From contig CP054936.1 in assembly GCA_013364255.1 (NCBI GenBank), forward strand, positions 124,001 through 188,000: DNA of 64,000 bases, written 5' to 3'. Source of the stretch: Streptomyces seoulensis (GTDB lineage Bacteria > Actinomycetota > Actinomycetes > Streptomycetales > Streptomycetaceae). The translations under genes were made by a program, and so were the position numbers. The notes under the pieces were generated by a model. That model was given only the letters and a program-made list of their open reading frames with translations. It ran no database searches and was not told where the DNA came from. Each line of letters begins with the position of its first letter. The stretch's first letter is position 1. Positions 1-64,000 of this stretch are shown piece by piece.

Positions 1-1
1 C

Positions 2-559
2 TTCTGGTCGAACTACCTCTTGGAGATGTGCAGCGACGGGGGATGCGCCGAGCGTCCTGCTCCGGAGTGGTTCGGTGAAGACGGGGCCGATGTCGATGCC
101 CTGTCCGAGGTCCTCTTCGATCCTGAACGCTGGCCAGTGTTCAGGGCGCCGGCGGAAGGCGGCCCCGGAGCCGTGGTGATCTACCGCAACCTTGATGGCG
201 ACTACGGCATCGACTACCTCCTCACCCATCCAGGCAGAAGCTACGCCGAGCAGGTCGCCAGCCGGGACGGAGATTTCTCGGGCACTGAGCTGACATGGCG
301 CGAACTGATCCGGATGGCTGACAATCCGTCCCTTGCGGACGACGGCGTACAGGACACGGCCACCCGCTTCCTGCTGCTGCTTCCCCTCCTCACCGACTCG
401 GAAGTCCCGGAAACAGCATCGGCAAGGCTTGTCGCCGCCCTGGCCGTAGTCGGCGCGCCGCAAGACACTGCCTCCATCGCGGCAGAGCATCTGCTGACCC
501 ACCTCACGAGGAGACCCCTACACGACCCCGCGTGGGCGTCTCCCCTGAGCAACAGCTGA
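2..559 (+). CDS. Hypothetical protein, 5' end outside window
   Basis: I do not recognise this protein. The frame is open from the first complete codon of the window and reads FWSNYLLEMC before the first possible start (TTG at 20), so the gene most likely begins upstream and only its C-terminal part of about 185 residues is seen. The visible part is acidic at first (EWFGEDGADVDALSEVLFDPERWPVF), with a short YRNLDGDYGIDYLL stretch, then a helical, Leu/Ala-rich second half. No signal peptide or membrane segment is visible. The style (compact acidic cytoplasmic protein) resembles the small immunity or SUKH-like proteins common in Streptomyces, but no motif proves that. Confidence 0.5.
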   Translation, partial: FWSNYLLEMCSDGGCAERPAPEWFGEDGADVDALSEVLFDPERWPVFRAPAEGGPGAVVIYRNLDGDYGIDYLLTHPGRSYAEQVASRDGDFSGTELTWRELIRMADNPSLADDGVQDTATRFLLLLPLLTDSEVPETASARLVAALAVVGAPQDTASIAAEHLLTHLTRRPLHDPAWASPLSNS

Positions 560-705
560 GAGGCGGGCCCAACCGCTGACCACACCCGTGGAACGATCCT
601 GGTTCGGCGGCGGACCGGATCAAGCGACAACAACATCCATGGAAGCTCCTGCTCGATCGCAGTGCTTGAATGGACCGTCGTTCTGACTGAGCAAGGAGAA
701 ACGCA

Positions 706-1479
706 GTGCCACTGGTGTCGGTCGTGATGCCCGTTTACAACTCGGCAGCTACGCTCGGCGCAGCCGTCCGGTCGGTGCTCGCCCAGACCCACAGCGACTT
801 GGAGCTGCTGGTCACCGACGACCAGTCGACCGATGGCTCCATGGACCTGCTGAGGGAGTTCGCCCGGCAGGACAAGCGCGTCCTGCCGGAATCGGCACCC
901 GAGCGAGGCGGGGCCGGCCGGGCACGCAACCTCGCTATTCAAAGGGCCCGTGGGCACTACATCGCCTTCCTCGACAGCGACGACATGTGGCTGCCGGAGA
1001 AGACCGAGCGGCAGATCGAGTTCGCGGCGTCCGGTAGCGCGCCGCTCACGTTCACCTCGTACTTCAAGATGGACGCCGACTACGACGGTGAGAGCACCGA
1101 CTTCATTCCGAACGGGCGCGTCATCCGCGCGCGGGAACACGTGGACTACCGCGCGATGCTGGTCCGGGACCACATCGGCGCGCTCACCGCCATGTACGAC
1201 CGCACCGTCCTGGGCACGAGACTGATGCCGGAGATGCGCAAACGGCAGGACTACGCTCTGTGGCTGTCGATCATGCGCGACGGCGCTGACGCCCGGGGCC
1301 TTCCCGAGCCGCTTGCCGTGTACAGAGCGCATCAGGCGGGATCGCTGTCCTCCAACAAACTGTCGCTCATCCCGTACAACTGGGAGCTGTACCGCGAGCA
1401 CGAAGGACTGTCGGCCCCGCGGGCGGCGCGGGCGTTGGCCGGCGCCGTGTGGCAGTCACTACGCAACTCGCGGATCTAG
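706..1479 (+). CDS. Glycosyltransferase family 2 protein
   Basis: This is a GT-A fold, family 2 glycosyltransferase of 257 residues that would transfer a sugar from a nucleotide-sugar donor. The N-terminus PLVSVVMPVYNSAATLGAAVRSVLAQTH is the classic nucleotide-binding start of the family. TDDQSTDGS follows near residue 38, and the metal-binding DSDD lies at 90-93. A QDYALWL segment near residue 180 occupies the place of the family's (E/Q)DxxLWL acceptor/base region. There is no transmembrane segment, so it should be cytosolic or loosely membrane-attached. The GTG start at 706 is chosen because AAGGAG sits at 693-698. The gene stands alone, with no polymerase, flippase or sugar-nucleotide gene beside it, so the acceptor cannot be predicted. 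Confidence 0.9.
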   Translation: MPLVSVVMPVYNSAATLGAAVRSVLAQTHSDLELLVTDDQSTDGSMDLLREFARQDKRVLPESAPERGGAGRARNLAIQRARGHYIAFLDSDDMWLPEKTERQIEFAASGSAPLTFTSYFKMDADYDGESTDFIPNGRVIRAREHVDYRAMLVRDHIGALTAMYDRTVLGTRLMPEMRKRQDYALWLSIMRDGADARGLPEPLAVYRAHQAGSLSSNKLSLIPYNWELYREHEGLSAPRAARALAGAVWQSLRNSRI

Positions 1480-2040
1480 CCCGCCGCGGGTCCTCCCGGC
1501 CAGACATCCCCTCGGGGCCTACAAGGCAGCCGGCCCTGCGGCGCCCCCACTGTCCAGGACGGGGAACGGCGTGTATTTCGCGCCGACACTCCCACCGCGC
1601 CGTGTCGCCTGGCCTGTTCGGCGCGAAGGATCGTGCCCCTTCGCTCTTCGCTGCGACGCCGACCTGGACCGCAGGGCGGGCCTCCGCGACGCCTCTGGTC
1701 ACCCACGGGGCTCATCGGTCGCCACGGCGGGCATCGGGCACCGGTCGCCCTGACTCGCATCGAGCAGCGGGGCAGGCAGCAGCCTAGGCGGCGCTGCGCT
1801 GCCGGGGTGCGCAAGCCGGGGGGATACGAACACGGCTGACGAAAGTGGCCGGAAGAGCGAGCTGACAAAGGGCCGTTTCCTGATGTTGTGCTTACGGTGG
1901 GCAAAGGTAAGGTCAAGAGGTGGCAATCGCTTGGTCTTCGGTCCATGGCGGTCGGCCATGCGCAGGACGAAGCCTCACCTCGGGCTTTCCGGCACCGGCT
2001 CGGAGGCCCACTGGAACCCAACTGACCGGCAGGAGACGTC
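1480..2040. other. Intergenic stretch, no gene seen
   Basis: Reading frames here have Arg/Pro/Gly-rich, low-complexity translations typical of antisense high-GC DNA, and none has a convincing start. A less GC-rich patch at about 1865-1925, with runs such as TGTTGTGC, may hold the promoter of the small gene at 2041. Confidence 0.4.
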
Positions 2041-2316
2041 ATGAGCAACGCGACGACACACCGCTCGCGGACCGAGGAACTGTCCGAGACCGGCGCGCCG
2101 TTCGAGCTGAGCACCGTGCCGATCGACCCCAAGGTGATAGCGAAGCTCGCCGAGGTCAGGGTGCCGACCCCCCAGTCGGTCCTCCTCGGATGGGTGGACG
2201 TGCCTCCCGGCGATCCCCGCGGGGCGACCAACCACGCGGTCTACCTCACTCCGGGTGGCTATGCCTACCGGGTCACGACGTACTTCGGCGAGTACCGCAG
2301 CGGCGCCCCGAGTTGA
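2041..2316 (+). CDS. Small hypothetical protein
   Basis: This is a 91-residue protein of unknown function. The ATG at 2041 has a good ribosome site (AGGAG about 8 bases upstream). The sequence is soluble and unremarkable: a polar N-terminus, a middle with PIDPKVIAKLAEVRVPTPQSVLLGW, and a C-terminal YLTPGGYAYRVTTYFGEYR. No cysteine motif, signal peptide or membrane segment is present. It stands alone between two gene-free stretches. The good start and sensible amino acid composition argue that it is real. Confidence 0.55.
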   Translation: MSNATTHRSRTEELSETGAPFELSTVPIDPKVIAKLAEVRVPTPQSVLLGWVDVPPGDPRGATNHAVYLTPGGYAYRVTTYFGEYRSGAPS

Positions 2317-2745
2317 CGCTCTGCCAGGGTGAGACCCCGTGTGGGGCACCGCTCAACAAGCGGTACGCCACCCCGGCCGCATCCGGGCCGTCACCCGAAT
2401 TCGGGTAACAGCCGGCAACCACCTCGCCCTCTGTCCACGGCCTCGGGCAGACACAGGACCCGCGCCTCCGATGTCGGAGGCCCCGCGAGGGTGCGATCGG
2501 CGCAGCACCCGGTCCGACCGTGTCCGGCCCAGGACTTCGACCGGCAGGCCGGACAGCGGGTGGGCGATGCCTGGTCGTTGGTCCGGGGTGCCGTCGACTG
2601 ATGCGCAGTGAGCGCGGATCGAGCCGTTACTCCGGACCGGACATTGAAGCGGGGTGGCCGGTGGCGTGCCCATCGACTGGTGATCGACGCGAACTGATGC
2701 CCCGTCGTTCACCGTGCCCGGCGACAGTCCCGTCCACGGAACTCG
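2317..2745. other. Intergenic stretch, no gene seen
   Basis: I see no supported gene. The stretch lies between the end of a plus-strand gene and the end of a minus-strand gene, so it should hold terminators for both, but I found no strong hairpin. Confidence 0.4.
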
Positions 2746-3915
2746 TTAGTCGGCGGACGGTTCGAGCATCGGCTCGAAGGCGGACTCGTCGTTGTCGAGA
2801 ACATCGGGGAGGAATCCGTCGCGGACGGTGCGGGCGGCGGCGGTGAGCAGGCGGTCCAGGACTTCGCGGTCGGTCGCCGGGGGAAGTCGCAGTGCGGCGA
2901 GGAGGCGGTTGCGGACAGCGGGGTGGTCCGGGTGGTCGTCCAGGTACTCGGAGTTGAGGGCCGGGGGCCGGACACCGGCCAGGGCGTCGTGCCAGGACGG
3001 CAGGACGATGGCGAGGGTCAGGGCTTCGGCGAGAGATTCAGCGATGAGGGAGGCCCTGCCCTCGGAGTCGGTGTAGAGGACGGGGCGTGGGTCGTCGGGG
3101 AGGGCCGGGCCGCAGAGGTAGTGGGTACCGCCCGCGTTGCAGCCGGCGATCGGCTCCACCGGGAGAGCGTTGGGCAGGGCTATCGACTCAATCGGATCGG
3201 TGCGGGCAAGGTCGAACTCGCCGTCGCAGGAGAGATAGGAGGCGACCTCGGGGTACGTGGCAATCCTTCGGAGCAGTGCGCTCTCCGAGAGGGCGGCCGG
3301 ATTGAGGGCCACGGCGACTGCGGGGGTGAGGGGGTGTCCGGCGAGGACGTGGCGGACGGCGTCGAGGGGCACGGGGCGTTCGTAGTAGTCCTCGAACCAC
3401 TCCTGAACGGCCTCAGGGGAGCGATCCGTCAGCAGGTGGAACAGGTAGCCAGAGCCGTCCGGGTCTCCGCTGCCCTCTGGGAAGGCGATGGCCGAGCCGG
3501 TGCGCCAGACGGTGTCGCCGGTCGCCTGCCACAGGCAGGCGGTGACCCGAGGGACGTCGATGCCCTCGTCTTGGAAGGCGGGCTCGTCCAGGAGCGGGCG
3601 CAGCGCCGCGGGCACCTCGTCGATGACACCGGGCCAGACCTGCTCGTCGTCCGTACCGTACGGACTCATCTCCGACTCGTGGTCGAAGCCGCGTATGAGC
3701 ACCCCGGCCGGAGTGAAAAGGACGGCGAAGTCGTCACCGGAGCCGTTCTCCATCAGGGCCACCTCGACACCGGGGCTCCAGGTGGCGTCGAAGGTGTACT
3801 GCGAGAACCGCGGATCGTCACCGATCGCCGCGTCCAGGGCGGCCAGCGCACGCAAGTGGGCACGGAGTCGGGTTGGGGTGGGGAGAAGGGCGGCGATCTC
3901 ATGCACGGTAGTCAT
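2746..3915 (-). CDS. Hypothetical protein, 389 aa
   Basis: I do not recognise the family. The ATG at 3915 (MTTVHEIAALLPTP) is preferred over an in-frame ATG 135 bases upstream, because the extra residues are Arg-rich and look non-coding. The protein is acidic and soluble. The first third contains WSPGVEVALMENGSGDDFAVLFTPAGVLIRGFDHESEMSPYG. The second part is rich in Trp, Phe and acidic residues (VQEWFEDYYERPVPLDAV). The C-terminal third is helical, with LLAALRLPPATDREVLDRLLTAAARTV. No signal peptide or membrane helix is seen. The next gene upstream on this strand ends 141 bp away, so the gene may be transcribed alone. Confidence 0.7.
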   Translation of the reverse strand: MTTVHEIAALLPTPTRLRAHLRALAALDAAIGDDPRFSQYTFDATWSPGVEVALMENGSGDDFAVLFTPAGVLIRGFDHESEMSPYGTDDEQVWPGVIDEVPAALRPLLDEPAFQDEGIDVPRVTACLWQATGDTVWRTGSAIAFPEGSGDPDGSGYLFHLLTDRSPEAVQEWFEDYYERPVPLDAVRHVLAGHPLTPAVAVALNPAALSESALLRRIATYPEVASYLSCDGEFDLARTDPIESIALPNALPVEPIAGCNAGGTHYLCGPALPDDPRPVLYTDSEGRASLIAESLAEALTLAIVLPSWHDALAGVRPPALNSEYLDDHPDHPAVRNRLLAALRLPPATDREVLDRLLTAAARTVRDGFLPDVLDNDESAFEPMLEPSAD

Positions 3916-4056
3916 GGCGCCATGAAAGCAGCCACCCCTGACAATCGATGAGCGGTGCCTACGGTTCCGCTCGGCCGCGTTTCGCCCGGAGCCAGCCGTC
4001 ATGGCTCTCCCACCGCAAGGACGGCTATCCCCCACGTCGGCGATGAACACCCCCGA

Positions 4057-4746
4057 TCAGGGTTCGCTCTTGCTGAAGACCGCCCGCACGACATCGTCCG
4101 GGGCACCGCTCGCCTCAGCGATCAGCTTCCCGTCGGCCGACCAGATCCCCGAGCGGCCCGACGTCCGGTCGAACCCGCCGCCCGTCGGGCCCGCGAAGGC
4201 TGCCGTGGCAACCCACACATCATGGTCCGCGGCGACTCGCAGGGCGCGCTCGCCATGAACGTCGGCCTCGTCATCGGCGTGGACCACCCCTGCCACGTAG
4301 CCATCGATACCCAACGCCGCTGTCTTCGCAGCGTGCTCGGGGATCCCGGTGTCACGGCAGATGGCGAGCCCCAGCCGCCAGCCGTCCACTTCGGTCACGG
4401 CTGGTTCCCCGGGCACGAAGCGGGCGGCCTCGCTGTGATGCAGCCAGACTTTCCCATAGGCCACGCGCGCGCCTTCTGCGTCCACAGCCAGGACACCGAT
4501 CCGCGGACCCGGCACGGGCGCACCGACCAGGGCGAGCGTACCCATCTCGGCACACGCGGCAATGATCGCGGTCAGCCGTTCATCGTCCGGGGAGACCGGC
4601 GCCGCGTCCAGTTCGTATCCCGTCAGCGACATCTCGGGGAAGACCACCACCCGCGCGTTCGCCGCCCGGACTGCCTGTGCGTGGGCCGCCGCGTTGGCCG
4701 TCACGTCGTATGCCACACACCGCGGTTGCGCTACCGCGATGCTCAA
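4057..4746 (-). CDS. Carbon-nitrogen hydrolase (nitrilase superfamily)
   Basis: This is a nitrilase-superfamily amidase of about 229 residues that would hydrolyse a C-N bond of an amide. All three catalytic residues of the family are visible, counted from the start used here: Glu38 in VVFPEMSLTGYE, Lys99 in YGKVWLHH, and Cys130 in LAICRDTG. The conserved strand (L/M)SIAVAQ at the beginning marks the domain start. The start is uncertain. TTG at 4746 begins exactly at this strand but lacks a good ribosome site. GTG at 4830 would add 28 odd residues (Cys/Arg/Ser-rich) unlike the family. The upstream alpha/beta hydrolase on the same strand ends at 4883, so the two could be cotranscribed. The substrate is unknown. 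Confidence 0.8.
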   Translation of the reverse strand: MSIAVAQPRCVAYDVTANAAAHAQAVRAANARVVVFPEMSLTGYELDAAPVSPDDERLTAIIAACAEMGTLALVGAPVPGPRIGVLAVDAEGARVAYGKVWLHHSEAARFVPGEPAVTEVDGWRLGLAICRDTGIPEHAAKTAALGIDGYVAGVVHADDEADVHGERALRVAADHDVWVATAAFAGPTGGGFDRTSGRSGIWSADGKLIAEASGAPDDVVRAVFSKSEP

Positions 4747-4882
4747 CTGCCGTGGGGAGTTGCTACTCGGGCCCGACCAGCGAGTCCCCGCGCAAGCGGA
4801 GGTGAACCGGCCGCAAAGCCCGCGACACACGAGAACGGGAGCTGATGAGTCATTGCTCTCCCTGGCTCTTCGAAGCCAGGTG

Positions 4883-5821
4883 TCAGTGATCGTCGGCGAT
4901 GAAGTTTTCTATCGCGGCAGCGACGGCTTCGGGCTGCTCGTCGGGGATGAAGTGGCCGGCGTCGGGCACGATGACGCGGGTGGTGTTGTCGGCCCATGGG
5001 CTGAGGGAGGCGGCCATGTCCGGAATGGAGCCGTGGCTGCTGGAGATTCCGAGGATGGGCACGGTCAGGCGTCGTGACGTGAGCGCCTCGCGGTTCTTGC
5101 GCGCCGACTCTCCGGCGTCCCGGTAGTACGCGAGGGAAGCGCGCAGTCCGCCGTCTGCGGCGACTGCCGCCGCGTAGTGGTCGAGCTCGGCGTCGTCGAA
5201 CGTGTCGGGAGAGAGGGCTTTCATCTTGAGGAACCAGCCGACGTAGTCGCGTTCGCGGCCCGCGAGCAGCGTCTCGGGCAGGTCGGGCACCATGTGGAAC
5301 GCGAAATGCCAGGTCTTCCACGCTCGATCCGGGTCGGTGGGAATCGCCTCCGGGAGAGTGATCCCGGGGATTCCGGCGTCGAGCAGGGCGACGCGGTGCA
5401 GGTGGCTCTCGAAGTTGAGGGCGAGGGAGAAAGCGACCCAGGCGCCGATGTCGTGGGCGATCAGGGAGTAGGCCGACACTCCGAGAGCCTTGACGGCGGT
5501 GTGGACGTGCGCGGCGACCGCGTGCGTGTCGTAGCTGCGCTCAGGACGCTCGGAGTGGCCCTGACCCGGCAGGTCGATCGCGATCACGTGGAACCGGTGG
5601 GCGAGGCCGGGCATCACCTTTCGCCAGGCCCACCAGGTCTGCGGGAATCCGGCGAGCAGGACGACGGCCGGGCCGCTCGGCCGTCCGCCTTCGACGGCAT
5701 GAAGGCGGACTCCGTCCGCGTCGACCCAGCGGTGAGTGAATCCGGCCAGATGCTGCAGGGGAAGGTCGCGGATGGGGTGGTTTTCGCAGACGTGCGCGGT
5801 GCTGGTTGCTGAGCCGGTCAC
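4883..5821 (-). CDS. Alpha/beta hydrolase, epoxide hydrolase / dehalogenase type
   Basis: This is an alpha/beta-hydrolase fold enzyme of 312 residues. The oxyanion segment reads LLAGFPQTWWAWR, where epoxide hydrolases have HGFP(E/Q)xWxxWR. The nucleophile elbow is AHDIGAW, with Asp124 as nucleophile rather than Ser, the hallmark of epoxide hydrolases and haloalkane dehalogenases. The charge-relay His lies in PDAGHFIPDEQP near the C-terminus. The GTG start at 5821 is supported by GGAGGA just upstream. The gene is divergent from the TetR gene at 6039. A 20-bp palindrome lies between them, so this hydrolase is the likely target of that regulator. The nitrilase-like gene downstream may be in the same transcript. 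Confidence 0.85.
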   Translation of the reverse strand: MTGSATSTAHVCENHPIRDLPLQHLAGFTHRWVDADGVRLHAVEGGRPSGPAVVLLAGFPQTWWAWRKVMPGLAHRFHVIAIDLPGQGHSERPERSYDTHAVAAHVHTAVKALGVSAYSLIAHDIGAWVAFSLALNFESHLHRVALLDAGIPGITLPEAIPTDPDRAWKTWHFAFHMVPDLPETLLAGRERDYVGWFLKMKALSPDTFDDAELDHYAAAVAADGGLRASLAYYRDAGESARKNREALTSRRLTVPILGISSSHGSIPDMAASLSPWADNTTRVIVPDAGHFIPDEQPEAVAAAIENFIADDH

Positions 5822-5961
5822 GGTGTTCCTCCGTCGGTGTCCGGTATGCGGCTGGGGCGATGTGGCTGACGACGGTGGCTGCGACCACGTGGTGTGTCTC
5901 CCGCGCGATCGCGAAAGGGCGCGGTGTGCTCGGCCATTGCCACGTTTGAAAGGCTACACGT

Positions 5962-5981
5962 CTTGAACCGATCGGTCCAAG
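5962..5981. promoter_or_regulatory. Palindromic operator between hydrolase and TetR gene
   Basis: CTTGAACCGATCGGTCCAAG is a perfect inverted repeat except for one symmetric mismatch pair. It sits in the divergent intergenic region and overlaps plausible promoter elements. On the minus strand TTGGAC (5980-5975) and TAGCCT (5956-5951) are 18 bp apart. The layout is that of a TetR-family autoregulator that also represses its divergent neighbour. Confidence 0.75.
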
Positions 5982-6038
5982 ATAGAATGGGGTGCAACAC
6001 AGTCCGGACCATCGACGCATTGGCAAGGGAAGTGCCGC

Positions 6039-6623
6039 GTGGCAGGCAAGAAGCAGTTCGACATGGACACGGTGCTCGACGCCGCGATGATCCAGTTCTG
6101 GCGCGCCGGCTACGCCGACACCTCATTGGACGATCTGTCCCGGGCGACCGGCCTGAACCGCAGTTCCATCTACTCCTCGCTCGGCGACAAGGACACGCTC
6201 TTCCTGCGCTGCCTGGACCTCTACGCCACGCGCTACGGCGAGAAGTACGACGCCGCCCTGGCGTGTGCGGCCTCGGATCCCGTCGCCGCCGTCCGTGCGT
6301 TCTTCGACGTCACCCTCAAGCGCATCGCCGATCCCGACACACCTGATGGATGCCTGGTCGCCCAGTCGGCCATGGCCATTCCCGTACTGACTCCGAGCGC
6401 CGCGGCACACGCCAAGAAGGCGCTCGGCACCCAGCGCCTGCGCCTGCGCGCCGCGCTCACCGCCGGCCGACTGACCGACCAGGACGCCGAGGCATTCGCC
6501 GTACACGCGGCGGCTGTGAACCAGTCGCTCGCCGTCATGAGCAGAGCCGGGGCGAGCCCGGCGCAGCTCCTGGCCGTCGTCGGCGTGACCGTTGACGCGC
6601 TGTCGCAGGTGCCGCGCCCGTAA
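6039..6623 (+). CDS. TetR/AcrR family transcriptional regulator
   Basis: This is a DNA-binding repressor of 194 residues. The N-terminal helix-turn-helix is clear: FDMDTVLDAAMIQFWRAGYADTSLDDLSRATGLNRSSIYSSLGDKDTLFLRCL at about residues 7-58. The C-terminal half is a helical ligand-binding domain with SDPVAAVRAFFDVTLKRIADPDTPDGCL, a pattern frequent in the AcrR subgroup that controls hydrolase or oxidoreductase genes. The GTG start at 6039 follows closely on the operator at 5962. The divergent alpha/beta hydrolase is the most likely regulated gene. The ligand is not predictable, though an epoxide or aromatic substrate of the hydrolase would be logical. Confidence 0.9.
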   Translation: MAGKKQFDMDTVLDAAMIQFWRAGYADTSLDDLSRATGLNRSSIYSSLGDKDTLFLRCLDLYATRYGEKYDAALACAASDPVAAVRAFFDVTLKRIADPDTPDGCLVAQSAMAIPVLTPSAAAHAKKALGTQRLRLRAALTAGRLTDQDAEAFAVHAAAVNQSLAVMSRAGASPAQLLAVVGVTVDALSQVPRP

Positions 6624-6767
6624 CAGATCCGGCACCCCCGTCGGACACGGCCTGGCCAAGCTGATCGCGGTCGGCGACTTCACTGGCTGGCACCGGTCTC
6701 TCGTGCGGCCTCCAGGGGCCGGGAACCACAGGGGGATTCACCCGGCGCCCGCGGGCCATCACGAACT

Positions 6768-7022
6768 TCATGCATCAGCCAGGCCGGCCAACCGAACCAG
6801 GGCCCGGCCAAACCTCTCGCCGACACACCGATGGATGTCGTCCGGGCTCTGCAGGCGCTGGCTGGTGAGCAGGTGGCACGGGCCCGTGCGGTGGTGGAGA
6901 GCGGGGTGGCTCTGCACCAGTGACCGCACCATCGTGCGGTCCGCGGAACGAATCTCGTACTCCAGCAGCCCGTGCCGATCGTGCCCGTCGGCCTGCCCGG
7001 CCGACGGGCACTGGTCCTGCAT
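6768..7022 (-). CDS. Small hypothetical protein downstream of the I36 inhibitor
   Basis: This is a possible 84-residue protein. Its ATG at 7022 lies 7 bp after the stop of the secreted inhibitor gene, so the two would be cotranscribed. The C-terminal part reads like a folded protein, with LLEYEIRSADRTMVRSLVQSHPAL and ERFGRALVRLAGLADA, and the codons mostly end in G or C. I recognise no family. No strong ribosome site is seen, so it may instead be a remnant. Confidence 0.4.
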   Translation of the reverse strand: MQDQCPSAGQADGHDRHGLLEYEIRSADRTMVRSLVQSHPALHHRTGPCHLLTSQRLQSPDDIHRCVGERFGRALVRLAGLADA

Positions 7023-7029
7023 CGCCGGC

Positions 7030-7413
7030 TCAGCAGTTCCAGCTGTGCGACCCGATGTAGTAGTTGCCGGCGAGCCTGGCATGCTCCCCCTTGTCGACGC
7101 AGCCGCCGATCGGGCTCACCTTGCCCGTGTACCGGTAGATCGTCACGCCCCTGCCCGAGGTGCCGTTGTTGAAGAGCGACTTCGGATACGTACTGGAGGC
7201 CCAGGAGCATTCGTTGTACCAGTTCGATGAATCGCCCTGCCACTGGCACCGGCTGCCGGTCCCGTCGAAGTTGGTGTAGGCGCAGAAGTAGCCGGACGGA
7301 CAGCTCCACGCAGTGGGCGCCGCGCCGGCAGGCGTCGCGACGGCGGCCGTCAGCCCTCCGACCGCCAGGGCGGCGGCTGCCAGAGAACTCAAGGCACGTG
7401 AGCGGATACGCAT
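7030..7413 (-). CDS. Secreted peptidase inhibitor family I36 protein
   Basis: This is a small exported protein of 127 residues. The ATG at 7413 is chosen over longer in-frame starts because GGAGGA lies just upstream and because the signal peptide begins there (MRIRSRALSSLAAAALAVGG, with likely cleavage near residue 32 after AGA). The mature part has six cysteines (38, 44, 56, 69, 105, 127). It also has the CPSGYFCAYTNFDG segment and a SWASSTYPKSLFNNGTSGRGVTIYRYT segment typical of the beta/gamma-crystallin-like I36 inhibitors of Streptomyces metalloproteases. It probably acts outside the cell. It is divergent from the ArsR-like gene at 7545. Confidence 0.85.
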   Translation of the reverse strand: MRIRSRALSSLAAAALAVGGLTAAVATPAGAAPTAWSCPSGYFCAYTNFDGTGSRCQWQGDSSNWYNECSWASSTYPKSLFNNGTSGRGVTIYRYTGKVSPIGGCVDKGEHARLAGNYYIGSHSWNC

Positions 7414-7429
7414 GATTCCTCCCGTGTGT

Positions 7430-7448
7430 ATCCCGTTGCGGACGGGAT
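7430..7448. promoter_or_regulatory. Inverted repeat upstream of the I36 gene
   Basis: ATCCCGT, five bases, then ACGGGAT forms perfect 7-bp arms, just upstream of the inhibitor gene start. It is a candidate operator in the divergent region shared with the ArsR-like regulator. Confidence 0.5.
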
Positions 7449-7498
7449 GCCTGACAAGTACCGGAAGAAGCCTGTCGCGGGCCGGGCAACCCGGGCAA

Positions 7499-7524
7499 CG
7501 TCTTCCCAGAGAGGTGGGAAGACG
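7499..7524. promoter_or_regulatory. Inverted repeat upstream of the ArsR-like gene
   Basis: CGTCTTCCCA, six bases, then TGGGAAGACG forms perfect 10-bp arms ending 20 bp before the start of the regulator at 7545. The position suggests an autoregulatory operator. A transcript hairpin sequestering the start region is the alternative. Confidence 0.6.
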
Positions 7525-7544
7525 GAAACGGAAAGGCACTGGCC

Positions 7545-8549
7545 ATGCTTCGGATTCACTTCACCAGCGACGATCTGGCGCGTATCCGGCTCGCTTCGGC
7601 CCCCGACCCGCTGTGGGAGGTGCTGCTCAGCTCGTACCGGCTGCGGCGTCCGAGCGGGGCGGCGTACTTCGGCGACTGGCGGCGGGCGGTCGCTCCGAAA
7701 CTGGCGCCTTCGGCGCGGGTGCTGAGCGTCCTCGCGCCCCCGGCCGGTTACGCCGTGGACTTCCTGACACCGGTGGGTGTCGAGCCGTCGCTGGCTGCGG
7801 GCCTGGAGGCCCTGCGGCGGACGCCGCGTACGCGACTGCGCAACGACCTGGCGGAACTGCACGACCGTCACCCCGGCCGTCCGCTGCCCGCCTGGGCACA
7901 CGCTCTGACACACGGCGATCCGCGAGCACTGACCACGGTGGCCGGCGCGGTCACCGCCTATTTCGCGACGGCGCTCGAACCGTACTGGCCGCAGGTGCGG
8001 CGCCAAGTGGATCGTGACCACGAATGGCGCACCCGCGCCCTCGACACGATCGGGTGGGAAGCCGTACTCGCCACCCTGCACCCGTCCGCGACCTGGCGAT
8101 ACCCTATGCTCGAACTCGCCTTCCCCGCAGACCACGACATCCATCTCGACGGCCGCGGGCTGACGTTGCAGCCGTCGTTCTTCTGCTGGGGCGCGCCCAC
8201 GACGTTCCTGGACACAGCTCTGTCACCGGTCCTGGTGTTTCCGGTGGAGCGCAGCCTCGACTGGTCGGCACCGGCGCACGCCCCTCGGCACCAGGCTGTG
8301 GCCGCGCTGTTGGGGAAGACCCGGGCACGCGTTCTGGAGGCGGTGGCAACGGCGCCGTGCACGACGACGCAACTCGCCGAACGCGCGAGTGTGCCCATTC
8401 AGACGGCCAGCCATCAGGCCGCGGTGTTGCGCGAGGCGAATCTGATCCATAGTCGGCGTCACCGCAACACCGTGGTCCACACCGCCACATCCCTGGGGAT
8501 GGCGCTCCTTCACGGGGACATGGGCCTGCCACCCTTCTTTCCGCAGTAG
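7545..8549 (+). CDS. ArsR-like winged-helix transcriptional regulator
   Basis: This is a 334-residue regulator. The C-terminal part carries an ArsR/MarR-like winged helix: KTRARVLEAVATAPCTTTQLAERASVPIQTASHQAAVLREANLIHSRRHRNTVVHTAT at about residues 255-315. The long N-terminal part begins LRIHFTSDDLARIRLASAPDPLWEVLLS and has the pattern of the large actinobacterial family in which such a domain precedes the wing. It is a clear paralogue of the protein at 15421: same length, same LARIRxAxxPxWE start, same ELxxRTxxPxxxxSQ-type C-terminus. The ATG at 7545 follows a GGAAAGG ribosome site. Likely regulated genes are itself and the divergent I36 gene, given the two inverted repeats between them. 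Confidence 0.85.
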   Translation: MLRIHFTSDDLARIRLASAPDPLWEVLLSSYRLRRPSGAAYFGDWRRAVAPKLAPSARVLSVLAPPAGYAVDFLTPVGVEPSLAAGLEALRRTPRTRLRNDLAELHDRHPGRPLPAWAHALTHGDPRALTTVAGAVTAYFATALEPYWPQVRRQVDRDHEWRTRALDTIGWEAVLATLHPSATWRYPMLELAFPADHDIHLDGRGLTLQPSFFCWGAPTTFLDTALSPVLVFPVERSLDWSAPAHAPRHQAVAALLGKTRARVLEAVATAPCTTTQLAERASVPIQTASHQAAVLREANLIHSRRHRNTVVHTATSLGMALLHGDMGLPPFFPQ

Positions 8550-8814
8550 TTCCGCCGTTCCTCCGTCGTGTTCCGGACCAAGGTGTTCCACCGCGCCCGC
8601 GGCAGGGCCGCGTGCCCCTCTCGCTCCGGCCAGGTGCACTGCCATGAGCTGTCGAGCGAACTGGAGCACACCCGCGATGCGGCGCGGAGGACATGGTCAT
8701 CGCAGGATCACCGGACCGTGTGCAGCCCTGGTGCCGGCCCATCGTCCGACAACAGGGCTGCGTCACTCTGCGACGGGTCAGGTCCCGCCGGCGCCGGCGC
8801 GAGACGGGCGTGGA

Positions 8815-9144
8815 CTACTTCCGCATGCCCATGCCGCCGCCGTGGTGCATCGAGCCGTGCCGGCCCATGTACCCCTCGTGCCAAGCGCGGCCGCCCCAGT
8901 TGTCCGATCCGTTGGAACAGCTGTTGCCGAACGCCGGGTTGAGCAGACCAATGACGTTGACGCTGTTGCCACAGGCGTTGACCGGGACGTGCACCGGCGC
9001 CTGGACCACGTTGCCGGACAGCACGCCCGGCGAGCCCACCGCGGCACCCCGAGCGCCGGCGTCGGCGAAGGCGGCACTCGCGCCGGCCAGGACCGTACCG
9101 CCGACCGCCACCGCGATCGCCGCACTCTTCAGCACACGAGACAT
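8815..9144 (-). CDS. Short chaplin-family surface protein
   Basis: Chaplins are exported amyloid-forming proteins that coat aerial hyphae and lower surface tension. This one has 109 residues, with a signal peptide (MSRVLKSAAIAVAVGGTVLA, cleavage after AFA near 27). One chaplin domain covers about 39-76, containing GVLSGNVVQAPVHVPVNACG and NVIGLLNPAFGNSC. The two cysteines (58 and 76) that form the conserved disulphide are present. There is no LPXTG sorting motif, so it is of the short ChpD-H type. Unusually, the domain is followed by a C-terminal tail of about 30 residues rich in Gly, His and Met (HEGYMGRHGSMHHGGGMGM). The ATG at 9144 has GGGAAG upstream. A longer start at 9213 would put 23 residues before the signal peptide. 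Confidence 0.85.
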   Translation of the reverse strand: MSRVLKSAAIAVAVGGTVLAGASAAFADAGARGAAVGSPGVLSGNVVQAPVHVPVNACGNSVNVIGLLNPAFGNSCSNGSDNWGGRAWHEGYMGRHGSMHHGGGMGMRK

Positions 9145-9387
9145 GAGACTTCCCTTACTGCTCGCACAGCCCCCACGCGCGCTGGTGGAGGCAAGGAACT
9201 GCTCGCTCCTCATGGTTCATACGGAGCCTCGCCAGCCGGGGATGGGCCGCCGGCCTCTACTTCACCCGTCCGGACCATGCGGCGAACTGTGCGGCCCGCC
9301 GAGACCTGCACGGCTGACCCGGATGGCCGTCGAGCGCGACATCGGAGCGCCTGCGGGATGCCGGCCGGGCGACGCAGGACGGATCTC

Positions 9388-9849
9388 CTATGCGACGGTG
9401 CGAGCAAGGATTCCAAGGGTGGCACGCAGGCCGGCCTTCGGAATCACCGGAAAGACGCCTGCCTCACGGTACTTGTCGTCGATCTGGCTCCAGTCGTAGT
9501 ACGAAGTGACGAGCGTGCCCGTCTCGCCGGGTTCGAGGCGGTACCCGTACAGGTGGCGGATGGGCGGCTGGATGGTGCCGGAGATCGTCCATTCCAGGAG
9601 CGCGTCGTGTTCGTAACGCGTGATGATCACGGTTACGTCGTAGCGGCCCATGGGGAGGTCTCCGAGAGCCTCCCGGTCCATGTGGACGAGGAACTGGTCC
9701 CCCACCGCACTCACGGGATCGCCCTCTGCGGACTGCAGCATCCCCGAGCTGTCGATGGCCACGTGGCCCTGTGGGGATCGCAGCACATCGAAGATCGCGG
9801 ATGGGGGTGCGGCAATCCGTCGCGTGACTTCAAAACGATCCGTCGTCAT
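9388..9849 (-). CDS. SRPBCC family (START-like) protein
   Basis: This is a small ligand-binding fold protein of 153 residues. The beginning FEVTRRIAAPPSAIFDVLRSPQGHVAIDSSG is the typical first strand and helix of the SRPBCC/polyketide-cyclase-like fold. Later strands VTVIITRYEHDALLEWTISG and YGYRLEPGETGTLVTSYYDWS match the usual pattern, and the C-terminus is a long helix. Such proteins bind hydrophobic ligands, and the specific role is not predictable. It stands alone. A second, unrelated SRPBCC protein is at 40734. Confidence 0.8.
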   Translation of the reverse strand: MTTDRFEVTRRIAAPPSAIFDVLRSPQGHVAIDSSGMLQSAEGDPVSAVGDQFLVHMDREALGDLPMGRYDVTVIITRYEHDALLEWTISGTIQPPIRHLYGYRLEPGETGTLVTSYYDWSQIDDKYREAGVFPVIPKAGLRATLGILARTVA

Positions 9850-10469
9850 GCCTCATCGTTACATGCTCGCTCCGGCCGACCCGCGGTGGGGGAATCCGGT
9901 ATGCACCATGGCCACCAGGGCCGGTCCCGCACTCATCCCCTTCGGCGGCTCCAGCGTCGGTCACACTCCGCTGCGACGGTGGAACTTCGTTGAGACAGGT
10001 CAGCGGGCGCGGGTGAGGAACGCGGCGAGGACGCCGCCGGGCAGCGGGATCCGGGCGGTTCCGGGCGGAAGCGGTGGCCGTCATCGTGACGGTGGGGCCG
10101 ATCGTCGTCCCGGTCACCGCCCGGTGCGCCATCGGCACGAACCCGTGCGACGACTCGTTCGCTCAGGAAGCAGCGGGCAAGCCCTCACGGCCACCGTGGC
10201 TTCACACGCCTCCCGATCAGGAGCCGGACCTGGTCGTGGTCGTCGTTGGTCGGCGGGGCGGAGGAGACCGACAGAACCAGGGCGGTCACGTCGACGCCGA
10301 GGGCGGCGAGCTGGAGCGTGGCCCGCCGTTCCGCGCGGCGAGGTGGAGCCGGCCGACGCCGAGTTGAGGATGCGGACCGCCTGTCTGTTCCTGTGCGGCA
10401 CGGTTGCTCAACGCCGGGACGGAGGGGGAGACTTGGAGGCACGAGCGCGTTGGGACCGACGGGGGTGCG
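9850..10469. other. Intergenic stretch with possible decayed coding remnant
   Basis: No supported gene lies here. On the minus strand around 10185-10380 the translation switches between two frames that each look partly protein-like (one with LQLAALGVDVTALVLSVSS, another with AVRILNSASAGST). This could be a frameshifted remnant, but no family is recognisable. Confidence 0.3.
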
Positions 10470-11207
10470 ATGAGAGCTCGCGATACTCTGCGCACCGCCG
10501 TCGGCACCACAGCCGCCGCCGGGCTCGGCGTGGTGCTGTTGTGGGCTTCGGACAAGACACCGGGCTGGCTGACCCCCACGCTGACCGCCGTGATCACGGG
10601 CGTGGCGGTGGAGAAGCTGGCCGAGGTTCTCGGCCGTCGCCGCACACCGGCCGCCGACGGTTCCGGCACGGGTACGGGGTCCGGTGCCGGTGCCCCGTTG
10701 CCCGCCGGACCGGCCGAACCGCTCGCCTGTCATGTCAAGCTGACCGACACCAGTTTCTTCCACGTGCCCGCGCTCGGCGACGAGCCCGTCCGTACCGTGC
10801 CCGCCAGCGGTTTCATCCTGCGGCTCACCGTCACCGCGCTCGCGGGCAGGACGGTCGTACTGAGCGCCCTGCGCCCGGTGGTGCTCGAACGGCACCGTCC
10901 GCGCGGGTACCTCACGCCGCACGCCGGAGTCGTCTCGCCCCGCCGCTACACCGTCCTCCTCGACCCCGACCCTCCCCTCCTCAAGCCCCGAGGCGACGAC
11001 CGGCGCCCCTTCTCGTACAAGGTGGGCCCGGACGATCCCGAGGTCTTCGAGCTGCTCGTCGTCGCCGAACGCTCCTACGCGGTCTGGGCGTTGGAGCTCG
11101 ACTGGATCTGTGAGGACCGACAGGGGACGACGCGGATCGACCTTGCGGGACATCCGTTCCGCACGATGGCCAGGCCGCCCCGCGGCACGGAATGGAGCGT
11201 GAGCTGA
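10470..11207 (+). CDS. Hypothetical membrane-anchored protein
   Basis: This is a 245-residue protein of unknown function. A hydrophobic stretch near residues 10-45 (VGTTAAAGLGVVLLWASDK, then PTLTAVITGVAVEKLAEVLG) could be one or two membrane segments. A Gly/Thr/Ser linker and a cytoplasmic or surface beta-rich domain follow, with FILRLTVTALAGRTVVLSALRPVVLERHRPRGY and VFELLVVAERSYAVWALELDWICEDRQGTTRIDL. The ATG at 10470 is chosen because the 22 residues before it look non-coding. The stop overlaps the start of the next gene (TGATG), so the two are translationally coupled and probably work together. Confidence 0.65.
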   Translation: MRARDTLRTAVGTTAAAGLGVVLLWASDKTPGWLTPTLTAVITGVAVEKLAEVLGRRRTPAADGSGTGTGSGAGAPLPAGPAEPLACHVKLTDTSFFHVPALGDEPVRTVPASGFILRLTVTALAGRTVVLSALRPVVLERHRPRGYLTPHAGVVSPRRYTVLLDPDPPLLKPRGDDRRPFSYKVGPDDPEVFELLVVAERSYAVWALELDWICEDRQGTTRIDLAGHPFRTMARPPRGTEWSVS

Positions 11208-11902
11208 TGCCACCCACCCGCGGTCCGTCCGGTGCCACCGCACCCGACGACGGCGTCCAGTTCGCCACCCGCGTGCTCGGTCTGACACACATCAGTGTGC
11301 GTCTGCTGCCCAGCTCCGAGGTCGGCCCCGAGCCACTGGACATCCCCTGCTCCGGACACAACGTGTATGTCGATCTGATGGCCGACGGCACGGTCCCCGT
11401 GATCCTGCGTGCGCTGCGCGCCGAGGTCGTCTCCCGCGAGGAGTTCCAGCCCGACGGAGTGGTGATCGCTCCCCTGCCCGGCCCCTCTGTGTCCTTCGCC
11501 GATGACCTGGCCGACGCCCGGCGCCGCGGCCTGGAGAACTACCAGCCGATGCTCGTGCCGGACCACGAGATCCTCCTGGACGAGACACCGCCCGTCGTCC
11601 GGGCCGCGGTCGGCGACACGGGACACCCGCTCCATCCGAGCTCCGCGCTGCCGCTGACCGTGCCCGTGGGCGAGGCCCGGCGGGTGGTCGTCGCCCCGCA
11701 CACCGAGGACCGGCGCCTGCTCACCTGGCGTCTCACGGCCGAGGTGACCTACGCCGGCAACCGCGCCGAGCCCGCTTGGACTCTGAAGACCACCGCCGAG
11801 ACCACTATGCGGGTGTTCACCCCGGGCGGCTCCGAGGGGCGCTTCAGCCCCGCCCACGACGTCTCGGACCACTGGGCCCCAGTGGACCGGCGACGCCGCT
11901 GA
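11207..11902 (+). CDS. Hypothetical protein coupled to the preceding gene
   Basis: This is a 231-residue soluble protein of unknown function. The start at 11207 overlaps the stop of the previous gene by one base. An ATG at 11192 is in frame and also possible. The sequence is beta-rich with repeated ELxxR and VTYAGN elements. The segment LRALRAEVVSREEFQPDGVVIAPLPG resembles the ALRPVVLERHRP region of the neighbour, and the ending DRRLLTWRLTAEVTYAGNRAEPAWTLKT resembles its ALELDWICEDRQGTT end. The pair may therefore derive from a common beta-sandwich domain, with only the first copy membrane-anchored. No catalytic motif is seen. Confidence 0.6.
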   Translation: MPPTRGPSGATAPDDGVQFATRVLGLTHISVRLLPSSEVGPEPLDIPCSGHNVYVDLMADGTVPVILRALRAEVVSREEFQPDGVVIAPLPGPSVSFADDLADARRRGLENYQPMLVPDHEILLDETPPVVRAAVGDTGHPLHPSSALPLTVPVGEARRVVVAPHTEDRRLLTWRLTAEVTYAGNRAEPAWTLKTTAETTMRVFTPGGSEGRFSPAHDVSDHWAPVDRRRR

Positions 11903-12054
11903 ATCCGCAGCTGTGCCCGCGCCTCGTGGCTCAGTCGCCCCGAGGGACCCGCCTCACCCTGGCGCCGACCGCACAGTCCTGTTCCTTGCCCATGAGTACC
12001 GGCCGGACTGGGTCTATCGTCGGAATGAGGGGGTGAGGACGAGGAGGACGGCCG

Positions 12055-12309
12055 GTGATGCCACAGGACGAGGCCGTGGTCGGCTGTACGGGGACGGTGC
12101 TCATCGGGACGCGCGGATCCGCGGGGCCCGGCGAGATCCTGGTCCGGGTCAGAGGCGGCTCTGAGACCTTTCTCGCCTGGTCGGAGAATCCCTTGTCCGC
12201 GGGTGTGACGGTGCTCGTGATCGAGTCGCGTGGATGCCGTGAGGTCGGTGTCGTCGAGTGGGTGGATCCTTTGGACGCGCTCGGTGAGGGCATCGCCGGC
12301 GCCGGCTGA
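12055..12309 (+). CDS. NfeD-like OB-fold protein, short form
   Basis: This 84-residue protein corresponds to the C-terminal OB-fold of NfeD proteins. It opens with VGCTGTVLIGTRGSAGPGEILVRVRGG, the repeated G-x-x-G-x(2)-G-x-V strand pattern of that domain, and ends in VTVLVIESRGCREVGVVEW. NfeD partners of flotillins normally have membrane helices and sometimes a ClpP-like protease domain. Both are absent here, leaving only the soluble domain. It lies 11 bp upstream of the flotillin-like gene, the classic NfeD-flotillin arrangement, so the two probably form one membrane-microdomain unit. The start is GTG at 12055, immediately followed by an ATG at 12058 that could also serve. Confidence 0.75.
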   Translation: MMPQDEAVVGCTGTVLIGTRGSAGPGEILVRVRGGSETFLAWSENPLSAGVTVLVIESRGCREVGVVEWVDPLDALGEGIAGAG

Positions 12310-12320
12310 GGAGTACAGGC

Positions 12321-13505
12321 ATGTTCGGATACCGCGTCCCCGCCCCCGACGAGGCGATGTTGATCTCGGGAGGCAGGCGGGGCCTGGGCGGGGCGCCGTT
12401 TCGGGTGGTGACGGGGCACGGCAAGTTCGTCCTCCCGGTCTTCCGGAAGGTCCGGTTCCTCACCCTGTCGATGTGTGAGTCCGAGGTCACCGAGACCTGT
12501 GTGACCAGACAGGGCATCGCGTTGCACGTCCGCGCGGTCATCGCCTTCAAGGTCGGCAACGATCACGAAAGCATCATCAACGCAGGTCAGCGCTTCCTCT
12601 CCGACCAGGAGCAGATGTCGGTACTCACCGGCCGGATCTTCGCCGGCCACCTGCGGGCCATCATCGGCTCGATGACGGTCGAGGAGATCGTCACCGAGCG
12701 GCAGAAACTCGCCGCCGAGGTCCTGGACACTTCCAAGACCGAGATGGCGAAGATCGGCCTGACCGTCGACTCCCTACAGATCCAATCGATCGACGACGGC
12801 GACACCGGCTACATCGACGCGATGTCCGCACCGCACAAGGCGGCCATCCAGCGGCAGGCCCAGATCGCCCAGGCGCAGGCCACTCAGGCCGCAACCCAGG
12901 CGGAGCAGGCCGCGGCCCGCGCACAGGCCGAGTACGCCAGGCAGACCGCCGTCGTCAAGGCCGAGTACTCAGCCGAGGTGGACCGCGCCCAGGCGAGGGC
13001 CGCACAGGCCGGACCGCTGGCGCAGGCAGACGCCCAGCAGGAGGTGCTCGCCGCCCAGACCGAGCTGGCCCAGCGGCAGGCCCTGCTGCGTCAGCAGCAG
13101 TTGGTGGCCGAGATCGTGAAGCCCGCCGAGGCCGACGCCGAGCGGGTCAGGATCCTCGCCGCCGCCGAGGCGCAGCGGATGAAGATCCAGGCCGAGGCGG
13201 CGGCCTCCTACGACCGGGTCGCGCTCGACCGGATGCTGATCGACCAGCTGCCTCAGATCGTCAAGGAGGCCGCCGGCGGCCTCGCGGGCGCCAACGTCAA
13301 CGTCCTCAACGGCGCGGACGGCCTCGGCGAGATCGCCGCCGGCCTCGTGTCCCAGGGCCTGACGATCCTCGACTCGGTCCGACAGGACCTGAGCAACCAG
13401 AACGCCGACGGCCGTCGCCCCGAGGAGGGCGAGGACGATGTCCTGCCCCGACTGGCCGCCGGCAAGGAGCAGCCGTCGACGGACGGACGCGAGGACATCG
13501 ACTGA
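12321..13505 (+). CDS. SPFH/flotillin-like scaffold protein
   Basis: This is a 394-residue band-7/flotillin-like protein, a membrane-microdomain scaffold. An SPFH domain covers about 1-175, with VLPVFRKVRFLTLSMCESEVTETCVTRQGIALHVRAVIAFKVGND, then AGHLRAIIGSMTVEEIVTERQKLAAEVLD. A long Ala/Gln/Glu-rich coiled coil follows at about 175-300 (QAQIAQAQATQAATQAEQAA and onwards), the typical flotillin tail with repeated EA/QA pairs. The end contains a hydrophobic Gly-rich segment, LAGANVNVLNGADGLGEIAAG. No N-terminal transmembrane helix is obvious, so attachment is probably by the SPFH domain. The gene directly follows the short NfeD-like gene. Confidence 0.85.
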   Translation: MFGYRVPAPDEAMLISGGRRGLGGAPFRVVTGHGKFVLPVFRKVRFLTLSMCESEVTETCVTRQGIALHVRAVIAFKVGNDHESIINAGQRFLSDQEQMSVLTGRIFAGHLRAIIGSMTVEEIVTERQKLAAEVLDTSKTEMAKIGLTVDSLQIQSIDDGDTGYIDAMSAPHKAAIQRQAQIAQAQATQAATQAEQAAARAQAEYARQTAVVKAEYSAEVDRAQARAAQAGPLAQADAQQEVLAAQTELAQRQALLRQQQLVAEIVKPAEADAERVRILAAAEAQRMKIQAEAAASYDRVALDRMLIDQLPQIVKEAAGGLAGANVNVLNGADGLGEIAAGLVSQGLTILDSVRQDLSNQNADGRRPEEGEDDVLPRLAAGKEQPSTDGREDID

Positions 13506-13754
13506 GGACGGCAAACGACGTATCGCCTACTGGAGAGGCCCCGGCGTGAGCGATCCACTGAGGACGCACACCGCTGCCGGGTGGGTACCCCTGCCGCACG
13601 CCCCGTTGTCCGCGGTCCGATCACCCGCCGCAACGGACCGTGGCAAGACATCTCAGGGAGCTGAGGAGTCGAGTTGATCCCTCGGCAGCCGGCATGGGCG
13701 GTCCGGAGCCGCCCTGGCGTCTTGCTCTCCGGCGCGATCATCGAAGATGGCTTC

Positions 13755-14303
13755 ATGACGGAGGAAGCGAGCGAGGTCGTTCTGAGCAAGCGGGACCTTC
13801 GTGAGGTCACCGCGTTCGCCGCGGCATGCGCGGAAGTGGTGCTGGAGATATTCGAGGCCGATCAGCCGGGCGATTCGCGGCCTCGGGACGCTGTCGGTGC
13901 CGCGTGGGAGTTCGCCCGGGGTGGTGAACGCGGGAAGTCGCTGCGGGACACGGCCTCGGCGGCCCTCAAGGCCGCCAGGAGCGCGGACACCGCGGCCGCG
14001 CGCGAGGCAGCGTGGGCGGCGATGTCTGCGGCAGGGGCCGCCTACCTGCATCCGCTGGCCAAGGCCACCCAGGTCAAGCACATTCTCGGAGCCGCCGCTT
14101 ACGCGGCCAGAGCGGCCGAGTTGCTCGCCGGTGACGATCGCGGTGTTGGTGTGGAACACCTTGAGCGGACAGTACAGCGTGCAACAGTGGTCGTCGTCGA
14201 CGTGCTCAAACGCTTCCCGGCGGCGCCGGGTGGCGGCGGACGGGTCGGGGAGTTGATACGTATGCTGGACGCCGACCTACGTTCACGCACTCTCACCGAG
14301 TGA
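13755..14303 (+). CDS. Imm5-like putative immunity protein
   Basis: This 182-residue, almost all-helical, Ala-rich protein has the pattern of the Imm5 family, proteins thought to neutralise polymorphic toxins. Markers are the opening LSKRDLREVTAFAAACAEVVLEIFEADQPGDSRPRDAVGAAWEFARGG and the repeated SAALKAARSADTAAAREAAWAAMSAAGAAY and HILGAAAYAARAAELL segments. The ATG at 13755 (MTEEASEV) is chosen because the residues before it look non-coding. No toxin gene lies nearby, so this would be an orphan immunity gene or one used for another purpose. The family assignment is from pattern memory. Confidence 0.65.
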   Translation: MTEEASEVVLSKRDLREVTAFAAACAEVVLEIFEADQPGDSRPRDAVGAAWEFARGGERGKSLRDTASAALKAARSADTAAAREAAWAAMSAAGAAYLHPLAKATQVKHILGAAAYAARAAELLAGDDRGVGVEHLERTVQRATVVVVDVLKRFPAAPGGGGRVGELIRMLDADLRSRTLTE

Positions 14304-14444
14304 CTTCACCGGGTCACGGATGAGAATCCAGGACTGGTACTGCCAGGCGCTCGGCGGCTGCCAGGGATATGGGGCCGGTTGCCGGGAAGCGGCCAGGACG
14401 GACAGGCCGACCAGTACGAGTGGATCACCACACCAAAGGCTCGC

Positions 14445-15353
14445 TCATCCCGTTGCGTGGCGGAAGGAGTCCAGGGCGGCGAGTTCCTCCTCGGACAGGC
14501 GCAGGGAGCCGACGGCCACGTTCTGGACGAGGTGGCCGAGGTCACCGGTGCCGGGAATCGCCAGAACGTGAGGGCCTTGGTGGAGTGTCCACGCCAGCCG
14601 GATCTGGGCCGCGCTCACCCCGCGGGCGCGGGCGACGGCGTGCACCTCGGGGCTGTGGTCGGCGATCGCGCCGGCGGTACGTCCACTGCCGGCGATCGAG
14701 TAGAACGGCACGAACGCGATGCGTTGTTCACCGCAGACGCGCACGAACTCCCTCTGCTCGGACGGTGCGCCGATGCCGTACATGTTCTGGACGCAGACCA
14801 CGGGCGCGATGCGCAGGGCCTCGGCGAGGTGGTGGGGACGGACGTTGGACAGGCCCAGGTGACGGATGAGTCCGGCCTCGCGCAGTTCGGCGAGTGCGCC
14901 GAAACGTTCGGCGATGGAATCGGTGCCGACGATGCGCAGGTTCACCACGCCGAGGTGGTCGCGGCCGAGCTGGCGCAGGTTCTCCTCGACCTGACCGCGC
15001 AGTTGCCCGGCAGTGGCGTGCGGCAGCCACTGGCCCGCAGGGTCGCGCCCCGGTCCTACCTTGGTGGTGATGACGAGATCGTCCCGGTAAGGGGCCAAGG
15101 CGCGGTTGATCAGCTCGTTGGCCGAGCGCAGCCGCGAGAAGTAGAACGCGGCCGTGTCGATGTGGTTCACACCGAGCTCGACCGCCCGGCGCAGCACACT
15201 GATCGCCTGGTCACGGTCGCGTGGGACAGCATCGGCGGCGAATGCCTCGCCGTGCTGCGGCAGGCGCATCGCGCCGAAACCGATCCGGTTGACGATGCGG
15301 TCGCCGAGCTTCCAGGTGCCTGACGCAGCCGCGGTGATCTTCTGTGAGGTCAT
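14445..15353 (-). CDS. Aldo/keto reductase
   Basis: This is an NADPH-dependent (alpha/beta)8 barrel oxidoreductase of 302 residues. The start GDRIVNRIGFGAMRLPQHGEA, the HIDTAAFYFS catalytic Asp/Tyr segment, the ITTKVGPG catalytic Lys and the C-terminal IPGTG cofactor site are all visible. At the place of the usual catalytic His (LxHxPD) the protein reads VVNLRIVG, as in the subgroup of actinobacterial aldo/keto reductases related to E. coli YdbC, so activity may differ from classical members. The ATG at 15353 is taken. The gene is divergent from the ArsR-like regulator at 15421 across 67 bp containing an inverted repeat, so it is the likely target of that regulator. Confidence 0.9.
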   Translation of the reverse strand: MTSQKITAAASGTWKLGDRIVNRIGFGAMRLPQHGEAFAADAVPRDRDQAISVLRRAVELGVNHIDTAAFYFSRLRSANELINRALAPYRDDLVITTKVGPGRDPAGQWLPHATAGQLRGQVEENLRQLGRDHLGVVNLRIVGTDSIAERFGALAELREAGLIRHLGLSNVRPHHLAEALRIAPVVCVQNMYGIGAPSEQREFVRVCGEQRIAFVPFYSIAGSGRTAGAIADHSPEVHAVARARGVSAAQIRLAWTLHQGPHVLAIPGTGDLGHLVQNVAVGSLRLSEEELAALDSFRHATG

Positions 15354-15391
15354 GGCCCGATGATCTCCGCGCGGTAGGCTGGCCCGCCAGT

Positions 15392-15411
15392 GATTCACCC
15401 ATGCCTGAATC
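15392..15411. promoter_or_regulatory. Inverted repeat between aldo/keto reductase and regulator
   Basis: GATTCA, eight bases, then TGAATC forms perfect 6-bp arms in the short divergent region. It is a candidate operator for the ArsR-like regulator that starts at 15421. Confidence 0.45.
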
Positions 15412-15420
15412 CGCTGAGGA

Positions 15421-16419
15421 GTGGCCGTCCTGGCAGAGCTGGCGTTCTCGACGAGCGATCTGGCGCAGGTGCGGTTCGCCGTCTCACCGATGTGGGAGGT
15501 CGCGCCCAGCTTCCGCCTGCTGAGGTCCGGCACCGCGCATCCGGTCCACCGGCCCTGGGCCGACCAGGTACGCCCGCGCATGGTGGCAGCCGGGCTGCAC
15601 CGGGGATGGCTCTGCGAGCTGATCCCACCGACCGGCGGGTACGTCCCCGACTTCCTCAACCCGGCCCCTTCCGGACCGGCCCCCACCCTGGCGGCCGAGC
15701 GGGACGCGATCCGGGCCTCGCCCACCGACCGGGTACGCCAGGACCTCGACCACCTGGCCCGCCACCAGGGCGACCTCGGTCCCCGGCTACGAGCCTTGCG
15801 CAGCGACCCGCAGACACTTCTGGCCAAGGTCGCGGAAGAACTCGAAGCGTACTGGGAGCTGGCACTTGCCCCCTACTGGGCGCGGATCCGGGCGGTCCTG
15901 GACGCGGATATCGTCCACCGGGCCCACATGACCGCCGAGTACGGCACCGGTCACCTTCTCAACGACCTGCACACATCGCTGAGCTGGGACGGCAACGCGC
16001 TGCGGATGGCCGGCCGAAAGCAGCCGCTGACCCGCCCGACAGCGGGAGCGGGACTGCTGCTGATCCCCTCGGCCTTCACCGGGCCGGGACTGCGCACCCG
16101 AACGACACCGCCTGACCCGCCTCAACTCGCCTATCCGGCGCGCGGTACCGGCACCCTGTGGGAGCCACGCTCCGTAACCCGGGCCGACGCCCTCCGCGCC
16201 GTACTGGGCCGCTCGCGAACCCTGCTGCTGACCGAGCTGGAGATCCCGGACTCCACCACGCAGCTGGCCCACCGCACCGGGCTCTCCCCGGCAGCCGTAT
16301 CCCAATGCCTCACCGCGCTTCGCGACGCGGGTCTGGTCAGTGCCCACCGAGTCGGCCGCTCCGTCCTCTACGCCCGCACCGCCGCAGCCGAAGTCCTCCT
16401 CCAAGCCCCTTCCGCCTGA
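15421..16419 (+). CDS. ArsR-like winged-helix transcriptional regulator (paralogue)
   Basis: This is a 332-residue paralogue of the regulator at 7545. It begins AELAFSTSDLAQVRFAVSPMWEVAPSFRLL. The C-terminal winged helix reads RSRTLLLTELEIPDSTTQLAHRTGLSPAAVSQCLTALRDAGLVSAHRVGRSVLYARTAAAEVLL at about 262-326. In between lie QTLLAKVAEELEAYWELALAPYWARIRAVLDADI and a Thr/Pro-rich loop. The GTG at 15421 is the first start in frame with the conserved N-terminus, but its ribosome site (GGAG) is almost overlapping, so the true start is uncertain by a few codons. It is divergent from the aldo/keto reductase, its most likely target. Confidence 0.85.
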   Translation: MAVLAELAFSTSDLAQVRFAVSPMWEVAPSFRLLRSGTAHPVHRPWADQVRPRMVAAGLHRGWLCELIPPTGGYVPDFLNPAPSGPAPTLAAERDAIRASPTDRVRQDLDHLARHQGDLGPRLRALRSDPQTLLAKVAEELEAYWELALAPYWARIRAVLDADIVHRAHMTAEYGTGHLLNDLHTSLSWDGNALRMAGRKQPLTRPTAGAGLLLIPSAFTGPGLRTRTTPPDPPQLAYPARGTGTLWEPRSVTRADALRAVLGRSRTLLLTELEIPDSTTQLAHRTGLSPAAVSQCLTALRDAGLVSAHRVGRSVLYARTAAAEVLLQAPSA

Positions 16420-16647
16420 CGCCGCGTCACCCTCCGGCTCCGGAAGTCGCGCACGCGCTCACGGCGAGCGAGGGCACGGTGGCGTTCGTCCAGGACGCCC
16501 GGCGCCGGGAGGAACTGTGCCGACCGCTGGGACCGGCCCCCGAGGTCGGCCCTTGCTGCCCGGCCATGACGGACGACCTGCCCATGCCGGCCGCATCGCG
16601 GTAGGCCGCTCGCAGAGATCGCCGGGCGGTGAGGACGCTGACGCCAC

Positions 16648-16995
16648 TCACTTCCCGAGCAGCTTCGCCGCCGAGGCACGCCGGGCGAACACCTTGTCCT
16701 GGGTGTCCCACATCTCCCGAAGAGCGGACTGCCGTTCCCTCTTCGAGAGCCGGTTCAGATACAGCTGCCCGTTCAGGTGATCGGTCTCGTGCTGCAGGCA
16801 CCGAGCGAAATACCCCCTGCCCTCGATCACCAGAGGATGGCCGTCCTTGTCGCGGCCCCGGACTACAGCACGATCGAGGCGGGGCACCGGGCGGCAGGGG
16901 CCGGGGACCGACAGGCGGCCTCCGGGCTCCTCCACCAGGCGACGGTCGCTGGCGGGCACTTCATCGAGAACCGGATTGGCGATGTGCCCAACGTG
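16648..16995 (-). pseudogene. Decayed peptide deformylase, C-terminal part
   Basis: Peptide deformylase removes the N-formyl group from new proteins, using a metal held by one Cys and two His. Here motif 3 is intact (ARCLQHETDHLNGQLYLNRLSKRERQSALREMW), and the preceding VGHIANPVLDEVP segment fits the family. But motif 2, normally EGCLS, reads GGRLS, so the metal-binding Cys is now Arg. The N-terminal half with motif 1 (GxGLAxxQ) is missing: upstream of 16995 the frame runs into unrelated sequence and no start codon fits. Both defects should abolish activity. Streptomyces chromosomes usually carry several deformylase genes, so loss of one copy is tolerable. Confidence 0.75.
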
Positions 16996-17013
16996 TCGGT
17001 GACTCAACATGCC

Positions 17014-17175
17014 TCGCTGAGCAGGCTCGTGACGACGGCTCCGACGGTGATCCCATGGACCCAGATAGCGGGGACCGTCGCGCTGTGCGCCCTCGTCGCC
17101 CTGGCCACCGCGTCGGCCGCGACCTGGAGTGCGAGCCGTCGGCCTGCGATCGAGACCGTAGACATCCGTGAATAG
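17014..17175 (+). pseudogene. C-terminal remnant of an FtsX-type ABC permease
   Basis: The last 53 or so residues of this frame read TTAPTVIPWTQIAGTVALCALVALATASAATWSASRRPAIETVDIRE. This is the usual ending of Streptomyces FtsX/MacB-like permeases: a final membrane helix followed by a basic-rich R-P-A-I-x-x-V-x-x-R-E tail. The upstream part of the frame is antisense to the deformylase remnant, so the body of the permease gene is gone. Two unrelated gene ends abut here, which marks a deletion or recombination junction. Confidence 0.55.
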
Positions 17176-17733
17176 CACACCCTCGGGAGACGGCCCCTCC
17201 ACCCGTTGGGCGGCCGTGTGGAGGCGGCGGCGTACCGGGTGTGGGTCCGGGCGCGCGCCCGAGCATGTGCGGCCGGTCGAAGAAGCTCCGGTGCGTGAAG
17301 CTGCCGCTGGACTGGCTGGAGCGCCGGCGCGGCCGGTGGCCGGGCCCGATCCGCCGCATCGCGCCGAAGTGTTCCGGCTCGACGAGAAGGCCACGACGCG
17401 CCACGCGGACTGCGCGCGGGCGCTGCTGGAACAGGCCACCGCACAAACCCGCGAGAGGCGGCAGTGACCTTCTGCCATCCTGCTTGCCATGTCCGCACGA
17501 AATCGAAGGCTGCCCCGGCACCGCGCCTGGCCCCTGACCACCACCGACATCTCACGCGGAAGCGACACACGTGCGAGGTGCTCGCCGTACTGACGCGGTG
17601 GTGCGCTTCATGACCAGGTGAGCCGCGCGCACGCCGGATCGGCACCCACCGGCGCGACGGCGAGGCCGGGCAGGGCCGGGTTCAGTGCTGATGCCGACGC
17701 CGACGCGACGACCGGGCAGGTGTGGGCGCCTTC
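17176..17733. other. Stretch without confident gene
   Basis: This may hold another remnant. One plus-strand frame ending at 17467 finishes with HRAEVFRLDEKATTRHADCARALLEQATAQTRERRQ, which looks protein-like, but no start, domain or family is recognisable. Confidence 0.3.
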
Positions 17734-18783
17734 TCAGTCCGTTCCGGGCTGGACGAGTTTGAAGGCGAGCCGGGCGGCGGCGCGTTGGGCCGACTGGCGC
17801 AGGCGGACGGGGACGGGGGGCCGTCGCACGGCGGCGGTCCCCGAGGTCGCGAGACGCGGGAAGAGCGCTTCGGCGTTGGTGTGATTGACGGCCGTCAACT
17901 GCGCTGCCGGCAGGGACGTGTCGAGGCCGTTGGCGAAGTACTGGCCGGCCGGGGTGGGGGCGAAGGGCCAGTCGCTGCCGAACAGGATGTGTCCGGGCCG
18001 GGCGAACGCGAGGAGGGTGGGCAGCGCGGCGGGGCTGGAGGACAGAGCGGTGTCGAAGTAGAAGCTGCGGAAGTCGTCGAGGACGTCCAGCGGGCTGCGG
18101 CCGGTGTCGGAGGCGATGGTGACGGCCATCCGGTGGGAGGCGTACGGCACGAATCCGCCGGCGTGGCTGAGGATGAACCGGATGCCGGGGAACCGCCGGA
18201 CCACACCGCCGCGGACGAGGAGGTACGCGGCGCGGGTCGTGTCCAGGAGGAAGTCGGCGGCGAAGGGCGGAATGCCGTCGACCGCGGGCGCCGGGAGTTC
18301 GGCGGGGTGGACGAACACCACCGCGCCGCGTGCGTCCAGCGTCTGCCACAGCTCGTCCTGGTCCGGGGCGCCCAAGTAGGTCCCGCGGTTGTTGGCGAGC
18401 AGGGTGACGCCGTCCGCGCCCGCCTCGTCCAGGGCGCGGGCCGCCTCGCGGGCCGCGGCGGCGGTGTCCGGGAGGGGGACGGTGGCGAAGTAGCCGAAGG
18501 ACGAGGGGTGCTGTGCCACCAGCTCGGCGGAGTGGTCATTGAGGCGCCGGGCCAGGGCGGCCGCCGCGTCGGGGTCGGGGAGGAATCCGACGCCGGGGGT
18601 GGAGACGGAGAGGATGGCGCTGCGGGTGCCCAGCAGCTCCATCAGCTCCAGAGCCGATGCGGCGCTCCAGTCGGGCAGCCGGCGTCCGCCGGCCTCACCG
18701 ATGCCCGCCGCGGTGAGCTCGTCGCGGTAGAAGTCGGGCACGAGGTGCTGGTGGACGTCGATGCGCTGAACCGAAGAGGTCAT
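17734..18783 (-). CDS. Amidohydrolase-family decarboxylase (ACMSD / 6-methylsalicylate decarboxylase type)
   Basis: This is a 349-residue TIM-barrel metalloenzyme of the amidohydrolase-2 family, whose members decarboxylate aromatic acids without cofactors (ACMSD, gamma-resorcylate and 6-methylsalicylate decarboxylases). Metal ligands are visible: His11 and His13 in IDVHQHLVP, a His in VVFVHPAEL, a His in FILSHAGGFVPY, and Asp in ILFGSDWPFAPT. The segment LLANNRGTYLGAPDQDELWQTLDARGAVVFVHP is typical. The C-terminal Arg/Ala-rich tail beyond about residue 315 is unusual for the family. It lies just left of the meta-cleavage genes, separated from them by a TetR gene, and could feed a decarboxylated phenol into that pathway. 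The ATG at 18783 is taken. Confidence 0.8.
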   Translation of the reverse strand: MTSSVQRIDVHQHLVPDFYRDELTAAGIGEAGGRRLPDWSAASALELMELLGTRSAILSVSTPGVGFLPDPDAAAALARRLNDHSAELVAQHPSSFGYFATVPLPDTAAAAREAARALDEAGADGVTLLANNRGTYLGAPDQDELWQTLDARGAVVFVHPAELPAPAVDGIPPFAADFLLDTTRAAYLLVRGGVVRRFPGIRFILSHAGGFVPYASHRMAVTIASDTGRSPLDVLDDFRSFYFDTALSSSPAALPTLLAFARPGHILFGSDWPFAPTPAGQYFANGLDTSLPAAQLTAVNHTNAEALFPRLATSGTAAVRRPPVPVRLRQSAQRAAARLAFKLVQPGTD

Positions 18784-19080
18784 GAGGGGGCGGCCTTTCG
18801 CGAGAGGTGCGTGGCACGGCGGGGAGGAGGACGGGCCGGTCGGTCGCGGCGCCGGGAAGGGGCGGCGCGGTGAGTGCGGGTGCCGCCGGCGCGGGCGCGC
18901 GCCGGGGCACGTTCGCGCAGGCGGTGGAGGCAGCGGCTGGGCCCACGTCCCGTGGCGGAACCGCCCAGCCGGCCTGAGTGATCCCTGAGGGCCGGGCGGT
19001 GAGGGGGCTGACGGTATACACGAGCCCGCGTTCGTGACAAGGCGTCGGCGGCGGTCGAGAACGGTGGCGACGGCTCCGTC

Positions 19081-19725
19081 CTACGACGGGGTCGCCTCCG
19101 TTCGCCCCTCGCACATACGGATCGCCAGGTCGTGCACCGAGCGGGCGTGCAGCTCGAACATCGCCACCAGGTCCATCGGGTCCCCGCCGATCTCCCGCTG
19201 CACGAACAGCCCGTCCGCCCCGGCGACGGCGTAGGTGGTGAGCATGCGGACCGCCGCGTCGTCCAGGCCGGGAAAGAGCTCGGCGACGGTCTCGGCGATC
19301 TTGCGGGAAGCGGTGGCGCGCACCTCCAGGAAGACGGTCCGGCCGCGCGGCTCGACGGGCCGCCGCTCCAGGGCGAGCATCAGGCCGAGCCGCAGGAAGT
19401 CGGGCTGATCCACCAGCGACCTCGCCACCCGGGCCGCCATGGCCATGACCTGGTCCAGGGCGCTCCCTGTTTCCTCGCCCGGCAGGAGCACCGCGGTCAG
19501 CCAGGTGTCGAAGCTGCGCTCGATGACCGCCGCGATCAGGTCGTCCTTGTCCTTGAAGTGCCAGTAGATCGAGCTGGCGGGCAGCCCGCACTTGGCGCTG
19601 ACCGCCGCGATCGACGTCCCCTCGTATCCGCGCTCACCGGCGATGTCGGCGGCGGCGTCGAGGATGCGCTGCCGCGACTCCACCCCGTTGGCCCGCTTCC
19701 TGCGCATTGTCTGCGGCCTGGTCAT
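19081..19725 (-). CDS. TetR/AcrR regulator of the aromatic locus
   Basis: This is a 214-residue repressor. The helix-turn-helix is at about 15-60: SRQRILDAAADIAGERGYEGTSIAAVSAKCGLPASSIYWHFKDKDDLIAAVI. A helical ligand domain follows, with LALERRPVEPRGRTVFLEVRATASRKIAETVAELF. The ATG at 19725 has GGAGGG just upstream. The gene is divergent from the flavin hydroxylase at 19838. The 30-bp palindrome at 19782-19811 lies between them, so this protein very likely represses the hydroxylase operon and itself. The inducer may be the aromatic substrate or a ring-cleavage product. Confidence 0.9.
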   Translation of the reverse strand: MTRPQTMRRKRANGVESRQRILDAAADIAGERGYEGTSIAAVSAKCGLPASSIYWHFKDKDDLIAAVIERSFDTWLTAVLLPGEETGSALDQVMAMAARVARSLVDQPDFLRLGLMLALERRPVEPRGRTVFLEVRATASRKIAETVAELFPGLDDAAVRMLTTYAVAGADGLFVQREIGGDPMDLVAMFELHARSVHDLAIRMCEGRTEATPS

Positions 19726-19781
19726 GTGACGTCCCTCCTGTCGCACCGGGCCTTGACCGTATACCCGTGCCGAGCCTAGCG

Positions 19782-19811
19782 TAGCGTTCATTCCAATTGG
19801 AGTGAACGCTA
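19782..19811. promoter_or_regulatory. 30-bp palindromic operator of the aromatic operon
   Basis: The left half is TAGCGTTCATTCCAA and the right half TTGGAGTGAACGCTA: an inverted repeat across all 30 bp with a single mismatched pair. It lies 26 bp before the hydroxylase start and overlaps or follows a possible promoter (TTGACC at 19753, TAGCGT at 19777, 18 bp apart). Such a length and symmetry suits a TetR-family dimer or pair of dimers. Confidence 0.85.
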
Positions 19812-19837
19812 CATCAAGGATGATGCGAGGTGGTCTG

Positions 19838-21472
19838 ATGTCAGCGGACGGCATCCGGATCAGGTCCGGGGACGACGAGCCGTACGACGTCGCGGTGATC
19901 GGATACGGCCCCACGGGAGTGACCGCGGCGAACCTGCTGGGCGCCATGGGCCTGCGGGTTCTCGTCCTGGAACGGGAACCGGAGGTGTTCTCCCGGGCCC
20001 GGGCCATCTCCACCGACGAGGAGGTCGTCCGGATCTGGCAGCGCGTCGGGCTGGCCGAACGCCTCAAGCGGGACATGCTGACCGAACGGCCCGTCGACTT
20101 CGTGGACGCCGGCGGCCGGCCCTTCATCAGCGCCCGTCCCACCCCGCGCGGCCACGGCCACCCGCCGCAGATGTTCATCTACCAGCCGGCGCTGGAGCAG
20201 GTCCTGCGCGACGGGGTGGACCGCTGTCCCAACGTCGAGGTGCTCCTGCGGCACGAGTGCCTGCGGCTGCGGCAGGACGCCGACGGGGTCGAGCTGACGG
20301 TGGTCGGCACGGCCGACGACTCCGTGCGCCGGATCCGCGCCGCCTACGTGATCGCCGCCGACGGCGGCTCCAGCCTCACCCGCGCCCAGCTGAACATCGG
20401 CTACGAGGGGCGGACGTACGAGGACCGCTGGGTGGTCATCGACACCAAGATGCTCAAGCCGTGGCCCGACCACGACAAACTGCGCTTCCACTGCGACCCG
20501 GCGCGCCCGGCCGTGGACTGCCCCACCCCGCTCGGCCACCACCGCTGGGAGTTCCCGATCCTCCCCGGAGACGACGAGCGGCAACTGACCACCGAGGAAG
20601 CGGTGTACACCCTGGTCTCCCGCTACGGGATCGGACGGGACGCCGTCGAAGTGCTCAGGGCCACGGTCTACAGCCACCACGTCCGCTTCGCCGCCCGCTT
20701 CCGCTCCGGCCGGGTGTTCCTCGCGGGCGACGCCGCCCACGCGATGCCGCCGTGGATCGGACAGGGCATGGCGGCCGGCGTCCGCGACGTGGCCAACCTG
20801 TGCTGGAAACTCGACGCGGTCCTGCGCGGCGAACTGCCGCAATCCGTCCTCGACAGCTACGAGACCGAACGGAAACCGCATGTCAGGGAAGTGACCCGGC
20901 GGGCCGTGTTCGTCGGCCGCCTCGTCACCGAGCGCCGCCCGGGAGTCGCCGCGACCCGCGACCGGGTGCTGCGCGCCCTGGACCGGATACCCGGCTTCAG
21001 CGAGTGGACGCAGGACTCCCACTGGATACCGGTGGCCCGCTACGCCCAGGGCCTCCAGGCGCATCCCCGCACCAAGACGTCCGGACGCCAGGTCCCCCAG
21101 CCCTGGGTGACCGGACCCGACGGCGACCGGATACGCCTCGACGACGCGCTGGGCGGCCGCTGGCTGCTCCTGCACGCCCGCACCGCCACCGCCCGGCCGG
21201 CCTGGGACCGCCTGGGCGTGCCCGCCCTGACCGTCACGCCCCGCGGCTCCCGGCCCGCCGAGGGCACGCTCGTCGACAGCGACGGGATCCTGCTGCCCTG
21301 GATGCAGTCGCGCGGCGCCGCGACGCTCGCGCTGCGCCCCGACGCCTACGTCTACGCCTCCGCCGCCGGGAGCGGTCGGCTCCCTGGCCCGCCGGACGGA
21401 TTCGCACCGGCCGCCCGTACGGCTCCGGCCGGGACGGTCCCCGCCCCGGCTCCGACGACCACCGCCCACTGA
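19838..21472 (+). CDS. FAD-dependent aromatic hydroxylase (MhpA-like)
   Basis: This is a 544-residue class A flavoprotein monooxygenase related to 3-(3-hydroxyphenyl)propionate hydroxylase. It would hydroxylate a phenol ortho to its OH group with NAD(P)H and O2 to give a catechol for ring cleavage. The Rossmann motif GYGPTG is at 22-27. The DG motif region is AAYVIAADGGSSLTR. The second FAD motif is VFLAGDAAHAMPPWIGQGMAAGVRDVANLCWKL. The C-terminal thioredoxin-like domain is present. The ATG at 19838 is chosen over two ATGs about 20 bp upstream because GAGGTGG lies in front of it. It is followed by the C-C hydrolase with an 11-bp gap. The exact substrate is not readable. Confidence 0.9.
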   Translation: MSADGIRIRSGDDEPYDVAVIGYGPTGVTAANLLGAMGLRVLVLEREPEVFSRARAISTDEEVVRIWQRVGLAERLKRDMLTERPVDFVDAGGRPFISARPTPRGHGHPPQMFIYQPALEQVLRDGVDRCPNVEVLLRHECLRLRQDADGVELTVVGTADDSVRRIRAAYVIAADGGSSLTRAQLNIGYEGRTYEDRWVVIDTKMLKPWPDHDKLRFHCDPARPAVDCPTPLGHHRWEFPILPGDDERQLTTEEAVYTLVSRYGIGRDAVEVLRATVYSHHVRFAARFRSGRVFLAGDAAHAMPPWIGQGMAAGVRDVANLCWKLDAVLRGELPQSVLDSYETERKPHVREVTRRAVFVGRLVTERRPGVAATRDRVLRALDRIPGFSEWTQDSHWIPVARYAQGLQAHPRTKTSGRQVPQPWVTGPDGDRIRLDDALGGRWLLLHARTATARPAWDRLGVPALTVTPRGSRPAEGTLVDSDGILLPWMQSRGAATLALRPDAYVYASAAGSGRLPGPPDGFAPAARTAPAGTVPAPAPTTTAH

Positions 21473-21483
21473 GGACCGAAGCC

Positions 21484-22356
21484 ATGACCTCGACCACCGG
21501 CCTGCCCGTGCTGCGGGAGACCACCTACGACATCGGCGCCCGGAAGATCTTCGCGGCGGAGGCCGGTGACGGCGCGCCCGTGCTGCTGCTGCACGGCGGC
21601 GGCCCAGGAGCCTCCGGTGTCGCCAACTACGCCCGCAACATCGCGGAACTGGCCAAGGAGTACCGCGTCATCGTCCCCGACCTGCCCGGCTACGGCCGCA
21701 GCACCAAGGGGATCGATCCCGTCGACCCGTTCGGCGACCTCGCCGGCGGCGTCCGCGGTCTTCTCGACGCGCTCGACCTGGACAAAGCCCATCTGGTGGG
21801 CAACTCCTACGGCGGCGCCTGCGCACTGCGCCTCGCCCTGGACACGCCCGAGCGGGTCGACCGCATGGTGCTGATGGGACCGGGCGGGATCGGCACCACC
21901 CGCGCCCTGCCCACCCCCGGCCTCAACAGCCTCCTGAACTACTACACGGGCGACGGGCCCTCGCGTGCGAAGCTGGAGAAGTTCATCCGCGACTATCTGG
22001 TCTTCAACGCCGCCGACGTACCGGACTCCGCCATCGATGAACGCTACGAGGCGAGCATCGACCCCGAGGTCGTCGCCTCGCCGCCGCTGCGCCGCCCGTC
22101 GGGCCCGGGAGCGCTGCGCACCCTCTGGAGGATGGACTTCACGCGCGACCCGCGACTGAACCGGCTGCCCGTCCCCACCCTCGTGCTGTGGGGCGCGGAC
22201 GACAAGGTCAACCGGCCCTCCGGCGGCCCCATGCTGGCCGACCGGATGCCCGACTGCGACCTCTACCTGGTCGCCAACACCGGCCACTGGGTGCAATTCG
22301 AACGCGCCGGCCTCTTCAACCGCCTCTGCGCCGACTTCCTGGCGGGCCGCCGATGA
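21484..22356 (+). CDS. Meta-cleavage product C-C hydrolase (MhpC/BphD-like)
   Basis: This is an alpha/beta-hydrolase of 290 residues that would cut the ring-fission product (a 2-hydroxy-6-oxo-dienoate) into 2-hydroxypentadienoate and a carboxylic acid. The family marker HGGGPGASG forms the oxyanion region. The nucleophile Ser sits in VGNSYGGACA. The Asp is in LWGADDKVN and the His in VANTGHWVQFE. FNRLCADFL at the C-terminus is typical. Its stop overlaps the dioxygenase start by ATGA, so they are translationally coupled. The order hydroxylase, hydrolase, dioxygenase differs from the mhp operon of E. coli but covers the same steps. Confidence 0.9.
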   Translation: MTSTTGLPVLRETTYDIGARKIFAAEAGDGAPVLLLHGGGPGASGVANYARNIAELAKEYRVIVPDLPGYGRSTKGIDPVDPFGDLAGGVRGLLDALDLDKAHLVGNSYGGACALRLALDTPERVDRMVLMGPGGIGTTRALPTPGLNSLLNYYTGDGPSRAKLEKFIRDYLVFNAADVPDSAIDERYEASIDPEVVASPPLRRPSGPGALRTLWRMDFTRDPRLNRLPVPTLVLWGADDKVNRPSGGPMLADRMPDCDLYLVANTGHWVQFERAGLFNRLCADFLAGRR

Positions 22357-23366
22357 CCGCCACCGCCGACGCCTCCGTGTTCGGAGCCGTCCACCTCGGC
22401 TACCTCGTCATCGAGACCGACCGCTTCGCCGACTGGCGCCGCTTCGGCACCGACGCGATCGGCATGCATCACGACGCGCTCTCCCGCGACCTCATGCGCT
22501 TCCGGCTCGACGACCAGGAGTGCCGCTTCCTGCTCCGCCGCGGTCCGGCCGAGGACGTCGTCGCCACCGGATGGCACATCGACGACCACACCTCCTTCGA
22601 GCGGATCGAGACACGTATCCGCGCCCACGGCGTGCCCGTCGTCCAGGGCTCCGCGGAAGAGGCGGCCCTGCGAGGAGTGGAACGCCTGCTGCGCTTCCCC
22701 GGCCCCAAGGGCATCACCCAGGAGATCTACACCACCCCCCGGCTGTCCACCGAGCCGCTGCGGATGCTCGCCTCCGGATTCGTCACCGGCGACTCCGGCA
22801 TGGGACACGTGGCGATCACCTCCACCAAACCCGCCCAGCTGCGCGGCTACTTCGACACCGTCTTCGACGCCCGGCTCACCGACTGCATCGACGAGACCAT
22901 CAGCGGCGTCAAGCTCAAGATCCGATTCCTGCGCGTCAACGAACGCCACCACTCCATCGCCGTCGCGGCGACCCAGGGCCTGCCGATCGACCCGATCCGC
23001 ACCCGCGTCCAGCACCTCAACATACAGGCCGCCACTCTCGACGACGTCGCCCAGAGCTACCGGCGCGTCCACGAGCTCGGCTTCGACATGGCGCTCTCCG
23101 TCGGCCAGCACACCAACGACAAGGAGCTGTCCTACTACGCCCGCACCCCCTCCGGCTTCGAGTGGGAGGTCGGCTGGAACCCCCTCGTCATCGATGAGGA
23201 CACCTGGGAGCCCACCACCCACCAGGGCATCAGCGTCTGGGGACATCTCCCGGTCGGCCGGACCATCCTGGACAAGCTCGCCCAGTTCCGGGCCGGCGCC
23301 CGATCGCTGACCCGCACCGAAGACACCGTGCCCGCACTCAGCGGCACGGGCATCCCCGACGCGTGA
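22353..23366 (+). CDS. Type I extradiol ring-cleavage dioxygenase
   Basis: This is a 337-residue, two-domain vicinal-oxygen-chelate enzyme that opens a catechol ring next to its hydroxyls using Fe(II) (or Mn) and O2. The metal triad is visible: His152 in GMGHVAITS, His221 in RVQHLNIQA and Glu272 in GFEWEVGW. The catalytic His lies in NERHHSIAVA and the Tyr in ELSYYARTPSGFEWE. It resembles 2,3-dihydroxybiphenyl 1,2-dioxygenase and HsaC-type proteins, not the unrelated MhpB/LigB class, so the pathway is a mosaic. The start overlaps the hydrolase stop. A Ser/Thr-rich tail of about 30 residues follows the domain. Confidence 0.9.
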   Translation: MTATADASVFGAVHLGYLVIETDRFADWRRFGTDAIGMHHDALSRDLMRFRLDDQECRFLLRRGPAEDVVATGWHIDDHTSFERIETRIRAHGVPVVQGSAEEAALRGVERLLRFPGPKGITQEIYTTPRLSTEPLRMLASGFVTGDSGMGHVAITSTKPAQLRGYFDTVFDARLTDCIDETISGVKLKIRFLRVNERHHSIAVAATQGLPIDPIRTRVQHLNIQAATLDDVAQSYRRVHELGFDMALSVGQHTNDKELSYYARTPSGFEWEVGWNPLVIDEDTWEPTTHQGISVWGHLPVGRTILDKLAQFRAGARSLTRTEDTVPALSGTGIPDA

Positions 23367-23530
23367 CCGCCGCACGGGAACAGCGCGAGGGCGTCGGACC
23401 GTTCGACCGCGAACGATGCGGTCCCGCCTCCGGCGACGTCACCGCCTGGCCCGGTCGCCGACCGCGGACGCCAGCGGTCTGTGGGGTGTCCGGCCCTGGG
23501 CCTCGGGCCCCGGCCACCCCGGCCGTAGCC

Positions 23531-24304
23531 TCAGGCCCCGGCCGCCCCCCGGATCTGCCGGCCCGCGCGCAGCGTTCGGGACAGGCCGAGAGCCGCGGTC
23601 CGCACGGCGGGCGCGAGCTGCGCCGGGTGGAAGCGGGCACGGGGCACCGCGACCGAGAGGGCCGCGACGGCCACCGCTCCGTCGAAGACGGGCGCGGCGA
23701 TGCAGCTGACACCCACCGCGGCTTCCTCCTCCTCGTAGGCCAGGCCCGCCAGCCGGGCCTGCTCGACAGCGGTGCTCAGCCGCTCCGGGTCGGTGACCGA
23801 GTGGGGCGTGAGCCGGGGCAGCGGCGCCGCCAGCACCTCCTCGATGAGCGCCGTCCCGGAGAACGCCAGCAGGGCCTTGCCCACACCCGTGCAGGACAGC
23901 GGCAGACGTCCGCCGATCCGCGAGGGCAGCCGTAGCGCCTCGTGGCCGTGGATGCGTTCCACGTACACCACCTCATGCTTCTCGCGCACCCCCAGGTGGA
24001 CCGTCTCGTGCGTCGCCTCGAACAGGTCCTGCATGAACGGCAGCGCCGCCTCGCGCAGATCACGGCGGTGCGGTACCAGCGCTCCCCACGTGAACAGCTT
24101 GTCGCCCAGCCGGTATGCCTCGGCCTCCCGTTCGAGCAGTCCGAGCCGTACCAGGTCCGCGCACAGCCGGAACACCGTGGTCTTGCTGAGCCCCGTCCGC
24201 TCGACGAGTTCCGTCAGACGGAACCGGCCGCCGTCGGGACGGAAGCAGTCGAGCACCGCGACCGCCTTGTCCAGCATGTTCCCCTGCCCGCTGTTCCGTG
24301 TCAT
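23531..24304 (-). CDS. IclR family transcriptional regulator
   Basis: This is a 257-residue regulator. The N-terminal winged helix is at about 8-65: [63 protein letters not shown]. The C-terminal effector domain has [27 protein letters not shown], the family hallmark [13 protein letters not shown], and [19 protein letters not shown]. IclR proteins commonly control aromatic acid catabolism. It sits inside the meta-cleavage locus, convergent with the dioxygenase and divergent from the hydratase. It is thus likely the local regulator of the lower pathway operon, while the TetR controls the upper part. Confidence 0.92.
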
Positions 24305-24310
24305 GGAACA
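24292..24310. promoter_or_regulatory. Inverted repeat over the iclR start
   Basis: TGTTCC, seven bases, then GGAACA forms a symmetric site that covers the ATG of the IclR gene (24302-24304). It is about 145 bp upstream of the hydratase. It is a candidate binding site for IclR autoregulation. Confidence 0.5.
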
Positions 24311-24455
24311 GATGTTGCCGCATCCTCCCGGGCGCGCCTAAACCTGTCCTACGCCGACGGCCGGCACCGCCGGCGGACCCCCTCCCCCGTTCCCCCGAGG
24401 TGTCCTCCATGTCCCACACCCGACGCACCGGCCCTGGCCCCGAAGGGGCACGGCC

Positions 24456-25286
24456 ATGAGCGCCCCCGGTTCCGCAGCGGTGGCCGAGGCCGCCTCCGTC
24501 CTGGAAGAGGCCGCCCGCACCCGCGTCCCGTGTCCGCCCGTGCGGAGCCTGCTCCCCGAGGGGGACGTCGCCGCGGCCTACGCGGTGCAGCGCCGCCACG
24601 TCGAGCGGTCCCTGGCGGACGGCCGACGCGCGGTGGGCCGCAAGATCGGTCTGACCTCACCGGCCGTGCAGCGCCAACTCGGCGTCGGCCAGCCCGACTT
24701 CGGGGTTCTCTTCGCCGACATGGCGGTTCCCGAGGGCCGGCCGATCGCCCCGGGCCGCCTGCTCCAGCCGAAGGTCGAGGCGGAGGTCGCCCTGGTCCTG
24801 GCGGAGGACCTGCCGTACCGGGAGCCGACCGTCGCCGACCTGCTGCGGGCCACCGCGTTCGCGCTGCCCGCGCTGGAGATCGTCGACAGCCGGATCGCCG
24901 ACTGGGACATCACCATCGTCGACACCGTCGCCGACAACGCCTCCTGCGGACTGTTCGTCCTCGGAGGCACACCCGTTCCGCTGGACCGGGTCGACCTGCG
25001 AGCCGTCCGCATGACCCTCGCGAAGAACGGCGGCACGGTCTCCACCGGCAGCGGCGCCGACTGCCTCGGCAGCCCGCTGACCGCGGCGCTCTGGCTCGCC
25101 GCCACCCTCGCCGGTCTCGGCGACCCGCTCCGGGCCGGCGACGTGATCCTCACCGGCGCGCTGGGCCCGATGGCGGTCGCCGCCGCGGGCGACGAGTTCA
25201 CCGCCCGTATCGAGGGCCTCGGCACGGTGACAGCGGCCTTCGCCGCCACCGAAACGGACACGGACACGGAAGGAACCCCGGCATGA
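24456..25286 (+). CDS. 2-keto-4-pentenoate (2-hydroxypentadienoate) hydratase
   Basis: This is a 276-residue member of the FAH-related hydratase family (MhpD-like). It adds water to 2-hydroxypenta-2,4-dienoate to give 4-hydroxy-2-oxovalerate. Characteristic segments are [47 protein letters not shown] (metal-binding Glu pair), [36 protein letters not shown] and [12 protein letters not shown]. The ATG at 24456 is used. The stop overlaps the next start by ATGA. It is the first gene of the lower-pathway operon of three genes. Confidence 0.9.
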
Positions 25287-26224
25287 CCACCAAGGTCGCC
25301 GTCATCGGCTCCGGCAACATCGGCACCGACCTGATGATCAAGGTTCTTCGGCTCTCCGACGACTTGGAGATCGCCGCCCTGGTCGGCATCGACCCGGCGT
25401 CCGACGGTCTGGCCCGCGCTCGTCGGCTGAAGGTCGCCACCACCCACGAGGGCGTCGACGGCCTGGTCGCGATGGACGAGTTCGCCGACGTCGAGATCGT
25501 CTTCGACGCCACCTCCGCCGGAGCGCACCGCCGCCACGACGAGGTGCTGCGCGCCCTGGGGCGCAGGGTCGTGGACCTCACTCCGGCCGCCCTGGGTCCG
25601 TACGTGGTGCCGCCGGTCAACGGCGACGCCCACCTCGACGCGCCCAACGTCAACATGGTCACCTGCGGCGGCCAGGCCACCATCCCCGTGGTCGCGGCCG
25701 TCTCCGCGGTCACCCCGGTGCACTACGGCGAGATCGTCGCGTCGATCTCCTCCCGCTCGGCAGGCCCCGGAACGCGCGCCAACATCGACGAGTTCACCGA
25801 GACGACCTCGGCCGCGATCGAGAAGGTCGGCGGCGCCGGGCGCGGCAAGGCCATCATCGTCCTCAACCCCGCCGAGCCTCCGCTGATCATGCGGGACACC
25901 GTCCACTGCCTGGTCGGCGACTGCGACGACGAGGCCGTCACGGCCTCCGTCGAGGAGATGGCCCAGCGGGTGCGCACGTACGTCCCCGGCTACCGGCTGA
26001 AGCAGAAGGTGCAGTTCGAGCGGGTGGCCGCCGCCGACCCGCTGCGCTCGCTGCTCCCGTCCGGCGGCCGTGGGGCCGAGGCGACGAAGGTGTCCGTCTT
26101 CCTCGAAGTCGAGGGCGCCGCGCACTACCTGCCGGCCTACGCCGGAAACCTGGACATCATGACCTCCGCCGCGCTGCGCACCGCCGAGCGCATGGCCGCC
26201 CACGCGAAGACGGTGACCGCATGA
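25283..26224 (+). CDS. Acetaldehyde dehydrogenase, acylating
   Basis: This 313-residue enzyme turns acetaldehyde, NAD+ and CoA into acetyl-CoA and NADH (MhpF/DmpF/HsaG type). The NAD site is [19 protein letters not shown] at 5-23. The catalytic Cys128 is in [14 protein letters not shown]. The family-typical [23 protein letters not shown] and [19 protein letters not shown] are all present. The length matches the family. It is coupled by ATGA overlaps to both neighbours, as expected for a protein that forms a channelled complex with the aldolase encoded next. Confidence 0.95.
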
Positions 26225-27243
26225 GCAACGTATCCCCTCTCTACGTCCAGGACGTCACCCTGAGGGACGGTATGCACGCCGTCCGCCATCGCTACACCGT
26301 CGATCAGGCGCGGATCATCGCCGCCTGCCTCGACGCCGCCGGGGTGGCCGCGATCGAGGTCGCCCACGGCGACGGCCTCGCCGGCTCCTCCCTCACCTAC
26401 GGCATCGGCGCCCACACCGACTGGGAGTGGATCGAGGCCGTCGTCGGCGCCGTCACCCGCGCGATCCCCACCACTCTGCTTCTTCCCGGCATCGGCACCC
26501 TGCGAGACCTGCGCCGGGCCCACGCCCTCGGCATCCGATCGGTGCGCGTGGCCACCCACTGCACCGAGGCCGACATCTCCGCCCAGCACATAGCCGCCGC
26601 CCGCGAACTGGACATGGACGTCGCCGGTTTCCTGATGATGTCCCACCTGGCCGGACCCGCCGAACTCGCCCGCCAGGCCCAGCTGATGGAGTCCTACGGC
26701 GCCCACGCCGTGTACGTCACCGACTCCGGCGGCCGGCTCACCATGGAGGGCGTCCGCGACAGAGTCCGCGCCTACCGCGGCACCCTCGCCCCCGCCACCG
26801 GTGTCGGCATCCACGCCCACCACAACCTCGGTCTGGCCGTCGCCAACTCCGTCGTCGCCGTGGAGAACGGCGTCACACGTGTCGACGCCTCACTCGCCGG
26901 CCAAGGAGCAGGCGCCGGCAACTGCCCCCTGGAGGCGTTCGTCGCGGTCGCCGACCTGATGGGCTGGGAGCACGGGTGCGACCTCTTCCCCCTCATGGAC
27001 GCCGCCGACGACATCGTCCGACCGCTCCAGGACCGCGAGGTCCGCGTGGACCGCGAGACCCTCACCCTCGGCTACTCGGGCGTCTACTCCAGCTTCCTGC
27101 GCCATGCCGAGGCGGCCGCACACCGGTACGGAGTCGACACCCGCACGATCCTGGTCGAGGCCGGCCGACGCGGCATGGTCGGCGGCCAGGAGGACATGAT
27201 CACCGACATCGCCCTCGACCTGGCGGCCGCGGCCACCGCCTGA
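26221..27243 (+). CDS. 4-hydroxy-2-oxovalerate aldolase
   Basis: This is a 340-residue TIM-barrel class II aldolase (MhpE/DmpG/HsaF type) that cuts 4-hydroxy-2-oxovalerate into pyruvate and acetaldehyde. The start [17 protein letters not shown] carries the catalytic Arg-Asp and His. Metal ligands lie in [17 protein letters not shown]. The [22 protein letters not shown] segment and the C-terminal communication domain ([39 protein letters not shown]) are complete. Acetaldehyde should be channelled to the dehydrogenase encoded just upstream. This gene ends the operon. Confidence 0.95.
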
Positions 27244-27319
27244 CGCCGTTGCCGGCCGCCCCCGTGCGGCCACCGCAGGCGAGTCACGTGCCCTCGGGAG
27301 ACCTCCCTCCATTCACTGC

Positions 27320-27683
27320 GGGTGCCGCGTCCGGGCTCGGCGTGGCGGGTGTGGATGTCCGGTGAGGTGAAGACGTAGTCGATCCGTCGGGGGAGAGCGT
27401 CGTAGGTGAAGCCGTCGCCGTACCCGGCCGTCGGCCAGACGTCTCCGAGGCGGTGGGTCAGGGCGGCGAACTCCACGTCGGCCGAAGTCGCGTTGAGATC
27501 TTTCCCATGCCCCTGGGACGTGTCCCCCTTCGCGTGGGTCACGTGGCGATCGAATGTGGGTGACCGGGCCATGTACACCCCCGGGCCGCCGGAGCCGGCG
27601 ATGTCGACGCGTCCGTCGCCGCGTCCGCGGGAGACCCGGAGGACTCCCCGCCGGGCGACCGGGGCGGCACTCGGGCGAGTCAT
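27320..27683 (-). pseudogene. Endonuclease/exonuclease/phosphatase-family remnant
   Basis: The frame contains the C-terminal signature of the EEP family: KDLNATSADVEFAALTHRLGDVWPTAGYGDGFTY (the GDxN motif with Gly changed to Lys), then PRRIDYVFTSPDIHTRHAEP. The final SDH motif of the family is absent. The frame runs on without its own stop into the antisense of the aldolase gene, and no body of the enzyme precedes it. It is therefore a fragment, probably cut when the catabolic operon was inserted beside it. Confidence 0.6.
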
Positions 27684-28183
27684 CCCCACCAAGGACTGCA
27701 GTAGGAGACCCCGGAGTTGAGCCTGATGGGTACACCCGACCGGTGCAGACAGATCCTCGCGGAGACCCGCTTGGAGTGGCTGTAGGTCTTGTTGAAGGAG
27801 ACGTTGTTGTTCTTGGTCACTTTGGAATAGCCGCCGAAGGTGCCGTCGACCCTGAACATGACGACGACCTGACGGTTCTTGGGGGCGTAGTAGTGGCTGA
27901 GCTTGCCGCTCATCCTGCCCTGGTAGTAGCCGTGGCCGACGGCCGTGTAGGTGTGGGTGATGTCGGCGTAGCCGTTCGCACCGCCCCCGACCTGGGTCCA
28001 CAGCCGCGCTCGGTGAGTGGTCTGGGCGGTTGCCGGTGCCTTGATGCCGGCCGGCGCGGTCATGGCCGTGTCGGAGGCGGCCTTGGCCGACGCGGGGGCC
28101 GCTGTGGCAGGCCCGCCGAAGGCGAGCCCGGCTCCAAGCGCCGCGGTCGAAATGGCGACGGTGGCAGTCGTGCGCAGCTTCAT
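27680..28183 (-). CDS. Secreted hypothetical protein
   Basis: This is a 167-residue protein with a clear signal peptide (MKLRTTATVAISTAALGAG, cleavage near AFGGPATAAPASA). The ATG at 28183 has GGAAGGA upstream. The mature part is basic and aromatic, with THTYTAVGHGYYQGRMSGKLSHYYAPKNRQVVVMFRVDG and a C-terminal ICLHRSGVPIRLNSGVSYCSPWWG holding two cysteines that may form a disulphide. It is probably a small extracellular protein. I do not recognise a family. Its stop overlaps the start of the EEP remnant by a few bases. Confidence 0.7.
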   Translation of the reverse strand: MKLRTTATVAISTAALGAGLAFGGPATAAPASAKAASDTAMTAPAGIKAPATAQTTHRARLWTQVGGGANGYADITHTYTAVGHGYYQGRMSGKLSHYYAPKNRQVVVMFRVDGTFGGYSKVTKNNNVSFNKTYSHSKRVSARICLHRSGVPIRLNSGVSYCSPWWG

Positions 28184-28622
28184 GCTGGCGATTCCTTCCG
28201 TTGGTGGATGCGGGATTTGCGGTCGGTCGCTCGAAGCGATGACGGCTCGTCTCGGTCGGTCGTCGTCGAGATTAGGGAACGCCACCCACCGGTGCGTACG
28301 GCACCGGTGGGACATCACGGGTAAACCTCGGCGGTACGCCCCGCATCGATCTGAGCGATCGTCAATGAGGAGGGGCGCTAGACGGCCGGGACAACCGGGC
28401 GTTCTGCATCGCGGTCGCCGGTGAGCGGACCGGTCTTGTCCGACTGGACGAGACGGGCTCCGCTGATCGCGCGCCAGCGGTCCTGGGCGGACTCGACCAG
28501 CTTGAATACCGTCGCGAGGGCCGGCAGCCGGGCTGCCGGCCCCGCGGGTGACCTTGCCGGTGAGGTGCTCGTGGGCGTGGTCAGGTGCGTGGCTGGACCC
28601 ACGGTGACCGCGCCCCGGTTCG
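28184..28622. other. Intergenic stretch
   Basis: I see no gene. The stretch holds the promoter side of the secreted protein at 28183 and the hairpin at 28518-28542 downstream of the cyclophilin gene. Confidence 0.4.
28518..28542 (-). terminator. Hairpin downstream of the cyclophilin gene
   Basis: GGGCCGGCAGC, three bases, then GCTGCCGGCCC forms a perfect 11-bp GC stem about 80 bp beyond the stop of the minus-strand cyclophilin. No T-run follows, as is common in Streptomyces terminators. Confidence 0.5.
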
Positions 28623-29348
28623 TCAGGGCAGGTAGGACGGCCGGACGCTGAGCAGCTCGGACCGCAGTACGGGCGTGCCGTCGACAGGTGCCGGGTCCTG
28701 CGTAGTCGGCTCGATGCCGCCGGCAGCGATCTTGTCGAGCGTCTTCAGGCCGGCCGCGCCGACGGTGCCGAACACCGTGTAGTCGGGGCGCAGCGTGGAG
28801 TCGCCGTAGACGACGAAGAACTGCGAACCGTTCGTGTCCGGACCGGCGTTGGCCATGGCCAGCAACCCGCGGCCGTAAAGGCGGCGGACGCCGGTGGGAT
28901 CGCTCGGCGCCGGCGGCAGGTCCACCGGCAGCTCGTCCTTGTACTTGTACCCCGGGCCACCCTCGCCCGTGCCGGTCGGATCGCCGCACTGCAGGACCTT
29001 CAGCGTCGGATACGCCGTCAGCCGATGGCACACCGTACGGTCGTAGAACCGGTGCCGCGCCAGGTGCACGAAGCTCTGGACCGTGCACGGCGCCTTCGCC
29101 CGGTCCAGACGCAGCGGCAGCGGGCCCTGGCTGGTCCGAACAGCCACACCGACCGTGCCGTGACTGGGAGTGTGCCGCGGGTCGGGCGGCAGGGAGACCC
29201 GCCGCGCCGCCGGCTCGTCCGGGGTCTGGGTGTACTGGCATGGACCGTGCGTGGTGCGCGGCGGGGCGTCGGAGGCGGAGGCGGTGGTGCTGCCACCGGA
29301 CACGACCAACGCCGTCGCCGCCACTGCGGTCATGAGAACTCGGTTCAT
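28623..29348 (-). CDS. Secreted cyclophilin-type peptidyl-prolyl isomerase
   Basis: This is a 241-residue protein with a signal peptide (MNRVLMTAVAATALVVSGG, ASA at the cleavage site). It carries a cyclophilin domain from about residue 70: VGVAVRTSQGPLPLRLDRAKAPCTVQSFVHLARHRFYDRTVCHRL, then QCGDPTGTGEGGPGYKYKDE, AMANAGPDTNGSQFFVVYGDS and DYTVFGTV. These match the active-site regions of bacterial cyclophilins. It should help fold proteins outside the membrane. The ATG at 29348 is chosen because upstream residues are non-coding in character. The two Cys in PCTVQSF and VCHRL may pair in the exported protein. Confidence 0.88.
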   Translation of the reverse strand: MNRVLMTAVAATALVVSGGSTTASASDAPPRTTHGPCQYTQTPDEPAARRVSLPPDPRHTPSHGTVGVAVRTSQGPLPLRLDRAKAPCTVQSFVHLARHRFYDRTVCHRLTAYPTLKVLQCGDPTGTGEGGPGYKYKDELPVDLPPAPSDPTGVRRLYGRGLLAMANAGPDTNGSQFFVVYGDSTLRPDYTVFGTVGAAGLKTLDKIAAGGIEPTTQDPAPVDGTPVLRSELLSVRPSYLP

Positions 29349-29857
29349 CCTGCACGCCCTCCAAAAGATCGCCAGATTTCGGAGCCGTCGCAGTCTAAGG
29401 CGCGGCCCGGCGGACGAGAACCCGCCCGCAAGCCACATCCGCCTCCCGGCCAACGGCGCGCGGCCGCGGGCCACTTCGTTCGGATGCGGCACAGTGTCGG
29501 CCGGCCGATCAGGGCGTCCGCCCGGGGCACGACGGATACTCCCGGATGCCGGTCGGGCGGCCCGCTCCGGTCGAAGGGGGCGCCGGTCAGGTGCATGTCG
29601 TGTGCATGATATGCGCGCGCTGTGGCCCGGGGAACACGCGGGGTCAGTACCGGCCCTGGGGCCCCGCAGGCGTCAACGGAGCGGCGCGCGGACGTACTTC
29701 GGCCCCCTGCCGGGAGGCGGGAGGCGGGAGCCGAAGTGTTCCGTGTCGTCCGTGGTGGCGATGCTCGGCAGCGCGAGCGGGCCCCGAGGGTGAGCCGCCC
29801 CTCCGCCCACCAGGTGTCCCTCAGCCAGCGCGCCGGTCTGTCTGTTCCGGGAGCAGG
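29349..29857. other. Intergenic stretch, no gene seen
   Basis: No frame has a protein-like translation with a start. The stretch lies between the cyclophilin start and the end of the small HEAT-like gene. Confidence 0.4.
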
Positions 29858-30274
29858 TCAACACCTTGTGCCGTCTGTCCACGCCGAGATCTCCGCGGCG
29901 CCCCGCCGGACGGCTTCGTCCTGGTCCCTCGCGAGCTTCCGGCAAGCCGCTGGGACGTCCGGCACACTGTCCGGTTCCACGAGCGCGTCATGCACCCCGG
30001 TCTGCAGCCAGTCGGCCTGGTGACCGTCAGCCTCGGCCACCGCGAGAGCAAGGAGCCTGACAGCGGTCACCGTCCCCACCCGGGTCAGGGCCTCTGCCGT
30101 CTGCCGGGTCACCGCCGTGTCCTCGGCGTCCAGCAGTAGCCCCACCAGCGCTTCCGCAGCCTCAGGAGCTTCGGCGAAGGAAGCGAGGTCACGCCCGGCA
30201 CAAGCCCGTTGCGCCCACGAAGGAGACGACGCCGCAGCCAAGGCCGCCGCCAACCCACTCATCATGTCTGCCAC
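29858..30274 (-). CDS. HEAT-repeat-like small protein
   Basis: This is a 138-residue helical protein that resembles a few alpha-solenoid repeats: LASFAEAPEAAEALVGLLLDAEDTAVTRQTAEALTRVGTVTAVRLLALAVAEAD, then QADWLQTGVHDAL, and a final AVRRGAAEISAW. Similar short proteins are common in actinomycetes and are sometimes placed among immunity or scaffold proteins. No catalytic residues or export signal are seen. Part of the N-terminal coding sequence (30212-30226) is repeated upstream of the start (30290-30304). Confidence 0.65.
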   Translation of the reverse strand: MADMMSGLAAALAAASSPSWAQRACAGRDLASFAEAPEAAEALVGLLLDAEDTAVTRQTAEALTRVGTVTAVRLLALAVAEADGHQADWLQTGVHDALVEPDSVPDVPAACRKLARDQDEAVRRGAAEISAWTDGTRC

Positions 30275-30471
30275 GACCAGACAGTCTCACGCCCACGAAG
30301 GAGATCGCCCACGCTGGCTGGAGCGGGGCGACGGTGCGGGCGGGGGCCGGACGCGAGCGGTGCGCGGCGGCGAGGGCGCTGTGTGCGCGGGCGTCATGGA
30401 GCGTGAGCGCCCTCCGGCCTTGTGCGAGAGGGTTCGGGGCCCGACCCGTGTCGGACGGTTCCGGACGGGGT

Positions 30472-31428
30472 TCAGTCGCTGCCGGGGTGCTTGCCGGGGA
30501 CGCCGAGGCCGGGTGAGAGCGGCGTGGGCGAGAGCGTGGTGTCCTCCTCACCGGGCTCCAGGAGGGTGTCGGCGGCGCCGACGATGCGCGGGTCGGGTGT
30601 GCCCACCGCCTCGTGGTCCTTGCTCGCGTAGTCGATGCGTGACAACAGGCTCCGCATGGTCTCCAGGCGGGCCCGCCGCTTGTCGTTGCTCTTGACGACG
30701 GTCCAGGGGGCGTGAGCGGTGTCCGTGGCGCGGAACATGCCGACCTTCGCCTCGGTGTAGGCGTCCCAGAGGTCCAGGGACGCCAGGTCGGTGGGCGAGA
30801 GCTTCCATTGGCGCACCGGGTCGACCTGCCGGATCGCGAAGCGTGTGCGCTGCTCGGAACGGGACACCGAGAACCAGAACTTCACCAGCACGGTGCCGCT
30901 GTCGACCAGCATCCGCTCGAAGGTCGGACACTGGTCGAGGAACAGCTCGTACTCCTCCTGGGAGCAGAAGCCCATCACGCGCTCCACGCCGGCCCGGTTG
31001 TACCAGGAGCGGTCGAAGAACACGATCTCCCCGGCCGTCGGCAGCTGCGCGACGTACCGCTGGAAGTACCACTGGCCCGCTTCGCGCTCGGTGGGCTTGT
31101 CCAGGGCGACCACGCGTGCGCCGCGCGGGTTGAGCCGCTCGGTGAGCCGTTGGATCGTGCCGCCCTTGCCCGCCGCGTCACGTCCCTCGCACACGACGAC
31201 GACGCGCGTGCCGGTGTCCTTGACCCAGTGCTGGAGCTTGAGCAGCTCGATCTGCAGCACGCGCTTGGCGCGCTCGTACTCCTTGCGTCCCACCTTGTGG
31301 TCGTAGGGGTAGTTCTCCCGCCACGTGCGGATGGGGCGGCCCTCCGCGTCCAGCACGATCGGCTGCTCCCGCCGACTGGCGTCCACGGTCAGTCCGTCGA
31401 GCAGCTTCCCGGCGTCTTCCGCGTTCAT
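30472..31428 (-). CDS. ppk2: Polyphosphate kinase 2
   Basis: This 318-residue enzyme transfers phosphate between polyphosphate and nucleoside diphosphates (class I PPK2 favours ADP to ATP, or GDP to GTP). Walker A is GRDAAGKGG at 82-90. The second motif is GEIVFFDRSWYNRAGVERVMGF at 133-154. The lid region is WKLSPTDLASLDLWDAYTEAKVGMF. The family signature APWTVVKSNDKRRARLETMRSLL is complete. A Pro/Ser-rich tail of about 25 residues is non-conserved. The ATG at 31428 (MNAEDAGKLLDGL) is used and has only a weak ribosome site. It stands alone and could respond to phosphate or energy stress. Confidence 0.93.
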   Translation of the reverse strand: MNAEDAGKLLDGLTVDASRREQPIVLDAEGRPIRTWRENYPYDHKVGRKEYERAKRVLQIELLKLQHWVKDTGTRVVVVCEGRDAAGKGGTIQRLTERLNPRGARVVALDKPTEREAGQWYFQRYVAQLPTAGEIVFFDRSWYNRAGVERVMGFCSQEEYELFLDQCPTFERMLVDSGTVLVKFWFSVSRSEQRTRFAIRQVDPVRQWKLSPTDLASLDLWDAYTEAKVGMFRATDTAHAPWTVVKSNDKRRARLETMRSLLSRIDYASKDHEAVGTPDPRIVGAADTLLEPGEEDTTLSPTPLSPGLGVPGKHPGSD

Positions 31429-31693
31429 CAACTGGCATTCCGTTCGGCTCTCGCGGTCGGTCAGAGGGACACACGAGTGCCCCGTCCGGCGCCGTCCATG
31501 TGGCGGCGCCGCAGTGGACGACGCCGGCGGTGTTCCGCGGCCTTCGCCGGGCCGGACTCGCTCGGTGACAGGGTCAGAGCCGGTATCCGGGCTCTCCCGG
31601 TCTTGGCCAGCTTCTCGGGACTTCCTTCGCCCGGCTGTCCGCCCGGCGGTCCTGACCGTCGACATGTCAGTGGGCTCTGACAGCATCTCGGTC

Positions 31694-32251
31694 ATGATCG
31701 ATATCGATGACCTCGTGCACCGCGTTGCCACCCGGGCCGCGTCGGAGAGCCGGGATCTGCCCGGGCCTGTCGACCATGCCCGGATCGTGGCGGCCGAGAG
31801 GCAACTGGGCGTCACGCTGCATCCCCTGCTCGCGCGCCTGTATCGCGAGGTCGCTGACGGTGGCTTCGGCCCCGACTACCGACTGCTGCCACTGCTTGGT
31901 CCCGGCTCCAGCGTCGTCGGCGAGTACCTGACGCGACGCGGCGCGTCCGTGGGAGTGGAGCACCCGCAGTGGCCCGAGGGCGTCGTACCGATCCTGAGCT
32001 GGGGCTGCGCCATGTACGCGGGCGTTGACTGTCTCAGTGAGGACGGTCAGGTCCTGCTCTTCGAGCCGAACCCGTACAGCGGCGGATCGTGGGAGCAGTG
32101 TTGGTTCCTCGACTCCGCCGGCCTCGCGACGTGGCTGGAGACGTGGCTCGGGGGTACGGGCTGGTTCGAGGAGGATGCCTTCGACAGGGACGACTTGGCC
32201 GAACCTCAGCCGTGGAACCAGGCCGCGAGCCGACTCTCTTCCGGCGCATAG
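31694..32251 (+). CDS. SMI1/KNR4 (SUKH) family protein
   Basis: This 185-residue protein has the SUKH pattern: VDHARIVAAERQLGVTLHPLLARLYREVADGGFGPDYRLLPL, then PEGVVPILSWGCAMYAGVDCLSEDGQVLLFEP and the end LATWLETWLGG. Many bacterial SUKH proteins are immunity proteins against nuclease toxins of contact-dependent systems. No toxin is seen nearby. The ATG at 31694 is chosen. An in-frame ATG 33 bp upstream is possible. Confidence 0.8.
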   Translation: MIDIDDLVHRVATRAASESRDLPGPVDHARIVAAERQLGVTLHPLLARLYREVADGGFGPDYRLLPLLGPGSSVVGEYLTRRGASVGVEHPQWPEGVVPILSWGCAMYAGVDCLSEDGQVLLFEPNPYSGGSWEQCWFLDSAGLATWLETWLGGTGWFEEDAFDRDDLAEPQPWNQAASRLSSGA

Positions 32252-32372
32252 CGAAACAGCGCTACGTCGTCCCGTTGGCGCAGGGCCCGTCGTCCCGGGC
32301 ATGCTCACGGCTCCCTTGGGAGCGCCGGCATCGGGAGGGCGACCGAACAGCGTTCTGAAGCGCGATGCGGTC

Positions 32373-33782
32373 TCAGCCGTCCAGCCCGGCTTCCCACTTG
32401 CGTCGGCGCAGTACATGGTCGCTGAAGAGGTGTCGGCTCCGGTCGAGCAGTTCGCCCACCTCCGCGTCGCCGCGCCGCCCGTCCGGCGCCGGATGCCAGC
32501 GCTGCACTGATTGCGCGGCCCAGGTGCGCAGCTTGATGTCCGGGTCGTCGAGCAGGCCGACCGCCGTCCGTAGCGCCACGATGCCGCCGCGCGCGTCGAG
32601 CAGCCGGAACGCGCCGACGCGGACGTGTCGCGGCCGTTCGGAGCCGGTGCGCTCCGACAGCCAGTCGGCGGGCAGTTCCTTGGCCGAGGGCAGCAGGGCG
32701 GCGGCGGTCTCGCGGACGACACCGGCGGCGGGGTCGTCGAGGAGCGGCCGCAACCGCTCCGCGTCCGCGCAGTCCAGTTCCCGCAGCCCCGCCACCGCTC
32801 GCGCCCGCACCCCGGCCGCCGGGTGCACGAGCAGCGGCCGCAGCAGCCCGGCGTCCGCGCGGTTCCCGCACTCGGCCAGCCCGATCACCGCACCGGGCGG
32901 CAGATCGGGGTCGTCCGGTGCCGTGCACCGCTCCCGGTACCATGCCTCCGGGTCACCTCCCTGCTGTCGTACGACGTAGCGGGCACAAGCACGCACGAGC
33001 GCGGAACGGTCGCCGAGAAACGGTTCCGCCTGCTCCGGCCGTCCCGCTCGTCTCAGCGCGGTGACGCCGGCCGAACGGGTCCGCGGATTGCGTGCGGACA
33101 GCAGGGGAGGCAGCACGTCCTCGTAGGCGCCCTCGTCGGCCAGAGCCGTGAGCGCGGCTGTGGCACACAGGTCCTGGACCACGGTGTCCTGGTCCCGGGC
33201 GGCCGCGTGGGCCAGCTCAGCGGGACAAAGCAGTCGGCCTTCGACGGCCAGCCGGTACGCGAACCGTCGGACGACGCGGTCCGGGTCGGCGAAGAGGGCG
33301 GCGAGCCGGTCGCGGGTTGCCTGGCGCAGGATCTGGCCGAGCACGTCGACGCCGAAGGCACCCCGGTCGCGGCGGCCGACGCGGAGGATGAGCGGCGCGA
33401 GGTCGAGGGCGGAGTCCACGTTGAGGGCCTCGCGCAGCAGCTGCCGGGCGTGCTCGCGGACCGGGCCGGCCCAATCGGCACAGCGGATCACGACCAACGG
33501 CAGCAGACCGGGGTACCGGACCGACTGGCGCAGAGCCTCCTGGCGGATCCGCCCGTCACGGTGGCAGAGGGCCAGTGCGAGCCGGGACTCGTCGAGCTGA
33601 GCCAGGTCGGCGGGGTGCTTCCCCCTCGGCGGGAACGGCGGGCGAAAGCAGGCCGCCTCGCGTACGCCTGCGTCCAGCGCGAGCCAGTCACCGGGGTCGG
33701 CGACATCGAGCGTGCGTTGAAGCGGCGCTCCTTCCGCGAGCCGCGTCGCCGCCGCTGTCCCGTCCTCGACGTCCTCAAGCAT
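32373..33782 (-). CDS. HEAT-repeat protein
   Basis: This 469-residue protein is built from tandem alpha-helical repeats. Examples are DRLAALFADPDRVVRRFAYRLAVEGRLL, DVLPPLLSARNPRTRSAGVTALRRAGRPEQAEPFLGDRSALVRACARYVV, NRADAGLLRPLLVHPAAGVRARAVAGLRELDCADAERLRPLLDDPAAGVVRETAAALLP and AVGLLDDPDIKLRTWAAQSVQRW. It should be a scaffold or binding protein, with no catalytic motif. The ATG at 33782 is preferred because GGAGG lies 8 bases before it. An ATG at 33803 lies in frame but without a good site. Anti-parallel frames run open through much of this gene and are not real. Confidence 0.8.
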   Translation of the reverse strand: MLEDVEDGTAAATRLAEGAPLQRTLDVADPGDWLALDAGVREAACFRPPFPPRGKHPADLAQLDESRLALALCHRDGRIRQEALRQSVRYPGLLPLVVIRCADWAGPVREHARQLLREALNVDSALDLAPLILRVGRRDRGAFGVDVLGQILRQATRDRLAALFADPDRVVRRFAYRLAVEGRLLCPAELAHAAARDQDTVVQDLCATAALTALADEGAYEDVLPPLLSARNPRTRSAGVTALRRAGRPEQAEPFLGDRSALVRACARYVVRQQGGDPEAWYRERCTAPDDPDLPPGAVIGLAECGNRADAGLLRPLLVHPAAGVRARAVAGLRELDCADAERLRPLLDDPAAGVVRETAAALLPSAKELPADWLSERTGSERPRHVRVGAFRLLDARGGIVALRTAVGLLDDPDIKLRTWAAQSVQRWHPAPDGRRGDAEVGELLDRSRHLFSDHVLRRRKWEAGLDG

Positions 33783-34061
33783 TCCCACCCCTCCAGCAGT
33801 CATACCGGATGATCGTAAGGTGCGGGGCCGCGCGAGCGGTCTCGCGCTCGCATGGCTGTTCGGCGCGACTCGCGCTTCAACCCCTTCGAGGTCCCGGGCC
33901 GCGACGCCGTTTCGCCGGGGGTTGTCCCCCCTGCCGTTCCGGATGATCGCCCCATCGCAGCGGCCGGCACCGCTCGGGCATCGTGCACCAGCGACCAGGG
34001 GGCGGGGTGTGAAGAGCCCTCCGCAGCGGTGATCTTGCCACGACGACGGAGGACGAGACAC

Positions 34062-35273
34062 GTGATCAAGCACAAGCGTGCGCTGGGTGGGGCACTCACG
34101 CTGGCCGTGGCAGTCGGGGTGCTGGGAGGCGGCCTGTCGGGAAACGCCGCCGCGGCGACCCCGGCCGTAGCCGCCACCGCACAGTCCACCCGCCCTGCCG
34201 ACGACGCTCAACTGCGCGCGCTGCTGCACCGGTTGACCATCGCGGACGGTGCGCCCGGGGCGCTCGTCGCAACGCGGGACAGACGTGGCGGTGCGGTGCT
34301 GACCAGCGGCGTCGCGGACGTGGACAGCCAGGCGCCGGTGCGCGGCGACAGCAGGTTCCGGATCGGCAGCATGACCAAGCCCTTCGTGGCCACGGTCGTG
34401 CTCCAGCTGGTGGGAGAGCGCCGCGTCGATCTCGACGCCCCGGTGGAGCGCTACCTGCCCGGCGTCGTACGCGGCCACGGAAACGACGGCCGCGTGATCA
34501 CGGTCCGTATGCTCCTCCAGCACACCGGCGGCCTGCCCGACTACCTCGACTACCTGGACCCGCGGGACATCCTCGAGGACCCGCTGGCCCACCATGACAC
34601 CCGCGACCTGGTGGACCTCGCGCTCGCCCACCCGCCGACCTTCGAGCAGCCCGGTGCGCAGCCCGGCTCCGAGTGGAACTACTCCAACACCGACTACCTG
34701 CTGGCGGGCATGCTCATCGAGAAGGTGACCGGACACCCGTACGGCGAGGAGATCCGCCGGCGCGTCATCGAGCCTCTCGGCCTGCACGACACGTCCGTGC
34801 CGGGCGACGCCGCGTCGATCCCCGGACCGCACCCGCGTGGATACGTGCGCCCGGGCGCGGACGCGCCGCTCATGGACGTCACCGCGTTCAACCCCTCCGT
34901 CGCGGGCGCGTCCGGCGAGATGATCTCCAGCGGCGCCGATCTCAACCGCTTCCTGGACGCCCTCCTCCGCGGCAAGCTGCTGCGCCCGGCCCAGCTCAAG
35001 GCGATGATGAACACCCGGCCGACCGGCAGCGACGACGGCCGCGCGTACGGCCTGGGCCTGGAGTCCCGGCCGCTGCCCTGCGGCGGCCTCTACTGGGGCC
35101 ACGGCGGCGACATCTTCGGCTACCAGACCGCGGGCGGCGCCACGGCCGACGGCAGGCAGGCGACGGTCATGACGAACGTCGATCCGGGCGGGACGGACGC
35201 GCAGGACGACGACATGGAAGCCGCCGTCCGGACGGGGTTGTGCGAGGGGCGGCGCCCCGCACTCTCCCAGTAG
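34062..35273 (+). CDS. Secreted serine hydrolase, beta-lactamase / D-Ala carboxypeptidase fold
   Basis: This is a 403-residue class C beta-lactamase-related enzyme. The signal peptide starts IKHKRALGGALTLAVAVGV, with a cleavage region at NAAAA. Catalytic motifs are visible: SxxK as Ser103-Met-Thr-Lys106 in RIGSMTKPF, YSN at 207-209 in WNYSNTDYLL, and HGG at 347-349 in YWGHGGDIFGY (in place of KTG). This matches the R61 DD-carboxypeptidase/esterase group. The GTG start at 34062 follows GGAGG. It acts outside the cell, and its substrate could be peptidoglycan peptides or an ester. Confidence 0.9.
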   Translation: MIKHKRALGGALTLAVAVGVLGGGLSGNAAAATPAVAATAQSTRPADDAQLRALLHRLTIADGAPGALVATRDRRGGAVLTSGVADVDSQAPVRGDSRFRIGSMTKPFVATVVLQLVGERRVDLDAPVERYLPGVVRGHGNDGRVITVRMLLQHTGGLPDYLDYLDPRDILEDPLAHHDTRDLVDLALAHPPTFEQPGAQPGSEWNYSNTDYLLAGMLIEKVTGHPYGEEIRRRVIEPLGLHDTSVPGDAASIPGPHPRGYVRPGADAPLMDVTAFNPSVAGASGEMISSGADLNRFLDALLRGKLLRPAQLKAMMNTRPTGSDDGRAYGLGLESRPLPCGGLYWGHGGDIFGYQTAGGATADGRQATVMTNVDPGGTDAQDDDMEAAVRTGLCEGRRPALSQ

Positions 35274-35368
35274 TGGCTCGACGGTGCGCTGCGTGCCCCG
35301 GTCCTCGGCGGCAGCGCCCCCTCCTAGGATCACTTACAAGCGGAAGGTGAAGGGGCGAAGATCAAGGT

Positions 35369-35716
35369 ATGACATTCATCGACGACGTCCTCGAAGGACG
35401 GGCCACCATCGATGACTTCGACTCCTGCAACGACACATGGCAGGACTCGGAGGACGATCTCGGCGAGTTCCACGACTTCGCAGGACTGCTCTGGCCCGAG
35501 TACGCGCTGTGGGCGACGGACCACGAGCGGATCGACGGCGACGATGTACTCGCCTATGTGATCGCAGCGCGCCGGCGCGACGTCGGCCTGCTCGACCATC
35601 TGCGGTCCGTGAAGGAACAGGACGCCACAGCTGCCGAGGTGTACCGCCTCGCCGGCTGGTGGGCCAAGGACTGGGAGGCCGTTTCCCAGCACTGCACGGA
35701 AGACCGACCCGCATGA
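35369..35716 (+). CDS. Small acidic hypothetical protein
   Basis: This is a 115-residue, strongly acidic, Trp-rich protein (MTFIDDVLEGRATIDDFDSCNDTWQDSEDDLGEFHDFAGLLWPEYALW). Its family is not known to me, though the composition is like that of small immunity-type proteins. The ATG at 35369 lies about 25 bp after a GGAAGG stretch, so the ribosome site is poor. The gene ends exactly where a strong terminator hairpin begins, which supports it as a transcribed gene. Confidence 0.65.
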   Translation: MTFIDDVLEGRATIDDFDSCNDTWQDSEDDLGEFHDFAGLLWPEYALWATDHERIDGDDVLAYVIAARRRDVGLLDHLRSVKEQDATAAEVYRLAGWWAKDWEAVSQHCTEDRPA

Positions 35717-35757
35717 GCGGGGCCGGGACGGGCGACACAGCCCGTCCCGGCCCCGCT
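35716..35757. terminator. Strong bidirectional-type terminator hairpin
   Basis: Perfect 16-bp arms GCGGGGCCGGGACGGG (35717-35732) and CCCGTCCCGGCCCCGC (35741-35756) enclose an 8-base loop. One more A-T pair extends the stem. It begins on the last base of the TGA stop of the small acidic gene and lies between convergent genes. Confidence 0.85.
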
Positions 35758-35830
35758 TCACCCTCACAGAGCGGGCGCTCGCCCTGACGGGGCCGGGCGG
35801 GTCTCCCCGGGGTGATCGGTGAAGGGGCGG

Positions 35831-37378
35831 TCAGCGGCGGCTACTGGCCGCCGAGCCGGCCCCTTCGCGAGCGGCGTTCTCCAGGGTCGTGGCCCGGCGG
35901 CCGGGCGCCATGAGCGCGGCCACAGCGACGGCGGCCAGGACGGCGGCCACGCCACCGCCGAGGAGAGCGATGTGCATGCCGTCGACGAACGCGCCGCGCG
36001 CCTGCGCGGCGACCGGGCCGCCGAGGGCGTGCGCGGCGGCCAGCGAGGAGCGGGCGGCCTCGGCCTCCTGGGCCGGCAGGCCGGGAAGACGCAGGTGGCT
36101 CCGGTACGACGCGCTCAGCATGCTGCCGAGGACGGCGATGCCCAGGGCCCCGCCGAGTTCCCGGGCGAGGTCGTTCATCGCCGACCCGACGCTCTGCAGG
36201 GAGCGCGGCAGCGCGTCCGTGATCGCCGTGGTGGCCGGTGTCATGGCCAGGCCCATGCCGGCGCCCAGTGGGACCAGGCCGGCGGCGATCAGCCAGTAGG
36301 AACTGTCGGCGTCCACGCGCGAGAGCAGGCCCATGGCCGCCGCCACGGCCACCAGGCCCAGCGTCCAGGGGGTGCGGAAGCCGAACCGGGCCACCAGGCG
36401 CGGGGTGAGCCGCGAGAGGGGCACCATGGCGAGGGCCATCGGGAACATCGACGCGGCCGCCACCAGGGCGCTGTCGCCGCGCACCACCTGCAAGTACTGC
36501 ATCATCGCGAAGATGAAGCCGAAGAAGACGAAGAACTGGAGCATGATCGACAGCGATCCCGCCGCGAAGTGGCGGTCGCGGAACAGCCGCGGGTCCAGCA
36601 GCGGTTGCGGACGGCCCAGTTCGTAGCGGGTGAACCCGGCGAGCACCAGCAGGCCCAGAGTGATGCCGCCCAGGGTGAGCGGGTCGGCCCAGCCGCGGGT
36701 CGGCGCCTCGATGACCGAGTAGACCAGGGCGACCAGTCCGGCGACCGACAGCAGCGCACCGGCGACGTCCAGCCGGGGCCGGTTCGCCTCGGCCGACTCC
36801 GGTACGAACACGAGGGTGCCCACGAGGGCGACGGCGGCCAGGGCCACGTTCAGCCAGAACACCGAGCGCCACGACCACTGCTCCAGCAGCGCACCGGTGG
36901 CGAACACGCCGAGCAGCGCCGCGGCCCCGGCGACGGCCGCCCACACGCTCACCGCACGCGCTCGCTGGGCGCGCGGGAAGGTGCTGGTGATCGTGGACAG
37001 GGTGGCCGGCATGACCAGCGCGGCGCCGGCGCCGAGCACGCCGCGCAGGGCGATCAGGGTGGTGGGGCTGGTGGTGAACACCGCTGCTACGGAGCCCGCG
37101 CCGAAGACCGTGAGCCCGACCAGCAGGGCCCGGCGCCGGCCGAACCGGTCGCCGAGGGCGCCGGCCGGCAGCAGCAGCGAGGCGAACACCAGGTTGTAGG
37201 CGTCGACGATCCAGGACAGGTCGGTCTGGGTGGCGTGCGTGTCCCGCGCGAGGCCGGGAAGCGCCACGTTCAGGGAGGCCATGGCCGCGACCACGGTGCC
37301 GAGGGCGAGGCAGGTGACGATCAGGACCATGGTGTGGCGTGACGCCGGCGGGGCCGCGGTGGCGGTGAGCGAGGGCAT
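35831..37378 (-). CDS. MFS drug exporter, DHA2 (EmrB/QacA) type
   Basis: This is a 515-residue multidrug exporter with about 14 membrane helices. Family markers are LDxxxxxxALP-like MASLNVALPGLARD in helix 1, the motif A loop GALGDRFGRRRALLVG, and the motif C helix VLGAGAALVMPATLSTITSTFP. There are further helices throughout and a central loop ending in RPRLDVAGALLSVAGL. It probably exports a toxic hydrophobic compound using the proton gradient. The ATG at 37378 is taken because upstream residues are Arg/Pro-rich. It is divergent from the TetR gene at 37641, its likely repressor. Confidence 0.93.
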   Translation of the reverse strand: MPSLTATAAPPASRHTMVLIVTCLALGTVVAAMASLNVALPGLARDTHATQTDLSWIVDAYNLVFASLLLPAGALGDRFGRRRALLVGLTVFGAGSVAAVFTTSPTTLIALRGVLGAGAALVMPATLSTITSTFPRAQRARAVSVWAAVAGAAALLGVFATGALLEQWSWRSVFWLNVALAAVALVGTLVFVPESAEANRPRLDVAGALLSVAGLVALVYSVIEAPTRGWADPLTLGGITLGLLVLAGFTRYELGRPQPLLDPRLFRDRHFAAGSLSIMLQFFVFFGFIFAMMQYLQVVRGDSALVAAASMFPMALAMVPLSRLTPRLVARFGFRTPWTLGLVAVAAAMGLLSRVDADSSYWLIAAGLVPLGAGMGLAMTPATTAITDALPRSLQSVGSAMNDLARELGGALGIAVLGSMLSASYRSHLRLPGLPAQEAEAARSSLAAAHALGGPVAAQARGAFVDGMHIALLGGGVAAVLAAVAVAALMAPGRRATTLENAAREGAGSAASSRR

Positions 37379-37640
37379 GCGATGCCTTTCTTCGTCGAAG
37401 CCCGGATCCGTCGGCCCAGGCGGCTGGGGCCAGACTCGCCACGCGGGACGTCTCACGGCCAGCATGATGAATTCACCGGACCGGAGAGCAGTGGCGATCC
37501 CATGGACGGGTGCACTCCCCCGCCTGGACGCCGACCTGCGGCTTTCCGGGCACGACGACACGCGCCCCGCCTCTGGCACGGTCGCGGACGTCTACGGTTC
37601 GTGAGGAGTTCGCGGCCGTTGATGAATTACCCTCACGGAC

Positions 37641-38303
37641 GTGACGGACGACGAATCCAGACGCGGGCGCAGACGGGGCAGGCCGGACACCCGCCGGGTG
37701 ATCCTGGACGTCGCCCGGCGACGCTTCCTCCAGGACGGCTACCGCGCGGTGACCATGCGGTCGATCGCCGCGGAGGCGGATGTCGACGTCGCCCTGCTCA
37801 GCTACTACTTCGGCTCCAAGAAGGGCCTCTTCGGAGCCGCCCTCGCGCTGTCCGCCAACCCCGCCGAGCTCCTGGCGCGGCTGCTGGCCGAGGACCACGC
37901 CCTGGACACCTTCCCGGAGCAGGTGCTCCGGGAGGTCCTCGCGGCGTGGGAGGGGCCGCAGTCCGGTGCCGCCCTCATCGGCATGTTCAGGAACGCCATC
38001 GGTGACGACGCCCTCGGCGCCCTGGTCCGGGAGGCCCTGGAGGGGGAGATCGTGGAGCGGCTCGCCGACCTCGTCGGCGGACGCGACGCCCGCCGGCACG
38101 CCGCCGCCTTCACGACCGTCATGGCCGGGCTGATCACGGCACGCTATGTGCTGCGTCTGGAGCCCGTCGGCTCCATGAGCCGCCAGGACGTCATCCGCCT
38201 CTTCGCCCCCCAGCTCCGACTGGCCCTCGGCATGCCGGTGCGCGCGGGGGCGGTGCGGTCGACGCGTTCCGGGACTCCGCCTCCCGGGAGGGCGTACCCC
38301 TGA
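37641..38303 (+). CDS. TetR/AcrR regulator next to the exporter
   Basis: This is a 220-residue repressor. The helix-turn-helix reads TRRVILDVARRRFLQDGYRAVTMRSIAAEADVDVALLSYYFGSKKGLFGAAL at about 17-68, of the subgroup with an AcrR-like C-terminus (LVREALEGEIVERLADLVGG and RYVLRLEPVGSM). A basic [13 protein letters not shown] leader precedes it. The GTG start at 37641 is used. Divergent placement indicates control of the exporter gene and of itself, with the exported drug as probable inducer. A loose inverted repeat (CGTGAGG at 37600, CCTCACG at 37631) lies just before the start. Confidence 0.9.
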   Translation: MTDDESRRGRRRGRPDTRRVILDVARRRFLQDGYRAVTMRSIAAEADVDVALLSYYFGSKKGLFGAALALSANPAELLARLLAEDHALDTFPEQVLREVLAAWEGPQSGAALIGMFRNAIGDDALGALVREALEGEIVERLADLVGGRDARRHAAAFTTVMAGLITARYVLRLEPVGSMSRQDVIRLFAPQLRLALGMPVRAGAVRSTRSGTPPPGRAYP

Positions 38304-38761
38304 CGCCGCGCGGGCGCTCTGCGAGGCATCGAGCTCACCGCCGAGACCGTCGCCGAACGGAGGCTGATCGTCGGCTGGCCGGTTAGTGCTCGGCGGCCTC
38401 GCCCGCCCGGCCCCGGCGGCCGGCCGGTTCAGCCGTCCTGCTGCCCTCCCGCAGCCGTGCCGCATGCGGCTCGCGGTCCTGCGCCGCCCCTGCGCGTCGT
38501 CCGCCCAGCCACTTCACCAGGCCACCCCCAAAGCCCCGATCAGACCTGACGAGAGGTCAGTACACTCCACCCAATCGTTTGCGCCAATCGTTTGGGCAGT
38601 CGCTTTCGCCCATCCCCGGCGGTGGGGATGAGAAACCGGCGGTCCGGTCGGTGCCGGTGCCGCCGGACGGCTCATCGGCGATGACGGTCACCCGGCGGCG
38701 ACCCGGGCCGAGTATCTGCGCTTCGCGCGAACCGCCGGGCGGCTCGGGTGGTCTGCCTGGT
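38304..38761. other. Gene-free stretch with regulatory-like repeats
   Basis: This lies between two convergent stops, so no promoter is expected. Yet it contains an inverted repeat CTGAC-GAGAG-GTCAG (38546-38560) followed by TACACT, and a direct repeat (CCAATCGTTTG twice, 38571-38594). No gene follows. It may be left over from a lost TetR-type gene pair. Confidence 0.5.
38571..38594. repeat. Direct repeat CCAATCGTTTG x2
   Basis: Two identical 11-bp copies at 38571-38581 and 38584-38594, with a 13-bp period, so on one face of the helix when slightly unwound. It looks like a regulator-binding site but has no gene downstream. Confidence 0.6.
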
Positions 38762-39751
38762 TCAGTCCTGGAGGGTGGCGAGCCAGTCGGTCAGCAGGTG
38801 GTTGACCTCGTCGGGGCGCTCCTGCTGGATCCAGTGGCCGCAGCCGTCCAGGAGGTGGGCGGCCGACAGGCCGGGGAGGGTGGTGGGGTAGGCGTCGATG
38901 GCGTCGGACATCCAGGTGGTGGAGGCGTCCAGGGCGCCGCCGATGAACAGGGACGGCTGCTTGATCGGGGCTCCGCGGTATGGGGCGAGGTCTTCCCAGT
39001 CCCGGTCCATGTTGCGGTAGCGGTTGAGCGCGCCGGTGATGCCGGTGCGCTCGAACTCCCCGGCGTAGACGTCGAGGTCGTCGTGGCTCAGCCAGGCCGG
39101 GAGGGTTTCCGTGGGGAAGCGGTCGCGCAGCCGGCCGCCGCCGCGGGTGACGAAGTGCGGGTCGGGCTCGCGCTGGTCAGGCATGGTGTCGGCGGACAGG
39201 GCCGCGTAGAAGCCCGCGAGCCAGCCCCGGACGTCGGGCTCGATCTCCGCCTCGGCGCGGCCGGGCTCCTGGAAGTAGGAAACGTAGAACTCCTGCTCGG
39301 GGCCGCCGATCTGGCCGAAGACGTCGGTTGGGCGGGGGCCGCCGGGCGGCGCGTAGGGGACGCTCAGCAGGGCGACGGCGCGGAAGACCTCGGGGTGCAG
39401 CAGGGCGGAGGCGGCGGCGATGCTGGAGCCCCAGTCGTGGCCGACGACCGTCGCGGTCTCCTCGCCGAGGGCGCGCACGACGGCGACGTTGTCCTCCACC
39501 AGGTCGAGCATCCGGTAGGCGTCGGCCGCCTCCGGCTTGGCGGAGCGGCCGTAGCCGCGCACGTCGATCGCCACCGCCCGGTAGCCGGCCGCGGCGAGAG
39601 CCGGGAGCTGGCGGCGCCAGGAGTACCAAGACTCGGGGAAGCCGTGCACGAGCAGGACCAGCGGGCCGGTGCCCTGCTCGACCAGGTGCAGGCGCCCGGC
39701 CGGGGCCTCGACGGTACGGTGGCGGAACTCGGCGGTCGGCTCGGGCTGCAT
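38762..39751 (-). CDS. Epoxide hydrolase (alpha/beta fold)
   Basis: This is a 329-residue epoxide hydrolase. LLVHGFPESWYSWRRQLPALAAAGYRAVAIDVRGYGRS is the family's oxyanion segment. Asp106 in VVGHDWGSS is the nucleophile. The His is in DGCGHWIQQERPDEVN. Tyr residues in the cap (FYVSYFQEPG and LNRYRNMDRDWE) can protonate the epoxide. It converts an epoxide to a diol through an ester intermediate. It is divergent from the XRE-cupin regulator at 39901. It is a different subtype from the hydrolase at 4883. Confidence 0.92.
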   Translation of the reverse strand: MQPEPTAEFRHRTVEAPAGRLHLVEQGTGPLVLLVHGFPESWYSWRRQLPALAAAGYRAVAIDVRGYGRSAKPEAADAYRMLDLVEDNVAVVRALGEETATVVGHDWGSSIAAASALLHPEVFRAVALLSVPYAPPGGPRPTDVFGQIGGPEQEFYVSYFQEPGRAEAEIEPDVRGWLAGFYAALSADTMPDQREPDPHFVTRGGGRLRDRFPTETLPAWLSHDDLDVYAGEFERTGITGALNRYRNMDRDWEDLAPYRGAPIKQPSLFIGGALDASTTWMSDAIDAYPTTLPGLSAAHLLDGCGHWIQQERPDEVNHLLTDWLATLQD

Positions 39752-39900
39752 GGGCTTCTCCTCGGTTCACGGCGGACGCGGCTGCCCGTCGATCATGCGC
39801 CGCGACGCCCGCCCGACGCGATCAGCCTTGCCGGCCTGGCAAACTCGCAGGGAGAGGGCGGTGGAGCGGCCCTGTCCGCAAGCAAGAGGGAGCGGCAACG

Positions 39901-40551
39901 GTGGCAGTCGACGACGTGGACGGCACGCTGCCCTCGATGGGGCCCCGGTTGCGGGTCGCACGCGAGCGCCACGGCACGACGCTCGCCGCTGTCAGCCGCG
40001 CGACCGGCATCTCGACCAGCACGCTGTCCCGGATCGAGACGGGCCGGCGCAAGCCCACCCTGGAGGTGCTGCTGCACCTGGCGAAGGAGTACGGCGTGTC
40101 CCTGGACGAGCTGGCCGGCACGGCGCCGGCCCCGGCGGCCGGGCCGCGTGCCAAGGCGCCGCTGAGCTTCGGCGACGACAAGGCGGTTCTGCCGTTGACC
40201 CGGTACGTCGGCGGCCTACACGCCCACAAGCACGTCCTCCCCGCCCTTGAGGAACCGCCCGCGCGGCCCCGTCAGGTCTCCCACGACGGCTACGAGTGGC
40301 TGTGCGTCCTGTACGGGCGTCTGTGGCTCGCGCTCGGCGACCAAGACCTCATCCTCGCTCCCGGCGACGTCGCCGAGTTCGACACCCGCACCCCGCACGG
40401 GTTGGCGAACACCAGCCCCGGCAATCCGGTCGAGTACCTGATCATGTTCGGCCCGCAGGGCGAGCGCCTACGACCGCGTACCGCTCCAGCCGCTGATCGC
40501 GGGAGCCGCCTGCCGCATCGTGCCCGGGCCGGCCGGGAAGAACAGCCGTAG
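39901..40551 (+). CDS. XRE-cupin transcriptional regulator
   Basis: This is a 216-residue regulator. The helix-turn-helix is at about 14-70: GPRLRVARERHGTTLAAVSRATGISTSTLSRIETGRRKPTLEVLLHLAKEYGVSLDELAG. A cupin domain follows, with ARPRQVSHDGYEWLCVLYGRLWLALGDQDLILAPGDVAEFDTRTPHGLANTSPGNPVEYLIMFG. Such proteins sense small molecules in the cupin barrel. The GTG at 39901 has GGGAG upstream. Divergent from the epoxide hydrolase, it probably controls it. A short inverted repeat TTGCC-GGCCT-GGCAA (39828-39842) lies between them. Confidence 0.9.
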   Translation: MAVDDVDGTLPSMGPRLRVARERHGTTLAAVSRATGISTSTLSRIETGRRKPTLEVLLHLAKEYGVSLDELAGTAPAPAAGPRAKAPLSFGDDKAVLPLTRYVGGLHAHKHVLPALEEPPARPRQVSHDGYEWLCVLYGRLWLALGDQDLILAPGDVAEFDTRTPHGLANTSPGNPVEYLIMFGPQGERLRPRTAPAADRGSRLPHRARAGREEQP

Positions 40552-40733
40552 GCACACCGCTGACCAGCTTGGCGCGCTCGGTCTCGGCGTGGTGGGCCCG
40601 TTCTGCTCCGGTTGCCGTACCTCGCCGTGACAGCCGCCATGCTCGTCGGAATGCTGGGGTAGGACCACGGGCGCAGCCCTCCCCCAGCGTCAGGACCGCA
40701 GCCGATGACACCCGTCCCTGCCACCCCTCCGTC

Positions 40734-41120
40734 ATGGCACGGGTGACTCTGAGCGCCACGGGCGCGGCCTGCCCCGATACGGTCTGGCAGCGTTACGCCG
40801 GCCTCGACCAGTGGGCGTCCTGGTCCCCGCAGATCAAGGCCGTCCACTCCGTGGCCCGCCGTCTGCGGCCCGGCATGAGCGGCACCGTCGAGTCAGTCGC
40901 CGGCATCCGTGCCGCCTTCACCGTGGAAGCCGTCGACCATGACCGCCGTACCTGGACCTGGCGGGTACGCCTGGGACGCGTCCGGATCCGGCTGCACCAC
41001 GAGGTGGGAGCGCGGGGCCGCGGCAGCGTCACGAGTCTGACGATGGACGGCCCGCTGCTCGTACTGCTCGCCTACGCACCCCTCGCCCGTCTCGCACTGC
41101 ACCGCCTCGTGCGGCCCTGA
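40734..41120 (+). CDS. SRPBCC family protein
   Basis: This is a 128-residue START-like protein (polyketide cyclase/dehydrase superfamily). It opens ATGAACPDTVWQRYAGLDQWASWSPQIKAV, the classical helix-grip entry, then GTVESVAGIRAAFTVEAVDHDRRTWTWRVRLG and a C-terminal helix. It binds a hydrophobic ligand of unknown kind. Despite the superfamily name there is no reason to tie it to the PKS. The ATG at 40734 is used. It ends 11 bp from the convergent nitroreductase. Confidence 0.8.
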   Translation: MARVTLSATGAACPDTVWQRYAGLDQWASWSPQIKAVHSVARRLRPGMSGTVESVAGIRAAFTVEAVDHDRRTWTWRVRLGRVRIRLHHEVGARGRGSVTSLTMDGPLLVLLAYAPLARLALHRLVRP

Positions 41121-41131
41121 CCCCGGGTGCG

Positions 41132-41725
41132 TCAGATCGTCGTGACCACCTGGTCATAGGTGAGGCGAGGGGAACGGTCGAACCATGCGTTCTCACCCGG
41201 CTTGCCCATGTTGACCACGGCGAGAACCGAGTGCTCGCCGTCGCTGAAGAACTCCGCGTTGATGCCGTCGGCGTCAAATCCGGTCATGGGTCCGGCGGCC
41301 AGGCCCGCGGCCCGGATCCCGAGAATGAAATAGCCCATCTGCAGCGCCGCGTTGAACCTCGCGGACTGCTCCCGCACACCCCGGTCGGAGAACATGAGGT
41401 CCTTGAGCTGCGGGACGTGCGGAAGCTGCTCGGGAAGCTCTTCGTGGAACTCGTTGTCCGCAGCGAGAATCGCGACCAGCGGCGCCGTCTCGGCCTTCTT
41501 GTTGTTTCCTTCGGCAAGGTGCCGGACCAGACGCTGCCGCGCCTCGTCCGAACGCACCAGGACGATACGGAGCGGCTGCTGGTTCATCGACGTGGGAGCG
41601 TACTTGACCAAGTCGTAGATGGCTTTGATCTGCTCGTCGGTCACCGGTTCGTCGGTGAAGGTGTTGGCGGTACGAGCCTGCCGGAAAAGCAGGTCCTGCG
41701 CCGCGGGGTCGAGAATCAGAGACAT
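41132..41725 (-). CDS. Nitroreductase family protein (RutE-like)
   Basis: This is a 197-residue FMN enzyme of the malonic semialdehyde reductase/nitroreductase group. Evidence: RQARTANTFTDEPVTDEQIKAIYDLVKYAPTSMNQQPLRIVLVRSDEAR, with the family's R-x-x-x-x-(F/W) start and SxxxxQP cofactor loop, then LQMGYFILGIRAAGLAAGPMTGFD. It would reduce nitro groups, quinones or malonic semialdehyde with NAD(P)H. The ATG at 41725 has AAGGAA upstream. It is transcribed in the same direction as the ansamycin cluster but separated from it by 260 bp with an inverted repeat, so membership in the cluster is uncertain. Confidence 0.9.
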   Translation of the reverse strand: MSLILDPAAQDLLFRQARTANTFTDEPVTDEQIKAIYDLVKYAPTSMNQQPLRIVLVRSDEARQRLVRHLAEGNNKKAETAPLVAILAADNEFHEELPEQLPHVPQLKDLMFSDRGVREQSARFNAALQMGYFILGIRAAGLAAGPMTGFDADGINAEFFSDGEHSVLAVVNMGKPGENAWFDRSPRLTYDQVVTTI

Positions 41726-41805
41726 GGATGCATTCCTTCGGAACGAGTGGACGGGTCGACTACTCGATGAACCCCTGCAACCAGCACGGCATGCCCGGCA
41801 GGGTA

Positions 41806-41832
41806 TAGGGGGCACGCTGAACTTGCCCCCTA
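41806..41832. promoter_or_regulatory. 9-bp inverted repeat between nitroreductase and methyltransferase genes
   Basis: TAGGGGGCA, nine bases, then TGCCCCCTA forms a perfect stem upstream of the nitroreductase and 154 bp downstream of the methyltransferase. It could be an operator for the nitroreductase or a terminator for the ansamycin transcript. Confidence 0.5.
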
Positions 41833-41985
41833 CGAGGCGGAAATCGCAACATCATCGGGCCTTTTCCAGCCATAGCGAAGAGCTCGATGGGGACGGTGTT
41901 TTTCCGTTGAGCCCCACAGTGAACTCGGCATGCGGACCCATGGTTCCCTCGGTCTGTCATGCAACGGTTCGGGGCTCGCCCAGGA

Positions 41986-42936
41986 TCAGATCCTCTGTGC
42001 CACGTAGTGCCGGTAGCTGTCCACCGGCGGCATGAACTGCGACGGCAGCACGCCCATCTTCTTCAGCAGCCTGGTGGATCCGCTGTCGGTGTATCCGGCG
42101 AACGAACCGCCCACGGCCTCGGGGCCGACCCGCTTGGCCATGTGGCGCTGGACGGCGCCGACCCGCTGCTCGCGCAGCGCCTTGTGGAAGGAGCCGTCGG
42201 GGGCCAGCCGCCCGTGGATCGCGGCCTTCACCTGTGCGGAGATGTCACGGTCGAGGACCCACTCCAGACCGAGGTCCTTCTCCTGGAGCCGGGTCAGGAA
42301 GGCGTGGCGCTGTGTGGTGTAGAGGTCGACGTGGGTGAAGTAGCCGCCCGGCTTGAGCACCCGCGCCACCTCCCGCAGGAACGTCTCCAGACTGGGGTAG
42401 TTGTGGGCGCTCTCGATGTTCACCAGGACGTCGACCTCGCCGTCCTCGAACGGCAGGTGCTCCGCGTCGCCCTGGACGTAGCGCAGGCCCCGGCGGGACA
42501 GTGAGGCGTTGGCCCGCCTGATGGCCTGGTCCGACAGGTCGAGGCCGATCATGCTCTTCGCGTCGACGACGCGGGAGAGGAAGTTCAGGCCCTCACCGAG
42601 CCCGCAGCCGACCTCGAGCACGAACTTGTCCGCGTAGCCGTCCAGATCGAACGGCACCTCCCGCAGGGCGGCGAAGTACAGCTCCTCGGAGAAGCCGTCC
42701 GTGTCGTAGTCCAGGAAGCCGGGGATGCGGTCGTTGATCTCCTTGGCCACCTGCTCGTCGTGGTAGCCCCAGTTCCACAGGATGCCCTTCTTCGACATCC
42801 TGGCCTGCAGGTCGTAGCTGGTGGAGATGTTCTTCTTGTGCGTGTCCTCCTTGGCGCTCTGCCCGTCCTGGTCGTCGGTCAGGTTGATCTCGTTGACACT
42901 CGTGAACAAGCCGTACATGTCTTCGCGTGCACCCAT
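41986..42936 (-). CDS. SAM-dependent methyltransferase of the ansamycin cluster
   Basis: This is a 316-residue class I methyltransferase. The SAM site is FVLEVGCGLGEGLNFL at 105-120. Asp in MIGLDLSDQAI and the acidic VQGDAEHLPFEDGEVDVLVNIESAHNYPSLETFLREVARVLKPGGYF match motifs II to IV. The N-terminus carries the extra helical region (SYDLQARMSKKGILWNWGYHD) of the enzymes like rifamycin Orf14 (27-O-methyltransferase). It follows the monooxygenase in the same direction. Given the C3 hydroxyl left by the last PKS module, a plausible job is 3-O-methylation. The ATG at 42936 has AAAGGAA upstream. ATG at 42966, inside a tandem repeat, is in frame as well. Confidence 0.87.
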   Translation of the reverse strand: MGAREDMYGLFTSVNEINLTDDQDGQSAKEDTHKKNISTSYDLQARMSKKGILWNWGYHDEQVAKEINDRIPGFLDYDTDGFSEELYFAALREVPFDLDGYADKFVLEVGCGLGEGLNFLSRVVDAKSMIGLDLSDQAIRRANASLSRRGLRYVQGDAEHLPFEDGEVDVLVNIESAHNYPSLETFLREVARVLKPGGYFTHVDLYTTQRHAFLTRLQEKDLGLEWVLDRDISAQVKAAIHGRLAPDGSFHKALREQRVGAVQRHMAKRVGPEAVGGSFAGYTDSGSTRLLKKMGVLPSQFMPPVDSYRHYVAQRI

Positions 42937-42950
42937 GATCCGGGTTCCTT

Positions 42951-42990
42951 TCTCATCGGGTCTCATCGGGTCTCATCGGGTCTCATCGGG
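42951..42990. repeat. Four perfect 10-bp tandem repeats upstream of the methyltransferase
   Basis: TCTCATCGGG is repeated four times without error (minus strand CCCGATGAGA). It fills most of the gap between the monooxygenase stop and the methyltransferase start. Each copy contains an ATG on the minus strand. One such ATG (42966) is in frame with the methyltransferase. A 10-bp unit can change by slippage and would shift spacing and frame. Confidence 0.9.
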
Positions 42991-43011
42991 CCTGCCATTG
43001 ATGGGAAAACC

Positions 43012-44649
43012 TCAGTCGGCGGCCGGGGCCGGGGCCGCCAGTCGACGGGCCAGCGCGTCCACGAGCCTGCCCAGTGCGTCCGGTCCGTGCGCGGCGCCGA
43101 AGACGGTGAAGTCGGGCCGTACGAGCACGGCTGTCACACCGTGCTCGGCCAGGTAGGGCAGATAGCGGTCCGCCAAGTCGGCGACGACACCGGGGCCGGG
43201 CGGCCCCGAGCCCTCGCCCGCTGCCACCACGTGCGCGTAGCGTGTGCCCAGACCGTCGAGGAAGGCGCGCCGCCGGTCGTCGAGGAGGGCCGCCGGGTCG
43301 TCGGCCGCGAGCAGGACGAAGCCGAGGCCGATGATGTCGTCCAGCAGCCCGTCCCCGTCGGCGCCGGCCACGCGTGCCTGCGGGAACAGGGTGCCGGCGA
43401 GCGGCAGCGGGCCTCCGTCGCCGGCGCGGTGGACAAGCCCGTCGGACAGGGGGACCGCGCTCGACATGGGCAGCGCGCCCGCGCCCTCACGCCGCCTCCC
43501 GGCCAGCATGATCGCATCCCGGTCCGCCGCGGCGGCCGGATCCGTCACGCAGATCACCTTGCCGAGCTTCACGGACGTGGTGATGGCGTGCCGCACGTGC
43601 GCCCGGCGCTCGGCGGTGTAGGTGTCGAGCACCGAGTCGTCCGCGAGGCCGCGCAGCAACAGGTCCAGTTTCCACGACAGGTTGGCCGCGTCACGGAACC
43701 CCGAGCACATGCCCTGCCCGGCGAAGGGCGGCATGAGGTGTGCGGCGTCTCCCGCGAGCAGCAGCCGGCCCTTGCGCCACTCCTCGGCCCAGCGGGCCTG
43801 GAAGGTGTAGACGGCGTGCCGTTCGAGCGTCGCGTTGTCCGGGCGGACCGAGAACATCTCCAGCATGCGCCACAGCGTCTCTTCGCGTTGCAGCTCCTCG
43901 ATGCTCTCGCCCGGCAGCCGCATGAACTCGAAGCGGCGGTGCCCGGGCCCGGCCGACACCGCGGTCCGCGGCCGCTGCGGATCGCAGATCTGGAGGTTGT
44001 TGGGGCTGAAGTCGCGCGGCTCGTGCAGCACGACGTCGCAGATCAGCCAGTCGTAGAAGAAGCCGAGATCGGTGAGGGTCCCCTCCATGGACTCCCTGAC
44101 GAAGCTCTTGGCGCCGTCGCAGCCGACGACGTAGCGCGCGGTGAACGCGTACTCCTCCCCGTCGGTGTCCTCGGAGAGCACCTCGACCAGGTCGCCGCGG
44201 TCGTCGAGTTCGACGACCTCCTGCCCGCGGACGACCCGCAGGTTCGGGAAGTCGGCGCCGCGGTCGATCAGGGCGGCCTCAAGTCCCGGCTGGTACATGG
44301 CTGTTGCCTGCGGCCAGCCGCAGTGGCCGTTCTCGGCGCTCTCCATGTGCAGCAGGGTCTCGCCGGCGGCGTTCCGCCAGGCGTAGTCCCGCGAGTTCTC
44401 CCCGAACTTGCCGAGGAACGGACCGATGCCGGCGGCCGCCAGGATACGGGCGGCCTCGTCGTCGAAGCCGACGGCCCGCGGCATGGGGTACGGCTGGGAC
44501 CAGCGTTCCACGACCGTGACCCGCCAGCCGCCCCGGGCCAGCAGGATCGCCAGCACCTGCCCCACCGGGCCGTAGCCGACGACGGCCACGTCCGTGTCGG
44601 TGTCGGGGCCCGCCTCAGCACCGGCGACAGTCCGCGTCTGCACCTTCAT
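43012..44649 (-). CDS. FAD-dependent aromatic monooxygenase of the ansamycin cluster
   Basis: This is a 545-residue class A flavoprotein monooxygenase. GYGPVG at 25-30 is the dinucleotide motif. RYVVGCDGAKSFVRESM is the DG region, and GRLLLAGDAAHLMPPFAGQGMCSGFRDAANLSWKLDLLL the second FAD motif. The C-terminal thioredoxin-like domain is present. It belongs with the hydroxylases found in ansamycin clusters (GdmM, Rif-Orf19 type) that oxidise the aromatic nucleus of the AHBA-derived ring to a phenol or quinone. It is distinct from but related to the catabolic hydroxylase at 19838. The ATG at 44649 is used. It lies 17 bp beyond the amide synthase stop, so the genes are cotranscribed. Confidence 0.88.
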   Translation of the reverse strand: MKVQTRTVAGAEAGPDTDTDVAVVGYGPVGQVLAILLARGGWRVTVVERWSQPYPMPRAVGFDDEAARILAAAGIGPFLGKFGENSRDYAWRNAAGETLLHMESAENGHCGWPQATAMYQPGLEAALIDRGADFPNLRVVRGQEVVELDDRGDLVEVLSEDTDGEEYAFTARYVVGCDGAKSFVRESMEGTLTDLGFFYDWLICDVVLHEPRDFSPNNLQICDPQRPRTAVSAGPGHRRFEFMRLPGESIEELQREETLWRMLEMFSVRPDNATLERHAVYTFQARWAEEWRKGRLLLAGDAAHLMPPFAGQGMCSGFRDAANLSWKLDLLLRGLADDSVLDTYTAERRAHVRHAITTSVKLGKVICVTDPAAAADRDAIMLAGRRREGAGALPMSSAVPLSDGLVHRAGDGGPLPLAGTLFPQARVAGADGDGLLDDIIGLGFVLLAADDPAALLDDRRRAFLDGLGTRYAHVVAAGEGSGPPGPGVVADLADRYLPYLAEHGVTAVLVRPDFTVFGAAHGPDALGRLVDALARRLAAPAPAAD

Positions 44650-44666
44650 CTCTTCGCGCCCCTGTC

Positions 44667-45449
44667 TCAGCCGTTGCCCGAGCCGGCGAGGATGGTCTTC
44701 ACTACGCCCTCGAACTCGGCCTTGTCGATCAGGGTGCGGGTCGTCTCGCGGCCGTCTTCCACCGTCAGCAACCTCCTGCCGGTGAGGACGAGTTGACCGT
44801 TTCTGGTGGCGCGTCCGCGCAGCACGGTCTTCGCGAACAGCGAGTCGTTCACGATCTGTTCGGCGGCGGTGTCCCGCGGGCTGTCCCAGTCGGAGACGGC
44901 GCGGGCCGTCAGCTCGAACCGGTACACCGACCGCCAGTCCCCGGTGGCGGCCCGGCGTTCCAGCACGTGGTGGGCGCCGTCCGCGGTGAGCCGATAGGCG
45001 CACCCGTACTGGTGCTGCACCTCGTCGGTCATCCGCAGCGGCTCCAGGTACGACGGTCCGGCGAAGCCCACGTCGACCAGCCAGGTCGCCCCGTCCAGCC
45101 GGACACCGGTGAAGGTGTGCTCGAAGTCCGGCCCGAACCGCCCGTCGGGCCAGCGCTGGGAAGCGGCCAGGATCGAGACGTCGTAGCCGAGTTCGGCCAG
45201 GAGCCTGCGGAACAGGCCGCTCAGATCGTGGCACACGCCGCCCGCACCGCCGACGACGATCGCCCGGAACGCGGCATCGACGTCGATGTCGACGACGTTG
45301 CGGAAGCCGGTGAAGCTGTTCACGAAGTGACTGCTGTCGTAGGGCAGCGTCATCAGGTGGTTCTTGTGCAGTCGGCGCAGCGTCTCGATGTCGGGCTCGG
45401 GGACCTCTGTGAAACCCAGCCGGCGCAGGTACGTCTCCACCTCGAACAT
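44667..45449 (-). CDS. Ansamycin amide synthase (arylamine N-acetyltransferase family, RifF-like)
   Basis: This 260-residue enzyme of the arylamine N-acetyltransferase fold takes the finished chain from the last ACP as a Cys thioester and closes the macrolactam with the aryl amine of the starter. The triad is Cys73 (in GGVCHDLSGLF), His111 (in FEHTFTGVRL) and Asp126 (in WLVDVGFAGPS), the numbering I recall for RifF. The usual RGGxC(F/Y)E around the Cys is altered to GAGGVCHD. The start lies 4 bp after the PKS stop, with GAGAAGGG as ribosome site. Absence of a thioesterase in the PKS and presence of this gene define the cluster as ansamycin. Confidence 0.92.
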   Translation of the reverse strand: MFEVETYLRRLGFTEVPEPDIETLRRLHKNHLMTLPYDSSHFVNSFTGFRNVVDIDVDAAFRAIVVGGAGGVCHDLSGLFRRLLAELGYDVSILAASQRWPDGRFGPDFEHTFTGVRLDGATWLVDVGFAGPSYLEPLRMTDEVQHQYGCAYRLTADGAHHVLERRAATGDWRSVYRFELTARAVSDWDSPRDTAAEQIVNDSLFAKTVLRGRATRNGQLVLTGRRLLTVEDGRETTRTLIDKAEFEGVVKTILAGSGNG

Positions 45450-45453
45450 CCGG

Positions 45454-48400
45454 TTACTTTCCCTTCTCGATGTGGTCCCACTTGGCCAGCAGCTCGCGCA
45501 GCCGCGAGACGGCCTGCGCACGTGCCGCGTCGTCGTGCAGCGCCGGGGTGAGCGCCGATTCCAGCTTGCCGATCTCTTCGGCGACCGTTTCCGATGGGAC
45601 GGTGAGACCGGGTTCCAGTTCGTCCAGCATCAGCTCGGCGATCATGCCCGCGGTGGGGAAGTCGAAGATGAGCCCCTGCGGCAGGCCGAGCCCGGACATC
45701 CGGTTCAGCCGGTTGCGCAGTTCGAGTCCGGTCAGCGAGTCGAAGCCGATGTCGAGGAAGGCGACCCCGTCCTCGACCTCTGTGGAGCCCGCGGCATGGC
45801 CGAGCACCTGTCCGGCCTCCGCCAGCACCCGGTCGGTCAGCGCCGTCAGCCGCTCCTGCGGGGCCAGCTGCGACAGCCGCGCCCGCAGGGCCGCGCCGTC
45901 GTCCCCTGCCGTCGTGTCCGCACCGGCGCCCGCATCGGCGCCCGCATCGGCGCCGGTGGCGGTGAGAGCGGCGACCTCGGGCAGTTCCCGCAGCAGCGGA
46001 CGCTCCCTGGCGACCGTGTAGGACGGGGCGAACCTCGACCAGTCGATGCCCGCGACCACGAGGTGTCCCTCGTCGCGTGCCATCGCCTGGCCCAGGGCGC
46101 GCACCGCGAGTTCCGGCCGCATCAGCTCGACGCCGACCTCCGCGAACTCTTCGGCCACGGCGGCGTCGACCATGCCCCCGCCGCCCCAGGCGCCCCAAGC
46201 CACGGCGGTCGCCGGCTTGCCCGCAGCGCGCCTGCGATGCGCCAGCCCCTCCACGAAGGCGTTGGCGGCCGCGTAGCCTCCCTGGCCCGCGCCTCCCCAG
46301 GCCGCCGCTCCGGAGGAGAACAGGACGAAGGCGTCCAGCGGGTGATCGGCGAGCAGGGCGTCCAGATGCACGGCACCGGCGACCTTCGCCCGGCCCACCT
46401 CGGCGAACTCCGCCACGGTGCTGTCCGGCAGCTGCCTGGGCTCTTGTGCGGCGCCGGCCGTGTGGAAGACAGCGGAGACGGGCGCGTCGGACGGCACCGC
46501 CGCGATCGCCTCCGCGAGCGCCGCCCGGTCCGTGACGTCGCACGCCGCGATGGTGACGCGGGCGCCGAGCGCTACCAACTCCGCTTCCAGCGCGTTCGCT
46601 CCCTCGGCGGCCCGGCCGCGACGGCTGAGCAGCAGCAGGTGCTCGGCGCCACGGCCCGCGGCCCAGCGCGCCACGTGCGCGCCGATCCCTCCGGTGCCGC
46701 CGGTGACGAGGACCGTACCGCGCGGCGCCCGGGGCTCCTCCGCCGCGATGCCGTCGCCGTCGTCGTCTGCCACGGCGGTGGACGCGGCGCGGATCATGCG
46801 GCGCGCGTACGCCCCGGTGGGCCGGATCGCCACCTGGTCCTCGCCGTCCTCTCCGCGGAGCACGGCGACCAGCCGGCCCAACGCGGTCTCGTCCGGCTCG
46901 GCGGCCACATCGACGAGCCCGCCCCAGACCCTGGGATGGTCGAGGGCAAGTACCGTGCCCAGCCCCCAGACCGCGGGCTGGGACTCGCTCCTCACCTCCC
47001 CGTCCTCCTGGACCGCGACGGCCCCTGAGGTCAGGCACCACAGCGGCGCGGTGACGTCCAGGTCCTTCAGCGACTGCACGAGGGTGACGGTGGCCGTCAT
47101 ACCCCTGGACAGCGAGGCGTGCTCCGGGTCGGGCCGCTCGTCCAGTGCCAGCAGGGACAGCACCCCGGCCGGTGTGCCCGGCTCCGCGTCCAGACGCGCC
47201 CGGACGAGCTCGGCCAAGCCCTTGCGGCCCTCACCGTCCACGTCGACCCGTACGACGCGGCCGCCGTGCGCGGTCAGCGCACCACTCGTCGCCTCCGCCA
47301 TGGCCTCGGCGTGCCCCGCGGGCGCCAGCAGCAGCCATGGGCCGGCGTCGGCCGCGCCCGCCGCAAGCTCGGGAGCGACGGGCCGCCAGACCATCCGGTA
47401 GCGCCAGCCGTCCAGCACCGCCTGCTCCTGATGGCGGCGGCGCCACGAGGACAGGGCGGGCAGCACTCCGTCCAGGGCCGCGGCGTCGAGCCGCAGGGAC
47501 CGCGCCAGCGACTCCGCGTCGCCGCTGTCCACGATCTCCCAGAACGCCGCATCGGCCGGCTCGGCCACCGTTTCGGAGACGGCGGGTCCGTCACCCTCGA
47601 TCCAGTAGCGCTGGTGCTGGAAGGCGTAGGTGGGCAGGTCGATCCGGCGTGCACCGGTACCGGCGAGGACCTGCTCCCAGTCGACGTCGACACCGCGGGC
47701 GTGGAGCCGGGCAAGGGTGGTCATCAGGGCGCGGTCCTCGGGGACGTCCCGTCGCAGCGACGGCACGCATCCCTCCGCCACCATTCCTGACAACACCCCG
47801 TCGGGGCCCAGCTCCAGGAACGTGGTCACCTTCCGGTCCCGCAGCGCACGCACACCGTCATGGAAACGGACCGTGCCCCGCACGTGCTCCACCCAGTACT
47901 CCGGCGTGCACAGTCGCTCGGCGTCCGCGACCTCGCCCGTCAGGTTCGAGATCACCGGGACGGACGGCGCGTGATAGGTGAGTGTGGACGCCACCCGGCG
48001 GAACTCGTCCAGCATCGGGTCCATCAGCGGCGAGTGGAACGCGTGCGAGACCCGCAGCCGCTTCGTCCGGCGCCCCTCCAGGCGGGTCAGCACCGCCTTC
48101 ACCTCGTCCTCCACGCCGGACAGGACCAGCGACGCCTCCCCGTTGATGGCCGCGATGCTCACCCCGGCCGTCAGCAACGCAGCGACCTCGTCCTCCGACG
48201 CCTCGACCGCCACCATCACCCCACCCACCGCCAACTCCTGCATCAACCGGCCCCGCGCCACCACCAACCCCGCGGCATCCTCCAACGACCACACACCCGC
48301 CAGATACGCCGCCACCACCTCACCGATCGAATGACCCACCAGGCAGTCCGGCCGCACGCCCCACGACTCCACCAACCGGAACAGTGCCACCTCGACAGCG

Positions 48401-51400
48401 AACAGCGCCGGCTGCGCATACCGCGTCTCATCCAGTGGAGCCCCGCCCCCGAACACCACCTCCTTCAACGACCTGCCGAGGCTCCCGTCCACCGCCGCGC
48501 ACACCTCGTCGAAAGCCTCCGCGAACACCGGATAGGCCGCATACAGCTCACGCCCCATCCCGACACGCTGCGCACCCTGACCCGTGAACAGCACCCCCAG
48601 ACGACCCGCAACCACGGCTTCCGCACGTATGGAAGCGAGCTGGTCGCGCGCCTCCTCCACCGAACCCGCCACCACCACCGCACGGTGATCAAACCGAGCA
48701 CGAGACGTCGCCAGCGAATACGCCGTATCCGCGAGACTCAGCGCCGGGTTCAGCTCCAGGTGGCGGGCCAGCCGCGCCGCCTGGGCGCGCACCGCTTCCG
48801 GTGTCCTCGCCGAGACCACCAACGGCACCAGACCCTCCGGCGCCCCCGCACGCTCCACCGGAACCGCAGGATCGGCAGGCTCAACCCCCTCCAGAATCAC
48901 GTGCGCGTTGGTCCCGCTGATGCCGAAGGAGGAGACGGCCGCCCGACGCGGGCGCTCCCCCTCCCTCGACCACTCCCGCGTCTCCGTCAGCAACTCCACC
49001 GCACCCGCCGACCAGTCCACCTTCGGCGACGGAGCATCCACATGCAACGTCCTCGGCAGCACCCCGTGCCGCATCGCCTCCACCATCTTGATCACACCCG
49101 CCACACCCGCCGCGGCCTGCGCATGACCAATGTTCGACTTCAACGAACCCAGCCACAACGGACGACCCACCCCAGGACGCTCCTGACCGTACGTCGCGAT
49201 CAGCGCCTGCGCCTCGATCGGATCACCCAACGACGTACCCGTGCCGTGCGCCTCCACCGCATCCACATCAGCGGCCGACAGCCCCGCACTGGCAAGCGCC
49301 TGCCGGATCACACGCTGCTGCGAAGGACCATTCGGCGCCGTCAGCCCATTCGACGCACCATCCTGGTTCACCGCACTGCCCCGCACCAGCGCCAACACCT
49401 CATGACCGTTGCGCCGCGCATCCGACAAACGCTCCAACAGCAGCAGACCCACACCCTCGGCCCACGACGTCCCGTCCGCACCCGCCGCAAAAGACTTGCA
49501 CCGACCATCCGGCGCCAGACCCCGCTGCCGCGAGAACTCCACGAAACTGCCCGGCCGGGCCATGACCGCCACACCACCGGCCAGCGCAAGCGAGCACTCA
49601 CCATTCCGCAACGCCTGGGCCGCCGAATGCAACGCCACCAACGACGACGAACACGCCGTGTCCACCGTCACCGCGGGACCCTCGAAACCGAAGGTGTACG
49701 ACACTCGGCCCGAGACGAAGCTGCCGGCGTTGCCGTTGCCGAGGAAGCCTTCCAGTTCCTCCGGTACGCGGGTGAGGTTGGTGGCGTAGTCGTGGTACAT
49801 GGCGCCGGTGAACACGCCGGTCCGGCTGCCCTTCAGCGTGGTCGGATCGATCCCGGCCCGCTCCAGCACCTCCCACGACGTCTCCAGCAGCAACCGCTGC
49901 TGCGGATCCATCGCCAACGCCTCACGCGGACTGATCCCGAAGAACCCCGGGTCGAACTCCCCCGCGTCATGCAGGAACCCGCCCTCCCGAACATAGGACT
50001 TACCCACCCTGTCCGGATCAGGATCGAACAACCCCGCCACATCCCAACCCCGGTCCTCCGGAAACGCCGTGATGCCCTCACGCCCCTCGACCACCAGCCG
50101 CCACAAATCCTCCGGCGACCCCACCCCACCCGGCAGCCGACACCCCATCGCCACAATCGCGATCGGATCCTCCGACACCGAGACGACAGACACACCCCCC
50201 GCCACCACCGAACCGGCCACCGCCCCCTCACCCACCAACTCCCCGCACAAGAACTCAGCCAGCACACCCGGCGACGGATAATCGAAAATCAACGTCGCCG
50301 GCAACCGCAACCCCGTCACCGCATTCAACCGGTTCCGCAACTCCACCGCCGTCAACGAATCAAAACCCAGATCGTTGAACACCTGCCCAGCACCGATACT
50401 CCCCGCATCCGCATGCCCCAACACCACCGCGACCTCACCCGACACCAACTCCACCACAAGACGCCGCTGCTCGTTGCGGGACAGCGTCGCGAGCCGGCCG
50501 GCCAAGGAGTCCGCGGCGGTCCCGCCGGAGACCGCGGCACTGGTGCGTGCCGTACGGCGCGGCCGGCGGACCAGACCTCGCAGCACTGACGGCAGTTGTC
50601 CGGCACGTGCCTGCTCCGCCAGGGCGGCGAAGTCGAACCTGACCGGCACCAGCGTGGACGCCGTGCCGGACAAGGCGGTGTCGAGCAGGGCCATGCCGTC
50701 CTCGGTGGCCAACGGGAGCACTCCGCCGCGGCTCATGCGCGCCTGGTCCGACTGACTCATCGTGGCGATCATGCCGCCGGACTCGGCCCAGAGGCCCCAG
50801 GCCAGCGAGACGGCCGGCAGTCCCTGTGCGCGGCGCCACTGGGCGAAGGCGTCCAGGAACGCGTTCGCGGCCGAATAGTTGCCCTGTCCCGGGCCACCGA
50901 TCACACCGGCGGCCGAGGAGAACAGGACGAATGCCGAGAGGTTCATGTCGCGTGTCAGCTCGTGCAGTATCAGTGCGGCATCGGCCTTGGGCCGGAAGGC
51001 GGTGCCGATCCGCTCCTGGGTCAGGCTCGCGATCACGCCGTCGTCGAGGACTCCCGCCGCGTGGACGACGCCGGTCAGCGGCGCGTCGGGCGCGACCGTC
51101 GCCAGGAGCTTCTTCACCGCCCTGCGCTTCGACAGGTCGCACGCCACCACGGTGACGCTCGCTCCGGCCGCCTCCAGTTCGGCCGTCAGCTCCTGGACGC
51201 CGGGCGCCTCCGGTCCTCGACGGCTGGTCAGCAGCAGGTGGCGTACGCCGTGCGCGGTGACGAGGTGACGGGCGACCAGTCCGCCCAGGGTTCCGGTGCC
51301 GCCGGTGACGAGTACCGTGCCCGCAGGGTCCAGCACCGTTCCGGTTCCGGTACTTGCCGTGGCGCGCACCAGCCGGGGAATGTGGACGACGTCGGCACGC

Positions 51401-54400
51401 ACCGCCACCTGGGGCTCCCCGGTGGCCAGGACGCCCGCCAGAGCCGGCCGGGACGACTGGAGCTCGTCCACGTCCATCAGCAGGACGCGGTCCGGGTTCT
51501 CGGCCTGTGCCGCGCGGACCAGGCCCCAGACCGCGGCGCCCGCCGGATCGCTCACCTCGGTGTCGCCGCGGACGCCCACCGCACCGCGCGTCACGACGAG
51601 CAGGCGGGTCGATGCGAGTTCCGGCGCGGCAAGGAACGCCTGGACGATGCCGAGGACGCGGCCGACGAGACCCCGGACCCGTTCGGGACTGACGACGCCG
51701 TCGACGGCGTCGACGACCAGTACTTCCGGCATCGACGCGCCGGACCGCACCAGTTCCTCGATGTCCAGGCCCATGGCGACCGGGTGCGGGACGACCGCGG
51801 AGGTGGCCTCGGCCGTCGTCCCGGTCGGCTGCGCGGTCCATTCGACGGCGAACAGGGCGTCCGCCCCGGAATCGGCGCCGACGGCAGCCTTGACCTGGTC
51901 CTCGGCCACCGCCCGCAGTACGAGGGACTCGACCGACGCGACCGGGGCCCCCTCGCCGTCGGCGAGTTCCAGTGCCACCGATTCGGGTCCGGTGGGTGTC
52001 ATGCGCACCCGCAGGGCGGTCGCGCCGGAGGCGTGCAGCGTCAGGCCGTTCCACGCGAACGGCAGGATGAGCTTGCCCTCCTCGGCCTTCCGCTCGGTGA
52101 AGGCCCCGCAGTGCAGCACCGCGTCGAGGAGCGCGGGGTGCAGTCCGAACCCGGCCGCCGCCTCGTCGTCGTCCACCGGAAGCGCGACCTCGGCGTAGAT
52201 GTCCTCTCCGTGGGTCCACAACGTGTTGAGGCCCTGGAACAACGGCCCGTACCCGTATCCGGCGGTCGCCTGGTCCGCGTAGAAACCGGTCAGGTCGACG
52301 GGCCGCGCGCCCTCCGGGGGCCACACGGCGGAGGAGGCGCCGGGAGTCGCCGCGTCGTCGGCCAGCTGGCCTCGGGCGTGGCGGACCCACGGGGCATCGG
52401 AGTCGGCGTCGTCCGGCCGCGAGTACACCGCGACCGGCCGCACGCCGTCCGCGTCCTCACCCACCGACACCTGGACACGCACCGCACCCGTGTCGGGGAT
52501 CACGACCGGCGCCTCGATGATCAGTTCCCGCAGGGAGCGCGCACCCACCTCGTCCCCGGCGCGTACCGCGAGTTCCACCAGCGCGGTGCCCGGCAGCAGC
52601 ACCGTGCCGGCCACCGAGTGGTCCGCCAGCCACGGCTGCGCGGCCAGGGAGAGTCGGCCGGTGCACACGACACCGCCCGTTTCGGGAACGCTGATCACCG
52701 TGTCGAGCAGCGGATGTCCGGTGGCGAGCGCCGGGTCCCCACCGGACGGGGCCGGGTTCATCCAGTAGCGCTGGTGCTGGAAGGCGTAGGTGGGCAGGTC
52801 GATCCGGCGTGCACCGGTACCGGCGAAGACCTTCTCCCAGTCGACGTCGACACCCCGGGCGTGGAGCCGGGCAAGGGTGGTCATCAGGGCGCGGTCCTCG
52901 GGCACGTCGCGCCGCAGCGACGGCACGCACCCTTCCTCGGCCACCATCCCGGAGAGCACTCCGTCGGGGCCCAGCTCCAGGAAGGTGGTCACCTTCCGGT
53001 CCCGCAGCGCACGCACACCGTCGTGGAAACGGACCGTGCCCCGCACGTGCTCCACCCAGTACTCCGGCGTGCACAGTTGCTCGGCGTCCGCGATTTCGCC
53101 CGTCAGGTTCGAGATCACCGGGACAGACGACGCGTGATAGGTGAGTGTGGACGCCATCCGGCGGAACTCGTCCAGCATCGGGTCCATCAGCGGCGAGTGG
53201 AACGCGTGCGAGACCCGCAGCCGCTTGGTCCGGCGCCCCTCCAGGCGGGTCAGCACCGCCTTCACCTCGTCCTCCACGCCGGACAGGACCAGCGACGCCT
53301 CCCCGTTGATGGCCGCGATGCTCACCCCGGCGGTCAGCGACGGAGCCACCTCGTCCTCCGACGCCTCGACCGCCACCATCACCCCACCCACGGCAAGCTC
53401 CTGCATCAACCGGCCCCGCGCCACCACCAACGCCGCGGCATCCTCCAACGACCACACACCCGCCAGATACGCCGCCACCACCTCACCGATCGAATGACCC
53501 ACCAGGCAATGCGCCCGCACCCCCCACGACTCCACCAGCCGAAACAGTGCCACCTCGACGGCGAACAACGCCGGCTGCGCATACCGCGTCTCATCCAGCA
53601 GATCACCGCCCCCGAACACCAGCTCCTTCAAAGACCTGCCGAGGCTCCCGTCCACCGCGGCGCACACCTCGTCGAAAGCCTCCGCGAACACCGGATAGGC
53701 CGCATACAGCTCGCGCCCCATCCCGGCGCGCTGCGCACCCTGACCCGTGAACAGCACCCCCAGACGGCCCCCGACCACCGCCTCCCCACGCACCGACGCC
53801 AACTGCTCCCGCGCCTCGTCCACCGAACCCGCCACCACCACCGCACGGTGATCAAACCGAGCACGAGACGTCGCCAGCGAAAACGCCGTATCCGCGAGGC
53901 TCAGCGCCGGGTTCAGCTCCAGGTGACCGGCCAGACGGCGAGCCTGCGCGGCCACGGCATCGACTGTCCTGCCCGACAGGACGAGTGGCAGCAATCCGTG
54001 CGCGGCAGCCGGCTCGGACGCCTCACTCGCCACGGCCTCCGCTGCCTCTACGCCCTCCAGAATGACGTGCGCGTTGGTCCCGCTGATCCCGAAGGAGGAG
54101 ACGGCCGCCCGACGCGGGCGCTCGCCCTCCCTCAACCACTCCCGCGTCTCCGTCAGCAACTCCACCGCACCCGCCGACCAGTCCACCTTCGGCGACGGAG
54201 CATCCACATGCAACGTCCTCGGCAACACCCCGTGCCGCATCGCCTCCACCATCTTGATCACACCCGCCACACCCGCCGCGGCCTGCGCATGACCAATGTT
54301 CGACTTCAACGAACCCAGCCACAACGGACGACCCACCCCAGGACGCTCCTGACCGTACGTCGCGATCAGCGCCTGCGCCTCGATCGGATCACCCAACGAC

Positions 54401-55395
54401 GTACCCGTCCCATGCGCCTCCACCGCATCCACATCAGCGGCCGACAGCCCCGCACTGGCAAGCGCCTGCCGGATCACACGCTGCTGCGAAGGACCATTCG
54501 GCGCCGTCAACCCATTCGACGCACCGTCCTGATTCACCGCACTGCCCCGCACCAGCGCCAACACCTCATGACCATTGCGCCGCGCATCCGACAGACGCTC
54601 CAACAGCAGCAGACCCACACCCTCGGCCCACGACGTCCCGTCCGCACCCGCCGCGAACGACTTGCACCGACCGTCCGGCGCCAGACCCCGCTGCCGCGAG
54701 AACTCCACGAAACTGCCCGGCCGGGCCATGACCGCCACACCACCGGCCAGCGCAAGCGAGCACTCACCATTCCGCAGCGCCTGGACTGCCGAATGCAACG
54801 CCACCAACGACGACGAACACGCCGTGTCCACCGTCACCGCCGGACCCTCGAAACCGAAGGTGTACGACACCCGACCCGAGACGATACTTCCGGCGGCCAC
54901 GGCTGCCTCGTAGTCGTGGTACATCACCCCGGCGAAGACGCCCGTCGGGCTGCCCTTCAGCGTGGTCGGATCGATCCCGGCCCGCTCCAGCACCTCCCAC
55001 GACGTCTCCAACAGCAACCGCTGCTGCGGATCCATCGCCAACGCCTCACGCGGACTGATCCCGAAGAACGCCGGGTCGAACTCCCCCGCGTCATGTAAGA
55101 ACCCGCCTTCGCGGACGTAGGACTTGCCGGGCAGGCCAGGGCTGGGGTCGTAGAGGCCGTCGACGTCCCAGCCCCGGTCCTCCGGGAACGGTGTGATGCC
55201 GTCACGTTCCTCTGCGACGAGGCGCCACAGGTCCTCCGGCGAGGAGACGCCACCGGGCAGCCGGCACGCGGCCGAGACTATCGCGATCGGTTCGGACGAG
55301 GCCGCGATGACCCGGTCGCGCTCCTCCTTGAGCTGCTCGTTCTCCATGAGCGAGGCACGCAGTGCCGCGACGAGCTTCTCCTCGGACACAGACAT
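45454..55395 (-). CDS. Type I polyketide synthase, last two modules
   Basis: This is a 3313-residue modular PKS. A docking coiled coil covers residues 1-32 ([20 protein letters not shown]). Module 1: KS 35-447 (Cys193 in DTACSSS), AT about 546-865 (GHSIGE and malonyl-type HAFH), DH from about 890 (His926 in [10 protein letters not shown], Asp1091 in LLDAVLH), KR about 1355-1560 (LDD motif, Tyr1507, B-type), ACP Ser1680. Module 2: KS about 1742-2168 (Cys1915), AT about 2266-2585 (HAFH), no DH, KR about 2890-3090 (no LDD, Trp3033, Tyr3041, A-type), ACP Ser3220. There is no thioesterase, and the C-terminus ends in a short helix. It adds two malonyl units: the first gives a double bond, the second leaves a hydroxyl at C3. 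GGAGGA precedes the ATG. Confidence 0.95.
49818..50478. repeat. Near-identical ACP-to-KS junction, copy 1
   Basis: About 660 bp that match 60360-61020 at a constant offset of 10542 bp with only a few base changes. It spans the ACP end, the inter-module linker and the first part of the KS. Confidence 0.85.
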
Positions 55396-55425
55396 ACTTG
55401 AGTTCCTCCGTAGGCCGCGACGGGC

Positions 55426-58400
55426 TCAGTTGTTGGTGTTGCCCATCGCGCGTTCGATGAGGTCGGCGACGTCCATGTCGGCGATCAGGTGCGCCGCGTT
55501 CTGCCGCGCTTCCGGAGAGGCTGCCTGTGCCGTGCCCACGTCCGCGGCACCGGGGGCCGCGGCCACCAGGTGCATCAACTGGCGCAGCACGCCCAGCTCG
55601 TCCAGCCGCTTGAGCGGTACGGAAACGAGAGCCTTGCGCAGCCCGGCCTCGTCCACGTCGGCGAGGTCCACGAGGCCGGTCGCAGCGTCCGGAACGAGTT
55701 CCGCGCGCAGGTGCTCGGTGATCGCGGTGGGTGACGGGTAGTCGAAGATCAGCGTGGCCGGCAGGCGGATGCCGGTCAGCCCGGCCAGCTTGTTGCGCAG
55801 CTCGACCGCGGTGAGCGAATCGAACCCCATCTCGCTGAAAGCCTGCCCCGGAACGATGTCGTCGGGTTCCGTGTGCCCGAGTACGGCGGCCACCTCGTCG
55901 CGGACCAGGTTCAACAGCGTCTCCGTCTGCTGCTCGTCCGGGAGCCGCGCCAGCCGGGCCGAGAGGGATTCGGCGGGTGCCGGTCCAGCGGTGGCGGCAA
56001 CGCGCCGGGGCCGGCGCACCAGGCCCTGCAACATGGGGACCAGTTGGCCGTTCCCCGCTTGGGTGGACAGTGCGGCGAGGTCGAACTTGATCGGTACCAG
56101 GGCGGGTTCGTCGCTGACGAGGCCGGCGTCGAAGAGCGCCATCCCCTCCTCCACGGACAACGCCCTGATCCCACCGCGCCGCATACGCGCCTGATCGGAC
56201 CGACCCAGCGAACCCGTCATCCCACTGGACTCACCCCACAACCCCCACGCCAACGACACCCCCGGCAAACCCTGACAACGACGCCACCGGGCAAACGCAT
56301 CCAAAAACGCATTCGCCGCCGCATAATTCCCCTGCCCCGCACCACCCAACACACCCGACGCAGACGAATACAGAACAAACGCATCCAACCCCAAATCCCG
56401 CGTCACCTCATGCAACACCAACGCCGCATCCACCTTCGGACGAAACACCCCAGCCAACCGCTCCGGCGTCAAACCCCCCACCACACCATCATCAAGCACA
56501 CCAGCCACATGCACCACACCCGACAACGGCGCCCCCACCGGCACCCGCCCCAACAACCCCACCACCGCCTCACGATCCGCCACATCACACGCCTCCACCA
56601 CCACCTCCGCACCCGCCCGCTCCAACTCCGCCCGCAACTCCACCACACCCACAGCATCCACACCCCGCCGACCAGCCAACACCAAACTCCGCACCCCATG
56701 CACCGCCACCAAATGCCGAGCCACCACCGCACCCAACGCACCCGTACCACCCGTCACCAACACCGTCCCACCCCGACGAAACACCCCACCACCAGAAGCA
56801 CCCCCCACCGACCCCACCGACACCCCAGCCCGCACCAACCGCGGAACAAACACCCCACCCGACCGCAACGCCACCTGCGGCTCACCCAACGCAACCACAC
56901 CCGCCAACACCCCACCACCAGGCACCACCCCATCCACCCCCACATCCACCAACACCACCCGCCCCGGACTCTCCGCCTGCACCGAACGCACCAACCCCCA
57001 CACCGCAGCCCCCACCGGATCCACCACACCACCATCACCATCACCACCCACAGCACCACCCACAGCACTACCCACCGACACAGCACCCCGCGACACCACT
57101 ACCAACCAACCCCCACGCGACCCCGCGAGAAACGACTGAACAACCGAAAGCACCCCAGCCGTCACCTCACGCACCACCCCCGCATCCAACGACACCGACC
57201 GAGGCACCTCCACAACCTCCACCTCCACCTCCGCCCCGACATCACCCACACCCCCAGCCACCGGCAACAACGACCACTCCACCCGGAACAACGAATCTCC
57301 GGACACCCGCAGTTGCTCATCCGCCACCGCCCGCAGCACGAGGGACTCGACCGACGCGACCGGAGTCCCCTCACCGTCGGCGAGTTCCAGCGCTACCGAT
57401 TCGGGTCCGGTGGGCGTCATGCGCACCCGCAGGGCGGTGGCGCCGGAGGCGTGCAGCGTCAGGCCGTTCCACGCGAACGGCAGGAGCAACCCCTCAGCGT
57501 CGGGCTCACGTTCACCCAGGAAGGCTCCCGCGTGCAGCGCGGCGTCCAGGAGCGCCGGGTGCAGACCGAACCCAGCGGCCGACTCCACCTCACCCGCCGG
57601 CAACGCGACCTCGGCGAACACCTCGCCCCCACGCCGCCACACCGCACGCAAACCCCGAAACACCGGCCCGTATCCATACCCGGCGGTCGCCTGCTCCGTA
57701 TAGAAGCCGGTCAGGTCGACGGGCTGCGCAGCCTCCGGAGGCCAGACGGCGAAGTCGGCACCAGGTGCCGGTGCCTCGTCGGCGAGCTGCCCCCTCGCGT
57801 GGCGGACCCACGGCGCGTCGGAGTCGGCGTCGTCCGACCGCGAGTACACCGCGACCGGCCGCACGCCGTCCGCGTCCTCACCCACCGACACCTGGACACG
57901 CACCGCACGCTCATCGGGGATCACCAAGGGAGTCTCGATCACCAGCTCCCGCAGCGTCCCCGCGCCGACCTCATCACCGGCACGAACTGCCAACTCGACC
58001 AAAGCGGCACCCGGCAGCAGGATCGTGCCGGCCACGGCGTGATCGGCAAGCCACGGCTGGATGCCAAGCGACAGCCGACCTGTGCCGAGGACACTGCCCG
58101 TATCGGGGAGACTGATCAACGAGTCCAACAGCTGATGCCCGGCCGCGAATGCGGGATCACCGCTGGACACATTCGAGTTCATCCAGTAGCGCTGGTGCTG
58201 GAAGGCGTAGGTGGGCAGGTCGATCCGGCGTGCACCGGTACCGGCGAAGACCTTCTCCCAGCCGACGTCGACACCACGGGCGTGGAGCCGGGCAAGGGTG
58301 GTCATCAGGGCGCGGTCCTCGGGCACGTCGCGCCGCAGCGACGGCACGCACCCTTCCTCGGCCACCATCCCGGAGAGCACCCCATCAGGGCCCAGCTCCA

Positions 58401-61400
58401 GGAACGTGGTCACCTTCCGCTCCCGCAGTGCACGCACACCGTCGTGGAAACGAACCGTCCCGCGCACGTGCTCCACCCAGTACCCCGGCGTGCACAGTTG
58501 CTCGGCGTCCGCGATTTCGCCCGTCAGGTTCGAGATCACCGGGACGGACGGCGCGGAATAGGTGAGCGTGGACGCCACCCTGCGGAACTCCTCCAGCATC
58601 GGGTCCATCAGCGGCGAGTGGAACGCGTGCGAGACCCGCAGCCGCTTCGTGCGACGCCCCTCGAACCGGGTCAGCACCGCCTCGACCTCGTCCCGGACGC
58701 CGGACAGGACCAGCGACATGTCCCCGTTGATGGCCGCGATGCTCACCCCGGCCGTCAGCAACGCAGCGACCTCGTTCTCCGACGCCTCGACCGCCACCAT
58801 CACCCCACCCGCCGCCAGTTCCTGCATCAACCGGCCCCGCGCCACCACCAACCCCGCGGCATCCTCCAACGACCACACACCCGCCAGATACGCCGCCACC
58901 ACCTCACCGATCGAATGACCCGCCAGGCAGTCCGGCCGCACGCCCCACGACTCCACCAACCGGAACAACGCCACCTCGACAGCGAACAACGCCGGCTGCG
59001 CATACCGCGTCTCATCCAGTGGAGCCCCGTCCCCGAACACCAGCTCCTTCAACGACCTGCCGAGGCTCCCGTCCACCGCGGCGCACACCTCGTCGAAGGC
59101 TTCAGCGAACACCGGGTAGGCCGCATACAGCTCGCGCCCCATCCCGACACGCTGCGCACCCTGGCCCGTGAACAGCACCCCCAGACGGTCCCCGACCACC
59201 GTCTCTCCACGCACCGACGCCAACTGCTCCCGCGCCTCCTCCACCGAACCCACCACCACCACCGCACGATGATCAAACCGAGCACGAGACGTCGCCAGCG
59301 AATACGCCACGTCCGACAGATGCAACCCCGAACCCTCACCCAGGAACCCGGCCAGCCGCGCCGCCTGGGCACGCACCGCTTCCGGTGTCCGCCCCGAGAC
59401 CACCAACGGCACCACACCCTCCGGCGCCCCCGCACGCTCCACCGGAACCGCAGGATCGGCAGGCTCAACCCCCTCCAGAACCACGTGCGCGTTGGTCCCG
59501 CTGATGCCGAAGGAGGAGACGGCCGCCCGACGCGGGCGCTCCCCCTCCCTCGACCACTCCCGCGCCTCCGTCAGCAACTCCACCGCACCCGCCGACCAGT
59601 CCACCTTCGGCGACGGAGCATCCACATGCAACGTCCTCGGCAACACCCCGTGCCGCATCGCCTCCACCATCTTGATCACACCCGCCACACCCGCCGCGGC
59701 CTGCGCATGACCGATGTTCGACTTCAACGAACCCAGCCACAACGGACGACCCACCCCAGGACGCTCCTGGCCGTACGTCGCGATCAGCGCCTGCGCCTCG
59801 ATCGGATCACCCAACGACGTACCCGTCCCATGCGCCTCCACCGCATCCACATCAGCGGCCGACAGCCCGGCACTGGCAAGCGCCTGCCGGATCACACGCT
59901 GCTGCGAAGGACCATTCGGCGCCGTCAACCCATTCGACGCACCATCCTGGTTCACCGCACTGCCCCGCACCAGCGCCAACACCTCATGACCGTTGCGCCG
60001 CGCATCCGACAGACGCTCCAACAGCAGCAGACCCACACCCTCGGCCCACGACGTACCGTCCGCACCCGCCGCGAACGACTTGCACCGACCATCCGGCGCC
60101 AGACCCCGCTGCCGCGAGAACTGTACGAAGGCGATGGGGGTGGACATCACGGCGACGCCGCCGGCCAGGGCGAGCGAGCACTCGCCGTTGCGCAGGGCCT
60201 GCATCGCGGAGTGCATCGCCACCAGCGACGACGAGCACGCCGTGTCCACCGTCACGGAGGGTCCTTCGAGCCCGAGGGCATACGAAACGCGCCCGGAGAC
60301 GAGGCTGCCGGCGGCGACTGCCTCGTTGTAGTCGTGGTACATGGCGCCGGCGAAGACACCGGTCCGGCTGCCCTTCAGCGTGGTCGGATCGATCCCGGCC
60401 CGCTCCAGCACCTCCCACGACGTCTCCAACAGCAACCGCTGCTGCGGATCCATCGCCAACGCCTCACGCGGACTGATCCCGAAGAACCCCGGATCGAACT
60501 CCCCCGCGTCATGCAGGAACCCGCCCTCCCGAACATAGGACTTACCCACCCTGTCCGGATCAGGATCGAACAACCCCGCCACATCCCAACCCCGGTCCTC
60601 CGGAAACGCCGTGATGCCCTCACGTCCCTCGACCACCAGCCGCCACAAATCCTCCGGCGACCCCACCCCACCCGGCAGCCGACACCCCATCGCCACAATC
60701 GCGATCGGATCCTCCGACACCGAGACGACAGACACACCCCCCGCCACCACCGAACCGGCCACCGCCCCCTCACCCACCAACTCCCCGCACAAGAACTCAG
60801 CCAGCACACCCGGCGACGGATAATCGAAAATCAACGTCGCCGGCAACCGCAACCCCGTCACCGCATTCAACCGGTTCCGCAACTCCACCGCCGTCAACGA
60901 ATCAAAACCCAGATCGTTGAACGCCTGCCCAGCACCGATACTCCCCGCATCCGCATGCCCCAACACCACCGCGACCTCACCCGACACCAACTCCACCACA
61001 AGACGCCGCTGCTCGTTGACCGTCAGGCCCGACAGACGGTCGGCCAGGGAGCCGCCGCCGGCACCGCCCGCGCCGGCGGCCGCGATGCGGCGTGGGCGGC
61101 GGACCAGCCCTCGGAGCATCGACGGCAATTCATCGGTGGCTGCCTGCTGGGCAAGATCCGCGAGGTCGAACTTGACGGGTACCAGGACGGGTTCGTCACT
61201 GACGAGGCCGGCGTCGAAGAGCGCCATCCCCTCCTCCACGGACAACGCCCTGATCCCACCGCGCCGCATACGCGCCTGATCAGACCGCCCCAGCGAACCC
61301 GTCATCCCACTGGACTCACCCCACAACCCCCACGCCAACGACACCCCCGGCAAACCCTGACAACGACGCCACCGGGCAAAAGCATCCAAAAACGCATTCG

Positions 61401-64000
61401 CCGCCGCATAATTCCCCTGCCCCGCACCACCCAACACACCCGACGCAGACGAATACAGAACAAACGCATCCAACCCCAAATCCCGCGTCACCTCATGCAA
61501 CACCAACGCCGCATCCACCTTCGGACGAAACACCCCAGCCAACCGCTCCGGCGTCAAACCCCCCACCACACCATCATCAAGCACACCAGCCACATGCACC
61601 ACACCCGACAACGGCGCCCCCACCGGCACCCGCCCCAACAACCCCACCACCGCCTCACGATCCGCCACATCACACGCCTCCACCACCACCTCCGCACCCG
61701 CCCGCTCCAACTCCGCCCGCAACTCCACCACACCCACAGCATCCACACCCCGCCGACCAGCCAACACCAAACTCCGCACCCCATGCACCGCCACCAAATG
61801 CCGAGCCACCACCGCACCCAACGCACCCGTACCACCCGTCACCAACACCGTCCCACCCCGACGAAACACCACACCACCATCACCATCACCCACCGACCCC
61901 ACCGACCCCACCGACACCCCAGCCCGCACCAACCGCGGAACAAACACCCCACCCGACCGCAACGCCACCTGCGGCTCACCCAACGCAACCACACCCGCCA
62001 ACACCCCACCACCAGGCACCACACCCCCCTCACCCACATCCACCAACACCACCCGCCCCGGACTCTCCGCCTGCACCGAACGCACCAACCCCCACACCGC
62101 AGCCCCCACCGGATCCACCACACCACCATCACCAACCACATCACCCTCCACAGCGCCACCCACCGACACAGCACCCCGCGACACCACCACCAACCAACCC
62201 CCACCCGACCCCGCGAGAAACGACTGAACAACCGAAAGCACCCCAGCCGTCACCTCCCGCACCACCCCCGCATCCAACGACACCGACCGAGGCACCTCCA
62301 CAACCTCCACCTCCACCTCCGCCCCGACATCACCCACACCCCCAGCCACCGGCAACAACGACCACTCCACCCGGAACAACGACCCACCAACACCACCACG
62401 ACCCGACACCCCCAACTCCCCCGCATCCACCGCCCGCAACACCAACGACTCCACCGACGCAACCGGAACCCCCTCACCGTCGGCGAGTTCCAATGCCAGC
62501 GATTGCGCCCCCGTGGAATTCAGTCGGATCCGAAGAGTCGAAGCACCCGAAGCGTGCAGGGACACACCACTCCACGCGAACGGCAGGAGCAACCCCTCAC
62601 CGTCGGGCTCACGCTCACCCAGGAAGGCTCCCGCGTGCAGCGCGGCGTCCAGGAGCGCCGGATGCAGACCGAACCCGGCGGCCGACTCCACCTCACCCGC
62701 CGGCAACGCGACCTCGGCGAACACCTCGCCCCCACGCCGCCACACCGCACGCAGACCCTGAAACACCGGCCCATAGCCGTACCCACGCTCGGCCAACTGC
62801 TTGTACAGGTCTGACACATCCACGGCTACCGCGTTCTCCGGCGGCCAGACACTCAACCCGGCAGCAGGAGCGACGACTTCTGCGCTGAGCTGCCCACTCG
62901 CGTGGCGGACCCACGGCGCGTCGAGGTCCGCGTCGTCCGGCCGCGAGTACACCGCGACCGGCCGCACGCCGTCCGTGTCCTCACCCACCGACACCTGGAC
63001 ACGCACCGCACCGGCGTCGGGGATCACCAGCGGAGTCTCGATCACCAGCTCCCGCAGGGAGCGCGCACCCACCTCGTCCCCGGCACGAACCGCGAGCTCC
63101 ACCAGCGCGGTGCCCGGCAGCAGCACCGTGCCGGCCACCGAGTGATCCGCCAACCACGGCTGCGCGGCCAGGGAGAGTCGGCCAGTGCACACGACACCGC
63201 CCGTGTCCGGCGCACTCACGACGATGTCGAGCAGCGGGTGACCGGTCGCCAGCGCCGGATCCCCGCCGGAGAGAGTCGGGTTCATCCAGAAACGCTGCCG
63301 CTGAAAGGCGTAAGTCGGCAGGTCCACCCGCTGCGCACCGGTACCGGCGAAGACCTTCTCCCAGTCGACATCGACACCGCGGGCGTGAAGCCGGGCAACG
63401 GTGGTCATCAGAGCGCGGTCCTCGGGCACGTCGCGCCGCAGCGACGGCAGGCACCCTCCCTCGGCCACCATCCCGGAGAGCACCCCATCAGGGCCCAGCT
63501 CCAGGAAGGTCGTCACCTTCCGCTCCCGCAGCGCACGCACACCGTCATGGAAACGGACCGTGCCCCGCACGTGCTCCACCCAGTACTCCGGCGAACACAG
63601 CCGCTCGGCGTCCGCGACCTCGCCCGTCAGGTTCGAGATCACCGGGACGGACGGCGCGTGATAGGTGAGCGTGGACGCCACCCGGCGGAACTCCTCCAGC
63701 ATCGGGTCCATCAGCGGCGAATGGAACGCGTGCGAGACCCGCAGCCGCTTCGTCCGGCGCCCCTCCAAGCGGGTCAGCACCGCCTCCACCTCGTCCCGCA
63801 CGCCGGAAAGGACCAGTGACATGTCCCCGTTGATCGCCGCGATGCTCACCCCGGCGGTCAGCAACGGAGCGACTTCGTCCTCCGACGCCTCGACCGCCAC
63901 CATCACCCCACCCGCCGCCAGCTCCTGCATCAACCGGCCCCGCGCCACCACCAACCCCGCGGCATCCTCCAACGACCACACACCCGCCAGATACGCCGCC
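55426..64000 (-). CDS. Type I polyketide synthase, 5' end beyond window
   Basis: The gene runs off the right edge. The visible 2857 or so residues hold, in order of translation: C-terminal half of an AT (malonyl-type HAFH near 63730), DH (His of [10 protein letters not shown] at 63142, Asp of LLDAALH at 62647), KR (VLVTGG near 61850, LDD, B-type), ACP (Ser near 60899). The next module follows: KS (DTACSSS near 60235), AT (about 58190-59180, GHSIGE and HAFH), DH ([10 protein letters not shown] near 58040), KR (near 56760, LDD, B-type), ACP (Ser near 55817). It ends with a helical docking region of about 90 residues. Both modules add malonyl units and should leave double bonds. It ends 30 bp before the next PKS gene, so the two subunits act in series. 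Confidence 0.95.
56100..57293. repeat. Near-identical KR segment, copy 1
   Basis: This pairs with 61185-62381, coding for the KR and part of the structural KR half of two successive modules. Over about 620 bp (56221 to 56840) the offset to the partner is constant (5085 bp) with few differences. From about 56200 the plus strand becomes strongly A/C-rich (coding strand G/T-rich), unlike the surrounding DH and AT code. Confidence 0.85.
60360..61020. repeat. Near-identical ACP-to-KS junction, copy 2
   Basis: Partner of 49818-50478, located in the other PKS gene. The same base-composition bias (A/C on the plus strand) is seen in both copies. Confidence 0.85.
61185..62381. repeat. Near-identical KR segment, copy 2
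   Basis: Partner of 56100-57293. The two differ mainly in the linker around 61865-61915 and 62110-62165, where short Gly/Val/Asp-rich stretches vary in length. Confidence 0.85.

Follow-up and report, generated by a model that had tools for sequence, protein, structure and literature searches.

A Streptomyces seoulensis gene cluster predicted to direct an ansatrienin/trienomycin-type ansamycin

Gene organization of the locus

The window, i.e. the whole stretch of 64,000 nucleotides that was analysed (positions 124001-188000 of contig C1 of the S. seoulensis genome, G000), holds on its right side the release, tailoring and terminal polyketide synthase (PKS) genes of a cluster. The window edge cuts PKS module 5, and the remainder of the cluster follows immediately to the right and extends from genome position 188001 to roughly 237945. 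The features considered here are given in window positions, except for the AHBA synthase (genome positions):

41986..42966, minus strand: SAM methyltransferase (Methyltransf_11, 5.6e-24; 89-92% identity near the amide synthase in 7/7 relatives)
43012..44643 (start approximate), minus strand: FAD-dependent aromatic monooxygenase, 3-HPP hydroxylase-like (NF004829, 1.5e-197; 83-87% in 7/7 relatives)
44667..45449, minus strand: RifF/GdmF-type amide synthase (NAT fold), predicted to release the chain as macrolactam (PF00797, 3.9e-47; 84-88% in 7 relatives)
45454..50169, minus strand: PKS P5, module 8, KS-AT(HAFH, malonyl)-KR(A-type Trp)-ACP without TE, predicted to set C1-C2 and C3-OH
50170..55395, minus strand: PKS P5 start (docking region) and module 7, KS-AT(HAFH)-DH-KR(LDD)-ACP, predicted to set C4=C5 (82% identity to the collinear place in G362)
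55426..60711, minus strand: PKS P4, module 6, KS-AT(HAFH)-DH-KR(LDD)-ACP, predicted to set C6=C7
60712..64000, minus strand: PKS P4, module 5, cut by the window inside the AT, AT(HAFH)-DH-KR(LDD)-ACP, predicted to set C8=C9
222909-224072, plus strand: AHBA synthase (90-93% identity to the AHBA synthases of 7/7 relatives)

A sequence-only reading of the window had placed an ansamycin cluster at 41986-64000. The cluster and its PKS and amide synthase content are confirmed, but this stretch is the distal part only, and it is the methyltransferase gene, and not a PKS, that ends at position 41986. The end of P4 (55426-64000, minus strand) holds module 5 from inside its AT and then module 6, and the gene continues past the window to window-scale position 65943. 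The full assembly line comprises an A-KR0-ACP loader, eight modules and the amide synthase, and has no thioesterase.

PKS domains and motifs

The four last modules agree with what had been read from the window. The malonyl-type motif HAFH is present in four of four ATs, the DH domains of modules 5, 6 and 7 are intact as judged by motif (HxxxGxxxxP, GYGYGPxF, LPFxW and DxxxH all present), the corresponding KRs are of the LDD type with Ser-Tyr-Asn, and module 8 has a KR and no DH motif. The KR of module 8 carries the Trp of A-type KRs in place of LDD, and P5 stops after the ACP. Among the eight modules, the methylmalonyl motif YASH occurs in modules 2 and 3 only, and the ATs of modules 4-8 are of the malonyl type. 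Three consecutive malonyl DH-KR modules followed by a final malonyl KR module (modules 5-8) constitute the pattern of a 4,6,8-triene with a 3-OH. In the DH of module 1, Ala replaces the Pro of HxxxGxxxxP, as in 4 of the 30 DH loci compared; a saturated C16-C17 would imply that this DH must be active despite the replacement.

Chain release, tailoring and precursor supply

The proposed RifF-like amide synthase was borne out by the PF00797 profile and by structure matches to GdmF (8ot2/8oom; E 2e-78 across residues 1-257 of 260). The protein retains Cys (GGVCHD), His (EHTF) and Asp (VDVGF), which we take to be the catalytic triad of the family. The FAD monooxygenase is a candidate for converting the benzene ring oxidatively into the (hydro)quinone, and the methyltransferase a candidate C3-O-methyltransferase. 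The amide synthase-monooxygenase-methyltransferase tail is kept in all seven relatives (G362 and six named Streptomyces, S. rishiriensis included), the methyltransferase being the outermost gene on its side common to all relatives compared.

To the right of the window, the first PKS (P1) opens with an adenylation-domain loader predicted for AHBA (AMP-binding, 2.7e-93, residues 39-400), followed by a KR without the Tyr/Asn pair and an ACP. The gene for AHBA synthase and those accompanying it are found some 35 kb past the window edge, and seven AHBA gene kinds are present (aroB-like, ROK, AHBA synthase, oxidoreductase, TIGR01454 phosphatase, DAHP synthase II and type II dehydroquinase). They are followed by a set fitting an amino acid and cyclohexanecarboxylate, namely an A-T-TE NRPS, an EPSP-synthase-like protein, an AMP ligase, an acyl-CoA dehydrogenase, an SDR, an FMN reductase and a GNAT acyltransferase. 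Loader, AHBA synthase and side-chain genes had all been expected on this side by the sequence-only reading, and none of the contrary findings it had named (lack of AHBA synthase or loader, methylmalonyl specificity of the last four ATs, or inactive DHs in modules 5-7, ATs and DHs being judged by motif) was encountered.

Family membership and background chemistry fit, but do not prove, alanine and cyclohexanecarboxylate as side-chain substrates. The closest solved match of the NRPS adenylation domain is 8www_A (932.9 bits, residues 2-501), which may stem from an ansatrienin NRPS and to which no weight was given; a single-sequence structure prediction of this domain was poor (mean pLDDT 40.9) and was not used. 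The apparent N-terminal extension of the 1059-residue NRPS open reading frame is the GNAT gene read out of frame.

Conservation in related genomes

G362 carries a collinear cluster with the loader and eight modules in the same order. The G362 reading frame is interrupted inside module 2 and again between modules 5 and 6; as these breaks fall within near-identical module repeats, they may be assembly errors. The right-hand genes were compared against this one relative, in which the NRPS, GNAT, EPSP-synthase-like, ligase and reductase genes are conserved, while the aroB-like, ROK and dehydroquinase genes had no match in the G362 stretch compared. A complete cluster of the predicted ansatrienin type is located in one genome; seven others, six of them drafts with the cluster split across contigs, carry its marker genes. 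In a separate comparison of the first 20 kb of contig C2 with named plasmids, no match reached 80% coverage of the query.

The dehydratase of module 4

Module 4, outside the window, contains a DH, yet the colinear product needs a C11-OH at this position. Two of the four hallmark motifs of this DH are altered, GYxYGPxF to GCGYGPSA and DxxxH to DxxxR. Among the 30 DH loci, Arg at the H/Q position of DxxxH and Cys at the first Tyr of GYxYGPxF each occur in the module 4 DH alone; the Phe of GYxYGPxF is lost at two loci, this one and a G362 match ending at a frame break. The KR motifs of the module are intact.

In G362 and four of the six named Streptomyces drafts, the DH taken as its counterpart has a different, shared, shortened dead form. 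The module 4 DH tract of S. seoulensis is a mosaic of sibling modules, and over much of its length the DH matches one intact sibling DH or another at 90-100% identity. This mosaic leads us to lean, at slightly better than even odds and as an unproven history, towards a shortened dead DH that gene conversion would have overwritten with sequence of the intact module 5-7 DHs, the new arrival then being inactivated again by the changes in GYxYGPxF and DxxxH. If so, selection on the product, whose side chain needs the C11-OH, would have broken the repaired domain a second time. Such a history would be a natural test of selection on the product when gene conversion resets the chemistry of a module, and it bears on how far assembly lines tolerate module homogenisation.

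Predicted product and alternative readings

From the observed genes, domains, motifs and synteny, the following route, with its substrate specificities, tailoring order and product, can be predicted. AHBA would come from the aminoshikimate genes of the cluster itself and be activated on the adenylation domain of the loader. Module 1 (malonyl, DH-ER-KR) would give a saturated C16-C17, module 2 (methylmalonyl, DH-KR) the C14 methyl and C14=C15, module 3 (methylmalonyl, KR) the C12 methyl and C13-OH, and module 4 (malonyl, KR, DH probably dead) the C11-OH; modules 5-7 (malonyl, DH-KR) would build the triene C8=C9, C6=C7 and C4=C5, and module 8 (malonyl, KR) the C3-OH, before the amide synthase closes a 21-membered lactam. 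After ring closure, the methyltransferase probably makes the 3-OMe and the FAD monooxygenase the (hydro)quinone. Alanine is probably attached to the C11-OH by the A-T-TE NRPS and probably capped in turn by the GNAT-type acyltransferase, with cyclohexanecarboxylate supplied by the shikimate-derived genes.

Read colinearly, this line would make a 21-membered lactam that bears methyl groups on C12 and C14 and oxygen functions on C3, C11 and C13, together with a 4,6,8-triene. The ring size follows from arithmetic, since eight extensions on AHBA yield 17 chain atoms, to which three ring atoms and the nitrogen are added. In ansatrienin the methyls are likewise at C12 and C14. Moreover, the AHBA genes, the loader, modules 5-8 and the side-chain genes support the proposal of a triene benzenoid ansamycin with a 3-oxygen function, and the computed ring matches that of ansatrienin as given in an excerpt of PMC8788734. 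We therefore assign the cluster to the ansatrienin (mycotrienin)/trienomycin type with a probability of about 0.93, a figure that refers to the compound type and not to a congener.

The same triene core with a different main congener, either trienomycin (a phenol without quinone) or cytotrienin (which has another amino acid and carries a cyclohexenyl cap), is a less likely outcome that still deserves consideration. The core-forming modules would be identical and the sequence leaves the tailoring specificities unshown; indeed, trienomycins are reported from the mycotrienin strain S. rishiriensis T-23 in an excerpt of PMC10094535. The occurrence of the aromatic FAD monooxygenase in 7/7 relatives, however, fits ring oxidation, and the NRPS together with the EPSP-synthase-like, ligase and reductase genes fits, without proving, alanine and cyclohexanecarboxylate. 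Considerably less probable is a still active module 4 DH, which would give a C4-C11 tetraene without the C11 oxygen, or a mixture. Some activity is possible, as the catalytic His and Asp are retained along with HxxxGxxxxP and LPFxW; the domain resembles its intact siblings, and the first Tyr of GYxYGPxF is not strictly kept (Tyr in 23 of the 30 loci). Nevertheless, the tetraene is not preferred because two motifs are changed and the genes for C11 acylation are present, and the dead DHs taken as counterparts in G362 and four named relatives also speak against it. A benzenoid ansamycin of the geldanamycin, herbimycin or ansamitocin type is hardly credible: GdmF is the nearest solved amide synthase, but in the genus sample all amide synthases outside the ansatrienin-type group reach at most 50% identity, and the restriction of the methylmalonyl motif to modules 2 and 3 would fit such a product poorly. 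The extender and reduction pattern of geldanamycin seems unlike the five malonyl ATs (modules 4-8) with triene pattern found here.

Comparison with known systems

GdmF is a homologue and solved relative of the amide synthase described here, which does not imply orthology, and the programming of the geldanamycin PKS differs from that of the present cluster. The ansatrienin clusters are reportedly described in Shi 2016 and Chen 1999, the former of which reportedly deals with an NRPS for D-alanylation, of which the A-T-TE NRPS would be the predicted counterpart. The proposed identity with these clusters is drawn from gene content and background chemistry. The mosaic module 4 DH tract with its changed motifs may set the present cluster apart from them. 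The predicted likeness to the ansatrienin of Streptomyces collinus Tu 1892 and Streptomyces sp. XZQH13, judged here by gene content, comprises the AHBA starter, the 21-membered lactam and the probable side chain on the C11-OH, which in ansatrienin is cyclohexanoyl-alanyl (excerpt of PMC8788734). As in S. collinus, according to an excerpt of PMC6784220, a second ansamycin cluster is found in the same genome. S. rishiriensis NBRC 13407, which is not known to be T-23, shares the amide synthase at 87%, the monooxygenase at 84%, the methyltransferase at 91% and the AHBA synthase at 91% identity; the DH taken as counterpart there (L090) is of the shortened dead form, unlike the mosaic DH of S. seoulensis.

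Gene organization of the cluster

The sequence-only reading had predicted a triene-type benzenoid ansamycin, and the gene content of the region examined around the window (window G000:C1:124001-188000; region G000:C1:84001-320000, in the 8,255,570-base contig C1 of the source genome) supports this prediction and sharpens it to a cluster of the ansatrienin/trienomycin type, with gene sets for AHBA, the ansamycin starter, and for the side chain.

Cluster genes in the window (window coordinates)
right window edge (inside the module 5 AT) to 55426, -, PKS gene P4, modules 5 and 6, ending after module 6
55395-45454, -, PKS gene P5, modules 7 and 8
45449-44667, -, amide synthase
about 44643-43012, -, FAD monooxygenase
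42966-41986, -, methyltransferase

All four ATs of modules 5-8 carry the HAFH motif. In modules 5-7 the DH motifs are intact and the KRs are of the LDD type; module 8 has a KR without a DH, with the Trp of A-type KRs. The meanings of these AT (HAFH/YASH), KR (LDD/Trp) and DH motifs are established knowledge of the families. No thioesterase was found on the PKS end (module 8, P5). The four consecutive malonyl-type ATs, the three DH-KR modules followed by a KR-only module, and release via an amide synthase without a thioesterase, all described earlier from the window, were confirmed.

A nitroreductase/malonic semialdehyde reductase-like gene (41132-41815, -) adjoins the methyltransferase; since this gene is close to the cluster in four of the seven relative stretches (82-90%), the left border may lie slightly beyond the methyltransferase. 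Elsewhere in the window (17734-23366), an amidohydrolase (-), a FAD_binding_3 monooxygenase (+) and a BphC/glyoxalase-like dioxygenase (+) are clustered and are possibly an aromatic degradation group.

Cluster genes beyond the window (genome coordinates, G000:C1)
189943, -, start of P4, PKS
200031-189988, -, P3, modules 3 and 4
205702-200096, -, P2, module 2
215871-205738, -, P1, loader (A-KR0-ACP), then module 1 (DH-ER-KR)
216045, +, aroB-like gene
217585, -, ROK kinase
218514 to about 221054, -, A-T-TE NRPS
221093-222019, -, GNAT acyltransferase
222123 to about 222560, -, type II dehydroquinase
222909, +, AHBA synthase
about 224069, +, oxidoreductase
about 225.4-226.0 kb, +, AHBA-type phosphatase (TIGR01454, 346 bits; cut-off 247)
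after the AHBA-type phosphatase in the gene list, +, class II DAHP synthase
227545, +, gene with EPSP-synthase and AMP-ligase domains
230749, +, acyl-CoA dehydrogenase
231915, +, SDR
232813, +, FMN reductase
237945-234973, -, LuxR-type regulator
238434, +, MFS transporter, next after the regulator

The AHBA genes, a loading module with an adenylation domain and candidate side-chain genes, expected to the right of the window, were all located there: the AHBA synthase and its partners make up seven AHBA gene kinds, P1 opens with A-KR0-ACP, and the A-T-TE NRPS, the GNAT acyltransferase and the EPSP-synthase/AMP-ligase gene are present. The EPSP-synthase-like, ligase and reductase genes presumably lead to cyclohexanecarboxylate. 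According to PMC8788734, labelled shikimic acid enters the cyclohexanecarboxylate moiety of ansatrienin. The same paper gives rifG, H, J, K, L, M and N as the AHBA genes, with rifI for aminoshikimate; those seven AHBA genes have their counterparts in the seven kinds present here.

Related clusters

The amide synthase was matched in 30 of 392 genus genomes, source genome included (E <= 1e-30); apart from its own gene, only the relative G362 was high (85%), and all remaining matches were at or below 50%. One scan of genome contigs gave six further loci at 84-88% identity (LUP30, IBSBF 2953, MMG1121, S. hilarionis, S. humidus and S. rishiriensis). The monooxygenase and methyltransferase adjoin the amide synthase in all seven relatives, and AHBA synthase is found in 7/7 at 90-93%. 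The right-hand genes were compared with G362; the six draft loci span just the amide synthase side. G362 has the loader and modules 1-8 in the same order, and its NRPS, GNAT, AHBA synthase, oxidoreductase, phosphatase, DAHP, EPSP/ligase, acyl-CoA dehydrogenase, SDR, FMN and LuxR genes stand at 66-91%. The aroB-like, ROK, dehydroquinase and MFS transporter genes had no match in the G362 stretch examined (E <= 1e-20); the transporter may lie outside the cluster. Frame breaks in module 2 of G362 (about G362:C2:1081400-1081600, P2 counterpart) and between its modules 5 and 6 (G362:C2:1061386-1064559, P4 counterpart) fall inside near-identical module repeats and are possibly assembly errors.

Other elements of the source genome

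A second ansamycin-type cluster lies outside the window at G000:C1:7287000-7349000. Its AHBA synthase is 77% identical to that of the first cluster, and it also contains a type II dehydroquinase, a FAD monooxygenase, another amide synthase and genes of the KAS III-like and E1-dehydrogenase kinds. Its PKS genes carry eight KS motifs, and one AT in them reads VAGH, an unusual motif. Ansatrienin and naphthomycin clusters occur together in the S. collinus genome, according to PMC6784220; a branched extender unit may instead be used by the second cluster here. Over its first 20 kb, the second replicon (G000:C2, 90,057 bases) has matches in Streptomyces plasmids some 85-94 kb long. The matches cover genes labelled as phage tail tape measure and tail proteins, so this replicon may be a phage-plasmid.

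The module 4 dehydratase

Module 4 (P3, genome 189988 to about 195290, -) lies outside the window and was beyond the view of the sequence-only reading. Its DH has GCGYGPSAQ against GYGYGPxF(Q/R) in modules 5-7 and LDAVLR against LDAxLH, with HxxxGxxxxP, Asp and LPFxW kept. Among 30 DH loci, this one included, which were retained from many matches in eight genomes and are known from sequence alone, 28 have His at the H/Q position, one has Gln, and Arg occurs in G000 module 4 alone. The Phe of GYxYGPxF is present in 28/30; the exceptions are G000 module 4 and a G362 match ending at a frame break. At the first Tyr, 23 loci keep Tyr and G000 module 4 alone has Cys; since the six others have Phe, Leu, Val or Arg, this position alone says little.

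The module 4 DH of G362 lacks the catalytic His, the entire GYxYGPxF segment and the Asp. As a query against eight genomes, G362 included, it found DHs at 68-73% that share these losses in four of the six named drafts (MMG1121, S. hilarionis, LUP30 and S. rishiriensis); no match exceeded 51% in IBSBF 2953 and S. humidus, or 55% in G000, whose module 4 DH stood at 53%. On the S. hilarionis and S. rishiriensis contigs that carry the dead DH, an intact one lies about 5.4 kb further downstream. Modules 4 and 5 of G000 are spaced in the same way, and we therefore infer that the shortened dead DHs of the four drafts are module 4 DHs.

G000 module 4 was compared in 200-base windows with G362 module 4 and the sibling modules. 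The first 800 bases of its KS are nearest to G362 module 4 (87-93%, against 64-83% for siblings), which is nearest again at the module's end. From the KS end through AT, DH and KR the best sibling reaches 89-100%, against 50-84% for G362 module 4; the two windows below that sibling range lie at the DH lesion (78%) and past the KR (87%). At 60-base resolution the DH tracks M5, M6 and M7 by turns; its lowest point (65-68% to all three) starts at residue 1025, inside the altered GYxYGPxF, and two windows nearby reach just 82-83%. Homogenisation is also seen in G362 for the AT and KR of modules 4-6, but it does not extend to the module 4 DH there, which is 49-68% identical to its siblings.

Gene conversion shapes modular PKSs, and the simplest reading of this mosaic would be that conversion overwrote an older dead DH and that new lesions then arose in G000 module 4. 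The sibling-like sequence around the lesion could, however, have borne it already when imported, and the shortened dead DH, shared by G362 and four drafts, could be the later form, with change in the opposite direction; it also counts against conversion and re-silencing that IBSBF 2953 and S. humidus gave no counterpart DH to compare. This possibly twice-silenced DH is the sole part of the cluster that may surprise a specialist.

Predicted product

AHBA and eight extensions would give C1-C17 which, with three ring atoms and the N, would close a 21-membered lactam. Methyls are predicted at C14 and C12, because YASH (methylmalonyl) occurs in modules 2 and 3 only. Modules 8 and 3 would leave oxygens at C3 and C13, as would module 4 at C11 provided its DH is dead, and double bonds would stand at 4, 6, 8 and 14. 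Trienomycins and mycotrienin are reported from S. rishiriensis strain T-23 (PMC10094535). The compound class is already known, and the cluster described here is a further member of it; the predicted ring size is that of ansatrienin, given as 21-membered in PMC8788734.
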